DNA of 64,000 bases from Chloroflexi bacterium TSY (lineage in GTDB: Bacteria > Chloroflexota > Anaerolineae > Caldilineales > Caldilineaceae), in assembly GCA_019217005.1 (NCBI GenBank), contig JAHBNG010000051.1:29948-93947 (forward strand). The letters run 5' to 3'. A model generated the notes under the pieces. That model did no database searches, had not been told where the DNA came from, and worked only from the letters and a program-made list of their open reading frames with translations. This document shows, in pieces, positions 1-64,000 of the stretch. Each line of letters starts with the position of its first letter. Position 1 is the first letter of the stretch. The translations under genes were made by a program, and so were the position numbers.

Positions 1-43
1 TGCCTACTATGATCGTCCTACATAGACACAACAGGAAGTATCA

Positions 44-1069
44 ATGATCCAAGAATTCACCATCAGCCGCGACGATTCCGTCTACGAAGCCTGGCCCGAC
101 ATCGTCCTAACCCCTTCCAGCAAGCTGATCTGCGTCTTTGCCGAATGTACGCACCACCATGACCGTTCCTACACCCGTATTATGCTCACCGAATCAGATG
201 ATCGAGGACGAACCTGGACACCAAAACGCTCCCTGACCGACGGCACCCAGGGCCTACCTTACTATAACTGCGGACGGATCATGCGGTTAAGCGATGGCCG
301 CTACGTGATTATTGTGGACAAAGTGTACGAGCGAGCTGAAGGTGGAGGACGGATTCTGCTCTATTTTAGCGAAGATGAGGGCCAAAGCTGGAGCGAACCC
401 GTCGAAACACCTGCTCGCGGCATTGTACCGGACAAATTACTGGAACTCGACACCGGGCGCTGGATCCTATCCTGCCACGACAAGGAGACCGATTTTGGAT
501 ATTTGGTTCAGCGCTTGTGGTACTCGAATGATCAAGGGGCAACCTGGTCAGATCCGATAGTTGTGGGCCGCCAGGAAGGGTTAAATTTGTGTGAGGTGTC
601 GATTTTGCCCATCGAGGGTCAAACACTCGTCGCTTTTATGCGCGAAAATTCTTTCCAAGGCTGGGATTGCTACAAAGCCATCTCTCATGATAATGGCGAA
701 TCCTGGAGCGACTTGATAAATTTTCCCCTACCTGGTTGTCACCGACCCGTAGCGGGCTGGCTCCAAAATGGTCAAATCATGATCACGCATCGCTTTATCC
801 AAGGCGGCAGGCGCGGCTTCTTTGGTGGGCATCAGAATTTCTTTGCCGCTCTCACGGACAGAGAATCGGTCCTTGCCCCGACTCGTGACGAGGCGTCGAC
901 GCGCATTCTGCCTATCGATTTTGACCGATCTACCGTCAGCGATACAGGCTATTCCGGCTGGGTACAATTCGAGGATGGCGAAATCTACATTGCCAACTAT
1001 ATCGTCGATGATGCGCCAAATGGACAGATACGGGGCTATTCGCTGCGGATGGATGACTTCATATTATAG
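44..1069 (+). CDS. Sialidase/BNR-repeat glycosidase-like protein
   Basis: 341 aa. Four Asp-box (BNR) motifs of the S-x-D-x-G-x-T/S-W type are visible: SDDRGRTW, SEDEGQSW, SNDQGATW and SHDNGESW. They are spaced as in a six-bladed beta-propeller sialidase fold. No signal peptide is seen, so a cytoplasmic enzyme is likely; the family hydrolyses terminal sialic acid or related glycosides. An AGGAAG ribosome site precedes the ATG by about 7 nt. The PhyH-like gene follows 47 bp downstream on the same strand, suggesting an operon. Exact substrate is unknown. Confidence 0.85.
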   Translation: MIQEFTISRDDSVYEAWPDIVLTPSSKLICVFAECTHHHDRSYTRIMLTESDDRGRTWTPKRSLTDGTQGLPYYNCGRIMRLSDGRYVIIVDKVYERAEGGGRILLYFSEDEGQSWSEPVETPARGIVPDKLLELDTGRWILSCHDKETDFGYLVQRLWYSNDQGATWSDPIVVGRQEGLNLCEVSILPIEGQTLVAFMRENSFQGWDCYKAISHDNGESWSDLINFPLPGCHRPVAGWLQNGQIMITHRFIQGGRRGFFGGHQNFFAALTDRESVLAPTRDEASTRILPIDFDRSTVSDTGYSGWVQFEDGEIYIANYIVDDAPNGQIRGYSLRMDDFIL

Positions 1070-1116
1070 GAACCGCAAAGTGGGCGTAAGACCGATGAAG
1101 GGGACAGGAGAGTAAC

Positions 1117-1911
1117 ATGTTCGATACACTCACCGACGAACAATGGCAGCAATACGAAACCCAAGGATATTTGCGCCTGGGTAAAGTACTGTCTGACGAG
1201 GAGTTGGCTACCTTACAGCAGCGAATGGACGATATTATGTTGGGCCGTGCGCCGCTGGACTATGACCGGATGCTCATGCAGCTAGATCGGGAGCCTGGCA
1301 CAGGGAAAATGGGACCGCAGACCAAGGGGCACAAGGGCGCCACCCTCAGCTACCGCAAGATTCAGGATCTGGAGTTCGACCCACTTTTCTTGGCCTATAT
1401 GCGAAAACCGCTCTTTCGTCATATTTGCGATCGCGTCTACGGAGAGAATACCGACATTGCGTGTTTTCGAGCGATGTTCATGAACAAACCGGCTAAAGAA
1501 GGTTCCCACCTTCGCTGGCACCAAGACCGCTGGAACTATCTGGATCGGGATCCGCTGATTACTATCTGGACCGCCTTGGATCCGGCAACGATTGAAAATG
1601 GCTGTGTACAGATCGCAGCGGGTACACACCATCGATTGTACAACCCATCCAGTCGCTCTGGTCACCTGGAAGACGAACAGGCAGAAGAGCTACTGAAAGA
1701 GGCTGAGGTCGTCCATCTGGAACTAGCTGCGGGAGAAGGTGTCTTGCTCCACAACCACTTACCCCATTCTTCCGAAGTCAACACGACAGAGATTCCACGG
1801 CGAGCCTTCAGCGCCTGTTATATGGATGCCGCCACCCAGACAACCAGCGGTGAGACTTATTCAATTCTATTTGGCGATGACGCTTTAGAATTAGAAGCCG
1901 CTAACATCTGA
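1117..1911 (+). CDS. Phytanoyl-CoA dioxygenase (PhyH) family protein
   Basis: 264 aa, normal for the PhyH family of Fe(II)/2-oxoglutarate oxygenases. The iron-binding HxD is in LRWHQDRW, the distal His in LLHNHLPH, and a conserved Arg (RRAFSACY) fits 2-oxoglutarate binding. The N-terminus (EQWQQYETQGYLRLGKVLSDEE) is typical of the family. A GGGGACAGGAG site precedes the ATG. It probably forms an operon with the upstream sialidase-like gene. The family hydroxylates diverse small substrates; the substrate here cannot be told. Confidence 0.88.
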   Translation: MFDTLTDEQWQQYETQGYLRLGKVLSDEELATLQQRMDDIMLGRAPLDYDRMLMQLDREPGTGKMGPQTKGHKGATLSYRKIQDLEFDPLFLAYMRKPLFRHICDRVYGENTDIACFRAMFMNKPAKEGSHLRWHQDRWNYLDRDPLITIWTALDPATIENGCVQIAAGTHHRLYNPSSRSGHLEDEQAEELLKEAEVVHLELAAGEGVLLHNHLPHSSEVNTTEIPRRAFSACYMDAATQTTSGETYSILFGDDALELEAANI

Positions 1912-1994
1912 CTCCTCACATGACTTGTGGCACTGTTCACAGTGACTTATTCATGGTTATCCTCTCTGAGGAGAACAACCGAATTTATTTTAAA

Positions 1995-2016
1995 TTTATG
2001 GCAGTGCTCAGTATAA
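1995..2016 (+). repeat. Short dispersed repeat E, copy 1
   Basis: The motif TTTATGGCAGTGCTCAGTAT recurs with few changes at about 11375 and 18219, always between genes. At copies 1 and 2 a CTAAAAAGTGT-like motif lies nearby. It may be the end of a degraded mobile element. Function unknown. Confidence 0.4.
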
Positions 2017-2036
2017 ATACACTTTTTAGACGAATG

Positions 2037-2115
2037 GACCTATCCGAAAAGTGATTGTGAGTTCGACCAGCTTCTCGCGTGAGATTGCATCGTTACAGAG
2101 CTTTTCGGATTAGCA
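2037..2115 (+). repeat. ~80 bp dispersed repeat D, copy 1
   Basis: Begins CCTATCCGAAAAGTG and ends CTTTTCGGATTAGCAC, so its ends are inverted. Related copies lie at 9451-9533, 37943-38026, 39727-39809 and 58129-58210. Inner sequence (GTGAGT..GACCAGCTTCTCG) is shared with the 58129 copy. It is a non-coding MITE-like element. Confidence 0.7.
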
Positions 2116-2120
2116 CACAG

Positions 2121-2193
2121 CGTGTCCCAAAGTGTGTAAATGGAAACTGCTCAGCCAGAGAGCCCGCGTCATTTACACGCTTTGTGGTACATG
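2121..2193. repeat. ~75 bp hairpin repeat C, copy 1
   Basis: Imperfect hairpin with arms TGTCCCAAAGTGTGTAAATG and CATTTACACGCTTTGTGGTA. Copies lie at 9190, 15676, 48514 and 54558. It sits directly upstream of the MFS gene and may have displaced its promoter or start. Confidence 0.75.
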
Positions 2194-2215
2194 CCTGATA
2201 AGCACTAATGGCCTC

Positions 2216-3894
2216 GTGAACCCAAAAGCTTCTTCTTCAACACTCCATCAGCCGCTCTTTCTCCGATCCTTGCCGTTCGGCTTATTGGGTTTTCTTCTGC
2301 CAATCTTGGGGTGGTTCAAAATTAGGTTTACACTTTTGATATATAGACAAAAATCTATATGAGACCGTTTTCTCTCTGAGAACCGGCGAAATCAGAGAAT
2401 ATAAACGTTCTTTCTGTTTCTAAAAGTGTAAACCTATCTATCCAGCTAAAATGAACCACCCCCCCAATCTTTGGCAGAAACATGGGTGCGGATGCTTTTG
2501 TGATTGGTGGCCTTTTTTCGATCACACCTCTCATCCTACTCATCGTGCGCCCCATTGTTGGCTGGGCATTAGATCATTACGGCCGACGCCTCTTTTTTAT
2601 CATAGCTATTGCCGGTACCTCCGTTGCTATGTTGCTCTTCGCCTTTACTGAAACTGTAGGGATGCTCTATGCAGCGCGTATCGCACAAGGCATTGCCGCA
2701 GCGTTTATTGGGATCACGGCCCAGACAATCGTGGCCGATCTTGCAACAGCTGACCGACGCGGTACGGAGATGGGCCGTATCGATGAAGTTCAAGTGCGCG
2801 GTGAAATGGTTGGCATTCTCATGGGAATCGTCATCTTTTCAGTTCTTGGGGATCGAGAATTGGGATGGCGTCTCTTGTTTGTAGCATATGCAATCATCTG
2901 TGGGTATGCATCGTGGCTCGCATGGCGTACCGTCCCAGAAACCAAACCAACAAATGATTTAGAGAACGACGCGGCTTCCCTCAAAGAACATCCTGAAATC
3001 CAATCTGGCCCTGTATTCGCCTCATCATCTATTATCCCATCAAACAGTATCATCCCTCATGCCTTCGAACAGAGTCAGGACAAAACTGTTCTGAGCCGAT
3101 ATACAGAGGTTTTTGCTGGATTAACGAAGCCATTGTTGCTGCTCATGTTGATTGTCGTGATGCGAGCCAGCGTTCTTTCGATGATCGATCCGATTTTCCT
3201 GATCTACCTCCAAGATCGCGTCACAACGGAGTTAATGCTTTTAGGTTGGGCCTTCTTTCCAGCCGGGATTGTGTACAGCTTCTTGCCTTCGCGATTGGGT
3301 AAATTAAGCGACCGTTTTGGACGCGCTCCGATGATGGCGATTGGAATGATCGTTGCTGGTCTCTTTTATGCGCTCGTGCCGCAACTCTCGAGCTTGGTTC
3401 TACTCTCTGTGGCAAACGTACTGGTTGCAGTTGGCTGGGCCTTCGCTGACCCGGCTGAAGCAGCTCTCGTTGCTGATTTAACCGATGCGCAAACGCAACG
3501 CCGCACGCAGGGCCAAATCCAGAGTCAGACGCGCGGCCGCGCCTATGCTTGGTATGCGTCTGCGGGAAGTCTTGGTGCAATCATCGGCCCGTTGATAGGT
3601 GGTTGGCTCTACGATCAAATAGGGCAAGCAGTTCCGTTTTACTTAAACGGCATTGTCCTCACCATTTGTGCAATAGGCACGATCATCTTGCTAGGACGAT
3701 CAGATCTGAAAACTTTCTCAAGTTTAAATAGCCGTTTGATCAATTCACTAGAAAACGATAAGATAGACTCAGTAGATCCAAATTTGGCGTTTTTGGCGAT
3801 TTTCAGTCGAGATTGCAGGGATTTTGGAGTCATTTATTCAGATTTCGGTTACAGAAAACAACCTATTTCATATCTGAAAATCGCCCAAATCTAA
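2216..3894 (+). pseudogene. MFS transporter interrupted by a family-A MITE
   Basis: Removing the 2308-2463 insert and one 8-bp target copy (CCAATCTT) gives one frame from GTG 2216 to a TAA at the former junction with the histidine kinase, about 463 aa. Signature MFS segments are present: RPIVGWALDHYGRR (the loop 2-3 motif) and SRLGKLSDRFGRAPMMA (the equivalent loop in the second half). Today translation could restart at ATG 2482, losing the first membrane helix. At the 3' end the family-B element at 3770 replaces the stop and adds about 40 foreign residues. The ancestral TAATG overlap with the kinase implies co-transcription. No clear ribosome site precedes 2216, so the true N-terminus may be lost in repeats C and D. 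Confidence 0.8.
2308..2462 (-). mobile_element. Family-A MITE, copy 1 (in MFS gene)
   Basis: 155 bp with ends GGGGTGGTTCAAAATTAGG and CTAAAATGAACCACCCC. It is flanked by the 8-bp duplication CCAATCTT (2300-2307 and 2464-2471; one extra C precedes the right copy). It contains no transposase, so it must be moved in trans. Confidence 0.92.
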
Positions 3895-3984
3895 CGCAAA
3901 AACTAGATATCGACCGGCAAATTTGTATTTATGTCAACTGTTTAGCCAGAATTCTCTCTCAAAACCTGAAATTTGGATCTACTG
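3770..3984 (+). mobile_element. Family-B MITE, copy 1 (MFS/kinase junction)
   Basis: 215 bp with ends CAGTAGATCCAAATTT and AAATTTGGATCTACTG, flanked by perfect AGACT duplications (3765-3769 and 3985-3989). It sits exactly at the TAATG junction of the MFS and kinase genes. It reads through from the MFS frame, giving that protein a new tail, and pushes the kinase start 220 bp away. Confidence 0.93.
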
Positions 3985-3990
3985 AGACTA

Positions 3991-4997
3991 ATGACCAAGT
4001 ATATTCAGCCGATTTTATATCCGCTACGCTCATGGATGGATCACATTAGCCTCATGGCATTGTCGATCATGGCTATACTTGCCGTCTATCAGTATTCGGC
4101 TGGTGACATTCGTCGTTGGGTGGCTCTCACCATTATGGTCACGTTTGCCTATGGAATATGGTGGTTGAAATGTGGCCCTGTTTTGTGGAAACAAAATGTC
4201 CGCATCGCAATTTTAGCACTGATGCCGTTGATGCTTGAGTGGTTAAATGTAGACGGATTTACCGTTGTCATCATGTACTTTATTCTGAGTTCCGGTGTGA
4301 TGGAGATGCTCCCACCGCGTTTGGGGTACCTTTGGATCTGTTTCTTTGGGCTTCTGACAGTGGGGCTCTATTTTCATTGGATTGGCTTGGATGGTCTCTT
4401 GAATGCCGTTGGCACGTTCGCTGGTTATCTATTCTTTGGCTCCACATCAGAAACTGCGAAGAGGGCCGCAGAAGCGAGTAGGGAGAGCCGGCGGTTGTTG
4501 GGCGAGCTGCAAGAAGCACATCGTGAGCTGCAAGAACGCGCTTCACAAGCAGAAGAATTGGCTGCTTCCGAAGAGCGTAACCGTCTTGCGCGCGAGGTAC
4601 ATGATACACTTGGACATCGATTGACCGTGGCAGCCGTTCAGTTGGAAGGTGCCCAAAGGCTCGTCAAACGCAACCCCGGCAAAGCAGAGATGATGATTGA
4701 CACGGTTCGTAAGCAAGTATTAGAAGGATTGAGCGAACTACGCCGCACAGTTGCGACACTGCGCGCCCCTCTCGAGGAAGATTTATCCTTGTCAAATGCG
4801 CTCACACGATTGGCCAGCAGTTTTGAAGAAGCAACCGGCGTAACAACCTATCTTTCTCTGGCGGACAATTTGCCACAAATACCCGACAGCAAACGGCACG
4901 CTGTTTATCGCGTGGCCCAGGAATCGCTTACAAACATACAACGCCATGCGCAAGCAGAACATGCCTGGTTACGACTGGATCGGCAAAATGGAAGTCT
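3991..4997 (+). pseudogene. Histidine kinase (NarL-type), N-terminal half
   Basis: Starts at ATG 3991. About six hydrophobic segments in the first 160 residues form a membrane sensor region. A coiled linker follows, then a HisKA_3 dimerisation domain with phosphoacceptor His in LAREVHDTLGHR, then the ATPase N box QESLTNIQRHA. The frame runs into a family-B element at 4998 just before the G1 box. The missing G1/G2 part lies at 18238-18432 on the opposite strand. Joined over the shared target the two halves give 398 aa, normal for this family. As it stands the protein lacks ATP-binding boxes and should be inactive. Confidence 0.9.
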
Positions 4998-6006
4998 CAG
5001 TAGATCCAAATTTCAGGTTTTGAGAGAGAATTCTGGCTAAACAGTTGACATAAATACAAATTTGCCGGTCGATATCTAGTTTTTGCGTTAGATTTGGGCG
5101 ATTTTCAGATATGAAATAGGTTGTTTTCTGTAACCGAAATCTGAATAAATGACTCCAAAATCCCTGCAATCTCGACTGAAAATAGCCAAAAACGCCAAAT
5201 TTGGATCTACTGAGACTGGGATACCAAGTTGTGGTAACATAATCTCGTGCATCCGCGACCATTTTGCCCCAGGTTGGCACAAGAGAGGAGATACCAAGTC
5301 CCAGGAAGCTCAGGGCTGACTCGGTAAGGATCATCGATCCAAAGGAGAGGGTTGCGGCCACGATGACCGGGGCAACCGCATTGGGCAAGATGTGCCGAAA
5401 CATGATGCGGATATCGCTAACGCCCAAGGCCCGCGCAGCCTCTACATAATCCCGTTCGCGGATACTCAGCACTTCGCCACGTACAAGCCGAGCAAAGCCA
5501 ACCCAAGCTCCAATGCCCAGAAAGATAATAATGTTCAAGATCCCGCTACCGACGAAAGCGACTGCTGCGATCAGGAGAACAAGAAAGGGGATGGCCGTCT
5601 GCGTGTCGGCAATCCGCATGATAATATCTCCCAATAGTCCGCCACGATATCCCGCAATCAACCCCAGAGAAATCCCCAATACCAACCCGATGATTACGGC
5701 AGCGGCTCCCACCAATAGCGAAATTCGCGAGCCAATCAGTACACGGCTGTAGACATCACGGCCCAAGTTATCACGCCCCATCAGTCCTGCTCCATCCACT
5801 GGATCGAGCCAAATGGGTTTGGCAAAGGGCTTAGAAAAATCAACGGCAACAGGATCATGGGGGGCCAGCCAAGTCCCAAAAAGAGCCATTAGGGTGAAAA
5901 CCAGCACGAGTAGTCCGCCAATGATGCCTTGACGGTGTTTCCATAGGTTGATGCGTTGCTGTGTTTTTATTGCATCCGTTGTTAGATGCTTGCTTACGTT
6001 GCTCAT
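4969..6006 (-). pseudogene. DppC-like ABC transporter permease, C-terminus replaced by MITE
   Basis: Genuine sequence runs 6006 down to 5213. It has the usual N-terminal helix and periplasmic insert, GRDNLGRDVYSRVL, five to six membrane helices and the EAA loop (EVLSIRERDYVEAARALGVS). It ends in WGKMVADARDYVTTTWYPS, where the last helix (about 25-30 residues) should begin. From 5212 the frame reads about 80 residues of family-B element instead. It belongs with the binding protein and DppB-like gene at 7581-9155 and 6556-7491. Loss of the last helix probably inactivates the importer. Confidence 0.88.
4998..5212 (-). mobile_element. Family-B MITE, copy 2 (inversion breakpoint)
   Basis: 215 bp, reversed relative to copy 1. 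Its flanks do not match (AGTCT on the left, AGACT on the right), unlike copies 1, 4 and 5. It carries the variant GGCTATTTT (versus GGCGATTTT in copies 1, 4 and 5), shared only with copy 3 at 18433. Kinase sequence lies to its left and permease sequence to its right: a recombination breakpoint. Confidence 0.92.
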
Positions 6007-6020
6007 TTAAGCTGTTCAGC

Positions 6021-6281
6021 TCATGCAGCCAAAGAGGGGATCGGCTGTTGGCTAACCACTAGATTCGCCAAAGGGAGAGCCGCAATCTCAAGTATCGATA
6101 AGTCTAACCGTTGACTTGCATCTTCTATTTCGATACCGATTACACTATTCCCAGCATCGTAATCTAGCGCAATATTGGGAGCCACTTCTTCCGATTCTGT
6201 GCTCACTCCATCTTTGAGTTGGATATAGAGCATATCGGTTTCTGGAAAATATTGAAAGACCATTTTATCTCTATTACTCAC
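6021..6281 (-). CDS. DUF2283 family small protein
   Basis: 86 aa. It matches the DUF2283 pattern: F/Y-x-P-E-x-D-x-L-Y-I-x-L, then SEEVAPNIALDYD, then VIGIEIEDAS. Function of the family is unknown; members often accompany toxin-like partners. The GTG start overlaps the upstream stop as GTGA, indicating coupled translation; ATG 6263 is an alternative. It lies between two ABC permease genes, an unusual place. Confidence 0.75.
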   Translation of the reverse strand: MSNRDKMVFQYFPETDMLYIQLKDGVSTESEEVAPNIALDYDAGNSVIGIEIEDASQRLDLSILEIAALPLANLVVSQQPIPSLAA

Positions 6282-6427
6282 TCATCAAATCCACGATCTG
6301 GGAAAGCATTATGCACAGTTTCACCATCAGGTTCCACAATTACACGTAAATATTGCCCCAACGATTCGATGTGTCCCCAGAAACGAATTAGCCTTTTAGA
6401 AAAAGATTTTCTTGTCGTTGATGGCAT
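6278..6427 (-). CDS. Small ORF upstream of DUF2283, probable C-terminal remnant
   Basis: 49 aa, beginning MPSTTRKSFSKRLIRFWGHI and ending NAFPDRGFDE, with its stop overlapping the DUF2283 start (GTGA). The central LRVIVEPDGE and the end look like the tail of a larger family that commonly precedes DUF2283 genes (recalled, not searched). No ribosome site is visible and an inverted repeat begins exactly at its start. It is therefore more likely the remnant of a longer gene than a complete one. Confidence 0.45.
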   Translation of the reverse strand: MPSTTRKSFSKRLIRFWGHIESLGQYLRVIVEPDGETVHNAFPDRGFDE

Positions 6428-6471
6428 TTCAGCTGGTCAGCTCGTCAGCTCTCTGGCTGACCGGCTGAAAT
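6426..6471. repeat. Inverted repeat (hairpin)
   Basis: Arms TTTCAGCTGGTCAGC and GCTGACCGGCTGAAA pair at 14 of 15 positions around a 14-nt loop that repeats CGTCAGCT. It lies upstream of the small ORF. It may be the scar of an insertion that removed the ORF's 5' half. Confidence 0.6.
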
Positions 6472-6555
6472 GCTGACAAGCTACTGTTTCGTGTGGAAAA
6501 GCATTATCTGAACATCTATAGGCACATAACTCTGTCAATACATCAATCTCACTTT

Positions 6556-7491
6556 TTAGCTATGCCGAATCCGCGGATCGACGATCACATAGACCAAATC
6601 CAATAACAAAAAAGTGAGAACCGTCAGCACCGAAAAAAGAATCACGTCAAGGAAAACAACCGGATAATCCCGCGCCATCACGGCCTGTGCGAGCAGGTTG
6701 CCAACGCCGGGCCAGGCAAAGACAACCTCAACGATGACGACTGTGCCAATTAGATGGGGCAATGCAGAGAGGGTGACTGTAATGATCGACATGCTGCCGT
6801 TGCGTAGGGCGTGACCGAAGATCACGCTGCGTTCGGCCAATCCTTTGGCTCGCGCCGTGCGGACGTAATCCTGATTCATCGCCTCCAACATGCCGGAGCG
6901 CCCAATGCGGGCCACTGTTGCCATCAACCCAGTGGAGAGCGTCACAGCGGGAAGAATCAAGTGTTTCCAGGTTCCTGTGCCAGAGGTAGGGAGCAAACGC
7001 AGCGTCACGGAGAAGATCACAATTAAGATAATGGCCATAAAGAATTGGGGCATCACAATCCCCAATACCGCGCCTGTTGTCGCTGCAGTGTCGATGAAAG
7101 ATCCCCGCTTGAGAGCTGCAATGATGCCCAGCGGTAAACCGACCAAAATCCCGATCACAGCTGCGGCAGCACCAAGCAGCAAGCTGTTGGGCAATCGTTC
7201 AAAGACAACGCGTGTGGCGGGTACCCCATAGCGAAAAGAATAGCCAAAGTCCATTTGAAGCGTACGCTGCCAGAAGACGAAGTACTGAACATAGAGCGGC
7301 TTGTCCAGCCCCATTTTGCGCCGGATCTCTTGATACTCAGCCTCGATCTCCTCCCGGTCCCGATTTGGATCCAGATTCACGCCCAAACTGGCTGGATCAC
7401 CTGACACCCGGATCAGGAAGAAGACCAACGTCACAACCAAAAATATGACGAGAACTGCCTGTAGCAGTCGGCGGACGATAAAGGCTTGCAT
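6556..7491 (-). CDS. DppB-like ABC transporter permease
   Basis: 311 aa from ATG 7491 (MQAFIVRRLLQAVLV, the standard start of this family). The N-terminal helix is followed by an extracytoplasmic stretch with the typical MGLDKPLYVQYF, then FGYSFRYG, more helices, and the EAA loop (MLEAMNQDYVRTARAKGL). It ends LVYVIVDPRIRH as expected. It acts as the inner-membrane partner of the DppC-like gene at 5213-6006 in peptide or oligosaccharide import. The binding protein lies 90 bp upstream; two small genes separate it from DppC. Confidence 0.92.
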   Translation of the reverse strand: MQAFIVRRLLQAVLVIFLVVTLVFFLIRVSGDPASLGVNLDPNRDREEIEAEYQEIRRKMGLDKPLYVQYFVFWQRTLQMDFGYSFRYGVPATRVVFERLPNSLLLGAAAAVIGILVGLPLGIIAALKRGSFIDTAATTGAVLGIVMPQFFMAIILIVIFSVTLRLLPTSGTGTWKHLILPAVTLSTGLMATVARIGRSGMLEAMNQDYVRTARAKGLAERSVIFGHALRNGSMSIITVTLSALPHLIGTVVIVEVVFAWPGVGNLLAQAVMARDYPVVFLDVILFSVLTVLTFLLLDLVYVIVDPRIRHS

Positions 7492-7508
7492 GGTTCTCCA
7501 GAAAATGT

Positions 7509-7570
7509 ATGACAAGATGAGGGGATGACAAGATGACAAGATGACTGTCCTGCAGCCCTCATCTTGTCAT
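7509..7570. repeat. Hairpin with short GATGACAA repeats
   Basis: TGACAAGATGAGGG pairs with CCCTCATCTTGTCA, with further GATGACAAGATGACAA repeats between the arms. It lies between the binding-protein and permease genes. It could attenuate transcription after the binding protein, a common way to make more binding protein than permease. There is no clear T run. Confidence 0.5.
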
Positions 7571-7580
7571 CTTGACAAAT

Positions 7581-9155
7581 TTATTCGGATGGAACGTGCA
7601 TCTCAAAGGACTTATTAAAGCTTAGTTCGGGTAGATTCGGGGCCAATGCATAGAGTGCTGGAATAGTGTAGGCGTAGATAGCCTGGGCGTTTTCACAGGA
7701 ATAGGCTGCAATTTCTTTGACCACTTCCTCACGTTCGGCCGCATCCACAATTCCTCGCTTTGTAGTAACCCGCTCAACAAAGTCCGCATCGGTCGGTGTC
7801 CCATCCTTGACGGAGGTCCACATGGAAGAGTTATTGTCGAGCAGATACCAGTTCAGGCCAATGTTCATGATGGGTGGCAGGGTTTGGTCAATGAGTTGTT
7901 GTAGCCAGACTGAGGATTCCATAAACTCCATGTTGACCTCGATGCCAACCGCAGCCCACTGGGCAATCACAGCCTCCATGAAGGGTTGGTCGCGGAAATA
8001 GCGTCCAGCCGTTGAGGAGCCATCAACGGTAAAGCCGTCGGGATATCCCGCTTCAACGAGCAACGCCTTGGCCTTTTCTGGATCATAGGGATAGCGCATG
8101 ACGTCTGGATTGTAACCAAAACCACCTGGGGCCACGATTTGACAGTCCAGCAAGGTGCCGTAGCCGCCGGCGATCGTCTTCCACATGCCTTCCAGATCGA
8201 TGGCATAGAGCATGGCTTGCCGCACGCGCACATCCTGCATTGGTTCTGATTCGCCCCAAATGTCAAGACCCACATACATGCTCTGCATACTGTCACCAGC
8301 GAACAGCTCAAAGCCTTCCGCCAACAAACTATCAACTTGATCTGGCGCTACGTGAGCGGCAACGTGAATTTCGCCGCTTTGTAGAGCAGCCACACGCACT
8401 GCGGATTCAGGCATGTGGCGGAAGGTCACTTTGTCGATGACTGGCTTGTCGCCCGGATAATCTTCCCAACGCTCCAGGCTGATGAAGTTGTCTCGCTCCC
8501 AAGAAGCAAATTTGTAGGGTCCAGTTCCCACAGGTTCTTCAATGTACCCGTCAAGACCAACGGCTTCTAAGTGGTCCGGTGCGAGAGGCATGTGATTGGC
8601 AAAGAGATTGGCCCAGACATCGACTGGCTTGATGAGCTTGAACTCTATGGTATAGTCATCGATCACTTCATAGGATTCATAGTCGTTCAGCTGCCGGAAA
8701 GACCAGGTGAACTTCTGCGGTTCAGCATTTTTGAGGAACTCAAACGATCGGGCAAGACCAGGTGCAGTGAGCTGTTCCCCGTTATGAAACTGGATACCCT
8801 CCTTGATGACGATACGCACGGATGTATCATCAAGCAATTCCATCGATTCCAGCAAATTTGGTTCGATGGCCCCCGTCTCTTCATTCAAGACAGCCAGGGT
8901 TTCGTACATCAGTGTGGAAAAGATACGCGATTGGAGAGAAGGAATTGTATTGCCCACCAGCGTCACGGGTAGGGCCCCCATTCCCACGACCATCTCGTCG
9001 GGATAGCCCTCTTCGGCCATGGCTGTGGATTCCTCGCTGGATGTGGACTCTCCGGTTGCTGGTGTCGTGGCAGGAACACAACCTGCCAAAATCATCATCA
9101 GCAATATGCTAATGATGCCCAAAGTTCTGACTGTTCGATATGGCTTTTTGACCAT
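7581..9155 (-). CDS. Solute-binding protein family 5 lipoprotein (DppA-like)
   Basis: About 524 aa from ATG 9155, chosen because AAAGGAGG precedes it. The longer frame to 9242 reads into a hairpin repeat. The signal peptide ends in lipobox ILAGC, followed by a Ser/Glu-rich linker. The SBP_bac_5 pattern is clear: LNEETGAIEPNLLESMEL, IKEGIQFHNGEQLTA, PVGTGPYKF, VRQAMLYAIDLE. It captures peptides or sugars outside the membrane for the permeases downstream. Confidence 0.93.
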   Translation of the reverse strand: MVKKPYRTVRTLGIISILLMMILAGCVPATTPATGESTSSEESTAMAEEGYPDEMVVGMGALPVTLVGNTIPSLQSRIFSTLMYETLAVLNEETGAIEPNLLESMELLDDTSVRIVIKEGIQFHNGEQLTAPGLARSFEFLKNAEPQKFTWSFRQLNDYESYEVIDDYTIEFKLIKPVDVWANLFANHMPLAPDHLEAVGLDGYIEEPVGTGPYKFASWERDNFISLERWEDYPGDKPVIDKVTFRHMPESAVRVAALQSGEIHVAAHVAPDQVDSLLAEGFELFAGDSMQSMYVGLDIWGESEPMQDVRVRQAMLYAIDLEGMWKTIAGGYGTLLDCQIVAPGGFGYNPDVMRYPYDPEKAKALLVEAGYPDGFTVDGSSTAGRYFRDQPFMEAVIAQWAAVGIEVNMEFMESSVWLQQLIDQTLPPIMNIGLNWYLLDNNSSMWTSVKDGTPTDADFVERVTTKRGIVDAAEREEVVKEIAAYSCENAQAIYAYTIPALYALAPNLPELSFNKSFEMHVPSE

Positions 9156-9189
9156 TATGGCCTCCTTTGTCGGAAAAATATTTATGGGA

Positions 9190-9262
9190 GTGTGTACCAA
9201 AGTGTGTAAATGCAACCGATTCTCTGACTGAGCGGTCTCCATTTACATACTTTGGTACACAC
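9190..9262. repeat. ~75 bp hairpin repeat C, copy 2
   Basis: Near-perfect hairpin with arms GTGTACCAAAGTGTGTAAAT and ATTTACATACTTTGGTACAC. It lies in the leader of the binding-protein operon, about 35 bp upstream of its start. Confidence 0.85.
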
Positions 9263-9285
9263 TCAATTACATTGATGTAGAATTG

Positions 9286-9372
9286 TTAGGCTTTCAATTT
9301 TTCGAGGATCGAGTCTTCTATAAAATCCCACGCTTCTTTCAGAAACCACTTTCTGTGAAGTTTCGTCGACAT
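9286..9372 (-). CDS. Possible 28-residue peptide
   Basis: Starts MSTKLHRKWFLKEAWDFIED and ends SILEKLKA, amphipathic and charged. An AAAAAGGAGAAAG ribosome site sits at ideal distance from the ATG, stronger than for many neighbours. No family is recognised. It could be a leader or signalling peptide, or a remnant whose start survived. It lies between the transporter operon and the toxin-antitoxin pair on the same strand. Confidence 0.4.
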   Translation of the reverse strand: MSTKLHRKWFLKEAWDFIEDSILEKLKA

Positions 9373-9450
9373 ACTTTCTCCTTTTTAGAACAGGGTGATC
9401 ATTTAATGGAAACATAAGATGCAGACCAATCACTCTTTGTAGCCGACTAC

Positions 9451-9533
9451 GTGTTTATCCAAAAAGTTCTGCCACAAACCATTCCTGTTCGAGAAGACAA
9501 CCATACTCACAACCCTTTTTCAGGTAAGTTCTA
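9451..9533 (-). repeat. ~80 bp dispersed repeat D, copy 2
   Basis: Reads GTGTTTATCCAAAAAGTTCT at one end and CACAACCCTTTTTCAGGTAA at the other. This is the reverse of the 2037 and 58129 copies and more diverged. It abuts the 3' end of the BrnA gene. Confidence 0.55.
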
Positions 9534-9791
9534 ACTCGCAATCACCTGCAACTCTTCCCGAATGACCTTGCGTAGTGTGTTTTCGAGTGTTTGTTCTTGA
9601 TTCCGAATGTACTCTCGGAGTGCTTCGTTGATCAGGGTTTGGTAGTTCCCACCGCCTGCTTCATGTACTTCATGGCGAAACCAGTTTAGAATATCAGTGT
9701 CGATCCGGATCGTAATGCGTGTTTTGCCAGGCGGTGACGCCACGACCGCCCCTTGCACTGAATTGTCAAAGTCATGCTCTTTTTCGCTCAT
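9531..9791 (-). CDS. brnA: BrnA-like antitoxin
   Basis: 86 aa from ATG 9791 (MSEKEHDFDN). The ribbon-helix-helix core ITIRIDTDILNWFRHE followed by GGGNYQTLINEALREYI is characteristic of BrnA/CopG-type antitoxins. It overlaps the end of the toxin gene by about 20 bp. It neutralises BrnT and, by analogy with the known pair, represses the operon through the palindrome at 10060. Confidence 0.88.
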   Translation of the reverse strand: MSEKEHDFDNSVQGAVVASPPGKTRITIRIDTDILNWFRHEVHEAGGGNYQTLINEALREYIRNQEQTLENTLRKVIREELQVIAS

Positions 9792-10047
9792 AAGTTCTCC
9801 TTTGCCGTTTTGTCGCACGGCGGGCCGAAATCAAACGAATGTCGTCATCTCGATGGGTGTAGACCACGACCAATACTCGTCCCAGGAAATCCATACCGAG
9901 AGAAATGAATCGCTGCTCACCATCAATATCTTGCTCCTCGAGAGTTAATGCCCATTCATCCTCTAACGCGCCAACAGCATCCGCGAAATCTATGTCGTGT
10001 TTCTCGAGATTAAATTGAGCTTTATCGGGATTCCATTGGTAGCTCAT
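9772..10047 (-). CDS. brnT: BrnT-like toxin
   Basis: 91 aa from ATG 10047 (MSYQWNPDKAQFNLEKHDID). It shows the BrnT pattern: the F-x-W-D-x-x-K-A-like start, N-x-x-K-H, EDEWALTLEEQD, R-F-I-S-L-G and the end IRLISARRATKRQRRTYE. The family is a RelE-like ribonuclease that halts translation. Toxin-first order with an overlapping antitoxin is usual for BrnTA. Confidence 0.9.
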   Translation of the reverse strand: MSYQWNPDKAQFNLEKHDIDFADAVGALEDEWALTLEEQDIDGEQRFISLGMDFLGRVLVVVYTHRDDDIRLISARRATKRQRRTYERKRA

Positions 10048-10059
10048 GAGCAAATTGTA

Positions 10060-10074
10060 TGCACAAATTGTGCA
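10060..10074. promoter_or_regulatory. Candidate BrnTA operator
   Basis: TGCACAAATTGTGCA: perfect 7-bp arms around one central base, 13 bp upstream of the toxin start. It is the right size and place for a ribbon-helix-helix repressor, and a promoter-like CATACAAT overlaps its edge on the minus strand. Role inferred. Confidence 0.5.
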
Positions 10075-10192
10075 CGAGTCAAGTGTGAGCAGATCTGTGA
10101 CCTGACATGAAACAAGGGAGGAGCTAACTCAGCTTTCTGCTCTTAGTTCGTAGATTTCTTTGCAAAGAAGAGCTGGAAGATGCCATAGCTAC

Positions 10193-11281
10193 TCAAAGTT
10201 CCCCCAGTTTTTCCAATACCGGCCACAAATCCAACTGCTCAACGGCATGGCTGCGATAAATGCCCAATCCATCCGCTCCGTTATTCATCACAATTTTCCC
10301 GGCAGCCAACATAAGTTCGGGATCCTGAAAACTGCCTGGATGATAGGCCGACAACTCGGCAATGACAGGCACGCGGCCATTGGCAACCCCCACTGCATGG
10401 CGAATCTGTTGTTCGAGTTTGGTCAGGTCCGAATCGGTACGAAACCAGATATAGAACTCATCCAGAATTCCTTGCTCGATCCAAGCCGGCCAGTCATGGA
10501 GTAGCTTGAGATAGTCGTCCGGCTCACCCGTAATCATGGTTGTGGAGAAGACAGCGTTTGGAGACAGTCGCTTGACCTTGGTCCTCAGTTCGGAGAGGAA
10601 AAGGGTGACGTAGTCAGCGCGAAATTGCATCCACTCTGGATCGTCATTCGGGAGTGCAAAGGCATCCTTTCCCGTCTTTTCTCGAAACTCAGCGACCACA
10701 CGATCTTCATAACCATAGGGTACCACACCATTTTCATCTTCATTGCCCAGCACAAACTCGACCTGGATACCGTCTCCTTTGGTTGCTGTTAGGGTGTCTA
10801 GAAAGATTTGGGACTGATTCTCCCGTACTTCTGGGAAGGCCGGGCTGAGGTAGACGTCTTCCCCTGGATTGAGGGTATAAGCACAGCTGCGAGTCAGGCT
10901 GCGGTATTCGGGGTGTTTGCTGGCAAAGTCGGCCACCGTCGTGGTGACCTTGGGTGCATCGTAGATGGGAATGTGGTCTTTCAAGATTGCGTTGGCTTGC
11001 GGATCGTCCACCGGAACACGTATAAAGTCTACGGACCAGCCATAGGTAACCCTAGCGCTGCCGTAGCGGGGAAAGGAGTTGTAGTTGATGTAGGGATCTA
11101 CCTTAATTCCGACTTCATGAGCGGCTTCAGTCAGGGCAAGCGTACGATCTCCACCAATGATCTTCGAAATGCCAACATCGGCACATTTCTTCACCCAATC
11201 TGGCAAGTGTTCAGCGTAATCGGGGCTGTCGGGGGTACTATTCACAGCGGGTGGTCCCCAGAGTATCAATCGTTCAGGCAT
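10193..11281 (-). CDS. GHL10/DUF-type glycosidase-like TIM-barrel protein
   Basis: 362 aa, no signal peptide. Features of family-10-like hypothetical glycosyl hydrolases: a barrel-like pattern with ILWGPPAV at the start, GIKVDPYINYNS, LSPAFPEVRENQSQIFLD and KGDGIQVEFVLGNED. This last resembles the strand bearing the catalytic acid in the GHL group. Actual activity is unproven. It stands alone on the minus strand upstream of an aminotransferase gene. Confidence 0.6.
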   Translation of the reverse strand: MPERLILWGPPAVNSTPDSPDYAEHLPDWVKKCADVGISKIIGGDRTLALTEAAHEVGIKVDPYINYNSFPRYGSARVTYGWSVDFIRVPVDDPQANAILKDHIPIYDAPKVTTTVADFASKHPEYRSLTRSCAYTLNPGEDVYLSPAFPEVRENQSQIFLDTLTATKGDGIQVEFVLGNEDENGVVPYGYEDRVVAEFREKTGKDAFALPNDDPEWMQFRADYVTLFLSELRTKVKRLSPNAVFSTTMITGEPDDYLKLLHDWPAWIEQGILDEFYIWFRTDSDLTKLEQQIRHAVGVANGRVPVIAELSAYHPGSFQDPELMLAAGKIVMNNGADGLGIYRSHAVEQLDLWPVLEKLGEL

Positions 11282-11374
11282 ATCTGCTATGCTACCTTTC
11301 TTGGCTTGTTTTGAACACTATGTATACTCCGCAGCAGCACATTATAACATTATCTCTCGACTAAAAAGTGTTAT

Positions 11375-11396
11375 TTTATGGCGCTGCTCAGTATAA
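11375..11396 (+). repeat. Short dispersed repeat E, copy 2
   Basis: TTTATGGCGCTGCTCAGTAT, matching 1995-2016 at 18 of 20 positions. It is preceded by CTAAAAAGTGTTAT. Confidence 0.4.
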
Positions 11397-11468
11397 CGTT
11401 TCCTCTCCACCTTTTCTTGATGCGGGTTTACCGACCAAATAGTCTCGAATGGCTATCGTTTCATTGTA

Positions 11469-12662
11469 TTAATTTCTTAGGCCCTCCTCGATGCCTTCCA
11501 AAAGCCGTCCCACCTCATCTTGCGTATTATAGGCAGCCACCGAAATACGCATGGCAACCTTCACAGGATCAGGGGGTGCGGTCAACCATTGGGCTTTGAC
11601 GACCACTTTCTGCCTCTCGTACAAATGCTCAACAAGCGCATCCATGTCGGTTTTGGTAAACCCATCAAACATAAGTGAGGAAATCCCTGCATATTTCCCC
11701 TCTTCCAATGATGTAATAATCCGGGCCCGATCTATCTGGAAAACGCCTTCACGGAGCGTTTGAGTTAGGCCTGCCGCTGTGGCTTGAATGGTATCCAAGC
11801 CGATGCTTTCTGCAATCTCAACGGCCTTGCCTAAGCCAACCACAAGAGCATGGTTATAAGTACCAATCTCGCTACGAGAACTGGCTGTTGCGACAGGAGT
11901 TGGTGCGTCTTCGAGCGTCCACGGATTACGGTCGGGAATGAAGTTGGGGCGATAGTTGGGCAGTCGCTTATTGGAGACCACCACGAATCCTGTTCCCATG
12001 GGACCCAGAAGCCACTTGTGACCGGAGCCAACCACATAGTCGCAATTGAGTGCCGCGAGGTCCACAGGCATCTGGCCGACGGTTTGGGCCACATCCAGCA
12101 CAACAGGAGCCCCCCACTCGTGAGAGATATCAGCTGTCTCTCGCACTGGCAACAGGCAGCCGTCCGGGGAAGAGATGTGGCTGATGCAGACCAACTTGGT
12201 GCGCTCGGTTAGAGCAGAAGACAGGTTCTCCAAGAGTACATCATCGCCCTGATCCGCCGGAATCACTTTCACATGAACGCCATACTCGTTCCGCAGTTCA
12301 TGGGAAACACCATATGTACTGACATGCTCTGACGAAGTCATTATCAATTCATCGCCGGGTTGCCATTTGATGCCGTGAATGACCAGTTGCATCGCGCGGG
12401 AAGTATTGATCATAATGGCCAGTTCCTCATTGGGAACGTTGAGCAGCCGCGCCAACTGGCTTCGCGCCACAGCTTCCCGCTCGACATGAGACGCACGACC
12501 AGCCGGTGTGGCTGGTCCGTGGTGTGCCTCCGCCTCCATCACCTCTCTTACCGTTTTTAACACAGGGTTGGTGGCTGGACCATAAGTGCCTGTTTGGAAA
12601 TAGGCTACCTCCCGCGTCATGGGGAGCTCTTGCCGCAGCTCTTCCACCGTCATTTTTGGCAT
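11469..12662 (-). CDS. Class V aminotransferase (isopenicillin-N epimerase-like)
   Basis: 397 aa, usual length. PLP-binding Lys is in GSGHKWLLGPMGTGF, and the cofactor Asp in APVVLDVAQTVGQMPVD. The N-terminus YFQTGTYGPATNPVL is typical of the cysteine desulfurase/epimerase branch. The motif around Lys and lack of a loop Cys argue against a sulfur-transfer enzyme; an amino acid transaminase, lyase or racemase is more likely. GAGAGGAA lies upstream of the ATG. Confidence 0.88.
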   Translation of the reverse strand: MPKMTVEELRQELPMTREVAYFQTGTYGPATNPVLKTVREVMEAEAHHGPATPAGRASHVEREAVARSQLARLLNVPNEELAIMINTSRAMQLVIHGIKWQPGDELIMTSSEHVSTYGVSHELRNEYGVHVKVIPADQGDDVLLENLSSALTERTKLVCISHISSPDGCLLPVRETADISHEWGAPVVLDVAQTVGQMPVDLAALNCDYVVGSGHKWLLGPMGTGFVVVSNKRLPNYRPNFIPDRNPWTLEDAPTPVATASSRSEIGTYNHALVVGLGKAVEIAESIGLDTIQATAAGLTQTLREGVFQIDRARIITSLEEGKYAGISSLMFDGFTKTDMDALVEHLYERQKVVVKAQWLTAPPDPVKVAMRISVAAYNTQDEVGRLLEGIEEGLRN

Positions 12663-12904
12663 ACTCGATTCCTCTCAACGCCATTTGTAATCGATTTCTA
12701 TTCCAATCAATAATAGGAGGGTATATTGGGTTTTACTTTGAATGTGAGGTCAGTTGATATCTTGTTCGCTCTGTCGGAGGGATGAATTCTATTGTAACAG
12801 TTTGTGTCTTATTGTCAAAGCCCAGCGCACATTTGGGTATGTGTCAGATTTCTGGGAAACAGAGTTGTTGTGCTGCTGCGGCGTATATAGTCAAGCTAGC
12901 GTCT
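12663..12904. other. Intergenic stretch, nothing recognised
   Basis: About 240 bp between the aminotransferase start and the 3' end of the methyltransferase. It must hold the aminotransferase promoter, but no clear motif or repeat stands out. Confidence 0.4.
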
Positions 12905-15585
12905 TTATGAAGAGACAATCTTATATACCCGAAACCCCACTTCTTCAGCATCCTCCATCTCCTGCAAGACATGCCGAATCCGCTCCTTCCCAATTTCAGC
13001 AATTGTCTCGAAACCAGCCAGCCAAGCACGCGAATTTTCGGGCGTTGGCTCAGGTTGCTGCACCATGATAAATCGACGCTTGCCGCCATCTGCTTGATTC
13101 TGGGTCAACACGGCATGAGCCATGCTGCATGAGCCAGCGAAAAAGTCGAGGACAAGATCACCTTGATCAGAATTGGTGTCTGTTCCAATGGTCAGGAAAT
13201 AGCGTAGGTAGTCAGTTGGTTTGGGATTGTTGAAGAGAGAGACGCCAAAGAGCCGCTTAATCTCTTGTGTGCCTTTGTTGTAAAGCCCCACCAAGCTCTT
13301 GGGCACCAAAGATGCAGGTGCCCCCATGGCATTGCCCAAGTGCTTCTTGATGTAAATATTCCAGCTTGCTTGATGGCCTTCTTCATTAATTAGTGGGCTG
13401 GTTTTGGTTGCTTTAAAGACCACTAGATCGTCTTGTAGCGCCCGTTCGAAGCGTTCACGGACAAAGCGAAAGAGATAACCTGGTCGTGGTTGGACAAGCG
13501 TTCCATCGGGGCACTCGATTAAATAACGTTGCTTTTCATTGGTCGAAGCCGTTATCCAAGCGAAATCCTTTTCTCGATAGGGACCACGTCCATCTTTCCG
13601 TTTATACTGCCTAACTGCCTCCTGTGAAAGTGGTGCAAAGAGTTTGGGAAGCATCTCAATGTCTCGAGCATAGCAAAGGGCATACTCATGATTGCGATTC
13701 ACATATTTTGCCCGTATCCCCCCTGCCGTGGACGAATGCCAAACAAACTGAGCAACGAAGTTTTCTTCTCCGAAAATTTCATTCATGACCATCTTAAGAT
13801 GGTGCACTTCGTTGTCATCAATACTGATAAAAATGAGACCATCAGGACGCATCAATTGACGTGCGAGGATCAGACGCGGCGTTATCATCGATAACCACAA
13901 CGCATGCTGCATTGTCCGCTGATTCAATCCAGATGCTGGAACGTCTGGGAGTTGGTCATCTATCGAGTCTGATTGTGATGAACTATGTAGAGCCTGTTTT
14001 CCATTTTCCTGAACTTTCTCTCGATAGAATCGATCCTTATAGGCTAAACCAAAAAAATAAATAATTATACGCGAACGAGAGAATGGAGAGGGGGAATAAG
14101 GACAAACCATTTTTCTAAACCAGGTAAACGTTGGAAGCGTTGTTCCAAACGGTCCATCTCTTTCTGAGTGAGTTTGACGCCGGTCTCATAAAGAGTGGAA
14201 TTCAGGTGAACGAAGGGTTGTAGTTGGTTAAAGCGAAAAGAACGGGCAAAATTGAGAACGGTCTCAAGAGAATCGAGAAGAGAACCGTTCCAGTGTTTTT
14301 CAAGATGGCCCCAAACCCGTTCGATGGGGTTGTATTTACTGTGATAAGGAGGGTAGCAGGCGAGCTGAATAGAGAGACGATAGTGCTCAACAAACTGAGT
14401 GAGACGATACATAAACTGAGTCCGACGGGTATGATTTTCGGGACCATTGTCCTGATTGATCACGAGGGTCTTGACGTGAGGAAAGTGTTCACGTACGCTT
14501 TCCCAAAAAATCAATCAGGCAGTCGACAATACAGTCACTCGTCACTTTCGACTGAGTCAAGTAAAGAAAGAGTTCCTTGGTTGAAGGGAGGTAAATGCCA
14601 AAAGGAGTGACTTTCTCGGTCTTCTTATCTTGAAAGTCATGATCGAGCGCTTTGACAACCACTCGACTTATCCCTTCTCTCGAGAAACGGTCAAGTAAAA
14701 TCGTCGCTTTGGCATCCCAAGAGAGGCGCAGAACCGTCTCGTCTGCATCCGCTTCTTGATTGATCTGATGAATTCTATCAAAGATCGCATCGGTCTCTGG
14801 GATCTTTTTCACTGGTTGACTTTTTTTGACCCGGTTTGAGCCATAGCCTAACTCATTGAGCTTCAAGCGGATGGCCTCTTCGCCAGGCAATTCCTCATCT
14901 GTGTATCCTTTCTGCTCGATGAGCTGGGTACGCATTTCGGCGGCGGTTAGTCGAGTGTACAATTGGGGTCGAAAGGTGGGATCGGTCTGGCTGAATTGAT
15001 CGGCGATTTCAACCATATCGGCCAGTAAAGTGGGGATATGGTCTTCGGCTTTTGCGACCACGTCGGTGGCTTTGGTCGACATAACAGAAGCCGCCTTCTA
15101 GTTCTTCCAGGGCTTTGGCTATCGTCGCCCGATTCCAGCCCAACTCTCGTTCTGCTTTCGTCGGACTCCCTTCGCATATCGTTTTGACCGTTTGGGCCAT
15201 GAAGTGCCTTCTTTCGTATCCACTTAACATGGCCTTCGTCTCTTTCAAGACTTCAACCATTTCTGGCGAGATTGTCATTTTTGCTCCTTTTGGAGAGCTA
15301 GTTTAACACCTTCTCGCGTATATTTTATTTTTTGGATTGGCCATAAACAAAATCTTTTCCCGTGTTATAGGGTGGATCGATATAGATCATCTTCACTTGA
15401 CCCAAATACTGCTCTTGTAGCAGCTTGAGGGCTTCGAGATTATCGCCTTCAATGAAGAGATTTTCTGTTTGATTCCAGAAGAGAGACTCCTCTGGCATAG
15501 GAATCAATCTCCCCAACGTTGGCGTCTGCGCGAGACGAAGGGCCTCTCGCTTGCCAGGCCAAGTAAATGAAAAGGATTCATACAC
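12905..15585 (-). pseudogene. Beta-class DNA adenine/cytosine-N methyltransferase split by an IS
   Basis: The N-terminal part (15585-15336) has LFIEGDNLEALKLL and the catalytic DPPY in KMIYIDPPYNTGKDFVY. The C-terminal part (about 14048-12905) has RQLMRPDGLIFISIDDNE and the SAM-binding VLDFFAGSCSMAHAVL. DPPY before the FxGxG-like motif is the beta-class order, as in type III Mod subunits. An ISAzo13-like element separates DFVY from YKDRFYREKVQENGKQ, which are normally adjacent. No Res subunit lies beside it, so it may have been an orphan or part of a lost type III system. Certainly non-functional as it stands. Confidence 0.88.
14049..15335 (-). mobile_element. ISAzo13-like insertion sequence with frameshifted transposase
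   Basis: About 1.29 kb. Ends are inverted: CCAAAAAAATAAATAATTAT and the complement of TCGCGTATATTTTATTTTTTGG, both with ATACGCGA inside. Transposase pieces lie in three frames on the minus strand: 15278-15009 (N-terminal helix-turn-helix), 15082-14489 (KALDHDFQDKK, VTPFGIYLP) and 14514-14065 (VINQDNGPENHTRR, PPYHSKYNPIERVWGHLEKHW). The order fits the ISAzo13 DDE family. Two frame breaks suggest decay, unless one is programmed. Target duplication could not be fixed. Confidence 0.78.
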
Positions 15586-15675
15586 GAGATTTTCCTTGCC
15601 TCAGCCTTGATGAAATTTAGTGAATACAGTTACCCAATTGTTCTGTGCTACCTTTATACAGCAGAACAAGAGACA

Positions 15676-15750
15676 GTGTGTCCCAATGTGTATAAATGAA
15701 GACCACTCAGTCAGGGAACATGCTCCATTGACACCCTTTGTGGCATACAC
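15676..15750. repeat. ~75 bp hairpin repeat C, copy 3
   Basis: Diverged copy: arms GTGTGTCCCAATGTGTATAA and ATTGACACCCTTTGTGGCAT. It lies between the response regulator's 3' end and the methyltransferase. Confidence 0.7.
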
Positions 15751-15794
15751 CCAGACAAGATGAGCCAGAATAAGCCGTTTGTTCTACAATATTT

Positions 15795-16475
15795 CTACAA
15801 GAATCCCAATTCACGACCGCGTAATGCAGCTTGTGTTCTATCACGCACACCGATTTTTTGTAAGAGGGATGTTACATAGTTCTTGACGGTTCCTTCGGCG
15901 AGGAAGAGGCGTTGGGCAATCTCGCGATTGGTTAAACCCTGAGCGAGCAAGCGCAAGATCTCCAGCTCACGTTCTGCCAATGGCTCTGCTAGACCAGCAT
16001 CAGGTGTGCGCGCTGGCTTGGCAAGACGTGCAAACTCAGCCACTACTTTGCGCGTAACAGAGGGATCAATCAGTGCGTTGCCTGCAGCCACAGTGCGGAT
16101 GGCGTGGGCCAATTCATCACCTGATACTGCTTTGAGCAGATACCCTTGAGCACCGGCCCGCAATCCTTCGAAGACAAATTCATCCTCATCAAACGTCGTG
16201 AGGATGATGACTTTGGCGTCGGGCCAGCGTTCGCAGATCCGACGCGTCGCTTCGACACCATCCATACCCGGCATACGGATATCCATCAGAACGACTTGGG
16301 GGTGAAGCAACGCATACTGATCAAGAGCGACCTGACCATTCTCAGCCTCACCCGCGACATTGAGATCTGGCTCAAGTTCCAGCAGCGTTCGCAACCCATC
16401 GCGCATTAAGCGCTGATCATCGACGAGCAATATGCTAATTTCTTCAGTTGAACCAGCCTTGAATGAATGGGTCAC
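15795..16475 (-). CDS. NarL/FixJ-family response regulator
   Basis: 226 aa. Receiver domain: acidic pair in LLVDDQRLMRDGL, phospho-Asp in VVLMDIRMPGMDG, switch Thr in VIILTTFDED, Lys in GYLLKAVS. The C-terminal LuxR helix-turn-helix reads LAERELEILRLLAQGLTNREIAQRLFLAEGTVKNY. Its ATG overlaps the ThDP gene's stop by 4 bp. The broken histidine kinase, whose C-terminus lies at 18238-18432 upstream on the same strand, is its likely partner; with that kinase split, normal phosphorylation is probably lost. Confidence 0.93.
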   Translation of the reverse strand: MTHSFKAGSTEEISILLVDDQRLMRDGLRTLLELEPDLNVAGEAENGQVALDQYALLHPQVVLMDIRMPGMDGVEATRRICERWPDAKVIILTTFDEDEFVFEGLRAGAQGYLLKAVSGDELAHAIRTVAAGNALIDPSVTRKVVAEFARLAKPARTPDAGLAEPLAERELEILRLLAQGLTNREIAQRLFLAEGTVKNYVTSLLQKIGVRDRTQAALRGRELGFL

Positions 16476-18016
16476 AAGATAACCTCGATCAGGCGCGGTC
16501 CTCGATTCTTTACGGCAGACTCAAACTGGCTGGCGAATTCTTCGGCTGTTGTGGCCTGCGATGCCTCAACACCCATCCCATTGGCAATTTGACACCAGTC
16601 GAGATCGGGATTTCCCAAATCTAACATCTGTTGCGCTTTGGGACCACTGCCGTCTGCACCAACCTTTTGCAATTCCACTTGCAAGATAGCGTAAGCTCTA
16701 TTTGAAAAGAGCACAGTTACAATGTCCAGATTTTCGCGGGCCATGGTCCAGAGCGATTGAACTGTGTACATAGCCGAACCATCGGCCTGCATGTTGAGAA
16801 TTTTGCGATCAGGGCAGGCAACAGCCGCGCCAACTGCCATGGGCAATCCATTTCCGATCGCGCCACCCGTGACGCGGATCTCATCGTAGGGTGGAGCTCC
16901 GGCCATCCACTTTTGCGCACCACGGCCAGAAGTCACCGCCTCCTCGGCAATCACAGAGTGCTCTGGCATAAACGCGGAAACAGTGGCCCAAACTTTCGGT
17001 GGATCAATGGGACCGGTCGGCAATGGTGGGCGGTTTCGCTCGTGAATCCGGCCTGGTTCATCGGGTACGTGTAGCTCTTCAATCAGTGCTCCTAGGGCTG
17101 CAATTGGGTCATCTTGAGGCGTTGCAAGGGTATGAATCTGGCAATCGGGTGGCACAGGCGTACTTGGTGTATCGGGGAATGCAAAGAAATTTACGGGCTG
17201 TCCTGTACCAACCAGGATGATGTGGGCAGTGCCTTTAAAAGCCTTTAGTGCCTGTTCAACAGGGTAAGGTTGGGTTTCAATCATCGCGCGTCCGGCACCA
17301 CGCTGGATCCGCCCATTGGCCATCTTGCACATCAGTCGACTGTTTGTTGCGTGCCCGATCCGGCTAGCAAGATGCAATCCATGCTCCATCAGCACTGTTC
17401 CTGACATAAAAAACATCGTTGGTTCGTCATTACGCAGGATGCTGGCAATTTCGGAAATCCGTTGGCTATCGACACTGGTTGGCTGAGGAAGCCGTGGCGC
17501 AGGTGCAGGATCTACGCTTTTTTCCCAGGTGCAGTCACCGGGTAAGATCAGCGTCGCGATCTGTCCTGGCGGCTGCATGGCCGCAGCGATCGCTGCAGCA
17601 CCATCAGCCGGGACGCTCACAGCGTCTTTGGATGAATGTACCCAGGCAGAAACAGGGCGCGCCACAGATTCGATGTCAGATGTCAAAGGCGCGTCGTATC
17701 GTAGATGATAAGTTGCATGGTCACCCACAATGTTGACAATTGGGCTTCCAGCACGTTTGGCGTTGTGTAGGTTCGCAAAGCCATTGCCTAGACCTGGGCC
17801 GAGGTGAAGCAAAGTTGCGGCCAGCTTGCCCGCCATCCGTCCATAGCCATCCGCTGCGCCGGTGCAAACACCTTCGAACAGGCCAAGAACTGTACACATG
17901 CCAGGGACTTTGTCGACGGCAGCCACAAAATGCATTTCGGACGTGCCAGGATTGGTAAAACAGACGTCAACCCCACCATTAACCAGGGTTTGGATTAAGC
18001 TTTGGGCACCATTCAT
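16472..18016 (-). CDS. ThDP-dependent enzyme, acetolactate-synthase/benzoylformate-decarboxylase-like
   Basis: 514 aa, shorter than acetolactate synthase (about 560-600). The N-terminal PYR domain carries the activating Glu region LGLFEGVCTGAADGYGRMAG. The C-terminal ThDP/Mg motif reads ADGSAMYTVQSL with Asn about 23 residues on (FSNRAYAIL). The central FAD-type domain is reduced. Annotated relatives are usually called acetolactate synthase large subunit, but a decarboxylase or lyase of 2-oxo acids is equally possible. It is translationally coupled to the response regulator. Confidence 0.82.
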   Translation of the reverse strand: MNGAQSLIQTLVNGGVDVCFTNPGTSEMHFVAAVDKVPGMCTVLGLFEGVCTGAADGYGRMAGKLAATLLHLGPGLGNGFANLHNAKRAGSPIVNIVGDHATYHLRYDAPLTSDIESVARPVSAWVHSSKDAVSVPADGAAAIAAAMQPPGQIATLILPGDCTWEKSVDPAPAPRLPQPTSVDSQRISEIASILRNDEPTMFFMSGTVLMEHGLHLASRIGHATNSRLMCKMANGRIQRGAGRAMIETQPYPVEQALKAFKGTAHIILVGTGQPVNFFAFPDTPSTPVPPDCQIHTLATPQDDPIAALGALIEELHVPDEPGRIHERNRPPLPTGPIDPPKVWATVSAFMPEHSVIAEEAVTSGRGAQKWMAGAPPYDEIRVTGGAIGNGLPMAVGAAVACPDRKILNMQADGSAMYTVQSLWTMARENLDIVTVLFSNRAYAILQVELQKVGADGSGPKAQQMLDLGNPDLDWCQIANGMGVEASQATTAEEFASQFESAVKNRGPRLIEVIL

Positions 18017-18086
18017 AAAATTCTCGCTGTGTTGGTTTTTTGATTCAGGACTTGTAAAAGAATAGACATGATAGGGATTGAAATTA

Positions 18087-18157
18087 GGACACGGATGAAC
18101 ACAGATTTCACGGATTGATTCTGAGATGATCCGTGTTCATCCTGAAAATCCGTGTCC
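18087..18157. repeat. GGACACGGA hairpin repeat
   Basis: Imperfect inverted repeat: GGACACGGATGAACAC at the left, GTGTTCATCC and ATCCGTGTCC at the right. It lies in the 220 bp between the histidine kinase C-terminus and the ThDP gene, so it could act as a processing or termination site in that operon. Confidence 0.6.
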
Positions 18158-18218
18158 CATATTCTTAATCTTTATAATCTCTAATAACTGCACTTCTACC
18201 CGACGGAAAACGGTCAAG

Positions 18219-18240
18219 TTTATGGCAATGTTCAGTATTA
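18219..18240 (+). repeat. Short dispersed repeat E, copy 3
   Basis: Begins TTTATGGCAATGTTCAGTAT, a third copy of the motif at 1995 and 11375. It abuts the stop codon of the kinase C-terminal fragment. Confidence 0.35.
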
Positions 18241-18432
18241 TTCAGTTTTTGACGATTTTTCCTGGATCGGCACAGAAAATGATAGCCGAACACCCTGACC
18301 TGGTTGGGATTCTAAATGTAAGGAGCCGCCTACCTGAATTGAACGTTCTTCAAGACCACGCAAGCCAAAGCCTTTTCCGTTCTTTGATTGTTCAATGCCG
18401 ATACCATCATCGCGGACCGAAAGAACGATACT
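18238..18432 (-). pseudogene. Histidine kinase, C-terminal ATPase fragment
   Basis: About 64 residues. G1 box RDDGIGI, G2 box GKGFGLRGLEERS, then GGSLHLESQPGQGVRLSFSVP, the canonical end of HATPase_c in NarL-type kinases. It starts abruptly at the family-B element at 18433. Its first codons (SIVLSV) continue the QNGS that ends the fragment at 3991-4997. It has no start codon of its own outside the MITE. Confidence 0.92.
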
Positions 18433-18647
18433 CAGTAGATCCAAATTTGGCGTTTTTGGCTATTTTCAGTCGAGATTGCAGGGATTTTGGAGTCATTTAT
18501 TCAGATTTCGGTTACAGAAAACAACCTATTTCATATCTGAAAATCGCCCAAATCTAACGCAAAAACTAGATATCGACCAGCAAATTTGTATTTATGTCAA
18601 CTGTTTAGCCAGAATTCTCTCTCAAAACCTGAAATTTGGATCTACTG
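18433..18647 (+). mobile_element. Family-B MITE, copy 3 (inversion breakpoint)
   Basis: 215 bp. Left flank ATACT and right flank AGACT do not match. It shares the GGCTATTTT variant only with copy 2 and has a private CGACCAGC. Kinase C-terminus lies to its left (minus strand), ABC-exporter sequence to its right. Confidence 0.92.
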
Positions 18648-20566
18648 AGACTAGTGAACGCTTAATCCACACACTCATGCAACTGAAAGCAGCTTCAACC
18701 ATTGTCCTCGTGAGCCATCGACCTCAAGTAATCCGTGCAGCTGACCATATCTTGGTTTTGGACGACGCACAGATCGCAGGTGAAGGGACTCATAACGAGT
18801 TGCTGGCCCAAAACGCAACATATCAGGAGCTATTCAGCGCGGGTTTTGGGGAAACATTGTCACCGTCTTTGATCACAGACCGCGACGTAGCACCTGGCCT
18901 ACCAGAGAGCAATGAAAACCCACTACAAGTAACTAATGCGCCAGAGCCTAGTACAATTGGGCGTAAATACCACGACAGAAATATGGCAGCTTTTTCTTTG
19001 GTAGAATCTGCCCAATTATTTCTGTCGGGATTTACTAGTGAACCTCATGATAGGACAAATGTTCGGCGAATTGGGTTTTCTGAGGAGGGACGTCCACTCT
19101 TGGCGGAATTCGTCGGATCCCGTCATGCACGGCTGCGCGTCCTTTTGATGGGCGGACAGCATGGTGATGAACCTCTGAGCTCAGCGGCAATTGAACAATT
19201 TGCCCGGGAATGGAAGAATGATGAAGAGAGGAAATTCGATGTGCAGTTGGCCATAATACCCTGTCTAAACCCAGACGGCGCGGTTTCCAATCAACGCCAC
19301 AATGCTCGAGGTGTGGATCTCAACCGAGATCATCAACGTTTGCAGAGCGCAGAAGTATTGGCACTTCATCGCTTTGTGCGTTCTTGGCGACCCCATCTCG
19401 TCATTGATACCCACACCTATCCAGCACGCCGAAAACATCTCTTACAGCATGGGTTGCTCTATTATCATGATGTCTTTCTGGATGTTGCGACTCATCCCGC
19501 AATTGTGGGTGTAGGTGCTGACCAGCTAACGAATAACGCATTTATTGATCAGTTTCTGCGGCCAGTCCTAGCAAAGCTGAGTACCTATGGCATATCGGCT
19601 GAACGTTACACAATCATAAATCGTAGAAAGAAGATACAGGACGAGATGAAGAAAACTCTGCAAAAACAGCCGAATATTTCGGAGCCACAGTTTCAAAGTA
19701 TGGGCCGAGTGCGCCATAGTACCCCAGACATCATTGACGCTCGAAATGGTCTTGCATTGCGCTACGGCTGTATGACTGTCCTCATTGAAGGACGTCAGCC
19801 ATATGAAAAAAATGCACCGTCTAGCCAGGAGCAAGCCTTACACAGCATGGTGACAGCGCTTCGTGAGACTGTTTTATGGGCTCTTGAAAATCGGGAACAA
19901 CTTCAAAACGAAGACCTGGTCGGGGCAACAAGCTCGTTCCCATCGAGCTATCAATATGTATCTGAAGGCTCATACACAATGATCTTCTTAGATTACCATA
20001 AACGCAGCCCGAAAAAAGTAACGATCCCCAGTAAATACACACCACGAATCAAGCCCACCACTTGGGTTGATCTACCTAGCGCATACGCAATCCCCATCGA
20101 AAATCAAGAGTTATTGTATTTGCTGATACGGCATGGATTTGAGTTCAAGATACCGGGTCGCGAAACCGTGTGGGTGGAGTCCTATACAACGGAGTCCTAC
20201 GTCCCGTCCCATCGAACGAACCGCGTCGTACGCAAAAGCCAGTTCAAAAAAGATGTTGTACTGCAACAGCTCAGTGGGCACTGGCTCTTTCCCACCAATC
20301 AACCGGGTGCAAGAGCACTGGCTGCGCTGCTGGAGCCTGGGTCAAAAACAGGTCTAAGCCGCTATCCAGAATTTGGACTAACCCTCGCCATCGGTCAACC
20401 ATATCCAATCCTACGCGTCATTCACGTACCCACACCTGACGTTGCAGATGCTCACAGGGCAAAAGACCTAAATCAGATTGGCATTGTTACCTCATCAACA
20501 GTAAGTGCCGCCTCAGGCAGCTCCCAACGGACTTGTTCAGCTTGTGTGTCCAGCCAATCGTCTTGA
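18648..20566 (+). pseudogene. ABC-exporter ATPase C-terminus fused to M14 zinc carboxypeptidase
   Basis: The open frame enters from the family-B element. The first ~60 residues are the end of an exporter-type nucleotide-binding domain: H-loop ASTIVLVSHRPQVIRAADH, then ILVLDDAQIAGEGTHNELL. Without a stop it continues through a ~60-residue linker into an M14 peptidase: zinc ligands in GGQHGDEP (HxxE) and IDTHTYPAR, substrate Arg in GVDLNRDH, probable catalytic Glu in TVLIEGRQP. A C-terminal domain (WLFPTNQPGARALAALLEP) is typical of bacterial M14 proteins. The membrane domain and Walker A/B of the exporter are missing, cut by the MITE. The peptidase could still be made from ATG 18983. The fusion itself is unusual; the last ~20 residues may be out-of-frame tail. 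Confidence 0.8.
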
Positions 20567-22633
20567 ATTGCGACAGACATTTGCAGAAGATGAGGTTTTC
20601 GCTTCAAAAAGTGGTCAAGTGATTAGAGCGATCCTCATGCGGCCAGTGCAACAGCACTATCATTGATCTCTTCGAGAATACAAACTATCTGGTTAGCCTG
20701 CTCATCGTCAAATACCCCGTCCAGGCCATTGTCACTGAAATCGGTGAAGGGTCTATCATAGAGTAGATTGGGGTCCATCACGCCATTTCTGGTGAGATAG
20801 TTGATGATATAGTTGACGAGGTGTATCTGGTCAGCGGTGCAAGTCTTGTCGTCCAGATAGCGATTGAATAGTTCTTTGGCTGCTCGTCGATCCAGTCCGA
20901 CCAAGCGACGAATGAAATCCCCAAGATTTTCTTGTGGACCATAGGCTTGTTCAAATTCCTCACGGGAGCCGGTCTCGTCGGCTTCAAAAAAGAATCGTTC
21001 CAACTCACTGAGATCTAGAGGGGTTAGTTGGCGCGCACGACGAATCTTCTGAATGACAATGTGGTTGTTATGGCTACGCAAGAACTGTTCAACCTTCTTG
21101 CGATATTGGGCCACGTTCACGCCACCAGTCACGTAAGGGATATCTGTTTCTTGAATAACGCCCAATTCATCGACGAAGTCCGTGACAATTATCCTCTGGC
21201 TCTCACGTTCAATGAAGCGGGTTATTTCGCGTAGGCTGATGCGCAGCTCTTCGAGCCTGGGCAGGGTAACGGCCTGCCAGTAGATGTCCGTTTGAACTTC
21301 ATGGATGAGGTCCATCCGCTCTCGCACAGCAGGGATGGTATGCTTGTCTTGAAGGCGATTCGCTGTCTCGATAACCTTGTTGCGCCAGGTTTCAACAAGA
21401 CGTTCTTGATTTTCATGATGCGCACGCTGTAGCTGAAGAATAAGCAAGTCGAAGCGCTTGGCTGTTTCTGGATCGCCAGATAACTGGCTGGGTAGACCTG
21501 AAACGTGATTTGTGAGGTCCGAAACGTCTGCTTGACTCAGGTTATTCCAACGTTCTCGATCCAAGAAGGGATCCAGATATTTGCGCTGGGGACGCACCAG
21601 GAAATTGTCCAACGGCATGGCTACAACATATGCGTGCAGTGCATCGACCATGTTTTTGATGAGTTCGTTCTGCTCTGGATTATCGACCTGATACTTTGTT
21701 AGCGCGGCAACCAGGTCGAGACGTGTGTTAAAGATTCGCTGACTGAGTGGCTGTTGCGCACGAGTCACGATCCCTCTGGGATTGTAGTTGAAAAATTCAA
21801 AATTCTGGCATACGTCAAAGATATTGAAACTTTCTTTGTCCTGACCGACACCAAAGAGATCAGGGCAAAGTCGAGTTCCTCGCCCCAACATCTGAAAGAA
21901 CTTGGTTTTGGAGCGCACCAGCTTGAAGAAGACCAAATTGACTACTTCGGGTACATCTACACCAGTATCAAGCATGTCTACAGAAATGGCAATGTAAGGG
22001 TCTGCGTCCTTTTTGCTGAAGTCGTCAATGAGTGACTCGGCATAGGTCTGATAGTTGTCGATCACCCTGGCAAAGTGGCCAGCAAGATGGGGATAGTTGG
22101 CGTCGAAGCGCTCTTGGATAAACTCCGCGTGACGGTGATTCTTGGCAAAGATGATGGTCTTGCCCAACCTGTCGCCGCCAGCTACTTTTTGCCCATGCTC
22201 CATCAGCGTTGCAAGAACTTTGTCGACCGTGTCCTCATTGAAGAGCCAGCGGTTGATGGCCGCAGAATCCACAGAGTCAGGGACGTTGCCCGACTCATCC
22301 CACTCGATTAGATCCCACTCTTCCTGCTCTTCATCGCTCAGATCGTCATAATGAATGCCGCGCTCAATAAACTTGAGAGGCACGGTGACAGGGTTGGGCG
22401 GCACCAGGTATTCATCGGCTACGGCAACATCCAGATCATAATTGTAGGTCGGCACGCCATCTTCCAAGCCGAAAAGATGATATGTATTGTGATCGACATC
22501 ATCTTTCGGGGTGGCGGTCAGCCCAAAAAGATAGCCGTCGAAATAGTCAAAGATCGCCTTGAATTTGCGGTAGACTGAGCGGTGGGCCTCATCAATGACA
22601 ATCAGATCGAAGTGGCCGACGCCGAAACGTCTC

Positions 22634-22661
22634 GTAGGGGTTTGATATATCAAACCCCTAC
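22634..22661. repeat. TAGGGG palindrome F, copy 1, inside hsdR
   Basis: Perfect 28-bp palindrome, GTAGGGGTTTGATA plus its complement. It lies within hsdR coding sequence without breaking the frame. The core is identical to the copy at 24242, 1.6 kb away. Confidence 0.88.
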
Positions 22662-23123
22662 TATCGACATCGTCAATCTGGTTCATGATGGTGTGGTAAG
22701 TAGAGACCACGACCCGATTCTCCTGAACCTCTTTCTCTTCCAGTAAATTGACAGCATTGGCATCAGGCAGGTGAGCCTTGAAGGCTTTGACAGCCTGACG
22801 CACGAGAGTCGTGCGGTCGGCCAGGAACAAGACCCGCTTGACCCAGTTGGCCCGCATCAGCAGGTCGATGAGGGCAACCACGGTACGCGTCTTGCCAGTG
22901 CCAGTGGCCATGACCATGAGCGCGCGCCGATAGGACAAATTTAGTCGTTCAGTGACGCGGCGAATGGACTCCTCCTGATAGTAGCGGTCCACAATCTCTT
23001 TCTTGATGGGTACCGTTGAAAGATCAAGCTGAGTGGTGCGGCGCTGCACCAGTAACTGGAGTTCGTCTTTGGTATAGAAGCCCTGAACATCGCGCGGTGG
23101 GTAATTTAGATCGTCCCAAATCG

Positions 23124-23278
23124 GGGGTGGTTCAAAATTAGGTTTACACTTTTGATATATAGACAAAAATCTATATGAGACCGTTTTCTCTCTGAGAACC
23201 GGCGAAATCAGAGAATATAAACGTTCTTTCTGTTTCTAAAAGTGTAAACCTATCTATCCAGCTAAAATGAACCACCCC
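23124..23278 (-). mobile_element. Family-A MITE, copy 2 (in hsdR)
   Basis: 155 bp, same orientation as copy 1. Flanked by the 8-bp duplication CCAAATCG (23116-23123 and 23279-23286). Confidence 0.95.
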
Positions 23279-24241
23279 CCAAATCGCTATGTCATACCCA
23301 TTGGTGTAGAAGATGACGGGGCGTTGGCCCGTCATCTTCTCAAGGGCATCAGCATAGAGCTTGGCCTGCTGTTTGCCCTGTTCTTTGTCCTTGCTGGCTC
23401 GTTTGGCTTCTACTACCGCCAAAGGCAGCCCATCATCTCCCCAGAGCACATAATCAGCATAGCCGAAGCCCCGATTGTTGGGCATCGGTCGAACTTCGTA
23501 CTCAGCTACGTTCTCTCCAGTGGGATCCCAACCTGCCTCTCGTAGGTAAACATCAATAAGCAGGTCTCGTGTCTCTGATTCTGAGTAGTCGTGGGTATCG
23601 GGTACCTGTTGGTTAACAGCCTTTTGCCGGCCTACTTGAGCCTGAAGTTGAGCAAGTCGGGCCTGGAGTTGTGCGTTCTGCTCTTGCTGCTGACGTAGTT
23701 CTTCATCTGTCGTTTTGAGTTGAGAGTCTAGCGCTTTGAGTTGTTTAATTGTGTGACGCGCAATCTGGCGGTCTGACGGAGGAACTTGCTTTTCATCAAA
23801 CTTGTTGGGGATGTCGCTGGTGCTGCCCTTCGTGTAGGTGCGGGCAAACCAGTAGGCGATGTGAAACAGTTCTCGAACCGTCCTCATTGCTTCTTCTGGC
23901 TTAACTACCTGCTTGCTGTGAACCGCCATGTTCCCCTGTTTACGAATGAGATGCATCTTGTCTCGCACACCTTGGGGAACTTGTCGGATAAATGAGATAT
24001 CTGATAGGAGTGCGCTGAGTCTGTTATCGTAGGGACGTATAAAGGCAGTGTCGTAGTCATAGAGCCAGTGGACGACGACCTCCACAGCACGGCGGCTATA
24101 GAATAGCGCCGTGCGTGGATCGCCACGGGTGTATCGTTCCGCCAGACGAATCGTTTCATGTACGTCTGGCCATTCGGTTTGGAGGAAAGAAAAGTTGCTC
24201 ATGGTCATACATTCGAGGGTCAAAATTTCATGCAAAAGCGC

Positions 24242-24279
24242 CGTTCGTAGGGGTTTGATATATCAAACCCCTACGAACG
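24242..24279. repeat. TAGGGG palindrome F, copy 2
   Basis: Perfect 38-bp palindrome, arm CGTTCGTAGGGGTTTGATA, between hsdR and the hsdS remnant. Confidence 0.88.
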
Positions 24280-24290
24280 TGTGTTGGCGA

Positions 24291-24495
24291 TCATAGTTCT
24301 CCTCTGAAGGCGCGTTGTTGGAGAGAATGGAAGAGGTTGTCTAGATGTTGCCGTCCTGTGTAGAAATGTTGTTTATACTTTTTTAGTTGGGCGACACGGC
24401 CAGTGAACTCATGTTGGATATCCAACGGCGGGACAATAACCAGTGTGTTTCGCACCTGCTTCGAACTAATTGTGTTTAGCCCTGATGTTGTTTTA
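24291..24495 (-). pseudogene. hsdS: Type I specificity subunit, C-terminal remnant
   Basis: About 67 codons, frame ending FHSLQQRAFRGEL before TGA at 24291. Earlier it reads VRNTLVIVPPLDIQHEF and VAQLKKYKQHF. The P-P-L-x-x-Q motif, the helix after it and the QQRAFRGEL end are typical of HsdS. The rest is cut off by the IS4-like element at 24496 and is not found on its other side, so a deletion accompanied or followed the insertion. Confidence 0.85.
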
Positions 24496-25991
24496 CTTTA
24501 CTTTCTGGTAAAAGAAAAGAGATGAGGTGAGAAATGTGACAAAAAGCGGTTAGCAGTTCATCCTAAAGGTAGAGAACCCAAAAAGGAGGAAGGAATGCTA
24601 ACCGCGCCAGAAATAACTATAGCAGTACTGATGAATGTATTGCAAGTAACGCCGATGGGAACAAACGTAAATGTAATGCGTCTGATGTGGGCAATGCTGA
24701 ATGGGTCGTTTCTGAAAAGTCGAGGAGCAATCCATAGCGCATTGAAAGAAAGCGGGTTTGAAGATGAGGAGCTCCGGCGAAGCTGGTGGAGCTTTCGATA
24801 TGGATCATGGGATATCACAAGTCTGCTGGGGTCGTGGCAAGAAGAAGTGGAGTGGAAAGGGAATGGGAGGCAAAAAAGTTAGAAGGGTACCGAGTGAAAA
24901 GCATAGATATCACAGGGTTCTGGCGACCGAAGCTGCAAGGGAAAGTGAACCGACTCTATAACTCAACGGCTCGTCGGGCATTGCCCGCCTCATCTTTGGA
25001 GTGATGATAAGCTCGGGGAGATAGGCGGGAAGCGAGTGCCACTGCTCAAGGCAATCATGAGATGCACGGTTGGAACAAAGGAAAGTGAGTTTCGGAAAAG
25101 CTGCTGACAGAGACGAAGAAATCACTGGAGTCAGACGAAGTGGCGGTGGTCGATGCCGGGTTTACAATCAGAGAAATGCTAGAAAGCGGCATAGACCGAT
25201 TTGTCCTGCGGGAAGCCATTAACTGCACAGTGCGCCGCAATGAGTTCCCCAAACGCAAAGAAAAGGCAGACCACCTGAATATGGTGATATTGTGCGTCCG
25301 CTCTCGCAGCTATAAGGGAAAGCGACTCGAGGCTACAACTCCGGACTCGTCTGGTCGCTTTTCTATAGTGGTCGCCTGATTTGCTATCAAGCATGGCACA
25401 ATCTCGTCCCCAGAACAACCAAGGTGGATACAGCCAACCGTACCTACTCGATTTACGTCATTCAGGATCCGGCCTACAACACACCTTTGGTTTTGGCGAC
25501 CGTTATGACTTTGCAGCCTGAAACCATTTATCTTGTCTACCTGGAACGCTGGCCTGTTGAACATCCCCCCTTGGCTTCCAAGCAGATGATTGGCTTACAT
25601 CGTCAATTTGTTCATGCCGATGAGGCTTGTTTCCGCTTACCTGAACTGGGGCTGCTGGCTGGCAATCTTCTTTCCCATTTAGCCGCTTCTCTTCCTCCCA
25701 TACCGACTGGCTACTGGGATCGAGAGCCTCAATCCACTCCCGGCAGGCTGCGCCGTGTTCTCTCGAGTGCTCTTTTTCCAACTCCTGACCAACTCGACCC
25801 TGACTTTCGGAAAAAGGCCTCGGTTTCACACCATTTCCCTAAAGGCGTTCTCGCTCATCGCCGCCTCAATGCCGCTGCTTAAACTAGCCGAGCACTATTT
25901 TTACATTTTATCCCGTTTTTTCAGGGTGGATTCTTTTTTCCGCCCCTTTCGGTTTGCCCTTTGTCACTCAAGCCTTTACCAGAAAGTAAAG
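24496..25991 (+). mobile_element. IS4-superfamily insertion sequence, copy 1 (decayed)
   Basis: About 1.5 kb with inverted ends CTTTACTTTCTGGTAAA / TTTACCAGAAAGTAAAG. The transposase starts at 24595 (MLTAPEITIAVLMNVL) and continues in different frames: VVDAGFTIREMLE (DDE Asp) and YLERWPVEHPPLASKQ (E of the IS4-like Y-x-x-x-W-x-x-E region), ending at 25882. A missing G near 24853 causes the first frameshift compared with copy 2. Flanks TTTTA and TTACT do not match, consistent with loss of adjacent DNA. Confidence 0.82.
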
Positions 25992-26102
25992 TTACTATGA
26001 AATGGAATAATGACGCGAAACAAAAACCCCGGCAAGGCTCTATGTGAGCAGCTTACCAAGCCGAAAGAAAATAAGTTGATTCAATCGGAACTCAGGGGAT
26101 CC

Positions 26103-26144
26103 GGTGTTCATAGGGGCAAGATATATCTTGCCCCTATGAACACC
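26103..26144. repeat. TAGGGG palindrome F, copy 3
   Basis: Perfect 42-bp palindrome, arm GGTGTTCATAGGGGCAAGAT. It shares the TAGGGG...GATATATC...CCCCTA skeleton with copies 1 and 2 but differs in the three bases inside each arm (CAA for TTT). Confidence 0.85.
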
Positions 26145-26176
26145 TCCCGAGACCCTAAAGAGCCAATAAGTTATGG

Positions 26177-26263
26177 TATAATTAAGGTCAAGCACCTGCT
26201 GCTGAACTGGTAAGCATCCTCGGCGGTAGGTTGGAGAGCGGCTGCAACCGCTCTCATTTCTTT
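26177..26263 (+). ncRNA. Possible small RNA with own promoter and terminator
   Basis: A TATAAT box at 26177 is followed about 55 bp later by the hairpin GAGAGCGG-CTGCAA-CCGCTCTC and then ATTTCTTT. The stretch between has no reading frame of note. No good -35 is visible and no known RNA family is recognised. Could equally be the end of a lost gene. Confidence 0.25.
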
Positions 26264-26495
26264 GAGATGAAATTCAAAAGATTGTGGTGAGTGTAAGCCA
26301 CTCGTTATGTTTTGTCAACAGGTTTACTATTCCCACGGTTTTCTTGATAACTTCAGCGATTCACCATAAATTATGACGCAATACTCTCAATAAGTATAAC
26401 GCAAAGGGACGATAGAGAGTTGCATTTGATGAGGTAAGAGTGAGGAATTAGTGAGTGCATGGTGAAGATGAAGGCAAAACGTTTATATTATTCTT

Positions 26496-26529
26496 AGGAC
26501 TTACGCACAATATGGTGTGCGTAAGTCCT
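26496..26529. repeat. GGACTTACGCAC hairpin
   Basis: Perfect 14-bp arms, AGGACTTACGCACA and its complement, around a 6-nt loop. Such TAGGACTTACGCA termini occur on some mobile elements in other bacteria (from memory). This may be a solo pair of ends or a REP-like element. Confidence 0.65.
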
Positions 26530-26817
26530 GATACTAACATCCACCACAATCATATCTGAGCACCTGTTGAGTGGCGAAGCTATATTGAAACCAGATCGGG
26601 TCTACCCCCTGTGATCCGGTTGAACCAGAAAATCTAACAGGGAGTCAAACTGTTTTCGCTATATCCTCGGTTGACGTTGTGTCCAATTATCAGTAAACTT
26701 GGTTTAATCGAATAATCATAAGAGGGACGGTGCTGGCGGGACCATCTCTCTTCCCCATCTACTGATCCACCCAGCAGTGAGCGTGCATTCAATTTTACAC
26801 AACTCTCACAACTTTGC

Positions 26818-26855
26818 ACACCCCCAGCAGGTATCTGTTGAGGGTGTTTTAGTTT
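26818..26855 (+). terminator. Terminator-like hairpin just upstream of the CHAT-STAND gene
   Basis: ACACCC-CCAGCAG-GTAT-CTGTTGA-GGGTGT followed by TTTAGTTT. It ends about 10 nt before the start codon. Either it insulates the gene or it works as an attenuator in its leader. No ribosome site is seen between hairpin and ATG. Confidence 0.5.
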
Positions 26856-26865
26856 AGACAGTGTG

Positions 26866-29800
26866 ATGATCAAAATCTTATTTCTAGCTGCGAATCCACT
26901 AGATACGAACAGGCTGCGTCTCGATGAAGAGATGCGTGCCATTGATGCTGCTGTGAGACAAGAAGAGCAATGTGACCAGATTGACATTCGCTCACATTGG
27001 GCCGTGCATATCGAAGACTTACAGAAACTACTCCTACGTCACCAGCCTGACATCGTTCATTTCAGTGGGCTTGGCAAAGCAGCGGATCGTTCAATTATCT
27101 TGCAGAGCGATACAAATATTGGCCAGAGTGTCTCCGCAAGTGCTCTAAGCGACCTGTTCAGTATCCTACACAATAACTTACGCTGTGTGGTGCTCAACGC
27201 TTGCTATTCAGAATCCCAGGCTCAGGTCATCTCTCAGCATGTGGATTGTGTCGTTGGCATGAATGATACCATCAGCGATGAAGCAGCACGCAACTTTGGT
27301 GCTGCCCTCTATGGTGCACTAGCCTACGGACGCAGTATGTTCACTGCTTTCGCCCTGGCTTGCAACCGTATCGACCTAGTCAACCTTCCCGAACAGGATG
27401 TCCCCCGTCTGTTGGCTCCCAATATGGATCCAAAAGAAATATATCTACTGGATGAACTAGAGACAAAAATGGGCCAACCATCTGTGTTTAGGGATGTCAT
27501 AAAGGGCGACAAAGTCGGAGGCGACAAAGTTGGCAAGGATAAAATAGCGGTCGGTAAGATAGAAGGACTGGCCGCAATAGGGAATGGTGTAGTAGAAATT
27601 GGTGGCAACGTCTACATTGGTGTACCCGTGCCTATGCTAGAAGCCACCGTCGAAGAGGAACCAACAGATGGTGTACAGCCTTATAAAGGGCTGCACTTCT
27701 TTGATGTTGACGACTCAGTACTCTTCTTTGGTCGTGAACAGTTGACAGCCAAACTCATTGCCCGCCTGTGGGACAAGCGCTTCCTGGCTGTAATTGGCGC
27801 GTCGGGCAGCGGAAAATCGTCCGTTGTGCGAGCAGGCGTTGTACCTGCGCTGAAGCGTGGTCTCAAACTGGCCAACGGCAGGCATCCGCCCAAAAGCAGC
27901 CCAGACTGGCAATACCATATTATTAAACCCACCGCCCGCCCACTGAAGGCAGTGTCGGCCAGCTTGACCCGAGGGAGTGAATCGGTTACGGCCCAAGCGA
28001 CGCTGATGGACGACATGATGCAAGACGCCCGCAGTCTGGATCTCTTTGCCTCCCGTCTGTTGGCTGACTTGGCTGCCGATCACCTGTTGCTGGTAGTAGA
28101 TCAGTTCGAGGAACTGTTCACGCTCTGCAAGACACCCACTGAACGCAAGGCTTTCGTTGACAACCTGCTGATGGCAGCACAACCCGATGGCGTAATGACG
28201 GTTATCATTGCCCTACGCGCCGACTTCTATCATCGCTGTGCTGAGTTCGACGATCTGCGCACAGCCTTGACGAATTCTCAAGAATATATGGGTGCTATGA
28301 TAGAGCAGGAATTGCGCACCGCTATCGAAAAGCCAGCTAACGCCAACAATTGGGTCTTCGAGGCAGGACTGGTAGACGTAATGCTCGACGATGTAGGCGA
28401 TGAACCAGGCGCACTTCCGCTGCTCTCCCTTGCGCTGTTAGAGACATGGAAGAACCGCCACGGGCGTACGCTGACGTTTAGCGGGTACTATAAAGCGGGA
28501 GGCGTCAAGGGAGCCATCGCCACGCAAGCCGATATGGTATTCAACGCACTGTCACCGAACGAGCAAGCTGTGGCGCGTAACATTTTCGTGCGCTTAACAG
28601 AATTGGGTGAAGGCAGCGAAGACACCCGACGTCGCGTGGCGCGGGAAGAACTGCTGAGCAAGAATCAAGATGCCGAAACCGTCAACAAGGTACTAACGAC
28701 GCTGAGCGATGCACGTCTAATCACCGTGGATCAGGGCGAAGTAGAAGTGGCCCATGAAGCGTTGATTCGTGAATGGCCCACCTTGCGTCTTTGGCTGGAA
28801 GATGATCGAGAAGGGCTGCGCATCCATCGTCGGTTGACAGAGGCCGCTACGGAGTGGCACCGATCTGGCCGCAAACAGGGCGACCTCTCACGAGGCACTC
28901 GATTGAACCAGGCATTGGATTGGGCAAGAACGCACGGCAATGATATGAATTCCTTGGAGCAAGCGTTTCTGGATGCCAGTAGGGAACAGATCGAGGCGGA
29001 GCAGCGGGAGTTTGAACAAGCCCGTCAGCGAGAGATCGACGATGCGCGCAAATTGGCAGAAGAATCTGAAGCAAGGCGTAAGGTGGAAGCGGCGCGTGCA
29101 CAGGAAGCAGAGCGCAATACACAGGAGCAAATGCTCTTAACGCGACGTTTAGGTCGCTATGCGTCTTATTTGGCGGTTGCTTTGGTGCTCGCAATTGCAG
29201 CCGTAATCACGACCGGCATTTTCTTTGTTGACGCTAATGAGCAGCGAAAACTAGCGGTACAAAATGCAAACTCCGCAAGAGCGAATGAAAAAAGAGCGAA
29301 TGATCAAGGAGCTCTTGCTAAAAAGATGGCCGATGAGGCGGAAGACCAACGAAATCTTGCGGAAGGTCGCATTAACCAGCTTGGTTTATCGCTAGGAATA
29401 TTTGGAATCGAACGATTATTGCAGACTGCTAGTGAACTAGATGCAGCAGGAGATTCTGACGGCGCTACCACAATGCTTGCAATTGCAATTGAATCGAATA
29501 TTTCTCTATTAGACGAATCCTATATGGATGAACTAAATGTTACAGAGCAGAAAATACTCGGATCTGCGTTGATTGAAGCTGGACTGCAGCTTTGGGGTAT
29601 TGGTAACAAGTCGGCAGCAGAGATCATTCTGGCAAAGACCATGGAAATTAATCTATACGCGCCGAGTTATGTCTTGATTCCACCTGGCGAGTTTACTATG
29701 GGGTCTTCTCACGAAGATGGGTTAGCCAGCAGAGACGAAATGCCTTCGCGTTCTGTATTTCTAGATGAATTTGAGATAATGCGCACCGAAGTGACCAATG

Positions 29801-30345
29801 CACAATTTGCATATTGCGTCGTTGCTGGAGTATGCACTGCACCAAAGAACGAAACATGGAATCAACCTAGATTCGCAAATCATCCGGTTAAAAACGTTTC
29901 ATGGATTCAGGCGACGGCGTATGCCGAGTGGGTAGGCGGACGATTGCCCACGGAAGCAGAGTGGGAAAAAGCGTGTCGGGGGCAAGATGGACAGATATAT
30001 CCTTGGGGAGACGAGCCGCCAACTGATCAACTGGCAAATTTCAACCTTAGCGTAGGGAATACCACGGACGTAGGCCAATATCCAGAAGGGATGAGTCCCT
30101 ATGGATTGTCTGATATGTCCGGCAACGTGTGGGAGTGGACTTCAGATTGGTACGTTGAATTCTCCTCAAGAGAGCAAAATCTTGACGGTCTAGAATCAGG
30201 AACATATCGAACATTGCGTGGGGGATCTTGGTTTGATGATGCTCGGTATGTGCGTTGTGCACGGCGAGACATGAACTCCCCGTTAATTGGGACCGAGTTC
30301 GATGGCTTTCGGGTCGTTCGCCGTGCAACAGACGAGGACAATTGA
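26866..30345 (+). CDS. CHAT protease-like / nSTAND1 ATPase / FGE-sulfatase-domain membrane protein
   Basis: 1159 aa from ATG 26866 (GTG 26863 also possible). Domains by residue: 1-200 CHAT-like caspase fold with His in DIVHFSGLG (~66) and Cys in VVLNACYSE (~112); 215-245 Gly-Asp-Lys linker (KGDKVGGDKVGKDKI); 270-640 nSTAND1 NTPase with VQPYKGLHFFD, Walker A GASGSGKSS (~312) and Walker B LLLVVDQFEELF (~408); a Glu/Ala-rich coiled coil; one membrane helix at ~766-790; and 930-1155 an FGE/SUMF domain (IPPGEFTMGSS, GRLPTEAEWEKACRG, SGNVWEWTSDWY, LRGGSWFDDARYVRC). STAND proteins sense a ligand and oligomerise; CHAT would then cleave a target. FGE-like domains act as ligand-binding C-type-lectin folds in such proteins. 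A conflict or cell-death switch is inferred. The membrane/TPR gene 165 bp downstream may be its partner. Confidence 0.88.
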   Translation: MIKILFLAANPLDTNRLRLDEEMRAIDAAVRQEEQCDQIDIRSHWAVHIEDLQKLLLRHQPDIVHFSGLGKAADRSIILQSDTNIGQSVSASALSDLFSILHNNLRCVVLNACYSESQAQVISQHVDCVVGMNDTISDEAARNFGAALYGALAYGRSMFTAFALACNRIDLVNLPEQDVPRLLAPNMDPKEIYLLDELETKMGQPSVFRDVIKGDKVGGDKVGKDKIAVGKIEGLAAIGNGVVEIGGNVYIGVPVPMLEATVEEEPTDGVQPYKGLHFFDVDDSVLFFGREQLTAKLIARLWDKRFLAVIGASGSGKSSVVRAGVVPALKRGLKLANGRHPPKSSPDWQYHIIKPTARPLKAVSASLTRGSESVTAQATLMDDMMQDARSLDLFASRLLADLAADHLLLVVDQFEELFTLCKTPTERKAFVDNLLMAAQPDGVMTVIIALRADFYHRCAEFDDLRTALTNSQEYMGAMIEQELRTAIEKPANANNWVFEAGLVDVMLDDVGDEPGALPLLSLALLETWKNRHGRTLTFSGYYKAGGVKGAIATQADMVFNALSPNEQAVARNIFVRLTELGEGSEDTRRRVAREELLSKNQDAETVNKVLTTLSDARLITVDQGEVEVAHEALIREWPTLRLWLEDDREGLRIHRRLTEAATEWHRSGRKQGDLSRGTRLNQALDWARTHGNDMNSLEQAFLDASREQIEAEQREFEQARQREIDDARKLAEESEARRKVEAARAQEAERNTQEQMLLTRRLGRYASYLAVALVLAIAAVITTGIFFVDANEQRKLAVQNANSARANEKRANDQGALAKKMADEAEDQRNLAEGRINQLGLSLGIFGIERLLQTASELDAAGDSDGATTMLAIAIESNISLLDESYMDELNVTEQKILGSALIEAGLQLWGIGNKSAAEIILAKTMEINLYAPSYVLIPPGEFTMGSSHEDGLASRDEMPSRSVFLDEFEIMRTEVTNAQFAYCVVAGVCTAPKNETWNQPRFANHPVKNVSWIQATAYAEWVGGRLPTEAEWEKACRGQDGQIYPWGDEPPTDQLANFNLSVGNTTDVGQYPEGMSPYGLSDMSGNVWEWTSDWYVEFSSREQNLDGLESGTYRTLRGGSWFDDARYVRCARRDMNSPLIGTEFDGFRVVRRATDEDN

Positions 30346-30509
30346 CTACTTCAGAATTTCACACAGGAAATCTCAGGAGTATGCCGAAGAATGTGTGAAC
30401 GCTTAGTGAGGGTCCAAAAACTACTTTCCGTTTTGCCCGATCCCGAGAATATGCAAGTTATTTCTAGACGCTTACTTGGCTAGCACAGCAAGAGGAGAAA
30501 ATAGGCCGA

Positions 30510-32511
30510 ATGCAAGACCAACGACGTCCCCAGGTACGAGATCATGAGACAAAGGCTGAGTCAACTTTACGAGACACACTGACCGCCCAAAATGAAGAAT
30601 TAAATGGTAAAGACGAGATTGGGCACGGATCAGATTCCGAGATCAAGGGCGAATGCAATGAGGAAGCCAATGATGTGAAGCACAATAATCGCCTGACAAG
30701 CTTCGCTCGTAGCACCATCTTCAAATTTGCAGTTCCGTTCGCTTGGAAGACCTTTTTCTACAATTTTCGGCGGGCCCTAGTTGCCACCTTGTTATTCGAA
30801 ATTGTCCTGGGCTTGCTCTTCTACCGATTTGAGCATCGCTATTTGCTGCCTCGATTTGTGTATTACTTGCTTGCGGTACTTCTTCCAGTCACTGTGATCG
30901 GTTGGCACAGTGCATTGAGCGGTCGAGAGGCCAGTTTGGCAATTAAGTGGAAAGTCGTGCTAGCCAGCACAGCAACGTGTGTCTGGATAGGTGTATTGGG
31001 CTGGCAGGTATGGACGGTGCTAAACCCAGTAAATTGCAGTCCAGGCGCGTATTGCATCGCTATTGCTCTACTAGGGCAAGAAGACTTGAACTACCGTTCG
31101 AGCGAATCTGGACGGAACGTCTCGAATTTGTTGCTGCGAGCGCTAGAAAGACAATATGCAAATGAAGATGGCTCGAGTGATACGATAGAAATACGCTTAT
31201 TCGGCGTAATCAGCAGTAGTACACAAGCAGAGTATATGAGGAAACACATAGGTGCACATTTGGTTATTTGGGGACGGTTGCAAAGAGAACAACTAGACAT
31301 TTGCATCAACACATCCCCACAGTTAAATCAGATCGACAATCCAGACATTCCACAACCAGTTCCGATTATGGGGCGCACGTTAGTGTCTGTCGTGTCAATG
31401 AGGTATGATGATGTTGACACAATAGAAAGAATCCTAGAGCAGATTCAGGGCATCAGTCAATTCGAGTTGGGATTAGCCTACTTTTTTTCCCAAGACTCAG
31501 TAGATCCAAATTTCAGGTTTTGAGAGAGAATTCTGGCTAAACAGTTGACATAAATACAAATTTGCCGGTCGATATCTAGTTTTTGCGTTAGATTTGGGCG
31601 ATTTTCAGATATGAAATAGGTTGTTTTCTGTAACCGAAATCTGAATAAATGACTCCAAAATCCCTGCAATCTCGACTGAAAATCGCCAAAAACGCCAAAT
31701 TTGGATCTACTGAGACTATATTCGAGCCGTCTCGCAATTCGAGAAAGCAGTGCAGAGGCTGGATAACAATTCGAATGCACTCCAACAAACCGTTGCTGTA
31801 GGCGAGAACGACCTTGGCTTGATCTATTACTATCTGGGCCGGAGTTTGCAGATGCGTGGAGAATATATAGAATCACAACACATGCTTAAAAATGTAGGAA
31901 AAGTCAATCCTGATGATCCGGCCACTCTCATCGCGCAAATGCACAATTATCGCGTGATAGGTGAAGAGGAACTTTATAGGGAGACATATCAAAGAGTTAT
32001 CAGTATAAGCTATGCTCCGCCCACGTCGGTCGAAAACCATGCCGCTTACAATCGGGCTTTGGCCCATCAGATGAGTGGAAATTATGAAAGCGCCTTAGTC
32101 GATTATCAAGCCATTCTCCAGGATTATCCCACCTATTTCGTTGCTTACCTAGGTGCAGCAAATGCACTGATTCAGCTAAAACGTTATGGTGAAGCCGGGG
32201 AAGTCTATCAAGAAGCTGCACCCCTGGCCGCCGAAAATCCCATTCGTGAGACCTGGCTCCACATTGATTGGGGCCGGCTCTACGAGCAGCGCGGCGAATG
32301 GGATGCCGCTCTGAATTCCTACAAACAGGCCCTAGAACTCGACACAGGAGGTCACTCTTCGATGCTGGTATTGTTTCGTTTGGCCAAATTTCATGCGGCA
32401 CGTGGCGATCAGGAACAGGCCATCGCCTATTACCACGAACTTACTGAAGCTCGTAGACATGAAGACTGGGCACATGGTCTATATAGTGATTTTTCGTTTG
32501 AATTTCGGTAG
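30510..32511 (+). pseudogene. Membrane protein with TPR C-terminus, split by family-B MITE
   Basis: Removing 31498-31712 and one AGACT gives one 593-aa frame: GLAYFFSQD joins YIRAVSQFEKAVQRL. The first ~65 residues are charged; three to four hydrophobic segments follow (LLFEIVLGLLFYRF, YYLLAVLLPVTVIGWH, VWIGVLGWQVWTVLN); then a globular part with HIGAHLVIWGRL, the nucleotide-free sensor-like region often preceding TPRs; then four to five TPRs (for example GNYESALVDYQAILQDYPTY, GEWDAALNSYKQALEL). AGAGGAG lies upstream of ATG 30510. It sits downstream of the CHAT-STAND gene on the same strand. Today it makes a 337-residue product without TPRs. Confidence 0.85.
31498..31712 (-). mobile_element. 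Family-B MITE, copy 4 (in TPR gene)
   Basis: 215 bp, with perfect AGACT duplications at 31493-31497 and 31713-31717. Ends as in copy 2. Confidence 0.95.
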
Positions 32512-32850
<339 letters not shown>

Positions 32851-33008
32851 ACAAAGTACATTCGGAAGTATACCACACTCCCGTTCGAGCTTCAAATCAA
32901 TGCACCCTTCGGTCATCCTCATTCGCAATAGTCAATCGATCGCGAAGTGGGTCGTGGGTCATTGATGACAATTGGCAATGATCTAATTGTTTCTTTACCA
33001 ATCGTCAG

Positions 33009-33974
33009 TCATCCCTTTTTTCCTAATTGACCCCCAACAAACCTGGGTGCTCCATTGAGAAAACTCTGAATGTCCATGGCGCGTTTGCCGGCTGGCTGGA
33101 CGGTTTTGAGGATGAGTAACCCATTCCCCGTTCCAATCGCGATTTGTCCACCAATCTCCACAACCATCGATGGCTCCGCTTCCCCCTCTATGACAGTTGC
33201 CTGAATGATTTTGAATGGTTGATTGTTCCAGGTCGTAAAGGCACTCGGCCAAGGTGTATACGCACGCGTCATGCGTTCAATTTGGCTGGCTGCATGGGTC
33301 CAGTCGATCTGACCAGCGCTTTTTTTAATGATGCGGCAGAGTGAAGGCGCGCCAGGGAGTTCGCTTTGAGGAATTGGCGGAAGCGTTCCAGCCAGCCACT
33401 TTGGCAACGTTTCAACCAGTAAATTGGCACCCTGTGTTGCCAATCGTTCGCTCAAAACAGGCGTTGTGTCGTCGGGTAAGATGGGCTGTTGGATCTTTGC
33501 CAATACAGGACCTGTATCAAGCCCTTCATCCATCAACATGATCGAAACACCAGTCTCGGCGACGCCGCTTAGAATGGCCGCATGGATGGGCGAAGCACCT
33601 CGGTAGATCGGCAATAAGCTGGCGTGGACATTGATACAACCAAAGGCGGGAATGTCAAGCACAGATGTGGGCAGGATCAGACCATAGGCAGCAACAACAA
33701 TGAGATCGGGTTGTAAATCCTGTAATGTTTCAACAACAGCCGGCTCTTTTCGGAGGCTGGTGGGCTGCAAAAGCGATAGACCAAATGACTCTGCTTGCTG
33801 TTTGACAGGGCTCGCGATCATTTTCTTGCCCCGTCCCGCCCGCCGATCTGGTTGCGTCATCACAGAGACTATCTCCCAGTGATGAATGGTCGACTGTTCA
33901 TACAATGCTGTCAATGAAGGGACAGCGAATTCGGGTGTCCCCATAAAGACGATGCGTGTTGGAGCAATTGTCAT
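33009..33974 (-). CDS. fmt: Methionyl-tRNA formyltransferase
   Basis: 321 aa, normal length. It formylates initiator Met-tRNA using 10-formyl-THF. N-terminal IVFMGTPEFAVPSL, the catalytic triad region INVHASLLPIYRGASPIHAAIL (Asn, His) with Asp in LMDEGLDTGPVL, and C-terminal domain RAYTPWPSAFTTW are diagnostic. It lies upstream of the tRNA-Pro on the same strand, in the only housekeeping part of the window. An upstream def gene is not present. Confidence 0.96.
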   Translation of the reverse strand: MTIAPTRIVFMGTPEFAVPSLTALYEQSTIHHWEIVSVMTQPDRRAGRGKKMIASPVKQQAESFGLSLLQPTSLRKEPAVVETLQDLQPDLIVVAAYGLILPTSVLDIPAFGCINVHASLLPIYRGASPIHAAILSGVAETGVSIMLMDEGLDTGPVLAKIQQPILPDDTTPVLSERLATQGANLLVETLPKWLAGTLPPIPQSELPGAPSLCRIIKKSAGQIDWTHAASQIERMTRAYTPWPSAFTTWNNQPFKIIQATVIEGEAEPSMVVEIGGQIAIGTGNGLLILKTVQPAGKRAMDIQSFLNGAPRFVGGQLGKKG

Positions 33975-34076
33975 TTTGATCCGGTCACTCTTTAGATAGT
34001 CATATCATTTTAACTTTGGACGATGGTCCCTCGACAGAAAAGGGATCTATTCTCCGAAATTCAAGTGGCATCTCGA

Positions 34077-35492
34077 TTAGGCTTCAGCTTGTTGAACGGC
34101 ATTGAGCATCTGGTCAACAGAGGTAAATTTGACCCTGGGTTTGTTCTCCTTGCTACCAGCCTCAACTTCTAGTGCATCGAGGCGGTTCCAATCGCCGAAT
34201 GTGACAATTGCGACGTCTCGTTTGCGCAATAACTGTTCGACCGCCGCCGGATCGGGCTCTTTGGCAGGAGATAGATCGGACAAATCAGCTAACAGCGCCT
34301 TGACCGATTCGACAGCGTCCGGTTTGTTTGTTCCAATGATACCAGTTGGGCCACGCTTTATCCAACCGACTACATACTCTCCAGGCGAAGCTTGTCTGGT
34401 CTCCGGATCCAAGACACGCCCCTTCTCATTTGGGATGATGCCGCGACGTTGATCAAAAGGAACACCGGGCAGTGGGATGCCTCGATACCCAACAGAGCGC
34501 AAGACCAATCCAGCCGATAGGGTTTCGTATTCACCAGTACCAATCGAAGCGATATAACCACTATCATCTTCTTCAAGGCGGTTTTTCTCGATTCGTACTT
34601 TAGCAACTTTGTGGTTCGATTCTTGTTCATCACCAGCCAAAAGCTCTACCGGGGAACAGAGGAATTTGAAGAGAACGCGCCGCTCGTTGCTCGCTTTTCG
34701 TTCAGCGAATGCAGCAAGATGCTCTAGATTTTTCTTTGCTGTACGATTTTTCTCTAGCGCCAGTGTGCTAGCCGGATCCAGGATCAGATCATTCGGCTCA
34801 ACAATTACATCCACTTCGTCAAGTTCACCAAATTCCTTGACCTCGGCTGGCGTAAATTTGGCCTGGACAGGTCCGCGGCGAGACAGAATGTAGATATCCT
34901 TGATTTTGCTCTGAGAAAGTGCAGCGAGTGCATAATCTGTGATATCCGTTTCGGCCAGTTCTTCGGGCGATTTCGCTAGAATACGCGCCACGTCCATTGC
35001 CACATTTCCGACACCAACGACCACGGCTGCATGACTGCTTAGATCTGGGCTTAAGTTGACATAATCAGGGTGTCCATTGTACCAAGCGACAAATTCGGTC
35101 GCGGAGAGACTGCCCGGCAGATCTTCACCGGGTATATTGAGCGAACGATCCGATTGCGCACCAACAGCATAGATGATGGCGTCATAGTACGTTCGCAATT
35201 CGGCATGAGTGATATCCGTACCAAACGATACATTCCCAAAAAAACGAAAGTTGGGGCGCATAGCAATACGCTCGAATAGCTTGACAACGGCTTTAATTTT
35301 TTGATGATCTGGAGCGACACCATAACGAACCAAACCATATGGGGGTGGTAGGCGGTCATACATATCGACTGTTAAGGTTCGATTGGCATCATTAAAATTA
35401 TCAAACAATGCACCTGCTGCATAAAATCCTGATGGGCCTGCACCGATAATGGCGACTCGTGTTAGACCTACATTTGTTCCTCTTGTTGTCAC
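34077..35492 (-). CDS. fprA: Ferredoxin/flavodoxin-NADP reductase, FprA (adrenodoxin-reductase) type
   Basis: 471 aa. FAD site AIIGAGPSGFYAAGALF, then PPPYGLVRYGVAPDHQKIK, the family hallmark. NADP site VVVGVGNVAMDVARIL and ILSRRGPVQAKFT. C-terminal GYRGIPLPGVPFD and YVVGWIKRGPTGIIGTNK complete the fold. It moves electrons between NADPH and ferredoxin. Divergent from none of its neighbours; probably monocistronic. Confidence 0.93.
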   Translation of the reverse strand: MTTRGTNVGLTRVAIIGAGPSGFYAAGALFDNFNDANRTLTVDMYDRLPPPYGLVRYGVAPDHQKIKAVVKLFERIAMRPNFRFFGNVSFGTDITHAELRTYYDAIIYAVGAQSDRSLNIPGEDLPGSLSATEFVAWYNGHPDYVNLSPDLSSHAAVVVGVGNVAMDVARILAKSPEELAETDITDYALAALSQSKIKDIYILSRRGPVQAKFTPAEVKEFGELDEVDVIVEPNDLILDPASTLALEKNRTAKKNLEHLAAFAERKASNERRVLFKFLCSPVELLAGDEQESNHKVAKVRIEKNRLEEDDSGYIASIGTGEYETLSAGLVLRSVGYRGIPLPGVPFDQRRGIIPNEKGRVLDPETRQASPGEYVVGWIKRGPTGIIGTNKPDAVESVKALLADLSDLSPAKEPDPAAVEQLLRKRDVAIVTFGDWNRLDALEVEAGSKENKPRVKFTSVDQMLNAVQQAEA

Positions 35493-35782
35493 GCGAAAAT
35501 TTCTCCTTGGGTATCAGGAAGATATTCTGCCCGTCTATCTCGAATGGGCGCATTGAACGCTGACAGAAAATAAAGAGCTTTCAGCTAATCAGCCGTCAGC
35601 TAGGTCGAAGCGACCACTTCGTGTTTGGTTACAGATGCGTAGCATCCACAGCCAGAATCTGCCCATGTTTCGTGGCTGATTTTTATACTTTCCTATACGA
35701 TAAAAAAACAGGTTTGTTACCCATTCGAGAGACAAGTAGACCTTTTTACTTACTCGATAGTTGTGAAATGAATATTTTCCAA
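35493..35782. other. Intergenic stretch before an IS
   Basis: About 290 bp. A GCTAATCAGCCGTCAGCT segment near 35583 recalls the inverted repeat at 6426. No gene is seen. The promoter of the FprA-like gene should lie near 35500. Confidence 0.35.
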
Positions 35783-36962
35783 ATTTGACAAAAGAGACAA
35801 AAGTCATCTCAATAGATTGCATCAAGAAAAAAGTGCGAAAAAGGAGCCATCAAGATGCAATTGCCGATAGTGAATGTAGCGCCACTGGTCAGGGAGCATA
35901 GCGAAACCTTTCGTTCAGTATTTGCCAATCGTAAACAGTTTCGCCACTTTGAAAACTATCTGACGGGTCTGATGGTCTTGGACAACAAAAGCATGGCAAA
36001 TATTGCCCGCTGCATTCTAGATAGTGCAGATAAGACGAATATATCACGGTATTTGAGTGAAGCTCCTTGGCGAGCCGAAAAACTCAATGATGAGCGTATA
36101 GGTTACATGAAGTCAGAGACAGCACAATACCAACGTTCAGAGTCAGAATCGGTATTAGCGATTGACGATACACTATGTGAACACGTGGGAAGTCTGTTCG
36201 AGTATATCGATACACACTACAATCATAGCAATGGTCAGCATCCACTGGCTCATAACTTAGTCACAAGTCACTATGTCAGTGGCGCTGTTCGTTTTCCGGT
36301 CGATGCAAGTATCTACCGACGGTACGAAGAGTTTACCGACTGGGAAGCATTTGTGGAAAACCATTTCCCAGTGACTGAGATTCCCAAGAAAAAGAAAGAA
36401 CGAACCGCTTTTCATAAACGAGTGGATAGCCACCTATTAACTGACCCCGCCTTTCGAGGGCTAGACGAAGCGTTTAAGACCAAGATAACCATTGCCAGTG
36501 AACTGGTTGAAAAGCTGTTGAACGAACCCTTATCTTTGGTTGGGCTCTCTTCGATGGTTGGTATCTCGCTCCAGATCTTCTAGCTGTACTCGATCGTCTG
36601 AATAAAGATTGGATCAGCATCTTGAAGTGCAATCGCAATCTGGAGACAAATAGCTTTCGTTTGCGAGATGAAGACGGTCAGCCGATAACTTTCGAGGGCC
36701 ACATATTAAAGTCAAAGAGTTGGTCCCCTACATCCCCCAGAATGCCTACAAACCTGTCACCATTGATGGTCGTACTTACTATACCTTTACCATGACTGTG
36801 CGTATCCCTTCTATCGGCAAGGTACGCATCGTGATTAGTTTTGATAATCCTGAATTGCAAGGCAATTAGGCCGTTTTAGTGACCAATCGCACTGATTGTA
36901 ATGCCAAACGCATTCTCTCGATTTACCTGCTTCGTTGGCCTATCGAGACGGTTTATCAGGAT

Positions 36963-37340
36963 CAGTAGATCCAAATTTGGCGTTTTTGGCGATTTTCAGT
37001 CGAGATTGCAGGGATTTTGGAGTCATTTATTCAGATTTCGGTGGGGTGGTTCATTTTAGCTGGATAGATAGGTTTACACTTTTAGAAACAGAAAGAACGT
37101 TTATATTCTCTGATTTCGCCGGTTCTCAGAGAGAAAACGGTCTCATATAGATTTTTGTCTATATATCAAAAGTGTAAACCTAATTTTGAACCACCCCATT
37201 TCGGTTACAGAAAACAACCTATTTCATATCTGAAAATCGCCCAAATCTAACGCAAAAACTAGATATCGACCGGCAAATTTGTATTTATGTCAACTGTTTA
37301 GCCAGAATTCTCTCTCAAAACCTGAAATTTGGATCTACTG
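36963..37340 (+). mobile_element. Family-B MITE, copy 5, itself split by a family-A MITE
   Basis: Perfect AGGAT duplications (36958-36962, 37341-37345). Without the inner element it is 215 bp, like the other copies. Its target is the transposase: YQD continues as GKQLLG. Confidence 0.95.
37043..37197 (+). mobile_element. Family-A MITE, copy 3 (inside family-B copy 5)
   Basis: 155 bp with 8-bp duplications ATTTCGGT (37035-37042 and 37198-37205). It dates family A as still active after family B copy 5 inserted. Confidence 0.96.
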
Positions 37341-37686
37341 AGGATGGTAAACAACTGCTTGGCCTTGATGAATATTGCATGCGAACTGCCCACGCCTTTC
37401 AAAAACATTGGTCTCTGGTCTTCGTGGCTTATTCTCTCTTGCACCTTGATTGTTTGGGACCATCATTGGCTAAAACTCAATTCTCGCCCAGCAAATCCCT
37501 TGGTGAGGCTACTCGGCAGCAAGCTCAGTCACTAATTCAAGATCTCATCTTGACTGCACATCATGCCTTGAATGACGGACAGGAGATTGCAGAGGTCTTC
37601 GCTACCCTTTTCGTCAAACAGCAGGCCTGCTCTGCTTAATTTTGACTTTGTCAAATCCGGCACCTGCTCAAAATACAACTATCGAG

Positions 37687-37887
37687 TTACTTAAACATAT
37701 CTCCAAATTGGCGGGCCAGGGTTAAAACGCTCATACCAATGGAAAAGTAATCCGTTGGTCCAAGCTTGGACAGGCCACGCTGGTTTCCCTCTTCATCTTC
37801 ACCATCAGTGGCGATCCAGGCAAATGCAGCACCTAAAAAAGCGCCAATCACTAAACCCATAAATATCGCTCTATTTCTATCGTTCAT
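37687..37887 (-). CDS. Small membrane protein, unknown function
   Basis: 66 aa from ATG 37887 (MNDRNRAIF); an ACGGAG site precedes it. One glycine/alanine-rich helix, FMGLVIGAFLGAAFAWIA, like YtxH-type small membrane proteins, followed by an acidic loop (DGEDEEGN) and a C-terminal amphipathic stretch. Not assigned to a family with certainty. Confidence 0.6.
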   Translation of the reverse strand: MNDRNRAIFMGLVIGAFLGAAFAWIATDGEDEEGNQRGLSKLGPTDYFSIGMSVLTLARQFGDMFK

Positions 37888-37942
37888 TGTGACTCCGTAA
37901 ATCCCTATAAACTCTAAAATGATCAAATATACGTCTGTTTGA

Positions 37943-38026
37943 GTGCTTATCCGAATAGTGCTGCGAGGGTGCATTCTCACCTGCAAAGCCGCTCGGATTC
38001 ACAACCACTTTTCAAATAGATTCTTA
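37943..38026 (-). repeat. ~80 bp dispersed repeat D, copy 3
   Basis: Ends GTGCTTATCCGAATAGTGCT and CACAACCACTTTTCAAATAG. Lies 55 bp upstream of the small membrane protein. Confidence 0.6.
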
Positions 38027-38344
38027 CTCTGGACTATCAGCGTCTATATATGATCTCTGTAACCGCAACTGGTTTAAAATACTTTGTAAGTAAAACCAAG
38101 AAAGATTCTAGCAATCGATGTGCTCAGATTTCACCGATTCGTTCAGATAAATTCTGGAAATCTGAGGCATCTGAGTATAAAGACTTCTTCGGGTTTACTC
38201 GCATAGATAAATTATGTACCAAGAAATGCAAAGAGCGCAAAGTGACCTACCCCCTTCGCGCTCCTTCGTCAATAGATATGACTCTTTTAGAATTCAGAGG
38301 GACGTTTACCACATGAGTTCCGATTGAGCCACAGATATTCTTAA
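38027..38344. other. Intergenic region with a GAGCGC hairpin
   Basis: A hairpin at about 38230-38263 (GAGCGCAAAG / CTTCGCGCTC, loop TGACCTACCCC) without a T run. No gene is convincing; the ORF from 38050 lacks a ribosome site and family resemblance. Confidence 0.4.
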
Positions 38345-39619
38345 CTATTGCGGGATTTCTGCATCAGGGACAATGCCTTCTGCCAACCATCCCATGCAAA
38401 TCGTGCATCCTTCCCGACCGAGAATGGCCCCTAATCCTTCGTCAATTCCTTCCAAATCGGATTGAGTGAGGCTGACACCGTCTGGAACGATTACTTCACC
38501 TTTATTGTTGTTGATCGGTCCTGTAAAAATATCAAAACGATCGAGTTCACCCGTGAGCATTTGGTCAAGAATCTCTTGCACCATGGGAGCTACCTCTTCT
38601 GGTACGCCTGCCATTGGCGATTGATCATCCATAAAGCCCAACAGTCCTAGACCACCGCTATCTACATCAAAATAATAGTCATCAGCCGTAAATGAACCAT
38701 CGATCATGGCTTCAACGAGATCGACATAAGCCAAACCCCACTCCCAATAAGGAGTTGTCAGACAATGCTCGGGATCAACATCACACGCATTTCGGCTATC
38801 ATAACCGACCCCATACTGGCCCCGTTCACCTGCAACTTGCACTGGTCCAGGCGTATCCGCACCTGTAATGACAACACCAGCTCCCGCTTCGAGTAATGAT
38901 TCTGCTGCCTGTCGCTCGATCTCAGGATCAAACCATGTAAAGATCCAACGAATGTCTAATTCGCAATCAGGGCAGGTCTCGCGCATACCGAGAGCTGTTG
39001 CATTGATGTGACGAATCACCTCCGGGATTGGAAACGGCGCAACATAACCCAGACGATTGGTTCCATCAGCACTTGCACGCGCGCCGGCAATTAAGCCAAC
39101 CAGATACTTCATGCTTTCCATTGCCCCAAAGAGATTCACAAAATTTGAATTGTTCTTTTTAAAACCAGATATATGAACGAAATAGGTATCGGGGAATTCT
39201 TCAGCCACAGTCTCTGTGGGGTCCATATAGCCAAAAGAAGTTGTGAAAATTGCGTCAAATCCCTTACGCGCCAGTCCGCGAATCACCCGTTCTGCATCAG
39301 CACCCTCGGGCACACTCTCGATATAAGCAGTATGTACCTGATCGCTCAATGTTTCTTCAAGGTAAAGTTGTCCCTCATTGTGGGCATAGGTCCATCCGCC
39401 ATCGCCAATCGGTCCAACATAGACAAATGCCACATTAAACATGCCGTCTTCGATCTCTGGAATCTGGATGCCGCCAGAACCAGAAGCTCCAGAATCAGAA
39501 GGTGTCGTGGACGACTCTTCGCTGCTAGACGTCTCTGCTGTCGGTGCAGGACAGGCTGCAAGGACCAAAGCAAAAATGAGCAATAGACTCCAGACCAGTG
39601 GAACACGATTCATTCGCAT
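38345..39619 (-). CDS. BMP-family (PnrA/Med-like) ABC substrate-binding lipoprotein
   Basis: 424 aa from ATG 39619, chosen for its AAGGAG site; the ORF extends 7 codons further. Signal peptide ends at lipobox LVLAAC, then a long Ser-rich linker. FNVAFVYVGPIGDGGWTYAHNEG and FDAIFTTSFGYMDPTETVAEEFPDTYFVHISG are typical of BMP binding proteins, which deliver nucleosides or similar ligands to ABC importers. The matching ATPase and permeases (in other genomes directly downstream) are absent here. Confidence 0.92.
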   Translation of the reverse strand: MRMNRVPLVWSLLLIFALVLAACPAPTAETSSSEESSTTPSDSGASGSGGIQIPEIEDGMFNVAFVYVGPIGDGGWTYAHNEGQLYLEETLSDQVHTAYIESVPEGADAERVIRGLARKGFDAIFTTSFGYMDPTETVAEEFPDTYFVHISGFKKNNSNFVNLFGAMESMKYLVGLIAGARASADGTNRLGYVAPFPIPEVIRHINATALGMRETCPDCELDIRWIFTWFDPEIERQAAESLLEAGAGVVITGADTPGPVQVAGERGQYGVGYDSRNACDVDPEHCLTTPYWEWGLAYVDLVEAMIDGSFTADDYYFDVDSGGLGLLGFMDDQSPMAGVPEEVAPMVQEILDQMLTGELDRFDIFTGPINNNKGEVIVPDGVSLTQSDLEGIDEGLGAILGREGCTICMGWLAEGIVPDAEIPQ

Positions 39620-39726
39620 TAAAATTCTCCTTATAGTCACATTATTTAACTTCGTGCTTTCGTCCGCAATTCTGCCAGAGCAAAAAATGATGCGAAAGTA
39701 CGGAGTTTAAGTGACTTCTCTATTAG

Positions 39727-39809
39727 GCCCATCGGAAAAGTTCTGTGACGATGTATGCTGACTCGAAAACTAGCTGGACTCACAACCACTTTTCGGATAG
39801 GTTCTTATT
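39727..39809 (-). repeat. ~80 bp dispersed repeat D, copy 4
   Basis: Reverse orientation: ATCGGAAAAGTTCTGTGACG at one end and ACAACCACTTTTCGGATAGG at the other; GACTCGAAAACTAGCTGGAC inside matches the other copies. Lies between the BMP gene's promoter region and ISAs1. Confidence 0.75.
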
Positions 39810-39901
39810 CAGGGGTATTGATGGGGTATGGCTCATCATGATGATCGATTTTGGGACTATACACTAGCTCTACTTAAATGTCAATGACATGTTGTATAAT
39901 T

Positions 39902-41156
39902 CTAGGGCAATCGCGTACTTGTACAAGAAAGAAAAGAAGGGATAATCTATTTTGGAACCCAAAAAGGAGAAACCAAAATGGAAAAGCCCGAAATAGCAAG
40001 CATAGAAAAGCACTTTGGAAGCATAGAAGAGCCAAGAAGCCCGATAAATCGACGCCACAATCTAATCGATATAATCGTGATAGCAATCTGTGCAGTCATA
40101 TGCGGAGCAGACGATTGGGAAGGGGGCGAAAAATTCGGCAAAGCCAAAAAGGAGTGGCTAGAAAGCATACTGGAGTTGCCAAATGGAATCCCATCGCACG
40201 ATACATTCTGGCGCGTATTTGGATTGCTAGATGGAGAGGTCTTTGCCGAATGTTTCAGCAAATGGATGAGCGCAGTCTGCCAGGTGACGAATGGAGAAGT
40301 GGTGGCAATAGACGGCAAGCAGTTGAGACGTTCCCATGATAAAACAGTGGGCAAAGGAGCCATATACATGGTGAGTGCTTGGGCTTCTCTGAACAAAGTA
40401 GTCCTTGGTCAGTGGAAAGTGGATGAAAAGTCGAATGAAATCACAGCTATTCCAGAGTTACTGCGCTTGTTGGAGATCAAAGGGGCACTCGTGACCATCG
40501 ATGCTATGGGTGCTCAGACTGAAATTGCACAGCTCATCATTGACAATGAGGCTGATTATCTCCTCTCTCTCAAGGGCAATCAAGGAAACTTACATGCAGA
40601 TGTCGCCTTGCTCTTTGAGGATCTCGAGGAAAGTGACTTTACTGCCTTTGACCACGATTATGCCAAAACGACCGATAAGGGACACGGTCGGCTTGAAACC
40701 CGAGAAGCCTGGACCATTTCTGCCCCCGACATCATCCAGAATCTGCGCAATTCTGAGCAATGGCCTGAACTCTCTACCGTCATGATGGTTCAAGCCCAAC
40801 GCACCTTGATTTGTGGTGATTCTCAGCAAAAAGACAATCCCGACAGGCGCTATTACCTCTCGAGTTCCGAGTCCGATGCTCGCTCTTTACTCAATGCCTC
40901 TCGCACTCATTGGCATGTCGAAAATCGCCTACACTGGACCCTCGATATTGCCTTCCGAGAGGATGAATCCCGTTTGCGCAAAGGCCACTCAGCTCAGAAT
41001 TTCGCTGCCCTTCGTCATATTGCTCTCAATCTGCTCAAGAAGGAGACTTCTCTCAACGTTGGCATCAAAAACAAGCGCCTTCCCGCTGGCTGGGACCACC
41101 ACTATCTCTTGACAGTCCTTTCTGGCTTATTTTTTTAAGGTACGCGATTGCCCTAA
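39902..41156 (+). mobile_element. ISAs1-family insertion sequence (apparently intact)
   Basis: 1255 bp, ends CTAGGGCAATCGCGTAC and GTACGCGATTGCCCTAA, flanked by the 8-bp duplication GTATAATT (39894-39901, 41157-41164). Encodes one complete transposase. Perfect ends, duplication and frame suggest recent arrival. Confidence 0.93.
39978..41138 (+). CDS. ISAs1-family transposase
   Basis: 386 aa, full length. N-terminal DUF4372-like/H-repeat region (IEEPRSPINRRHNLIDIIVIAI, ICGADDWEGGEKFG, GIPSHDTFWRVF). DDE core: VVAIDGKQLRRSHDK, ALVTIDAMGAQTEIA, YLLSLKGNQGNL, and HWHVENRLHWTLDIAFREDESR with the final Glu. AAAAAGGAG precedes the ATG. It catalyses movement of the surrounding element; no frame break. 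Confidence 0.95.
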   Translation: MEKPEIASIEKHFGSIEEPRSPINRRHNLIDIIVIAICAVICGADDWEGGEKFGKAKKEWLESILELPNGIPSHDTFWRVFGLLDGEVFAECFSKWMSAVCQVTNGEVVAIDGKQLRRSHDKTVGKGAIYMVSAWASLNKVVLGQWKVDEKSNEITAIPELLRLLEIKGALVTIDAMGAQTEIAQLIIDNEADYLLSLKGNQGNLHADVALLFEDLEESDFTAFDHDYAKTTDKGHGRLETREAWTISAPDIIQNLRNSEQWPELSTVMMVQAQRTLICGDSQQKDNPDRRYYLSSSESDARSLLNASRTHWHVENRLHWTLDIAFREDESRLRKGHSAQNFAALRHIALNLLKKETSLNVGIKNKRLPAGWDHHYLLTVLSGLFF

Positions 41157-41216
41157 GTATAATTCTGATTCCTGATGCCTGTTTAGGCAAATCCGCACGT
41201 CAGGGATATAATACTG

Positions 41217-41552
41217 TTTTCCACTGTGGATATAGATCTCCCTTCCGACGCGGGGCCAAACAGCGTCAACATTCTGCCTACGCTATTGGGGACAGAGGAT
41301 TCAGTACTTGTGCGGGAAGATTTGATTCATCCCTCTGTGACGGAGGTCTTTTCTCTGCGACGAGGAGCCTGGACGTGTATTTTTGAGACGCAGGATTCTG
41401 GCGGGTGGCCGCCAGAGCCTGATGCGCCAGGGCAGCTTTACAATTAGGATGACACCCCCGCGAAGCGAATAACCTATGGGACGAAGATGCCGAGATCGTG
41501 GCAGAGCTATCCGCTTTATTGATCCGGTATCAACAGACAGGACGCAGCGTCT
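41217..41552 (+). pseudogene. Arylsulfatase C-terminal remnant
   Basis: Reads DIDLPSDAGPNSVNILPTLL, REDLIHPSVTEVFSLRRGAW, ETQDSGGWPPEPDAPGQLYN, then a TAG, then in another frame NNLWDEDAEIVAELSALLIR and YQQTGRSV to TAA. This is the typical end of a sulfatase_1 protein. The catalytic N-terminal half (C-x-P-x-R) is absent. Its final TAATG overlaps the permease start, so the gene once led this operon. An ISAs1 element lies 60 bp upstream. Confidence 0.82.
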
Positions 41553-41553
41553 A

Positions 41554-42546
41554 ATGCTCAGGTATCTCGTACAACGTTTGGTCTATATGTTGATCGTCAT
41601 TTTTGTGACAAGCATTGTGACGTTTTTGATTATTCAGCTACCCGCAGGTGACTTTGTTGACAATCTGGCCGTTCAGCTTGCACGCTCTGGGCAGGAGGTT
41701 GATGAAGCCCAATTAGAGAATTTACGTATGCAGTTTGGTTTGGATCAGCCGATTTATGGACAATATCTGCGTTGGGCAAGCAATGTGTTGCAAGGCAGGC
41801 TTGGTTGGTCTTTTCAATACAGACAACGTGTTGAGGATCTGATTGGAGACCGCATTGGTTTGACCGTTGCAATCTCCCTTTCCACGCTGCTCTTCACCTA
41901 TGCAATGGCCATTCCCATCGGGATCTATTCAGCCACCAATCAATACTCGATCGGGGATTATCTCTCTATGTTGATCGGTTTTCTGGGATTGGCAACACCA
42001 AACTTTCTGCTCGCTCTCATTCTCATTGTTATTTTTTTGAACGCTGGGATGAGCGTCGGCGGACTCTTTTCGCCCGAATATATGCGTGCGCCTTGGAGTT
42101 TGGGCAAGGTCATCGATCTTCTCAAACATCTGCCTTTGCCCATCATCATCATTGGAACAGCCGGGACAGCGGGTCTGATTCGGGTCATGCGGGCATCGTT
42201 GTTGGATGAGTTGGGGAAGCAGTATGTGGTCACGGCACGGGCCAAAGGCGTCGGAGAGCCCAAACTGCTCTTCAAGTATCCGGTCCGTGTTGCCCTGAAC
42301 CCCATTGTCAGCACCATCGGCTGGACGCTGCCCTTTATTGTTTCTGGCGGCTTTATTGTCGAATTGGTACTCAATCTACCAACGACAGGTCCCATGCTAT
42401 ACAGCGCACTGATTACAGAAGATATGTTTCTGGCATCCAGCCTGCTGCTGGTCCTGACTGTGCTCACAGTCATTGGAACCTTTATTTCGGATGTACTGCT
42501 CGTTCTTGTTGATCCCCGCATTCGATTTAGTGAACAGGAAGTATAA
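41554..42546 (+). CDS. DppB-like ABC transporter permease
   Basis: 330 aa from ATG 41554 (MLRYLVQRLVYMLIVIFVTS). N-terminal helix, IQLPAGDFVDNLAVQLARSG, LRMQFGLDQPIYGQYLRW, LGWSFQYRQRVEDLI, EAA loop SLLDELGKQYVVTARAKGVGEPK, end VLVDPRIRFSEQEV. The upstream 26 codons of the open frame are the sulfatase tail in another frame. The partner permease follows after 2 bp. No binding protein or ATPase is adjacent; those of the 52-60 kb operon might serve it. Confidence 0.92.
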   Translation: MLRYLVQRLVYMLIVIFVTSIVTFLIIQLPAGDFVDNLAVQLARSGQEVDEAQLENLRMQFGLDQPIYGQYLRWASNVLQGRLGWSFQYRQRVEDLIGDRIGLTVAISLSTLLFTYAMAIPIGIYSATNQYSIGDYLSMLIGFLGLATPNFLLALILIVIFLNAGMSVGGLFSPEYMRAPWSLGKVIDLLKHLPLPIIIIGTAGTAGLIRVMRASLLDELGKQYVVTARAKGVGEPKLLFKYPVRVALNPIVSTIGWTLPFIVSGGFIVELVLNLPTTGPMLYSALITEDMFLASSLLLVLTVLTVIGTFISDVLLVLVDPRIRFSEQEV

Positions 42547-42548
42547 GC

Positions 42549-43679
42549 ATGGCAACAGTATCTGCGCCGACTGCAAACGCAGCCCTTACGGCTGAAGAAA
42601 AGTATTATTTGGCATCCCAATGGCAGTTGATGTGGCAGAAGTTCCGCCATCATCATTTAGCCATCTTGGGTGGGACAGTGCTGGTCATTTTATATTTAAC
42701 AGCCATTTTTGCCGACTTTATCTCGCCCTATTCCCCAGAAATACGCTTCGAAGAATATTCTTTCCGTCCCCCCACGGTGGTTCACTTTTTTAACGAGCAA
42801 GGGCAGTTTATCGGACCATTTGTCTATGGGACGAGTTCGACGCGCGATCCAGAGACGCTCGAAAAGATTTACGTGGAGGACAAGTCTCTGATCTTTCCCA
42901 TCAGTTTTTTGATATCGGGTGAACCTCATAAGATCTTGGGGCTTTTTGAGACGGATGTACGTTTATTTGGTGTAGCCGAGCCGGGAGGCATCTTTCTCTT
43001 TGGCACAGACTCGATTGGGCGTGATATCTTCTCTCGTACGATTTACGCGGCACGTCTCTCTCTTTCGATTGGGTTGGTGGGCGTGGCACTCTCCTTTATC
43101 ATTGGTGTGGTGTTGGGTGGGATTTCCGGTTTCTTTGGCGGCGCGATCGATAATGTGATTCAGCGCGTCATCGAGTTTATGATCTCAATTCCCACAATTC
43201 CGCTTTGGGTGGCATTGAGCGCTGCGCTACCGCGGGATTGGTCAGTGGTGCGCGTCTACTTTGGCATTGTCATTATCCTCTCGCTGGTTAGCTGGGGTGG
43301 ATTGGCCCGGGTGGTACGTGGCAAGTTCCTCGAACTACGTGAAGCAGACTACGTGTTGGCTGCTCGAGTAGCCAACGTGAGTGAATGGAGCATCATTCGC
43401 ACGCACCTCATTCCCAATTTCGCCTCTTACCTGATCGTCCATCTTACCCTAGCCGTTCCTGACGTCATTCTGGCGGAGACAGCGCTCAGCTTTCTGGGAT
43501 TGGGGCTACGCTCACCCGCTGTGAGTTGGGGTGTTCTTCTTGAAAAAGCGCAAAACATCCACAGCGTTGCGATCTATTGGTGGACGATTATCCCAGCGCT
43601 CTTTGTTGTCGTGACGGTATTGGCGTTTAATTTTTTGGGAGATGGGCTGCGGGATGCGGCGGATCCGTATAAGCAATAA
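42549..43679 (+). CDS. DppC-like ABC transporter permease
   Basis: 376 aa, longer than dipeptide DppC (~300) because of an ~80-residue extracytoplasmic insert between helices 1 and 2 (YGTSSTRDPETLEKIYVEDK). This long form also occurs in the 55822 gene and matches long (~650-700 aa) binding proteins. FGTDSIGRDIFSRTIYAARL, EAA loop FLELREADYVLAARVANVSE, end LAFNFLGDGLRDAADPYKQ. Intact. Confidence 0.93.
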   Translation: MATVSAPTANAALTAEEKYYLASQWQLMWQKFRHHHLAILGGTVLVILYLTAIFADFISPYSPEIRFEEYSFRPPTVVHFFNEQGQFIGPFVYGTSSTRDPETLEKIYVEDKSLIFPISFLISGEPHKILGLFETDVRLFGVAEPGGIFLFGTDSIGRDIFSRTIYAARLSLSIGLVGVALSFIIGVVLGGISGFFGGAIDNVIQRVIEFMISIPTIPLWVALSAALPRDWSVVRVYFGIVIILSLVSWGGLARVVRGKFLELREADYVLAARVANVSEWSIIRTHLIPNFASYLIVHLTLAVPDVILAETALSFLGLGLRSPAVSWGVLLEKAQNIHSVAIYWWTIIPALFVVVTVLAFNFLGDGLRDAADPYKQ

Positions 43680-43899
43680 ATCGCTAGATTCTTCATCTCG
43701 TTGGTGCTTCGCACACACTACGTGAGCGGAATGACACGATTGCGATCGACTGAAAAATTATGGTTGTCTGAGGAATTGTGTGGTTTTCAGCTGGTTTGTT
43801 GGTTAGATAGTTGGTGAACAAACCAACAAACTAACCAACTATCCAACATCTACCCCACAAAGCCTCACAGAACCAAATTTATTAAGAGGAACCAACTGT
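43680..43899. repeat. Intergenic GTTGGTTAG hairpin
   Basis: About 43793-43848: GTTTGTTGGTTAGATAGTTGG against CCAACAAACTAACCAACTAT, internally repetitive. Might end the permease transcript or be a simple-repeat element; no T run follows. Confidence 0.45.
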
Positions 43900-45942
43900 A
43901 TGAGTAAATCTGACTTTCTGCCTTATCGACAAATCCATCTCGATTTCCATACAAGCGAGGCAATAACAGGGATTGGCGCTGATTTTGATCCAGACGAGTT
44001 TGCGGACACTCTGGTCAAAGCGCACGTCAATTCGATCACGGTTTTTGGACGTTGCCATCACGGGTGGATCTATTATCCGTCCGAACGGCATCCCGAGCGT
44101 GTGCATCCCCACCTGGCGCGTAACTTAGTAAAGGAACAGATTGAAGCTTGCCACTCCCGGGGTATTCGCTGTCCCATCTACACAACAATTCAGTGGGATC
44201 ACTACACCGCGCGGATGCACCCTGAGTGGTTGCTCACCGACGCACATGGGACAATTCTTGGAACCCCTCCCTTTGAAGCAGGATTCTATCGCTGGATGAA
44301 CGTCAACTCACCCTACATGGACTTTCTGAAGGAACATGTGGCCGAGATGCTTGATCTTTTTGATGTGGACGGCTTTTTCTTTGATATTGTCCAGCCGATT
44401 CCATCTACAGATCGATATACGCAGGAACAGATGCGTGCGGCCAATCTCGATCCAGCTGACGAGCAGGCGCGCAATGCCTTTGCCGTGGAGTCGCTCCATG
44501 AGTTTAAGCGTGAACTGAGTGCATTTGTGCGCAACATCAAGGCCGATTGCAGCATCTTTTACAATGCTGGCCACGTGGGTACGCGCCAGCGGTCTGTGGC
44601 AGATGCCTATACTCATTGGGAGTTGGAAACGCTACCTTCTGGTGGTTGGGGCTATCAGCATTTCCCAGTGACCATGCGCTATGCGCGCAATGTGGGCGAT
44701 GTAGATATTCTGGCCCAGACAGGTAAGTTCCACACCTCTTGGGGCGATTTCCACTCGTTCAAAAACTTGGCTGCCCTATAATACGAATGCTTTCGGATCA
44801 TTGCGATGGGGGCAAAATGCATGATTGGTGATCAGTTGCCGCCACGGGGTCGGATCGAGAAGCATGTCTATGAGTTGATTGGTCAGGTATATGCTGAGGT
44901 GGAAGAGAAAGAGCCCTGGTGTCGAGGCGCCAAATCAGTGAGCGAAATCGCTGTCTTCACGCCTGAAGAGTGGCAAGGTGCTCGTTCTGGAAGCCTTCCT
45001 GGCGCAATCAAGGGTGTCACTCGTATGTTGGAAGAGAGTTCACATCAGTTTGATATTGTGGATTCAGAGAGCGATCTCTCGAGCTATTGCGTGGTTATTT
45101 TGCCTGATGAAATCCCGTTTTCTACCATGTTGGCGAGCAAGTTGAACGCATATGTTGAGAACGGTGGCGGATTGATTGCGACCTTTGAATCTGGCTTAGA
45201 TCCTACGAAAAGGGACTTTGCACTGAGCTGTTTGGGAGTTGCTAAAGTGGGCGATGGGCCGTCCGTTCAACAGGGGAAACTCGTACGTGGTCAGTACTAT
45301 CCACGCGGCGACTATCTCAACTATCTTCTGCCAAACGGCCCAGTGGGGGCTGGTTTGCCGCCCACGGAACATGCGATGTACATGCGTGGCATGGATGTAC
45401 GGGCAAATGATCATGCTGAGATCCTGGCACCGTTGATCTCTCCTTATTTCGACCGCACCTGGGAACACTTCTGCTCTCATCGCCAAACCCCCTCATCCGG
45501 TCAAATGAGCACGCCCGGCATAGTGCGCAATGGCAACGCCATTTACTTTGCCAATCCTATCTTTCGTCAGTATCATCAGAATGCGCCTCTCTGGTGCAAG
45601 AAGCTATTCCTCAATGCTTTGGATCTGCTGCTGCCTGAACCATTGGTTCGCCACGCTGGCCCAAGTACCATCTTCACCACACTCAATGAGCAGCAGTCGG
45701 AAAATCGTTGGGTGTTGCATCTGCTTCACTACATCCCTGAACGTCGCGGCGTAGATTTTGATGTGATTGAAGATGTGATTCCGCTCTACCATGTTGATGT
45801 GTCGGTCCGTATTCCAACGGCTGTAACGGACGTGGTGACGGCACCAGAGGGTGCGGCTGTCGATTTTAGCCAAAATGGCGAGCGGATTGAATTTACGGTT
45901 CCTGAAATCAACGGTCACCAAATGATCGTAATACAGTTTTAA
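43900..45942 (+). pseudogene. GHL6-like glycosidase with one in-frame nonsense codon
   Basis: One frame of 680 codons interrupted only by TAA at 44779-44781; reading through gives NLAAL-stop-YECFRIIAMGAKCMIG. N-terminal part (NSITVFGRCHHGWIYYPSE, MLDLFDVDGFFFDIVQPI) is a hypothetical glycosyl hydrolase (GHL6) TIM barrel. The C-terminal part has a beta-galactosidase-trimerisation-like region (YCVVILPDEIPF, LNAYVENGGGLIATFESG) and a beta-sandwich. GAA to TAA is the simplest lesion. AAGAGGA precedes ATG 43900. Linked to the oligosaccharide-type permeases upstream. Restart at ATG 44806 would give a non-catalytic piece. Confidence 0.82.
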
Positions 45943-45943
45943 A

Positions 45944-45972
45944 AGCGGGTGACGAGTTGCGCATCACCCGCT
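45944..45972 (+). terminator. Hairpin after the glycosidase gene
   Basis: AGCGGGTGA pairs with TCACCCGCT, right behind the stop codon; GC-rich but with no T run, so termination is likely only if factor-independent strength suffices. Confidence 0.5.
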
Positions 45973-46040
45973 ATACGTTGCATCGCTCCTTCCCGATCCG
46001 CTAACATGCAGAGACTCAGTTACAAGAACCAAGATATTGT

Positions 46041-46137
46041 CAGTAGACCGCAACGCGGAGTGAGCATTCTCTAATGCGAACGGGACCGGCGTTAGAGAAC
46101 GCTGCGCCATGCATGGCGACTCCACTGCGGTCTACTG
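46041..46137. repeat. 97-bp palindromic element
   Basis: Perfect 12-bp ends CAGTAGACCGCA / TGCGGTCTACTG, with a second arm pair GGAGT / ACTCC and an inner TTCTCTAA / TTAGAGAA. A cruciform-like small element in the leader of the alpha/beta hydrolase; unique in the window. Confidence 0.65.
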
Positions 46138-46157
46138 ATTGTGAAAGGGAACGTTAA

Positions 46158-47000
46158 ATGAGTAAAGCACCGACCTATCAGTTCGCTGAGATCAACGGCA
46201 CAAAATTTCACTATGACCTGCGCGGGAGTGGACCGACCATCGTCTTGATTCATTCAGGTGTCTCTGATCTGCGTTTTTGGGATGCGCAAGCCGACGTTTT
46301 TGCGGAGCGGTACCAAGTCTTGCGCTACGACTTACGCGGTTCGGGCCAGACACCGGGTCTTGCGGGTGGCACTTCTGCTCATGACGATTTGCGAGCGCTG
46401 CTTGACCATCTTAATATAGATGAGGTTGTTGTCGTGGGGTGTTCTGTCGGTGGTGGGGCGGCTATCGATTTTTCGCTGAACAATCCGGCCCGCGTTCGGG
46501 CGTTGATCTCAGTTGCTGCGGCTGTGGGCGGCTACGAACCAGACAAGATTGATGAAGATGCGCTGGCGGAGCGTAAAGCCATTGGAGAAGCCGTAGAAAA
46601 AGCCTACGAGGCGGGTGATCTTGAGAAAGCAGCCACTCTTTATGCTCGAGTTTGGATGGATGGCCCCAAACGCAGCCCGGAACAGGTTGATCCGGCTATA
46701 CGGACCAAGGCTGTCCAGATGCTGGTTACCATGTTCGAGTTACCAGAGGACGAAGATGAAGAGTATCTTGAGCTCGAACCAAACTCCGCTTCGCGACTCT
46801 CGGAAATCGGTATACCGACGCTTGTGATCATTGGTGACTATGATGTGGCTCGACTGATTTTTCATGCTGATTTTATCTCAGAGAATATTCCAAATGCTGA
46901 GAAAGTCATCATGCATGGTGTGGCGCATTATCCCAATATGGAGAAGCCAGAAGAATTCAACAAAATTGTGCTAGATTTCTTGGACTTTACTTTCTGGTAA
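46158..47000 (+). pseudogene. Alpha/beta hydrolase, last codons replaced by an IS
   Basis: 280 aa. Oxyanion region LIHSGVSDLRFWD, nucleophile Ser in VVGCSVGGGAAIDF, acid in VIIGDYDVARL, His in MHGVAHYPNMEKP. The IS4-like element enters after VLDFL; the current end is DFTFW. Beyond the IS the frame continues DNVYHSG, so only the final few residues changed. All catalytic residues remain, so the protein may well function. AAGGGAACG lies before ATG 46158. Confidence 0.85.
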
Positions 47001-48491
47001 AGGCTTGAGTGACAAAGGGCAAACCGAAAGGGGCGGAAAAAAGAATCCACCCTGAAAAAACGGGATAAAATGTAAAAATAGTGCTCGGCTAGTTTAAGCA
47101 GCGGCATTGAGGCGGCGATGAGCGAGAACGCCTTTAGGGAAATGGTGTGAAACCGAGGCCTTTTTCCGAAAGTCAGGGTCGAGTTGGTCAGGAGTTGGAA
47201 AAAGAGCACTCGAGAGAACACGGCGCAGCCTGCCGGGAGTGGATTGAGGCTCTCGATCCCAGTAGCCAGTCGGTATGGGAGGAAGAGAAGCGGCTAAATG
47301 GGAAAGAAGATTGCCAGCAAGCAGCCCCAGTTCAGGTAAGCGGAAACAAGCCTCATCGGCATGAACAAATTGACGATGTAAGCCAATCATCTGCTTGGAA
47401 GCCAAGGGGGGGATGTTCAACAGGCCAGCGTTCCAGGTAGACAAGATAAATGGTTTCAGGCTGCAAAGTCATAACGGTCGCCAAAACCAAAGGTGTGTTG
47501 TAGGCCGGATCCTGAATGACGTAAATCGAGTAGGTACGGTTGGCTGTATCCACCTTGGTTGTTCTGGGGACGAGATTGTGCCATGCTTGATAGCAAATCA
47601 GGCGACCACTATAGAGAAAGCGACCAGACGAGTCCGGAGTTGTAGCCTCGAGTCGCTTTCCCTTATAGCTGCGAGAGAGCGGACGCACAATATCACCATA
47701 TTCAGGTGGTCTGCCTTTTTTTCTTTGCGTTTGGGGAACTCATTGCGGCGCACTGTGCAGTTAATGGCTTCCCGCAGGACAAATCGGTCTATGCCGCTTT
47801 CTAGCATTTCTCTGATTGTAAACCCGGCATCGACCACCGCCACTTCGTCTGACTCCAGTGATTTCTTCGTCTCTGTCAGCAGCTTTTTCCGAAACTCACT
47901 TTCCTTTGTTCCAACCGTGCATCTCATGATTGCCTTGAGCAGTGGCACTCGCTTCCCGCCTATCTCCCCCGAGCTTATCATCACTCCAAAGATGAGCGCG
48001 GGCAATGCCCGACGAGCCGTTGAGTTATAGAGTCGGTTCACTTTCCCTTGCAGCTTCGGTCGCCAGAACCCTGTGATATCTATGCTTTTCACTCGGTACC
48101 CTTCTAACTTTTTTGCCTCCCATTCCCCTTTCCACTCCACTTCTTCTTGCCACGACCCCAGCAGACTTGTGATATCCCATGATCCATATCGAAAGCTCCA
48201 CCAGCTTCGCCGGAGCTCCTCATCTTCAAACCCGCTTTCTTTCAATGCGCTATGGATTGCTCCTCGACTTTTCAGAAACGACCCATTCAGCATTGCCCAC
48301 ATCAGACGCATTACATTTACGTTTGTTCCCATCGGCGTTACTTGCAATACATTCATCAGTACTGCTATAGTTATTTCTGGCGCGGTTAGCATTCCTTCCT
48401 CCTTTTTGGGTTCTCTACCTTTAGGATGAACTGCTAACCGCTTTTTGTCACATTTCTCACCTCATCTCTTTTCTTTTACCAGAAAGTAAAG
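46985..48491 (-). mobile_element. IS4-superfamily insertion sequence, copy 2
   Basis: 1507 bp, same family as 24496-25991, opposite strand, with a clear 5-bp duplication TTGGA (46980-46984, 48492-48496). The transposase begins at 48392 and is in frame past the point where copy 1 is shifted (WKGEWEAKKLEGYRVKS), but breaks near 47700 and again near 47400. Both copies are therefore inactive through different lesions. Confidence 0.88.
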
Positions 48492-48513
48492 TTGGATAAC
48501 GTTTACCATTCAG

Positions 48514-48589
48514 GGTGTATCCCACAAAGCGTGTGAATGGCGCGGCTTCTCTGACTAGGCGGTTTCCATTCATGCATTTTGGGACACAC
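48514..48589. repeat. ~75 bp hairpin repeat C, copy 4
   Basis: Arms GTGTATCCCACAAAGCGTGT and ATGCATTTTGGGACACAC; inner TCTCTGACTAGGCGGTTTCC resembles the loop of copy 2. Lies just downstream of the hydrolase reading frame. Confidence 0.75.
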
Positions 48590-48621
48590 TGTCACCACTC
48601 AGGAATTACGTGAGATTGAAC

Positions 48622-49290
48622 ATGGCCTCGACGAATTATGCTCCACCAAGTCATTGGGATGAACATTTCGCCGGGCGGTATCGAAATGGGAAAGATTTGG
48701 ATTGGGGAACCCAATGGACTGGTGAATTTTTGGAGCCGTTGACAAAAGCAGATGCAAACATCGTGCTGGACCTGGGATGCGGAAGCGGCAACGATATGAT
48801 GAGATTAGCAGACGCAGGATTTCGGGTGGTTGGTCTGGATTACTCACGCGTGGCAATCGCCCACGCTGCGAAGAAGGCGAGATCGCGTTGCCAATTCGTT
48901 GTCGGAGATATGGCGCAAGGGTTGCCTTTCTCAGATTTTGCATTCGATGCGATCATGTCGAATGTAGCAGCGCACATGTTTCCAGATACAGTGACGCGTT
49001 CCTTATTTCATGAGATTCACCGGATCTTGAGCGTGGATGGATTGTTCTTGTTTCATGTGAATGCCGTTGAGGATCGACCCCTTCGTCCCTTGAGATGGCC
49101 TCCCCTGCGTGAACTCGAGCCAAATTACGTTCTGGAACAACATGGGCAGACAATGCATTTCTTTTCGGAAGAATATTTGCAAGAGCTTTTGGCCAGCTGG
49201 TCCAATATAGAGCTTGAGCTTGTTGAGATAACAAGCTATGAAACAGGTGAACCCTTTAAGCGCGTGTGGCGTGGAATCGCAAAGAAGTAA
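48622..49290 (+). CDS. Class I SAM-dependent methyltransferase
   Basis: 222 aa from ATG 48622 (MASTNYAPPSHWDEHF); GTG/ATG at 48610 is an alternative. Motif I VLDLGCGSGNDMMRLADAG, acidic end of strand 2 VVGLDYSRVAI, motif II VVGDMAQGLPFSDFAFDAIMSN. Methyltransf_11/25 type; substrate not deducible. Stands alone between a hairpin repeat and a convergent gene. Confidence 0.88.
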   Translation: MASTNYAPPSHWDEHFAGRYRNGKDLDWGTQWTGEFLEPLTKADANIVLDLGCGSGNDMMRLADAGFRVVGLDYSRVAIAHAAKKARSRCQFVVGDMAQGLPFSDFAFDAIMSNVAAHMFPDTVTRSLFHEIHRILSVDGLFLFHVNAVEDRPLRPLRWPPLRELEPNYVLEQHGQTMHFFSEEYLQELLASWSNIELELVEITSYETGEPFKRVWRGIAKK

Positions 49291-49305
49291 AGGACAAATA
49301 GACCA

Positions 49306-50553
49306 TCACGGCAACTCCAACAGGTTGCGAATGGCCATCATGCGCTTTTTGTGCGCTTGTTGAACAACCTTGACTGCCTCTTCAACTTGTTGCCGTGCCA
49401 GATCATACTCCTGATGAATCTGGAGCAAAGTTTGGCTAACCACCCTGGGATCAACATCGTAGAGAGCAAAGAGCCAGTTATTTAGTCCAATATCGCGCAG
49501 CGCATTCGATTTGCGGCCGGCTTGGGGTTGATGGGGATGGACGCAAGGGGTTCCGGCTGCCAGTGCCATCAGAACACCGTGGTGGTCCACGTTGAGGTAG
49601 GCGCGGGCACGAGACAACACGGAGAGTGCTTGATCCGGCGTCCAAAAACTCTCTTCCGGCATCCACAAGCTGTTGTCGAGAATGATATGAGAGCGTAAAT
49701 GTGGAGGGGAAGCCTCGAGAATATATTCCCGATTGAGTTGAATACTGCCGACAGTCTCGGGAATCAAAAGGACAGGCAGACCAGTCTGCTCAATCCAATC
49801 CGTTAGAACTTGGGCAAAGAAGGTTGTCTGCTTCGCTTTATCGAATTCTGTGTCCACGCCTGCTGGTGCATTGCGTGTGGTTGCAACCAGAAATTCCCTC
49901 TCATTCAATCCCAACGAATCCAACCAAGGCACAACCCTCTCGTCATCTTTCAGATCAAAGGCCCATGCGGCATCCGGCGTGAAATCCATATCGGGAGCAT
50001 GAACACCGAGCTGTTGCAAATAGGTAAGCGAATCTGTTTCACGCGTGGTCAGAAAAGTGGCTTGGGACAATATCTCGGGAATAAAAATGTCCGCGGGCGG
50101 TGCAAAGTAGATAAAGCTTTGGGCAAAAATACCAAAGGGAACGTGCATATGTTTGGCGTAGTAGAGCTTGGCCGCTGGCTCCATGGTTGCATTCCAATCA
50201 AAGCCACGCCAACCCTCTGTTTTGATCTGCTCACTGACAATTTCATGACCATAATTAAAGATTGGACCCGAATTGTAGATGAACAGATCTGCACGTTCGT
50301 AGGCTTCTGTGATTGTTTGATCAATGGCTCCATGTATACCGCCAAACTGCCCATGAAAAACATGCGTATTGGGAAAACGCTCCAGAATGTACCCTGCAAG
50401 CCATTCCGGATAGCGAGCCATCCAGAGCCACACCTCTGCCTCAGGAATATATTTCTCTAAAAGATGGAGCAGACCAGGTGTATGCGCGACGTCGCCAAAG
50501 TTGTAACGATTCCAGCCAGAATGAACGAGTATTGTGGGTCTTTTGTTGGTCAT
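49306..50553 (-). CDS. Polysaccharide pyruvyl transferase family protein
   Basis: 415 aa. GWNRYNFGDVAHTPGLLHLL (N-terminal G-x-x-N-x-GD), LFIYNSGPIFNYGHE, ETDSLTYLQQLGV, MDFTPDAAWAF and LNVDHHGVLMALAAGTPCVHP are the spaced motifs of this GT-B-like family. It adds pyruvate ketals to glycans or is a related glycan-modifying enzyme. Convergent with the methyltransferase. Confidence 0.87.
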   Translation of the reverse strand: MTNKRPTILVHSGWNRYNFGDVAHTPGLLHLLEKYIPEAEVWLWMARYPEWLAGYILERFPNTHVFHGQFGGIHGAIDQTITEAYERADLFIYNSGPIFNYGHEIVSEQIKTEGWRGFDWNATMEPAAKLYYAKHMHVPFGIFAQSFIYFAPPADIFIPEILSQATFLTTRETDSLTYLQQLGVHAPDMDFTPDAAWAFDLKDDERVVPWLDSLGLNEREFLVATTRNAPAGVDTEFDKAKQTTFFAQVLTDWIEQTGLPVLLIPETVGSIQLNREYILEASPPHLRSHIILDNSLWMPEESFWTPDQALSVLSRARAYLNVDHHGVLMALAAGTPCVHPHQPQAGRKSNALRDIGLNNWLFALYDVDPRVVSQTLLQIHQEYDLARQQVEEAVKVVQQAHKKRMMAIRNLLELP

Positions 50554-50791
50554 GAGTTTTTCATTGGTTTTCGGTCGTGGCGGCGAGTCAACTTGATGCG
50601 ATTTGTATAGACTCTGGTTCTAGTTTGGGAATCTTGCGCTCGTTGACTCTCTATCACTTACCGGACAGCCACATCCAGTTTTCTATTCTCGTGCTGGCGT
50701 GTATACTACCACAGAGCGATAGAAAACGATGGGTTTCATCTCTTCCACAGGATAACAAAACTAAATCCGTTTCTCGCAAGGGTGTAAGCGA

Positions 50792-51385
50792 ATGAAGAAT
50801 TGTCATCAGCGTGCAGACGTGCACGCCCTCATCCAACGAAAATTGAAAATGCCTGTGACGCTGGTTGCTATTGATGGCCATAGTGCAGCGGGGAAAACAA
50901 CTTGGGCCACCATAATTCAAGAATCCAACTCTCATGTGACAGTGCTTCATATAGATGACTTTTATCGTCCGATGAATGCAGCGGATCGGGAATTGCTCGA
51001 TGCAATTGGTGGATATGAACGATACTATGATTGGGAGCGTCTTGAAGCACAAGTGCTCATGCCTTTACACAATAGACGAATAGGACGCTATCAGGCTTAC
51101 AACTGGCAGACAAATCGTTTAGATCAGGTATGGCAAAACGTCAAACCCAAAGGCATTATTGTGGTTGAGGGTTGCTACGCGATGCGCCCAGAGTTGCGCA
51201 AATACTATAATGTGATGATATTGGTCGAATCCTCTGCAAAGATGCGGTGGCAGCGGCAACTCGAGCGTGCTGATGCATCGGAGGAGTGGTTCAGACGCTG
51301 GGATGCTGCTGAGCGACATTATATGGAGACATATCGCCCCAGAGAAGCTGCTGATTTAGTAATTGGTGGAGATTCAAAGAGGTAA
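50792..51385 (+). CDS. Uridine kinase-like P-loop protein
   Basis: 197 aa. Walker A VAIDGHSAAGKTTW, HIDDFYRPMN, Arg-rich region after, GIIVVEGCYAMRPELR with the strand-end Glu, lid-like region RWQRQLERADASEEWFRRW. The pattern is that of uridine kinase/(d)NMP kinase family members common as stand-alone genes. Nucleoside phosphorylation is likely but unproven. Confidence 0.8.
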   Translation: MKNCHQRADVHALIQRKLKMPVTLVAIDGHSAAGKTTWATIIQESNSHVTVLHIDDFYRPMNAADRELLDAIGGYERYYDWERLEAQVLMPLHNRRIGRYQAYNWQTNRLDQVWQNVKPKGIIVVEGCYAMRPELRKYYNVMILVESSAKMRWQRQLERADASEEWFRRWDAAERHYMETYRPREAADLVIGGDSKR

Positions 51386-51525
51386 GCCTCCTCAGAATGA
51401 CTTTTCAGACAGCTTCTTATTGCGAAGAGACTATCTGATGATATACTAATGGGTGCCCCAAGATCTAGAAATGTAGGAAGCTCCATTCATGAATCGTCAA
51501 ATTGATCGACTAGAAGAGATCGCTA

Positions 51526-51816
51526 ATGAGTGGTTTGTCAACTGCAAAGATGATTGAGACTATTTCTGGCCGTCTGCGCCGTAAAGTTCTTGGCTCCTGC
51601 AACAAAAACATGATATTGCGGCTGGAGGAATCTGAAGGCATTGAAACTACCGAAGAATTCGCATTAGCTATTTGGGCATTAGCACAAGACTATCCATATG
51701 CGATTGAAAGCCTATTGCAAACTAGCTGTCCGGCCAAGAAAAAATATCCCGATCTTGATGCACTATACTGCGGTTGTGATGAAAACCGGAATAGTGACAT
51801 TTGTCACCCTAATTGA
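51526..51816 (+). CDS. Hypothetical 96-aa protein
   Basis: No family recognised. Helical middle (LRLEESEGIETTEEFALAIW, ALAQDYPYAIESLL) and Cys-rich end (C-P-A-K, YCGCDEN). The last residues are encoded by an inverted-repeat element starting at 51794, which may have replaced the native tail. A 22-codon ORF from ATG 51489 with an AGGAAG site overlaps in another frame, so the original start may be upstream with a frameshift. Confidence 0.45.
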   Translation: MSGLSTAKMIETISGRLRRKVLGSCNKNMILRLEESEGIETTEEFALAIWALAQDYPYAIESLLQTSCPAKKKYPDLDALYCGCDENRNSDICHPN

Positions 51817-51963
51817 CAATTTCAAGGGTTTGTAGAGGGTTCGCACCTCAAATTTGTCATGTTGTAACCTTTTTGACGCTAACAGACCCTCAGAGGTGTT
51901 CTAAGGACTCGCTTGTATAGGGTTTGAACACCCAAAATCAGGGACCAAGGTGACAAATGTCAC
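51794..51963. repeat. 170-bp element with 15-bp inverted ends
   Basis: Ends GTGACATTTGTCACC and GGTGACAAATGTCAC are exact complements, and each end is itself nearly palindromic. No gene inside. No target duplication could be made out. Either a MITE or a paired operator. Confidence 0.5.
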
Positions 51964-52054
51964 CATACGTAGTTTTCGAAAGCTCTAGCAGAGAGACCAA
52001 ACTACGGTTTTCATACAGAGCACAGTATAGATGAGGTACTTCGCTGTAACCGGT

Positions 52055-53285
52055 ATGTCCGATAGACAACTCCTACTCGAAATCAAAGAACTTCAGGGGT
52101 GGTTCATTTTAGCTGGATAGATAGGTTTACACTTTTAGAAACAGAAAGAACGTTTATATTCTCTGATTTCGCCGGTTCTCAGAGAGAAAACGGTCTCATA
52201 TAGATTTTTGTCTATATATCAAAAGTGTAAACCTAATTTTGAACCACCCCGAACTTCACACTCAATTCAAGCTACGTCAAGGAACCGTTCAGGCCGTAGC
52301 TGGTGTAAACTTAACCATCTATCGCGGCCAAACATTGGGCATTGTGGGCGAAAGCGGCTGCGGCAAAAGCGTAACGGCCCAGTCGATACTACGGATCGTG
52401 CCGCCACCAGGAAGAATTGTTAGCGGTGAGATTCTGCTACATGACATCGGACAGCATCATGAGGTGATCGATCTCGCCCAGCTTGATCCCAAAGGCACAA
52501 AAATCCGTGCTGTGCGGGGTGGTGAGATCGGTATGATCTTCCAGGAACCGATGGCGACCCTTAGCCCTGTCTATTCAGTCGGGAATCAAATTCTGGAAGC
52601 GGCGCTGCTGCATCTTCACACCAACAACCAACCTATCAGCAAGCCAGAGGCCCGTGAGATGGTCTTAGACATGTTGGCACGCGTCGGCTTTTCTGATCCG
52701 GCCCGTACCTTTCAGGCATATCCCCATGAATTGAGTGGAGGAATGCGCCAACGAGCCGTCATTGCAATGGCCTTGATCGGTCGCCCCAAGCTGCTGATTG
52801 CCGATGAACCGACCACGGCCCTAGATGTCACCACCGAAGCTCAAATTCTACGTCTTTTGAAAGAACTGCAGGTTGAATTTGGCATGGCAATTCTCTTCAT
52901 TACCCACGATCTGGGCGTCATTGCCAAGATGGCCAATGACGTCGCAGTGATGTACTTGGGCAAAGTGGTTGAGCAGACCGATGTCAATTCTGTCTTCTAC
53001 AATCCACAGCATCCCTATTTGCGTGCGCTGCTGGATTCTGTGCCGCGCTTTGGCGGCGCACAGAGTCAACGGCTCAGACCCATTGAAGGGATTGTACCCG
53101 ACCCGGCGAATCTGCCCTCGGGATGCTCGTTTCATCCGCGCTGTCGGGAGTTTGTGCCGGGGACTTGTGATGTTGTGAGTCCGACATACATCACGACTGG
53201 ATCGAATCCGGCAATTGGGACAAATCAGCGTGAGTGGAATCCGAACTATGGTGTTGCTTGTCATCTTTACACAAGCATATCTTGA
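52055..53285 (+). pseudogene. DppD-like ABC transporter ATPase, interrupted by family-A MITE
   Basis: Removing 52096-52250 and one GAACTTCA gives a 355-aa frame from ATG 52055 (MSDRQLLLEIKELHTQFKLR). Walker A GESGCGKSV, Q loop MIFQEPM, signature LSGGMRQRAVIAMAL, Walker B LLIADEPTTALDV, H loop FITHDLG, and the C-terminal oligopeptide-family domain with CSFHPRCREFVPGTC. The MITE falls in codon 14, upstream of every motif, and its end supplies an in-frame TTG (52239), so a nearly complete ATPase might still be made if translation starts there. Confidence 0.9.
52096..52250 (+). mobile_element. Family-A MITE, copy 4 (in ABC ATPase gene)
   Basis: 155 bp, with 8-bp duplications GAACTTCA at 52088-52095 and 52251-52258. 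Confidence 0.96.
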
Positions 53286-53321
53286 GAAAATCAGTTCGGA
53301 ACTCTGAATGAACCAACCACA

Positions 53322-53400
53322 CCGGAACACATAGTAAACCTAATCTTCCGCAAAGCAACTGAGGCGGATCTGCCGTTGCTTGTCGAAATGCTAGCTAATG
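53322..53400 (+). pseudogene. Possible GNAT acetyltransferase N-terminal scrap
   Basis: Frame reads VNLIFRKATEADLPLLVEML then AN, a typical GNAT opening, and is then lost into the next ATPase gene, whose start overlaps it. No acceptor part of the fold remains. Suggests the two ATPase genes were once separated by more DNA. Confidence 0.4.
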
Positions 53401-54471
53401 GTATTCATGGATACATCACAAGAAGCAACTTCTCTTCTCCAAGTCAAAGGCTTAAAAAAATATTTCCCAATCGAGGCAGGTATTTTTCGTCGGACGGTTG
53501 GGCATATCAAGGCTGTTGACGGCGTCGATCTCTCGATCCAAAGAGGTGCAACGCTGGGATTGGTCGGCGAGAGCGGCTGCGGCAAGACGACAACGGGACG
53601 CTGTATATTGCGTGGCTACGACTTGACTGCTGGCGAGATCCGGTTTAACGACAAGGAGATGGGATGGATCGATGTCACGACGCTCAACCGAGAGCAACTT
53701 CAGGTCTTTCGCCGTCACGCTCAAATCATTTTACAAGATCCATTTGGCTCTCTGAATCCACGGATGACGATTCTCGATATTGTGGGCGAGCCATTGACCA
53801 TTAACCGCGTCAGAGGGACAGAGCGCACCAATCGGGTCGCCGAACTGCTTCAACTTGTGGGTCTGCGACCAGAGTACATGAGTCGCTATCCCCACGCTTT
53901 TTCCGGAGGACAACGACAACGGATTGGCATCGCACGAGCATTGGCACTCAACCCACAATTCGTTGTCTGTGATGAGCCCGTTTCGGCGCTCGACGTCTCG
54001 ATCCAGGCCCAAATTCTGAATCTCCTACAAGATCTTCAGAAGCAGTTGGGGCTGACTTATCTCTTTGTTGCCCATCAGCTCAATGTTGTTGAACACATTT
54101 GCGATCAGGTAGCGGTGATGTATGTGGGCAAAATTGTGGAAATGGCACCAACACAGTCGCTTTTTCAGGCGCCCAAGCATCCCTATACAGAAGCCCTACT
54201 CTCTTCGGTGCCGCGTCCAGATCCGCGCAATCAAGTTGAGGAGATCATCTTAGAAGGCGAGGTGGCCAATCCGGCAAATCCACCCACAGGCTGCTATTTT
54301 CATCCACGTTGTCGATACGCCGTTGAGCAGTGTCGGGTAGAGGAGCCTGAAATGTATGAAGTTGAGTCAGGGCATTTCGCCAAGTGTCATCTCGTCCATG
54401 AATTGACGCTTATGGGGATCGAGCCAGCCGTCGGTAATCAAAATGGGCAAATCTTTCACGCGCAAAACTGA
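53398..54471 (+). CDS. DppF/OppF-like ABC transporter ATPase
   Basis: 357 aa; ATG 53407 ([16 protein letters not shown]) is an alternative start. [17 protein letters not shown] is typical of OppF. Walker [11 protein letters not shown] loop [14 protein letters not shown], signature [15 protein letters not shown], Walker [16 protein letters not shown] loop [10 protein letters not shown]-terminal [14 protein letters not shown]. It pairs with the DppD-like ATPase upstream to energise peptide or oligosaccharide import. Confidence 0.94.
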
Positions 54472-54557
54472 TCGGCTGATCGAACGTGGTGCGTATGGCG
54501 TGATGCCAGCCGAGGCGTTCGTTGTACAGCAAGAATCTGTCCTGACGATATACGACG

Positions 54558-54629
54558 GTGTGCACCAAAGTGTGTAAATGGAGACCTCTCAGTCAGAGAA
54601 CCTTCATTTACACACTTTGTGGTACACAC
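54558..54629. repeat. ~75 bp hairpin repeat C, copy 5
   Basis: Arms GTGTGCACCAAAGTGTGTAA and TTACACACTTTGTGGTACAC, the closest copy to copy 2. It lies between the OppF-like and DppB-like genes of one operon. Confidence 0.85.
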
Positions 54630-54675
54630 CCGATATATACTGATTCGTGCAAACCGAGAACTGAAGAGTTGAGTA

Positions 54676-55664
54676 ATGATAGCTTACATGATTCGCAGAG
54701 TATTGCTTTTATCCCGATGATGGCCGTCATCAGCGTGTTGATATTCATGCTCATTCAACTGCCGCCCGGTGACTATTTGACGAGCGAGATCATGCGCATG
54801 GCGTCGAGTGGTGAAGAGATCGATCAGGCGTTGATCGCGAACCTCAAGCTGCGATACGGGTTGGATCGTCCAATGCACGAACAATATTTTCGCTGGATTA
54901 CGAATATTGTATTGCGAGGAGATTTTGGGCGTTCCTTTCAGTGGAAGCAACCTGTATCCGAATTGATTTGGGAACGGCTGGCATGGACCTTTGTGATTTC
55001 GTTGGGAAGCTTGCTCTTTACCTGGATTGTGGCCTTTCCCATCGGTGTCTATTCTGCCACCCATCAGTATTCACTCGCAGATTATCTCGTCACCTTCTTG
55101 GGATTCTTGGGTAAAGCAACCCCCAACTTTTTGTTGGCCCTGATTCTCATGTGGATCGGTTTTTCATACTTTGGCGTTAGTATGGGGGGACTGTTTTCCC
55201 AAGATTTTCAACGTGCACCCTGGAGCTTGGCAAAGTTTTGGGATCTATTAAAGCACCTCTGGGTGCCAATGATCGTGTTAGGCACTGCCGGCACCGCCGA
55301 TTTGATTCGTACGTTGCGCGCCAATTTGCTCGATGAGTTGCGCAAGCCCTACGTTACGGCCGCACGCGCCAAAGGCGTATCCGAGACCAAGCTGATCTGG
55401 AAATACCCTGTGCGCATTGCCATCAATCCCTTTATCAGCAGCGTTGGTGGTGTGTTGCCTGAATTAATCTCTGGTGCGGCAATTGTCTCCGTGGTGTTAA
55501 GTTTGCCAACCACTGGTCCCCTAATGCTTACGGCGCTGCTGAGCCAGGATATGTATTTGGCGGGGAGTTTTCTATTGGTACTGACGTTTCTTTCGCTGAT
55601 TGGGACACTGATATCTGATATTTTGTTGGCAGTGTTGGATCCAAGGATACGACAGACGGTTTGA
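54676..55664 (+). pseudogene. DppB-like ABC permease with a one-base deletion near the start
   Basis: From ATG 54676 the frame reads MIAYMIRRVLLL then shifts: SR-stop. One base after the T run at 54707-54710 restores VLLFIPMMAVISVLIF and an intact ~330-aa permease: IQLPPGDYLTSEIMRM, LRYGLDRPMHEQYFRW, FGRSFQWKQPVSELI, EAA loop NLLDELRKPYVTAARAKGVS, end LDPRIRQTV. A homopolymer slip or a sequencing error fits equally. Confidence 0.85.
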
Positions 55665-55821
55665 TATTCAATTAAGGGGCTTGGTATATAATATAAATTG
55701 CAGTTGTGGAGACTGTGAAGATGCACCCATTTCTCCGACTCATAAAGCGTCAATCAGGCCTTGTGAAGACTGATAGATTTGATAGGCTTGAGATCGCACA
55801 AACCTCCCCAATAGGTTTCAC

Positions 55822-56919
55822 ATGTCAACAGCGACACTTCAAGCACCCATGGCAACCGACACAGTCATCACAAAAATAGATACAGCATCCCAGTGGCAGC
55901 TTATGCGCTGGCGCTTCTTTCGACACAAGGCCGCTGTAGTCAGCGTCATTGTCTTGGGATTGCTGTATTTGATTGCCTTAACCAGTGAATTCATTGCACC
56001 CTATGATCCTGGGAAACCGAATGTAAGCTATCTGCTAGCCCCTCCACAACGCCTCCGCGTCTGGGGCGAAGATGGCTTTCAATGGCGACCCTTTGTCTAT
56101 GGCTACACCTTTGGTCGCGATCCAAAGAGTCTGCGCATGGTCTTTGAAGTGGATGAAACTCAGAAATACCCACTTCAATTTTTCGTGGAGGGGGATGAGT
56201 ATCGTTTTTGGGGCATCTGGCGCACCAATCTCCATCTCTTTGGTGCCGATGATCAGGGGCGCGATGTCTTTTCCAGGGTGATGTCTGGTGCCCGCATCTC
56301 GCTCTCTATCGGTTTCATCGGTGTCCTCTTAAGCTTGACGTTGGGTGTGATTTTGGGTGGCATTTCAGGCTATTTTGGCGGCGCAGTCGATCTATTGATA
56401 CAACGTTTGATCGAGTTGCTTCAGGCGCTGCCACGGATCCCTCTTTGGTTGACTCTATCTGCCGCACTGCCCCGTGATTGGTCGGCATTGCAAATCTACT
56501 TTGGCATCACGATCGTTATCTCCGTACTCGCCTGGACGGAAGTGGCCCGCACAGTGCGCGGCAAATTTTTGTCATTGCGGGAAGAAGAGTTTGTGGTTGC
56601 CGCCAAATTCCTTGGAGCCAGCGAAGGACGCATCATCTTTCGCCATATGGTGCCATCCTTTGCTAGCCATCTGATTGCCGTGCTCACTCTACGCATCCCG
56701 GAAATGATTCTGGCCGAAACGAGCTTGAGCTTTCTCGGATTGGGATTACAACCTCCGGTGGTAAGTTGGGGTGTGCTATTGGCGACAGCGCAGAATATAC
56801 GGACGGTGGCCCTCGCACCCTGGCTCTTTGCACCGGGCGTTGCCATTATCATTACAGTCTTGGCCTTCAATTTCGTTGGTGACGGGTTGCGCGATGCGGC
56901 CGACCCGTATGCACAATAG
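55822..56919 (+). CDS. DppC-like ABC transporter permease (long form)
   Basis: 365 aa, paralogue of 42549-43679, with the same extracytoplasmic insert (YGYTFGRDPKSLRMVFEVDE). FGADDQGRDVFSRVMSGARIS, EAA loop FLSLREEEFVVAAKFLGASE, end LAFNFVGDGLRDAADPYAQ. Intact; 157 bp after the DppB-like gene. Confidence 0.93.
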   Translation: MSTATLQAPMATDTVITKIDTASQWQLMRWRFFRHKAAVVSVIVLGLLYLIALTSEFIAPYDPGKPNVSYLLAPPQRLRVWGEDGFQWRPFVYGYTFGRDPKSLRMVFEVDETQKYPLQFFVEGDEYRFWGIWRTNLHLFGADDQGRDVFSRVMSGARISLSIGFIGVLLSLTLGVILGGISGYFGGAVDLLIQRLIELLQALPRIPLWLTLSAALPRDWSALQIYFGITIVISVLAWTEVARTVRGKFLSLREEEFVVAAKFLGASEGRIIFRHMVPSFASHLIAVLTLRIPEMILAETSLSFLGLGLQPPVVSWGVLLATAQNIRTVALAPWLFAPGVAIIITVLAFNFVGDGLRDAADPYAQ

Positions 56920-56979
56920 GGAAATCAATGGTAAGATTACGTAATGGCAATCGCCGGTATATACAGGAGATGCAAGCTG

Positions 56980-58071
56980 ATGAGCGTTTCAGAAAATCCT
57001 AACCAAGAGAAAGTGAATGTGACACCAACTGAACGTCCGGATACTGATACCTCGCCCACACAAGACGATCCTTCCTCCCAGAACACATCTCCCCAGGAAG
57101 AAATAGGGCAGCAAGTAAATGGACCGGCTAAACTCAGCGCTGCGCAATCCAGTACTCTTAACGACCACGCGACAAAACGTATGCTCACGGACAATGGAGC
57201 AGACATCAATGGTGCAAATCATATTGACGAGGTTGCAGAGCGTCCTACACTATTTCACGATGAAGAATATCAGAGACCCGAAAAGGAGGAAGACGATCCC
57301 TTCCGCTATGGATGGCGTACTATCCAAATAGTAAATGATGATGGAACGATTGGTTATGACCAAATCCCACTCACTTTGGAGGATCTACTCCATCCCGAAG
57401 AAGAGGATTTTCGGATGCAGAATCCAGAACATAAAGATACTTGTGTCTATTTAGAAACCGTATTAACCAATCAAGTAGCGGATATCCCGAACGCCGTTAT
57501 TTTATATGACACAAGAGTCGATTGGAATATTCCTGGTATCAAGCCTTTTGGACCAGATATCACCGTTATCTTGGAAGCCAATATACAGCCACCCGATAAG
57601 GGTACATTTGTGGCTGATATAGACGGGATCCCACCGATTATGGTGATTGAAGTCACATCGCAAACGACCCGCAAGCAGGATTTTGATGAAAAGCCCAAGC
57701 TGATGCAACAAGCTAGGTTGCCCTACTATTTTGTGGTAGATATGTTCTGTGCGCCAGAGAAACGACGGGTATTTGGCTACGAACTTACCTCTGAGGGATA
57801 CTATATTGCTATTCGGCCCAATGAGCAAGGCTGGATCTGGATGGAACCTGTGTGTTTATGGGTGGGGCTGCGAGATGGTGTAGTTGAGTGTTATGATGTC
57901 GACGGCAACCTGATGCTCAATTACGTGAAACTTGCTGAAAATTTAGAATCAGAAACCCAACGCGCAGATCAAGAAGCCCAACGCGCAAAGGCTGCAAACG
58001 AAGAAAATCAGCGGCTTGTTGACTATCTTCGCTCCATTGGCATCGATCCGGAGACAATCCCCAAAGCATAA
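56980..58071 (+). CDS. Uma2-family (PD-(D/E)XK-like) protein
   Basis: 363 aa from ATG 56980, preceded by CAGGAGATG; the frame extends upstream without a site. First ~100 residues are low-complexity and polar. The Uma2 core follows: IPLTLEDLLHPEEED, KPFGPDITVILE (the Asp), PPIMVIEVTSQTTRKQDFDEK (E-x-T in place of E-x-K), ARLPYYFVVDM. The coiled end is ESETQRADQEAQRAKAANEEN. Uma2 proteins resemble nucleases but their role is unknown. It is set between permease and binding protein of one operon, an odd place. Confidence 0.85.
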   Translation: MSVSENPNQEKVNVTPTERPDTDTSPTQDDPSSQNTSPQEEIGQQVNGPAKLSAAQSSTLNDHATKRMLTDNGADINGANHIDEVAERPTLFHDEEYQRPEKEEDDPFRYGWRTIQIVNDDGTIGYDQIPLTLEDLLHPEEEDFRMQNPEHKDTCVYLETVLTNQVADIPNAVILYDTRVDWNIPGIKPFGPDITVILEANIQPPDKGTFVADIDGIPPIMVIEVTSQTTRKQDFDEKPKLMQQARLPYYFVVDMFCAPEKRRVFGYELTSEGYYIAIRPNEQGWIWMEPVCLWVGLRDGVVECYDVDGNLMLNYVKLAENLESETQRADQEAQRAKAANEENQRLVDYLRSIGIDPETIPKA

Positions 58072-58115
58072 AGCTTTGACTCTATCATCTATTAACCGAA
58101 CCAAGGAGGAATCCC

Positions 58116-60239
58116 ATGAACCATTTAGAACCTATCCGAAAAATGGTTGTGAGTCCGACCAGCTTCTCGAGTGAGAACAGATCGTCACAGAACTTTTCGG
58201 ATAAGCACTTAGGGTGGCGCAACCACCGCTCATTTCTGGCCATTGCGCTCATTTTGAGCCTGCTGTTTGCTGCATGTGGAGGAGGTACGCCTGCTGATGC
58301 ACCCGTTGTGGAGGAGAGTGCCGCAGAGTCGGCAGACGAATCAATGGCCAATGTGCCTGACACACAGCATAGCGAATCGCCCATGCTGGCCCAACGCGTT
58401 GCAGCCGGCGAACTCCCCAATGTCGATGAACGATTGCCCACAGACCCTGTAGTTATCGAACCCATTGAAGCAGCCGGTGAAACCATTGGTCAATATGGTG
58501 GCACGCTATCCGTCATGGGAATTGATCCCAACGGCGATGCATTTGGTGCTGAGTGGGGCGATGGCGGTGGCTTGGGACAAGAATCAGCAGCCACATGGGA
58601 CATTGCCCTGCGCAAGGCTGTGCCCAACATTGCCGATAGCTGGGAACTGTCCGAGGATCTCATGACGCTCACCATTCATATCCGGGAGGGGTTACGCTGG
58701 TCCGATGGAGAGTTACTTACCACCAAAGATGTGCAGTTCTGGTGGGAAGACATTATGCTCCATGACAAGCTAACGCCCAAGATTCCTAGCTACTTTGCAC
58801 CAAATGATCAGGTGATGACGGTCAACATTATCGATGACTATACCTTCGCCTTCGAATATGTGGAACCCTACGTTGCAGCAGCGGATCGGATCTCTTCTCT
58901 GCGGCCCTGGGCACCCGAACATTACCTATCACAGTGGCACATTGACCACAATGAGAATGCCAACGATCTGGCTGCAGAAGAGGGATTTGGCGAGTGGTGG
59001 GAAGCGTTTTTAGCCCGGTATGGAGGCTCCGGCATTCCAGGGCCACACATTGTCTATGGCGGTCAACTGCCCGTATTGGCGCCCTACATTGTTGGTGAAG
59101 CTGACTCGGCTGGCAACCGCATCGCCGAACGCAATCCTTACTATTGGAAAGTGGATTCTGCGGGCAACCAGCTTCCTTACATTGATTTCTACGAACGTGT
59201 GCTGGTAGGTAGCCGCGAGATTTTAGAGGCCAAGGCCGTTTCTGGTGAATACAACTTTGGCGGTGCATGGGCGGATCTTGCCAATTTCCCACTTTTGGTC
59301 GAAAGCTCGGAGCAAGCAGGGTACACTGTACGCATGTACCCAGGATTGCTCTGGGGGGGGAGCGTCAGTTGGGCCTTCAACTACACGAGCAAGGATCCGC
59401 TCAAACGCGAAATTTTCAATGATCTCCGCTTCCGCAAAGCGATGGCTTACGCAATCAATCGAGATGAGTACAGCCAGGTCTTTAACCTTGGGTTGACTGA
59501 ACTGCGCAATGCTGCACCGCCCTCTGACTGGAGCTTCTACGAAGACAGCCAAGGGCGGCTCTATGTGGAATACGATGTCGATTTGGCAAACGAGCTGCTG
59601 GACGAATTGGGGCTGGCTTGGGATGCGAATCAGGAGTGGCGTCTGCGGCCTGATAATGGCGAACAGTTCATTATTACGACCGAAATTGGTCAAGAAGGAC
59701 ATCGGCCCGGCGAGTGGGAATTCATTACCCGCTATTGGGCTGAAGTTGGCATTGAGGTCAAGTTTAAACAGGTCGATCAGCAGCTCTATGCTCAACATTT
59801 ACTGGCCAACGATCTGGACATTGGTACCTGGGGTGCAGGTGGTCCGCCCGAAACCGTTAGCCATGCTGTCTATCCCATCCGCTTGGTTCCACCCTGGCAC
59901 TGGCGTGATTGCTGTGCCCTGGCCGGTATCCCCTGGTATGATTGGTATGACAGCAATGGTGAAAAAGGCGAAGAACCGCCCGAGATCATCAAAGAGCTAT
60001 ATACAATTCTTGATGAGTGGAAAGCTGAACCAATTGGTTCTGACCGTTATGTAGAGCTCGGCAAAGAGATGGTGCGCATCAACAATGAAAATATCTGGTA
60101 CAACGTTGCAACTGGTTCGACGCCCAGCATTAGCCATGCTGTTGTAGTCAGTGCAGTCGATAATAGCGTGAAAAATGTGCGTGATCCCGAGTCCGGCACT
60201 GGCTGGTGGTTGATTGAGATGTTGTGGATTGACGAGTAA
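58116..60239 (+). CDS. Solute-binding protein family 5 lipoprotein (long form) with repeat-derived N-terminal insert
   Basis: 707 aa. AAGGAGG precedes the ATG perfectly. Residues 1-4 are native, then 28 residues come from repeat D, then GWRNHRSFLAIALILSLLFAAC (shown in two parts by the hydrophobic core and lipobox FAAC). The mature part has IREGLRWSDGELLTTKDVQF, FEYVEPYVAA, APYIVGEADSAGNRIAERNP, FRKAMAYAINRDEYSQVF. Long members accept oligosaccharides or large peptides. The insert lengthens the n-region of the signal peptide from about 10 to 38 residues; export may be impaired but is not excluded. Confidence 0.92.
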   Translation: MNHLEPIRKMVVSPTSFSSENRSSQNFSDKHLGWRNHRSFLAIALILSLLFAACGGGTPADAPVVEESAAESADESMANVPDTQHSESPMLAQRVAAGELPNVDERLPTDPVVIEPIEAAGETIGQYGGTLSVMGIDPNGDAFGAEWGDGGGLGQESAATWDIALRKAVPNIADSWELSEDLMTLTIHIREGLRWSDGELLTTKDVQFWWEDIMLHDKLTPKIPSYFAPNDQVMTVNIIDDYTFAFEYVEPYVAAADRISSLRPWAPEHYLSQWHIDHNENANDLAAEEGFGEWWEAFLARYGGSGIPGPHIVYGGQLPVLAPYIVGEADSAGNRIAERNPYYWKVDSAGNQLPYIDFYERVLVGSREILEAKAVSGEYNFGGAWADLANFPLLVESSEQAGYTVRMYPGLLWGGSVSWAFNYTSKDPLKREIFNDLRFRKAMAYAINRDEYSQVFNLGLTELRNAAPPSDWSFYEDSQGRLYVEYDVDLANELLDELGLAWDANQEWRLRPDNGEQFIITTEIGQEGHRPGEWEFITRYWAEVGIEVKFKQVDQQLYAQHLLANDLDIGTWGAGGPPETVSHAVYPIRLVPPWHWRDCCALAGIPWYDWYDSNGEKGEEPPEIIKELYTILDEWKAEPIGSDRYVELGKEMVRINNENIWYNVATGSTPSISHAVVVSAVDNSVKNVRDPESGTGWWLIEMLWIDE
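58129..58210 (+). repeat. ~80 bp dispersed repeat D, copy 5 (in coding sequence)
   Basis: Inserted after codon 4 of the binding protein, flanked by TTAG on both sides, total 84 bp, so the frame is kept. Removing it restores MNHLGWRNHRSFLAIAL. Confidence 0.88.
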
Positions 60240-60253
60240 TCTAATGAATAATC

Positions 60254-60408
60254 GGGGTGGTTCATTTTAGCTGGATAGATAGGTTTACACTTTTAGAAAC
60301 AGAAAGAACGTTTATATTCTCTGATTTCGCCGATTCTCAGAGAGAAAACGGTCTCATATAGATTTTTGTCTATATATCAAAAGTGTAAACCTAATTTTGA
60401 ACCACCCC
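60254..60408 (+). mobile_element. Family-A MITE, copy 5
   Basis: 155 bp with one internal change (CGATTCTCAG for CGGTTCTCAG). Flanks GAATAATC and AAGATGAT do not match, so adjacent DNA may have been exchanged. Confidence 0.92.
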
Positions 60409-60631
60409 AAGATGATCGTGCTAAACATGTACTTGACTCCTATCAATTATGAAACTGTTTATATTCTTGCCGTAGGGTAAGCGTCGATTTATGAATTTGT
60501 TGACGAAGTTTGCCTTTTTTTGTACGGTAACTATACGGGATCCGTACGACAAGAGTGCGACACAATGCGTGTCATACTGCGACAAGAGTGCGACACAATC
60601 ATGAATTTATCTTATATATCACACTGTTTAA
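60409..60631. repeat. Intergenic with two 20-bp direct repeats
   Basis: CGACAAGAGTGCGACACAAT occurs at 60547-60566 and 60580-60599, 33 bp apart. Such repeated blocks are found near ends of IS21-like elements (from memory), but no transposase is here. No gene is seen. Confidence 0.5.
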
Positions 60632-60960
60632 GGGGTGGTTCATTTTAGGCGGACAATTAGGTTTACATTTTTGGGGGTGGTTCATTTTAGCTGGATAGAT
60701 AGGTTTACACTTTTAGAAACAGAAAGAACGTTTATATTCTCTGATTTCGCCGGTTCTCAGAGAGAAAACGGTCTCATATAGATTTTTGTCTATATATCAA
60801 AAGTGTAAACCTAATTTTGAACCACCCCCATTTTTGCAAAGAGAAAAGATGTTTATATTTTCTACTTTGAGCCATGCTCAGGCAGAAAACGGTCTCATAT
60901 AGATTTTTATCTATGTATCAAAAGTGTAAACCTATCTATCCAGCTAAAATGAACCACCCC
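60632..60960 (+). mobile_element. Diverged family-A element, split by a younger family-A copy
   Basis: Ends GGGGTGGTTCATTTTAGGCG and GAACCACCCC; about 166 bp once the inner copy and duplication are removed. Interior (AAAGATGTTTATATTTTCTA, CAGGCAGAAAACGGTCTCAT) is clearly related to but older than the 155-bp copies. No duplication on its outer flanks. Confidence 0.88.
60674..60828 (+). mobile_element. Family-A MITE, copy 6 (inside the diverged copy)
   Basis: 155 bp with 8-bp duplications CATTTTTG (60666-60673, 60829-60836). Confidence 0.96.
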
Positions 60961-61096
60961 GAAATATTATAAAGATGTAACAGAATAGTAGCATGAAAAG
61001 GTATACGGTTGGCGATAAAGTAGAAGAATTCAATATAAAGCACTTAGAGTATTAGAATCCATTGACGTATTGTAGAGCCAATAGAGAGTATTGAAT

Positions 61097-64000
61097 ATGT
61101 ATCAAGAAGCACAAACATATCGAGCAGATATCAGCAATGACCATCTCCATCGCGGCCTCGGTGCATCGATGCAGAGAGCAACATCAGTTCAGACAATTCA
61201 ACAGACCCAGTCACAATTGGTTCAAGAGACGGGCGCCGAATCTGACCTGCGACTATATCTCTTGGGTGGATTTCGCGCCGAATTCTGCTCTCAACCACTT
61301 AGAAAATTTAAGACCGCTAAAGTACGCGCATTGCTGGTTTATCTAGCCATTGAATCGGAGTGGCCCCATGAACGTTCAGCTCTGGCTGGCTTATTGTGGC
61401 CAGAGATGCAAGAGCAAGCTGCATTGCGAAATTTGACGCAGACGCTTGTCCGTGTACGTAAGGCTATATGCGACGAGCAGGCAACACCGCCTTTTCTCCT
61501 TATGTCGCGACAAACAATACAGATGAATCAGGCAAGTCATTTCTGGGTGGATGTGCATGATCTTCTGCAGGGAACAGCATTGGTTCAAGTCAACCATCAT
61601 AGCCTTCTGGAAGCACGCGAAGTTGCACAGCTTGAAGCACTCGTTGGCCTCTATGATGGCGAATTTCTCGCTGGATTTTCTCTTCCCGAGTGCGAGGCCT
61701 TTGAGGAATGGTTGCTTTTCAAGCGAGAACAAATTCAACAGCAGGTTTTGGACATCCTTGATATCCTGACGGAATCACACATTGGACTAGGTAATTATTC
61801 AGACGCGCAGCAGTTCGCACAACAGCAATTGGGAATCGCGCCATGGCGCGAAAATGCATACCGACAGTTGATGACATCTCTTGCATACGATGGTCAACGT
61901 GCAGCTGCCATGGCCCAATATGAAAAGTGCCGCCAGGTTCTTGAGATTGAGCTTGATATAGAACCTGAAGAGTCCACAACAGTTCTCTATCGTCAGATTA
62001 AGTCGGGTGAATTCCAGACCGCAGAATCAACGAAAATCGAAACCGCTGAGGAAACACCCATAGTTCTTGACTCACCAACGCTCCCTTCTGTTTCAGAATC
62101 GATTCAAACACAATCTTCCCAAGAGGCAGAGGCACAAATATCCGTAGTATATCCTTCAACGTTTCCTATCCGTCATAATTTACCTGCACAATCTAAAGAA
62201 ATGGTTGGTCGTACCAATGAGCGCTCACTCATCATCCGACACTTACTTGATCCCCTTCAGCGGCTGGTGACACTGTTTGGTATGGGGGGAGCCGGGAAAA
62301 CACGGCTTGCGGTATCTGTCGCGGAAATGATTGTGGGAATCTCGTTAGAGAGCGATGTGTCGTTCCCCCTAGATTATACACAAAACTTCGTGGATGGTAT
62401 TTGGTTTGTCCCCCTTGTTGACGTCTTCCAACATCATGAGCCAGAGAGAAGCACCACTGCATCTAGTCCGCTTGTCCAGGCAATTGCAAGCACCCTAAAT
62501 CTCAAACTTTCTGGCTCCGACGATCTCTGTACCGAGTTGATCAGCTACTTGCAGAATAAAAAGCTAATGCTGATACTAGATAATTTCGAACACCTCATGA
62601 GTGAGACATCAACGATTATCTCTCTGTTGCAAGAGACACATGGGGTGACCATTTTAGTCACTTCACGCGAACGTCTGAATATTAGTTATGAAAAAGTGGT
62701 TCGTGTTGATGGATTGCCATATGTTGTGGACCCAAATGCACCCGACGCAGCGGATTCACCAAGCGTGAAGCTCTTTGTCAACAACGCTCGTCGTACTTCG
62801 CCGAATTTCCACCTACATCAAGAAAACGTTTCAAGCATTGCCCGGATCTGTCGTCTTTTGGAAGGCTTTCCATTGGGGATTGAGCTGGCATCCAACTGGG
62901 TTGAGCACTACCAGGTTGCTGAAATTGTCGAAGCAATTCAACAAGATATCGATTTTCTGTCCACTACGCATCGAGACATCCCTGAACGACACCGTAGTCT
63001 TAGAGCGGTCTTTGACTATTCTTGGCGTCTTTTATCACGTGATGAACAAAAGACTCTTGCTCAATTATCAATCTTCCGTGGTTCATTCAGCCGCGAAGCA
63101 ATCATTGAAGTAACGGGAGCAAACTTAGCCGTCGTGGCAATACTTGTGGATAAGTCACTGTTGCGACAAACGGCTGCTGGACGTTACGATATTCATGAAC
63201 GTTTGCGTAGCTTTGCTGCTGAGAAACTTTCTGACTTTACCGACGAAAAACAGGCGAGTCGGTTGCAAGATGTTCAGAGTTTGCATATTAATGATACTGA
63301 ATTAGATCGACAGTCATTCACGCAGGGGGTTTTTCAAAGATATCTTGAATATTATTTTCGTTTCTCTAATGATCGGGTAAGAGAGTTACGCGGACCTCAG
63401 CCACGGCAAGCGTTAGTTGAATTTCGGAAGGAGATGGGTAATATTCGGCGGCTCGCTGTTTGGGCGGTTGAACATTTGCCATTGCCGATTGTTAAAGAAT
63501 TTCTCCTTGGTTTTGCTCAAATCTATGGACTTCAGGGACTTTGGCAGGAAGGAGAGGAGTTTCTAAATCGCCTTTTAATCCGCACAGAGGCAGAGATCGA
63601 ATTGACTGTGAGTCAAGATGATTCTTCAGAGGCGCATAGCGCGTCACACCGTAACCTTCTCAAACAACTGCATTGTAACCTCCTCTATGAGCGATCATAC
63701 TTTTTGCGTTTTCAAATGAAGCTAGAAGAGGCTGTTGCAAGTGGGGAGCTGGCGATTGCGAAAGCTCACGAGATCCAAGACGATCTCTGTGTGGCGAAAG
63801 GTCACATGATTATTGGCGGAACAAATTATACCCTGACTAGATATGATGAATCCCAGAAGCATTTGGAGAAGAGTCTTCAAATTCTTCAAAGTTTACCGGA
63901 TGATGACTCTAATCCGTCCCTCTCTCATACAGCGAAGACAAAGTCTGTGACCTTATTTTTGCGCAACGAGAGCGTGATTCTATTCGTTCATGCAACTAGA
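61097..64000 (+). CDS. SARP/BTAD-type transcriptional regulator with NB-ARC-like ATPase and TPRs (partial)
   Basis: Open from ATG 61097 to the window edge, 968 codons without stop. Residues ~50-130: OmpR-like winged helix (LRLYLLGGFRAEF, ALLVYLAIESEWPHERSAL, LLWPEMQEQAALRNL). ~130-300: bacterial transcriptional activation domain (FLAGFSLPECEAFEEWLLF, YEKCRQVLEIELDIEP). ~370-700: STAND ATPase with Walker A LFGMGGAGKTRLA, Walker B LMLILDNFEHLM, TSRERLNI and LEGFPLGIELASNW. TPR-like helices run to the edge. Such large regulators control secondary metabolism or stress genes. No clear ribosome site; M 61139 frame is a shadow. Target unknown. Confidence 0.92.
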   Translation, partial: MYQEAQTYRADISNDHLHRGLGASMQRATSVQTIQQTQSQLVQETGAESDLRLYLLGGFRAEFCSQPLRKFKTAKVRALLVYLAIESEWPHERSALAGLLWPEMQEQAALRNLTQTLVRVRKAICDEQATPPFLLMSRQTIQMNQASHFWVDVHDLLQGTALVQVNHHSLLEAREVAQLEALVGLYDGEFLAGFSLPECEAFEEWLLFKREQIQQQVLDILDILTESHIGLGNYSDAQQFAQQQLGIAPWRENAYRQLMTSLAYDGQRAAAMAQYEKCRQVLEIELDIEPEESTTVLYRQIKSGEFQTAESTKIETAEETPIVLDSPTLPSVSESIQTQSSQEAEAQISVVYPSTFPIRHNLPAQSKEMVGRTNERSLIIRHLLDPLQRLVTLFGMGGAGKTRLAVSVAEMIVGISLESDVSFPLDYTQNFVDGIWFVPLVDVFQHHEPERSTTASSPLVQAIASTLNLKLSGSDDLCTELISYLQNKKLMLILDNFEHLMSETSTIISLLQETHGVTILVTSRERLNISYEKVVRVDGLPYVVDPNAPDAADSPSVKLFVNNARRTSPNFHLHQENVSSIARICRLLEGFPLGIELASNWVEHYQVAEIVEAIQQDIDFLSTTHRDIPERHRSLRAVFDYSWRLLSRDEQKTLAQLSIFRGSFSREAIIEVTGANLAVVAILVDKSLLRQTAAGRYDIHERLRSFAAEKLSDFTDEKQASRLQDVQSLHINDTELDRQSFTQGVFQRYLEYYFRFSNDRVRELRGPQPRQALVEFRKEMGNIRRLAVWAVEHLPLPIVKEFLLGFAQIYGLQGLWQEGEEFLNRLLIRTEAEIELTVSQDDSSEAHSASHRNLLKQLHCNLLYERSYFLRFQMKLEEAVASGELAIAKAHEIQDDLCVAKGHMIIGGTNYTLTRYDESQKHLEKSLQILQSLPDDDSNPSLSHTAKTKSVTLFLRNESVILFVHATR

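Follow-up and report, generated by a model that had tools for sequence, protein, structure and literature searches.

Halves of a MITE-interrupted histidine kinase gene lie apart at inverted copies of the element in Chloroflexi bacterium TSY

Introduction

How did two pieces that very probably belong to one histidine kinase gene come to lie 13.2 kb apart, on opposite strands, each abutting a copy of the same short repeat? This arrangement is found in the genome of Chloroflexi bacterium TSY, within a 64-kb stretch of DNA that was analysed as a whole and is referred to here as the window. An inversion between the two repeat copies seems the simplest route to the split kinase, and all of the features described below could also result if near-identical repeats had misled the assembly or the amplification.

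A kinase gene in two pieces

The two pieces are located as follows:

3991..4997, plus strand: N-terminal part of a histidine kinase (HisKA_3; Pfam and homologue alignment), codons 1-334, ending at MITE copy 2
18238..18432, minus strand: C-terminal part, very probably of the same kinase (rejoined frame, homologue alignment and BLAST), 64 codons and a stop, beginning at MITE copy 3

When the halves are joined with one copy of the 5-bp target retained, a single frame of 398 aa is obtained (...LDRQNG-SIVLSVRDDGIGIE...), in agreement with what a first-pass annotation of this DNA had claimed. The join is gap-free against 8 of 12 aligned homologues (P0002, P0003, P0004, P0005, P0006, P0008, P0010 and P0034), and in the other four (P0014, P0021, P0040 and P0066) 1 to 10 additional residues are inserted next to it. 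In pairwise BLAST comparisons, the spacing of the halves is exactly as expected in 61 of 119 homologues and 1 to 12 residues larger in 56, two having no listed spacing. The C-terminal half contains DDGIGI and GFGLRGL, which we take to be the G1/G2 motifs. Among the best 120 of 2558 matches in the kinase search, the window's own record is the sole near-identical one, all others showing at most 57% identity, which fits the inversion. Among the homologues listed, the top BLAST match differs between the halves, being P0094 (61%) for the C-terminal half and P0002 (57%) for the N-terminal half. Like the insertions next to the join in 4 of 12 homologues, this difference speaks against the inversion, though the C-terminal half is only 64 residues long. 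Chance is no realistic account of split kinase halves at inverted MITE copies.

The open reading frame of the N-terminal half enters copy 2 and meets a stop at 5040, inside the element; the kinase gene was thus broken by MITE insertion, not by inversion. The earlier proposal that an inversion had split the kinase is therefore to be reversed in order: since the MITE insertion came first, an inversion would have parted the halves of an already dead gene, which makes the locus a readable case of a small repeat first killing a gene and then parting its halves. We considered and rejected the idea that the arrangement turns the kinase on and off reversibly. There is no sign of such a switch, as the MITE would remain in the gene after flipping back, and the portion read before the stop is identical in copies 2 and 3.

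The MITE family in the window and in the genome

The family-B element is 215 bp long with a 5-bp target repeat, and five copies are present in the window:

3770..3984, plus strand: MITE copy 1, matching target repeats AGACT/AGACT
4998..5212, minus strand: MITE copy 2, non-matching flanks AGTCT/AGACT
18433..18647, plus strand: MITE copy 3, non-matching flanks ATACT/AGACT
31498..31712, minus strand: MITE copy 4, AGTCT/AGTCT
36963..37340, plus strand: MITE copy 5, with a family-A element nested within, AGGAT/AGGAT
2482..3769, plus strand: MFS transporter gene (Pfam MFS_1; empty-site join), its last codons cut by copy 1

The element has the makeup of a MITE, being short, lacking a transposase and bearing terminal inverted repeats that are perfect over 16 bp in all five copies. 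Copy 1 folds into a long hairpin (z -3.1), as well as which only 3 of 200 shuffles fold. A scan of the window for the 16-bp terminal repeat, allowing up to 3 mismatches, returned no further match beyond these five, and a 20-base exact pattern from the element start was absent from the genome contig collection (genome_contigs) and the viral contig collection (viral_contigs). Two 1.5-kb insertion-sequence-like copies also lie in the window, with a longest exact match of 367 bp.

Target repeats match in three of the five copies (1, 4 and 5), as the target-site duplication of a MITE implies, and these three behave as simple insertions, with weaker evidence for copy 5. Leaving out copy 1 lets the MFS transporter gene end in TAATG, overlapping the kinase start; without copy 4 the sequence reads as an uninterrupted frame of at least 399 codons, and without copy 5 as one of 128 codons. 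Copies 2 and 3, each 215 bp long, are inverted relative to each other and identical except for a single internal base (99.5% identity). They alone in the window have mismatched flanks (2 of 5 copies), as had been noted earlier. The GGCTATTTT variant, said to be private to them, is confined to this pair as far as the window goes, but it is common elsewhere in the genome: of the 25 copies that can be read in other TSY proteins, 12 carry it. We therefore rejected it as evidence that the two copies had exchanged.

Outside the window, 27 further TSY proteins contain the whole element or part of it in one reading frame, a multiplicity in keeping with a MITE, and the element explains why all or part of one unrelated segment, some 75 residues long, recurs in these records, a point of use in annotation. 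Target repeats, read through the protein ends, are compatible in 17 of 23 other testable copies and non-matching in 6; over all 28 testable copies, 20 are compatible, whereas 20,000 shuffles averaged 8.2 and never exceeded 17. The non-matching repeats may reflect frequent re-pairing of flanks, imprecise duplication or assembly chimeras. Each of the eight mismatches (8 of 28 copies) is explicable by a single base, a pattern that does not decide the matter because random re-pairing yields it with a probability of about 0.13. Mutation alone looks an unlikely source, judged informally from the near-invariant element interior. A far-reaching reading, which we consider unlikely, is that this one 215-bp family scrambles the genome, with a quarter to two fifths of its copies carrying flanks from two insertion sites and inter-copy exchange spreading MITE-halved genes over the chromosome. 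Checking, copy by copy, whether the paired target repeats agree provides a simple genome-wide means of separating simple insertions from copies that were rearranged or misassembled in a genome rich in repeats.

The stretch between copies 2 and 3

The genes between the two copies, and the gene beyond copy 3, are as follows:

5213..18432, no strand assigned: stretch that was probably inverted (rejoined kinase, alignment, copy comparison, gene directions)
5213..6006, minus strand: dppC-type permease, truncated by copy 2 (Pfam BPD_transp_1 up to profile position 152 of 184)
6556..9242, minus strand: dppB-type permease and family-5 solute-binding protein (Pfam)
15795..16475, minus strand: LuxR-type response regulator (Pfam Response_reg and GerE), with a 4-bp overlap with the end of the ThDP gene
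16472..18016, minus strand: ThDP-dependent enzyme (Pfam), its best-scoring solved relatives being benzoylformate decarboxylases
18648..20566, plus strand: C-terminal part of an ABC-exporter/M14-peptidase fusion gene (ABC exporter matches; comparison with P0150)

The boundaries 5213-18432 given earlier for this stretch hold. Inside it, 15 of 16 ORFs are on the minus strand, whereas the four ORFs on its left and the one gene on its right are all plus-strand, so that flipping 5213-18432 would yield a single run of co-directional genes. Third-position skew (0.051 in the inside minus genes vs 0.065 in other minus genes) carries no information. The ThDP gene was rejected as a guide to the ancestral order: at six distant ThDP loci (49-59% identity; 8 to 21.5 kb each available for comparison), none of the six showed a relative of the kinase or response regulator at E 1e-3, which says nothing about the order in the window, and a HisKA_3 search in three of the genomes behind these loci gave an uninformative match in one.

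Inverted homologous repeats lie at both breakpoints, and re-inversion reunites the kinase halves at the first, giving the 398 aa when the MITE is removed as well. At the second, re-inversion joins two unrelated truncated genes. The dppC piece aligns with positions 23-267 of the solved DppC 8z1v_B (300 residues), about 30 C-terminal residues being absent; the ABC-M14 piece shows 54% identity to P0150 (1114 aa: ABC membrane domain, ATPase, M14) in an alignment starting at P0150 residue 528, so that, judged against P0150, 527 N-terminal residues are absent. A single inversion from an intact ancestor is therefore insufficient. Target repeats likewise remain unmatched after re-inversion, being AGTCT/AGTAT at the kinase and AGTCT/AGACT at the other junction. 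Because the re-paired flanks still differ at both sites, one exchange between copies 2 and 3 does not explain the mismatches, contrary to the earlier expectation. Mismatched flanks were also set aside as proof of recombination, since the kinase halves are very probably one gene and yet show AGTCT/AGTAT; a one-base difference can evidently arise otherwise. With unmatched repeats and a hybrid reciprocal product after undoing the flip, at least two exchanges, or misjoins, are required. The earlier idea of a homologous exchange that flipped 5213-18432 thus stands in part: the kinase halves at inverted copies, the in-frame join and the gene directions speak for it, but the unmatched flanks and the hybrid reciprocal junction do not.

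Proposed course of events and alternatives

We favour, with modest confidence, a course of MITE insertions followed by exchanges between copies, one of which flipped 5213-18432. A 215-bp non-autonomous family-B element would have entered the kinase gene and stopped its frame, as can be read in the sequence, and other copies would have entered the dppC gene and the ABC-exporter/M14 fusion gene, as is suggested by the genes cut short at copies 2 and 3. Near-identical copies would then have undergone homologous exchange and so re-paired their flanks, with the inverted kinase copy exchanging with a copy linking dppC to ABC-M14 and turning over 5213-18432; at least one further exchange, earlier or later, would account for the dppC/ABC-M14 pairing. 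The most likely agent would be RecA-type homologous recombination between the 215-bp repeats (99.5% identity).

An assembly or amplification artefact, in which wrong pieces were joined in the contig at copies 2 and 3 and the true order is kinase-N, MITE, kinase-C, is possible, if doubtful. Inverted near-identical repeats are a classical source of flipped segments in draft assemblies, this genome has many near-identical 215-bp MITEs, non-matching flanks also occur at the 6 of 23 other testable copies, and an original dppC/ABC-M14 junction would be meaningless. A precedent exists in Porphyromonas gingivalis, for which PMC5771137 places IS/MITE copies at two thirds of short-read assembly gaps and describes some repeats as misassembled loci in published genomes. 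However, the window runs without N across five family-B copies, several family-A copies and the two insertion-sequence-like copies, which suggests that long reads were used, and random misjoins in a large genome would seldom bring the two halves of one gene as close together as 13 kb; a local flip, by contrast, would do so.

Homologous exchange could also have followed another path, in which the kinase copy exchanged with one in an otherwise complete dppC and the product later with the ABC-M14 copy, copies 2 and 3 never recombining directly. Three broken genes at two junctions require at least two exchanges in an order that the data leave unfixed, but this path is no more economical than the preferred one, and the missing dppC and ABC parts are absent from the three other family-B copies in the window, whose flanks rejoin each other; we regard it as improbable. 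Least probable is transposase-driven replicative inversion, whereby copying of the kinase MITE to a distant site on the same molecule would produce inverted copies and a flipped stretch in one step. Copies 2 and 3 do have base T29 in common, and the new target repeat would be represented by the flank of copy 2 on its inner side and that of copy 3 on its outer side, AGTCT vs AGACT, alike at 4 of 5 bases; T29 is common in the genome, though, the middle base of the repeat differs, and an already fused dppC/ABC-M14 target site would be needed.

Comparison with known systems

The arrangement is a repeat-mediated rearrangement, an already known and ordinary kind, unless the join is an assembly error. 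As in composites bounded by short non-autonomous elements, such elements can bound larger structures. A composite that moved as a unit is expected to show one target repeat at both outer flanks, whereas the outer flanks in the window differ (AGTCT vs AGACT) and the stretch itself encloses half of the target gene; on these grounds we rejected the idea that 4998-18647 transposed as one piece. The Galileo transposon of Drosophila offers a parallel in that, as described in PMC4168063, chromosomal inversions arise by ectopic recombination between its copies, but these inversions segregate in populations of a eukaryote, and a single arrangement is seen in the window. The Correia element of Neisseria gonorrhoeae is likewise a MITE family linked with inversion; in the wording of PMC10969869 the element itself inverts there, whereas in the window it is the DNA between two copies that would have turned. 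Section 4.2 of the same review terms MITEs hotspots for homologous recombination. Compared with homologous recombination between IS or MITE copies in bacteria, the window differs in its reciprocal junction, a hybrid of two other broken genes that calls for more than one exchange, and agrees in having inverted near-identical repeats at both ends and the halves of a gene parted between them.

Family-B elements and the split histidine kinase

The family-B element is 215 bp long, has perfect 16-bp terminal repeats (CAGTAGATCCAAATTT), carries no transposase, and occurs five times in the window.

Family-B copies in the window (flanks of copies 2 and 3 in the element's orientation)
Copy 1: 3770-3984, plus strand, flanks AGACT/AGACT, identical
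Copy 2: 4998-5212, minus strand, flanks AGTCT/AGACT, non-identical
Copy 3: 18433-18647, plus strand, flanks ATACT/AGACT, non-identical
Copy 4: 31498-31712, minus strand, flanks AGTCT/AGTCT, identical
Copy 5: 36963-37340, plus strand, flanks AGGAT/AGGAT, identical, with another element nested inside

With the nested element of copy 5 set aside, these copies vary at positions 29 and 147 only, where T29 is found in copies 2 and 3 and A147 in copy 3 alone. The nested element (within 36963-37340) belongs to family A (GGGGTGGTTC...GAACCACCCC), which has six more copies or partial copies elsewhere in the window; its apparent target repeat is 8 bp long (ATTTCGGT). As controls within the window, copies 1, 4, and 5 were removed in silico with one target copy retained. 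The TAA of the MFS gene then overlaps the kinase ATG (TAATG) at copy 1, and an open frame crosses the sites of copy 4 (at least 399 codons) and copy 5 (128 codons, a weaker case). Such plain gene structure indicates that the element normally inserts simply, with a 5-bp duplication.

The N-terminal 334 residues of a histidine kinase (HisKA_3 by Pfam) are encoded at 3991-4997 (plus strand), a stretch that also includes the 5-bp target; the frame then enters copy 2 and ends at a stop at 5040, while the remaining 64 residues are encoded on the minus strand from 18432, beside copy 3. The joined kinase shares 55% identity over 98% with an intact 396-aa homologue, P0002. In an alignment with 12 homologues, the join is gapless in eight and has a 1-10-residue insertion beside it in four, and among 119 homologues the halves lie at precisely the expected spacing in 61 and 1-12 residues farther apart in 56 (two not printed). 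The main observation of the first-pass annotation, a kinase split across copies 2 and 3, is thus upheld, and the in-frame join can very securely be taken as a real sequence feature. The annotation had also held that an inversion broke the kinase, which is not borne out, because the element itself stops the reading frame and the kinase was already dead before any inversion.

Element copies across the TSY genome

A search with the element-encoded peptide yielded 28 proteins among 35 candidates, comprising the window's own and 27 others, the 27 all named as Chloroflexi bacterium TSY, an unclassified member of Chloroflexota to which the window too would therefore belong. In these 27 records (P0122-P0148) the MITE-encoded stretch, about 75 residues long, is present in whole or in part, and such tails are not natural protein domains. 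Since an open frame through the element exposes the codons on either side in most proteins, the 5-bp repeat could be assessed from protein, an approach blind to silent differences: 17 of 23 testable proteins are compatible with a matching repeat and six are incompatible, the other four not being testable. With the window copies added and treated in the same way, 20/28 are compatible, whereas 20,000 shuffles of the right-hand flanks gave 8.2 on average and never more than 17. If every mismatch reflected re-pairing, about 39% of copies would have been re-paired; the one-base mismatch at the kinase flanks, which very probably derive from the same site, implies that a different process, for instance mutation or imprecise duplication, may lie behind some of the mismatches. 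Of the 25 other readable copies, 12 encode residue Y (corresponding to T29) and 13 encode D (G29), so that T29 is a common variant; taken earlier as a private mark of copies 2 and 3, it is confined to them within the window but not in the genome.

Judging from its name, we guess TSY to be 'Poriflexus aureus', a symbiont of Theonella swinhoei whose genome is given as ~14 Mbp in PMC12858407.

Other features of the window

An ISAzo13-type transposase, itself divided between two ORFs, apparently interrupts a DNA methyltransferase gene (12905-15585, N6_N4_Mtase at 12905-14110); the ORF upstream (15325-15585) lacks a Pfam match and ends in a DPPYNTG-like motif, which we take to be a methylase motif. 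A BrnT/BrnA-like toxin-antitoxin pair (9531-10053) lies within the putatively inverted stretch 5213-18432, and a palindrome-like repeat (ACACGGATGAACACAGATTTCACGGAT..., 18089-18158), spotted by eye, is located between the kinase C-half and the ThDP gene. Eight short dispersed repeats, 77-86% alike, occur at 2038-2191, 9179-9264, 15672-15755, 37942-38024, 39731-39805, 48510-48593, 54555-54639, and 58127-58222, some of them close to transporter gene starts.

Origin of the split arrangement

Copies 2 and 3 lie in opposite orientation. Within 5213-18432, 15 of the 16 ORFs of at least 80 codons are on the minus strand, whereas all four ORFs to its left and the gene at 18648-20566, in which an ABC exporter is fused to an M14 carboxypeptidase-like domain, lie on the plus strand. 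The kinase C-half is followed on its own strand by the ThDP gene and the response regulator, and flipping the segment creates a long plus-strand run that begins with MFS, kinase, ThDP enzyme, and response regulator. Taken by itself, gene strand argues only weakly for inversion, because co-directional runs occur often. The kinase, ThDP enzyme, and response regulator may formerly have constituted one operon; a kinase or response regulator partner was found at none of six distant ThDP loci.

A single inversion, as originally proposed, would account for the parted kinase halves but for neither the flank repeats nor the partner-site genes. After re-pairing, the flanks read AGTCT/AGTAT at the kinase site and AGTCT/AGACT at the partner site, neither pair being identical. 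Flipping back also joins a dppC gene to the ABC-exporter/M14 gene. The former is some 30 residues short at its end (its product aligns with residues 23-267 of the 300-residue solved DppC 8z1v_B, and the profile match reaches only 152 of 184). The latter, with ABC-exporter matches, starts inside the ATPase domain, in its C-terminal part, and lacks 527 residues relative to P0150, an intact 1114-aa fusion (54% identity) of ABC membrane domain, ATPase, and M14 peptidase. Three broken genes at two junctions require at least two exchanges, in whichever order.

On balance, we favor inversion of 5213-18432 through the inverted MITE copies 2 and 3, which would have been accompanied by at least one additional exchange, as the likeliest cause of the split arrangement. 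An assembly or amplification error that flipped the contig between inverted repeats is a less probable, though not negligible, explanation: a sizeable share of family-B copies in this draft genome have non-matching flanks, and in Porphyromonas gingivalis, MITEs and other repeats fall at assembly gaps and some long repeats at misassembled loci (PMC5771137). However, the contig contains no N and crosses many repeats unbroken, including two insertion-sequence-like copies of 1.5 kb with at most 367 consecutive identical bases. These two copies form an inverted pair (24495-25992 and 46984-48492; 99.2% identical, 21 kb apart) that could likewise flip the intervening DNA.

A limited survey of listings of openly licensed literature on MITE inversion or recombination and on TSY yielded no account of the family-B element. 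MITEs are termed hotspots of homologous recombination in PMC10969869. The rearrangement that probably parted the kinase halves is of a kind already known, of which the present case is a new instance.
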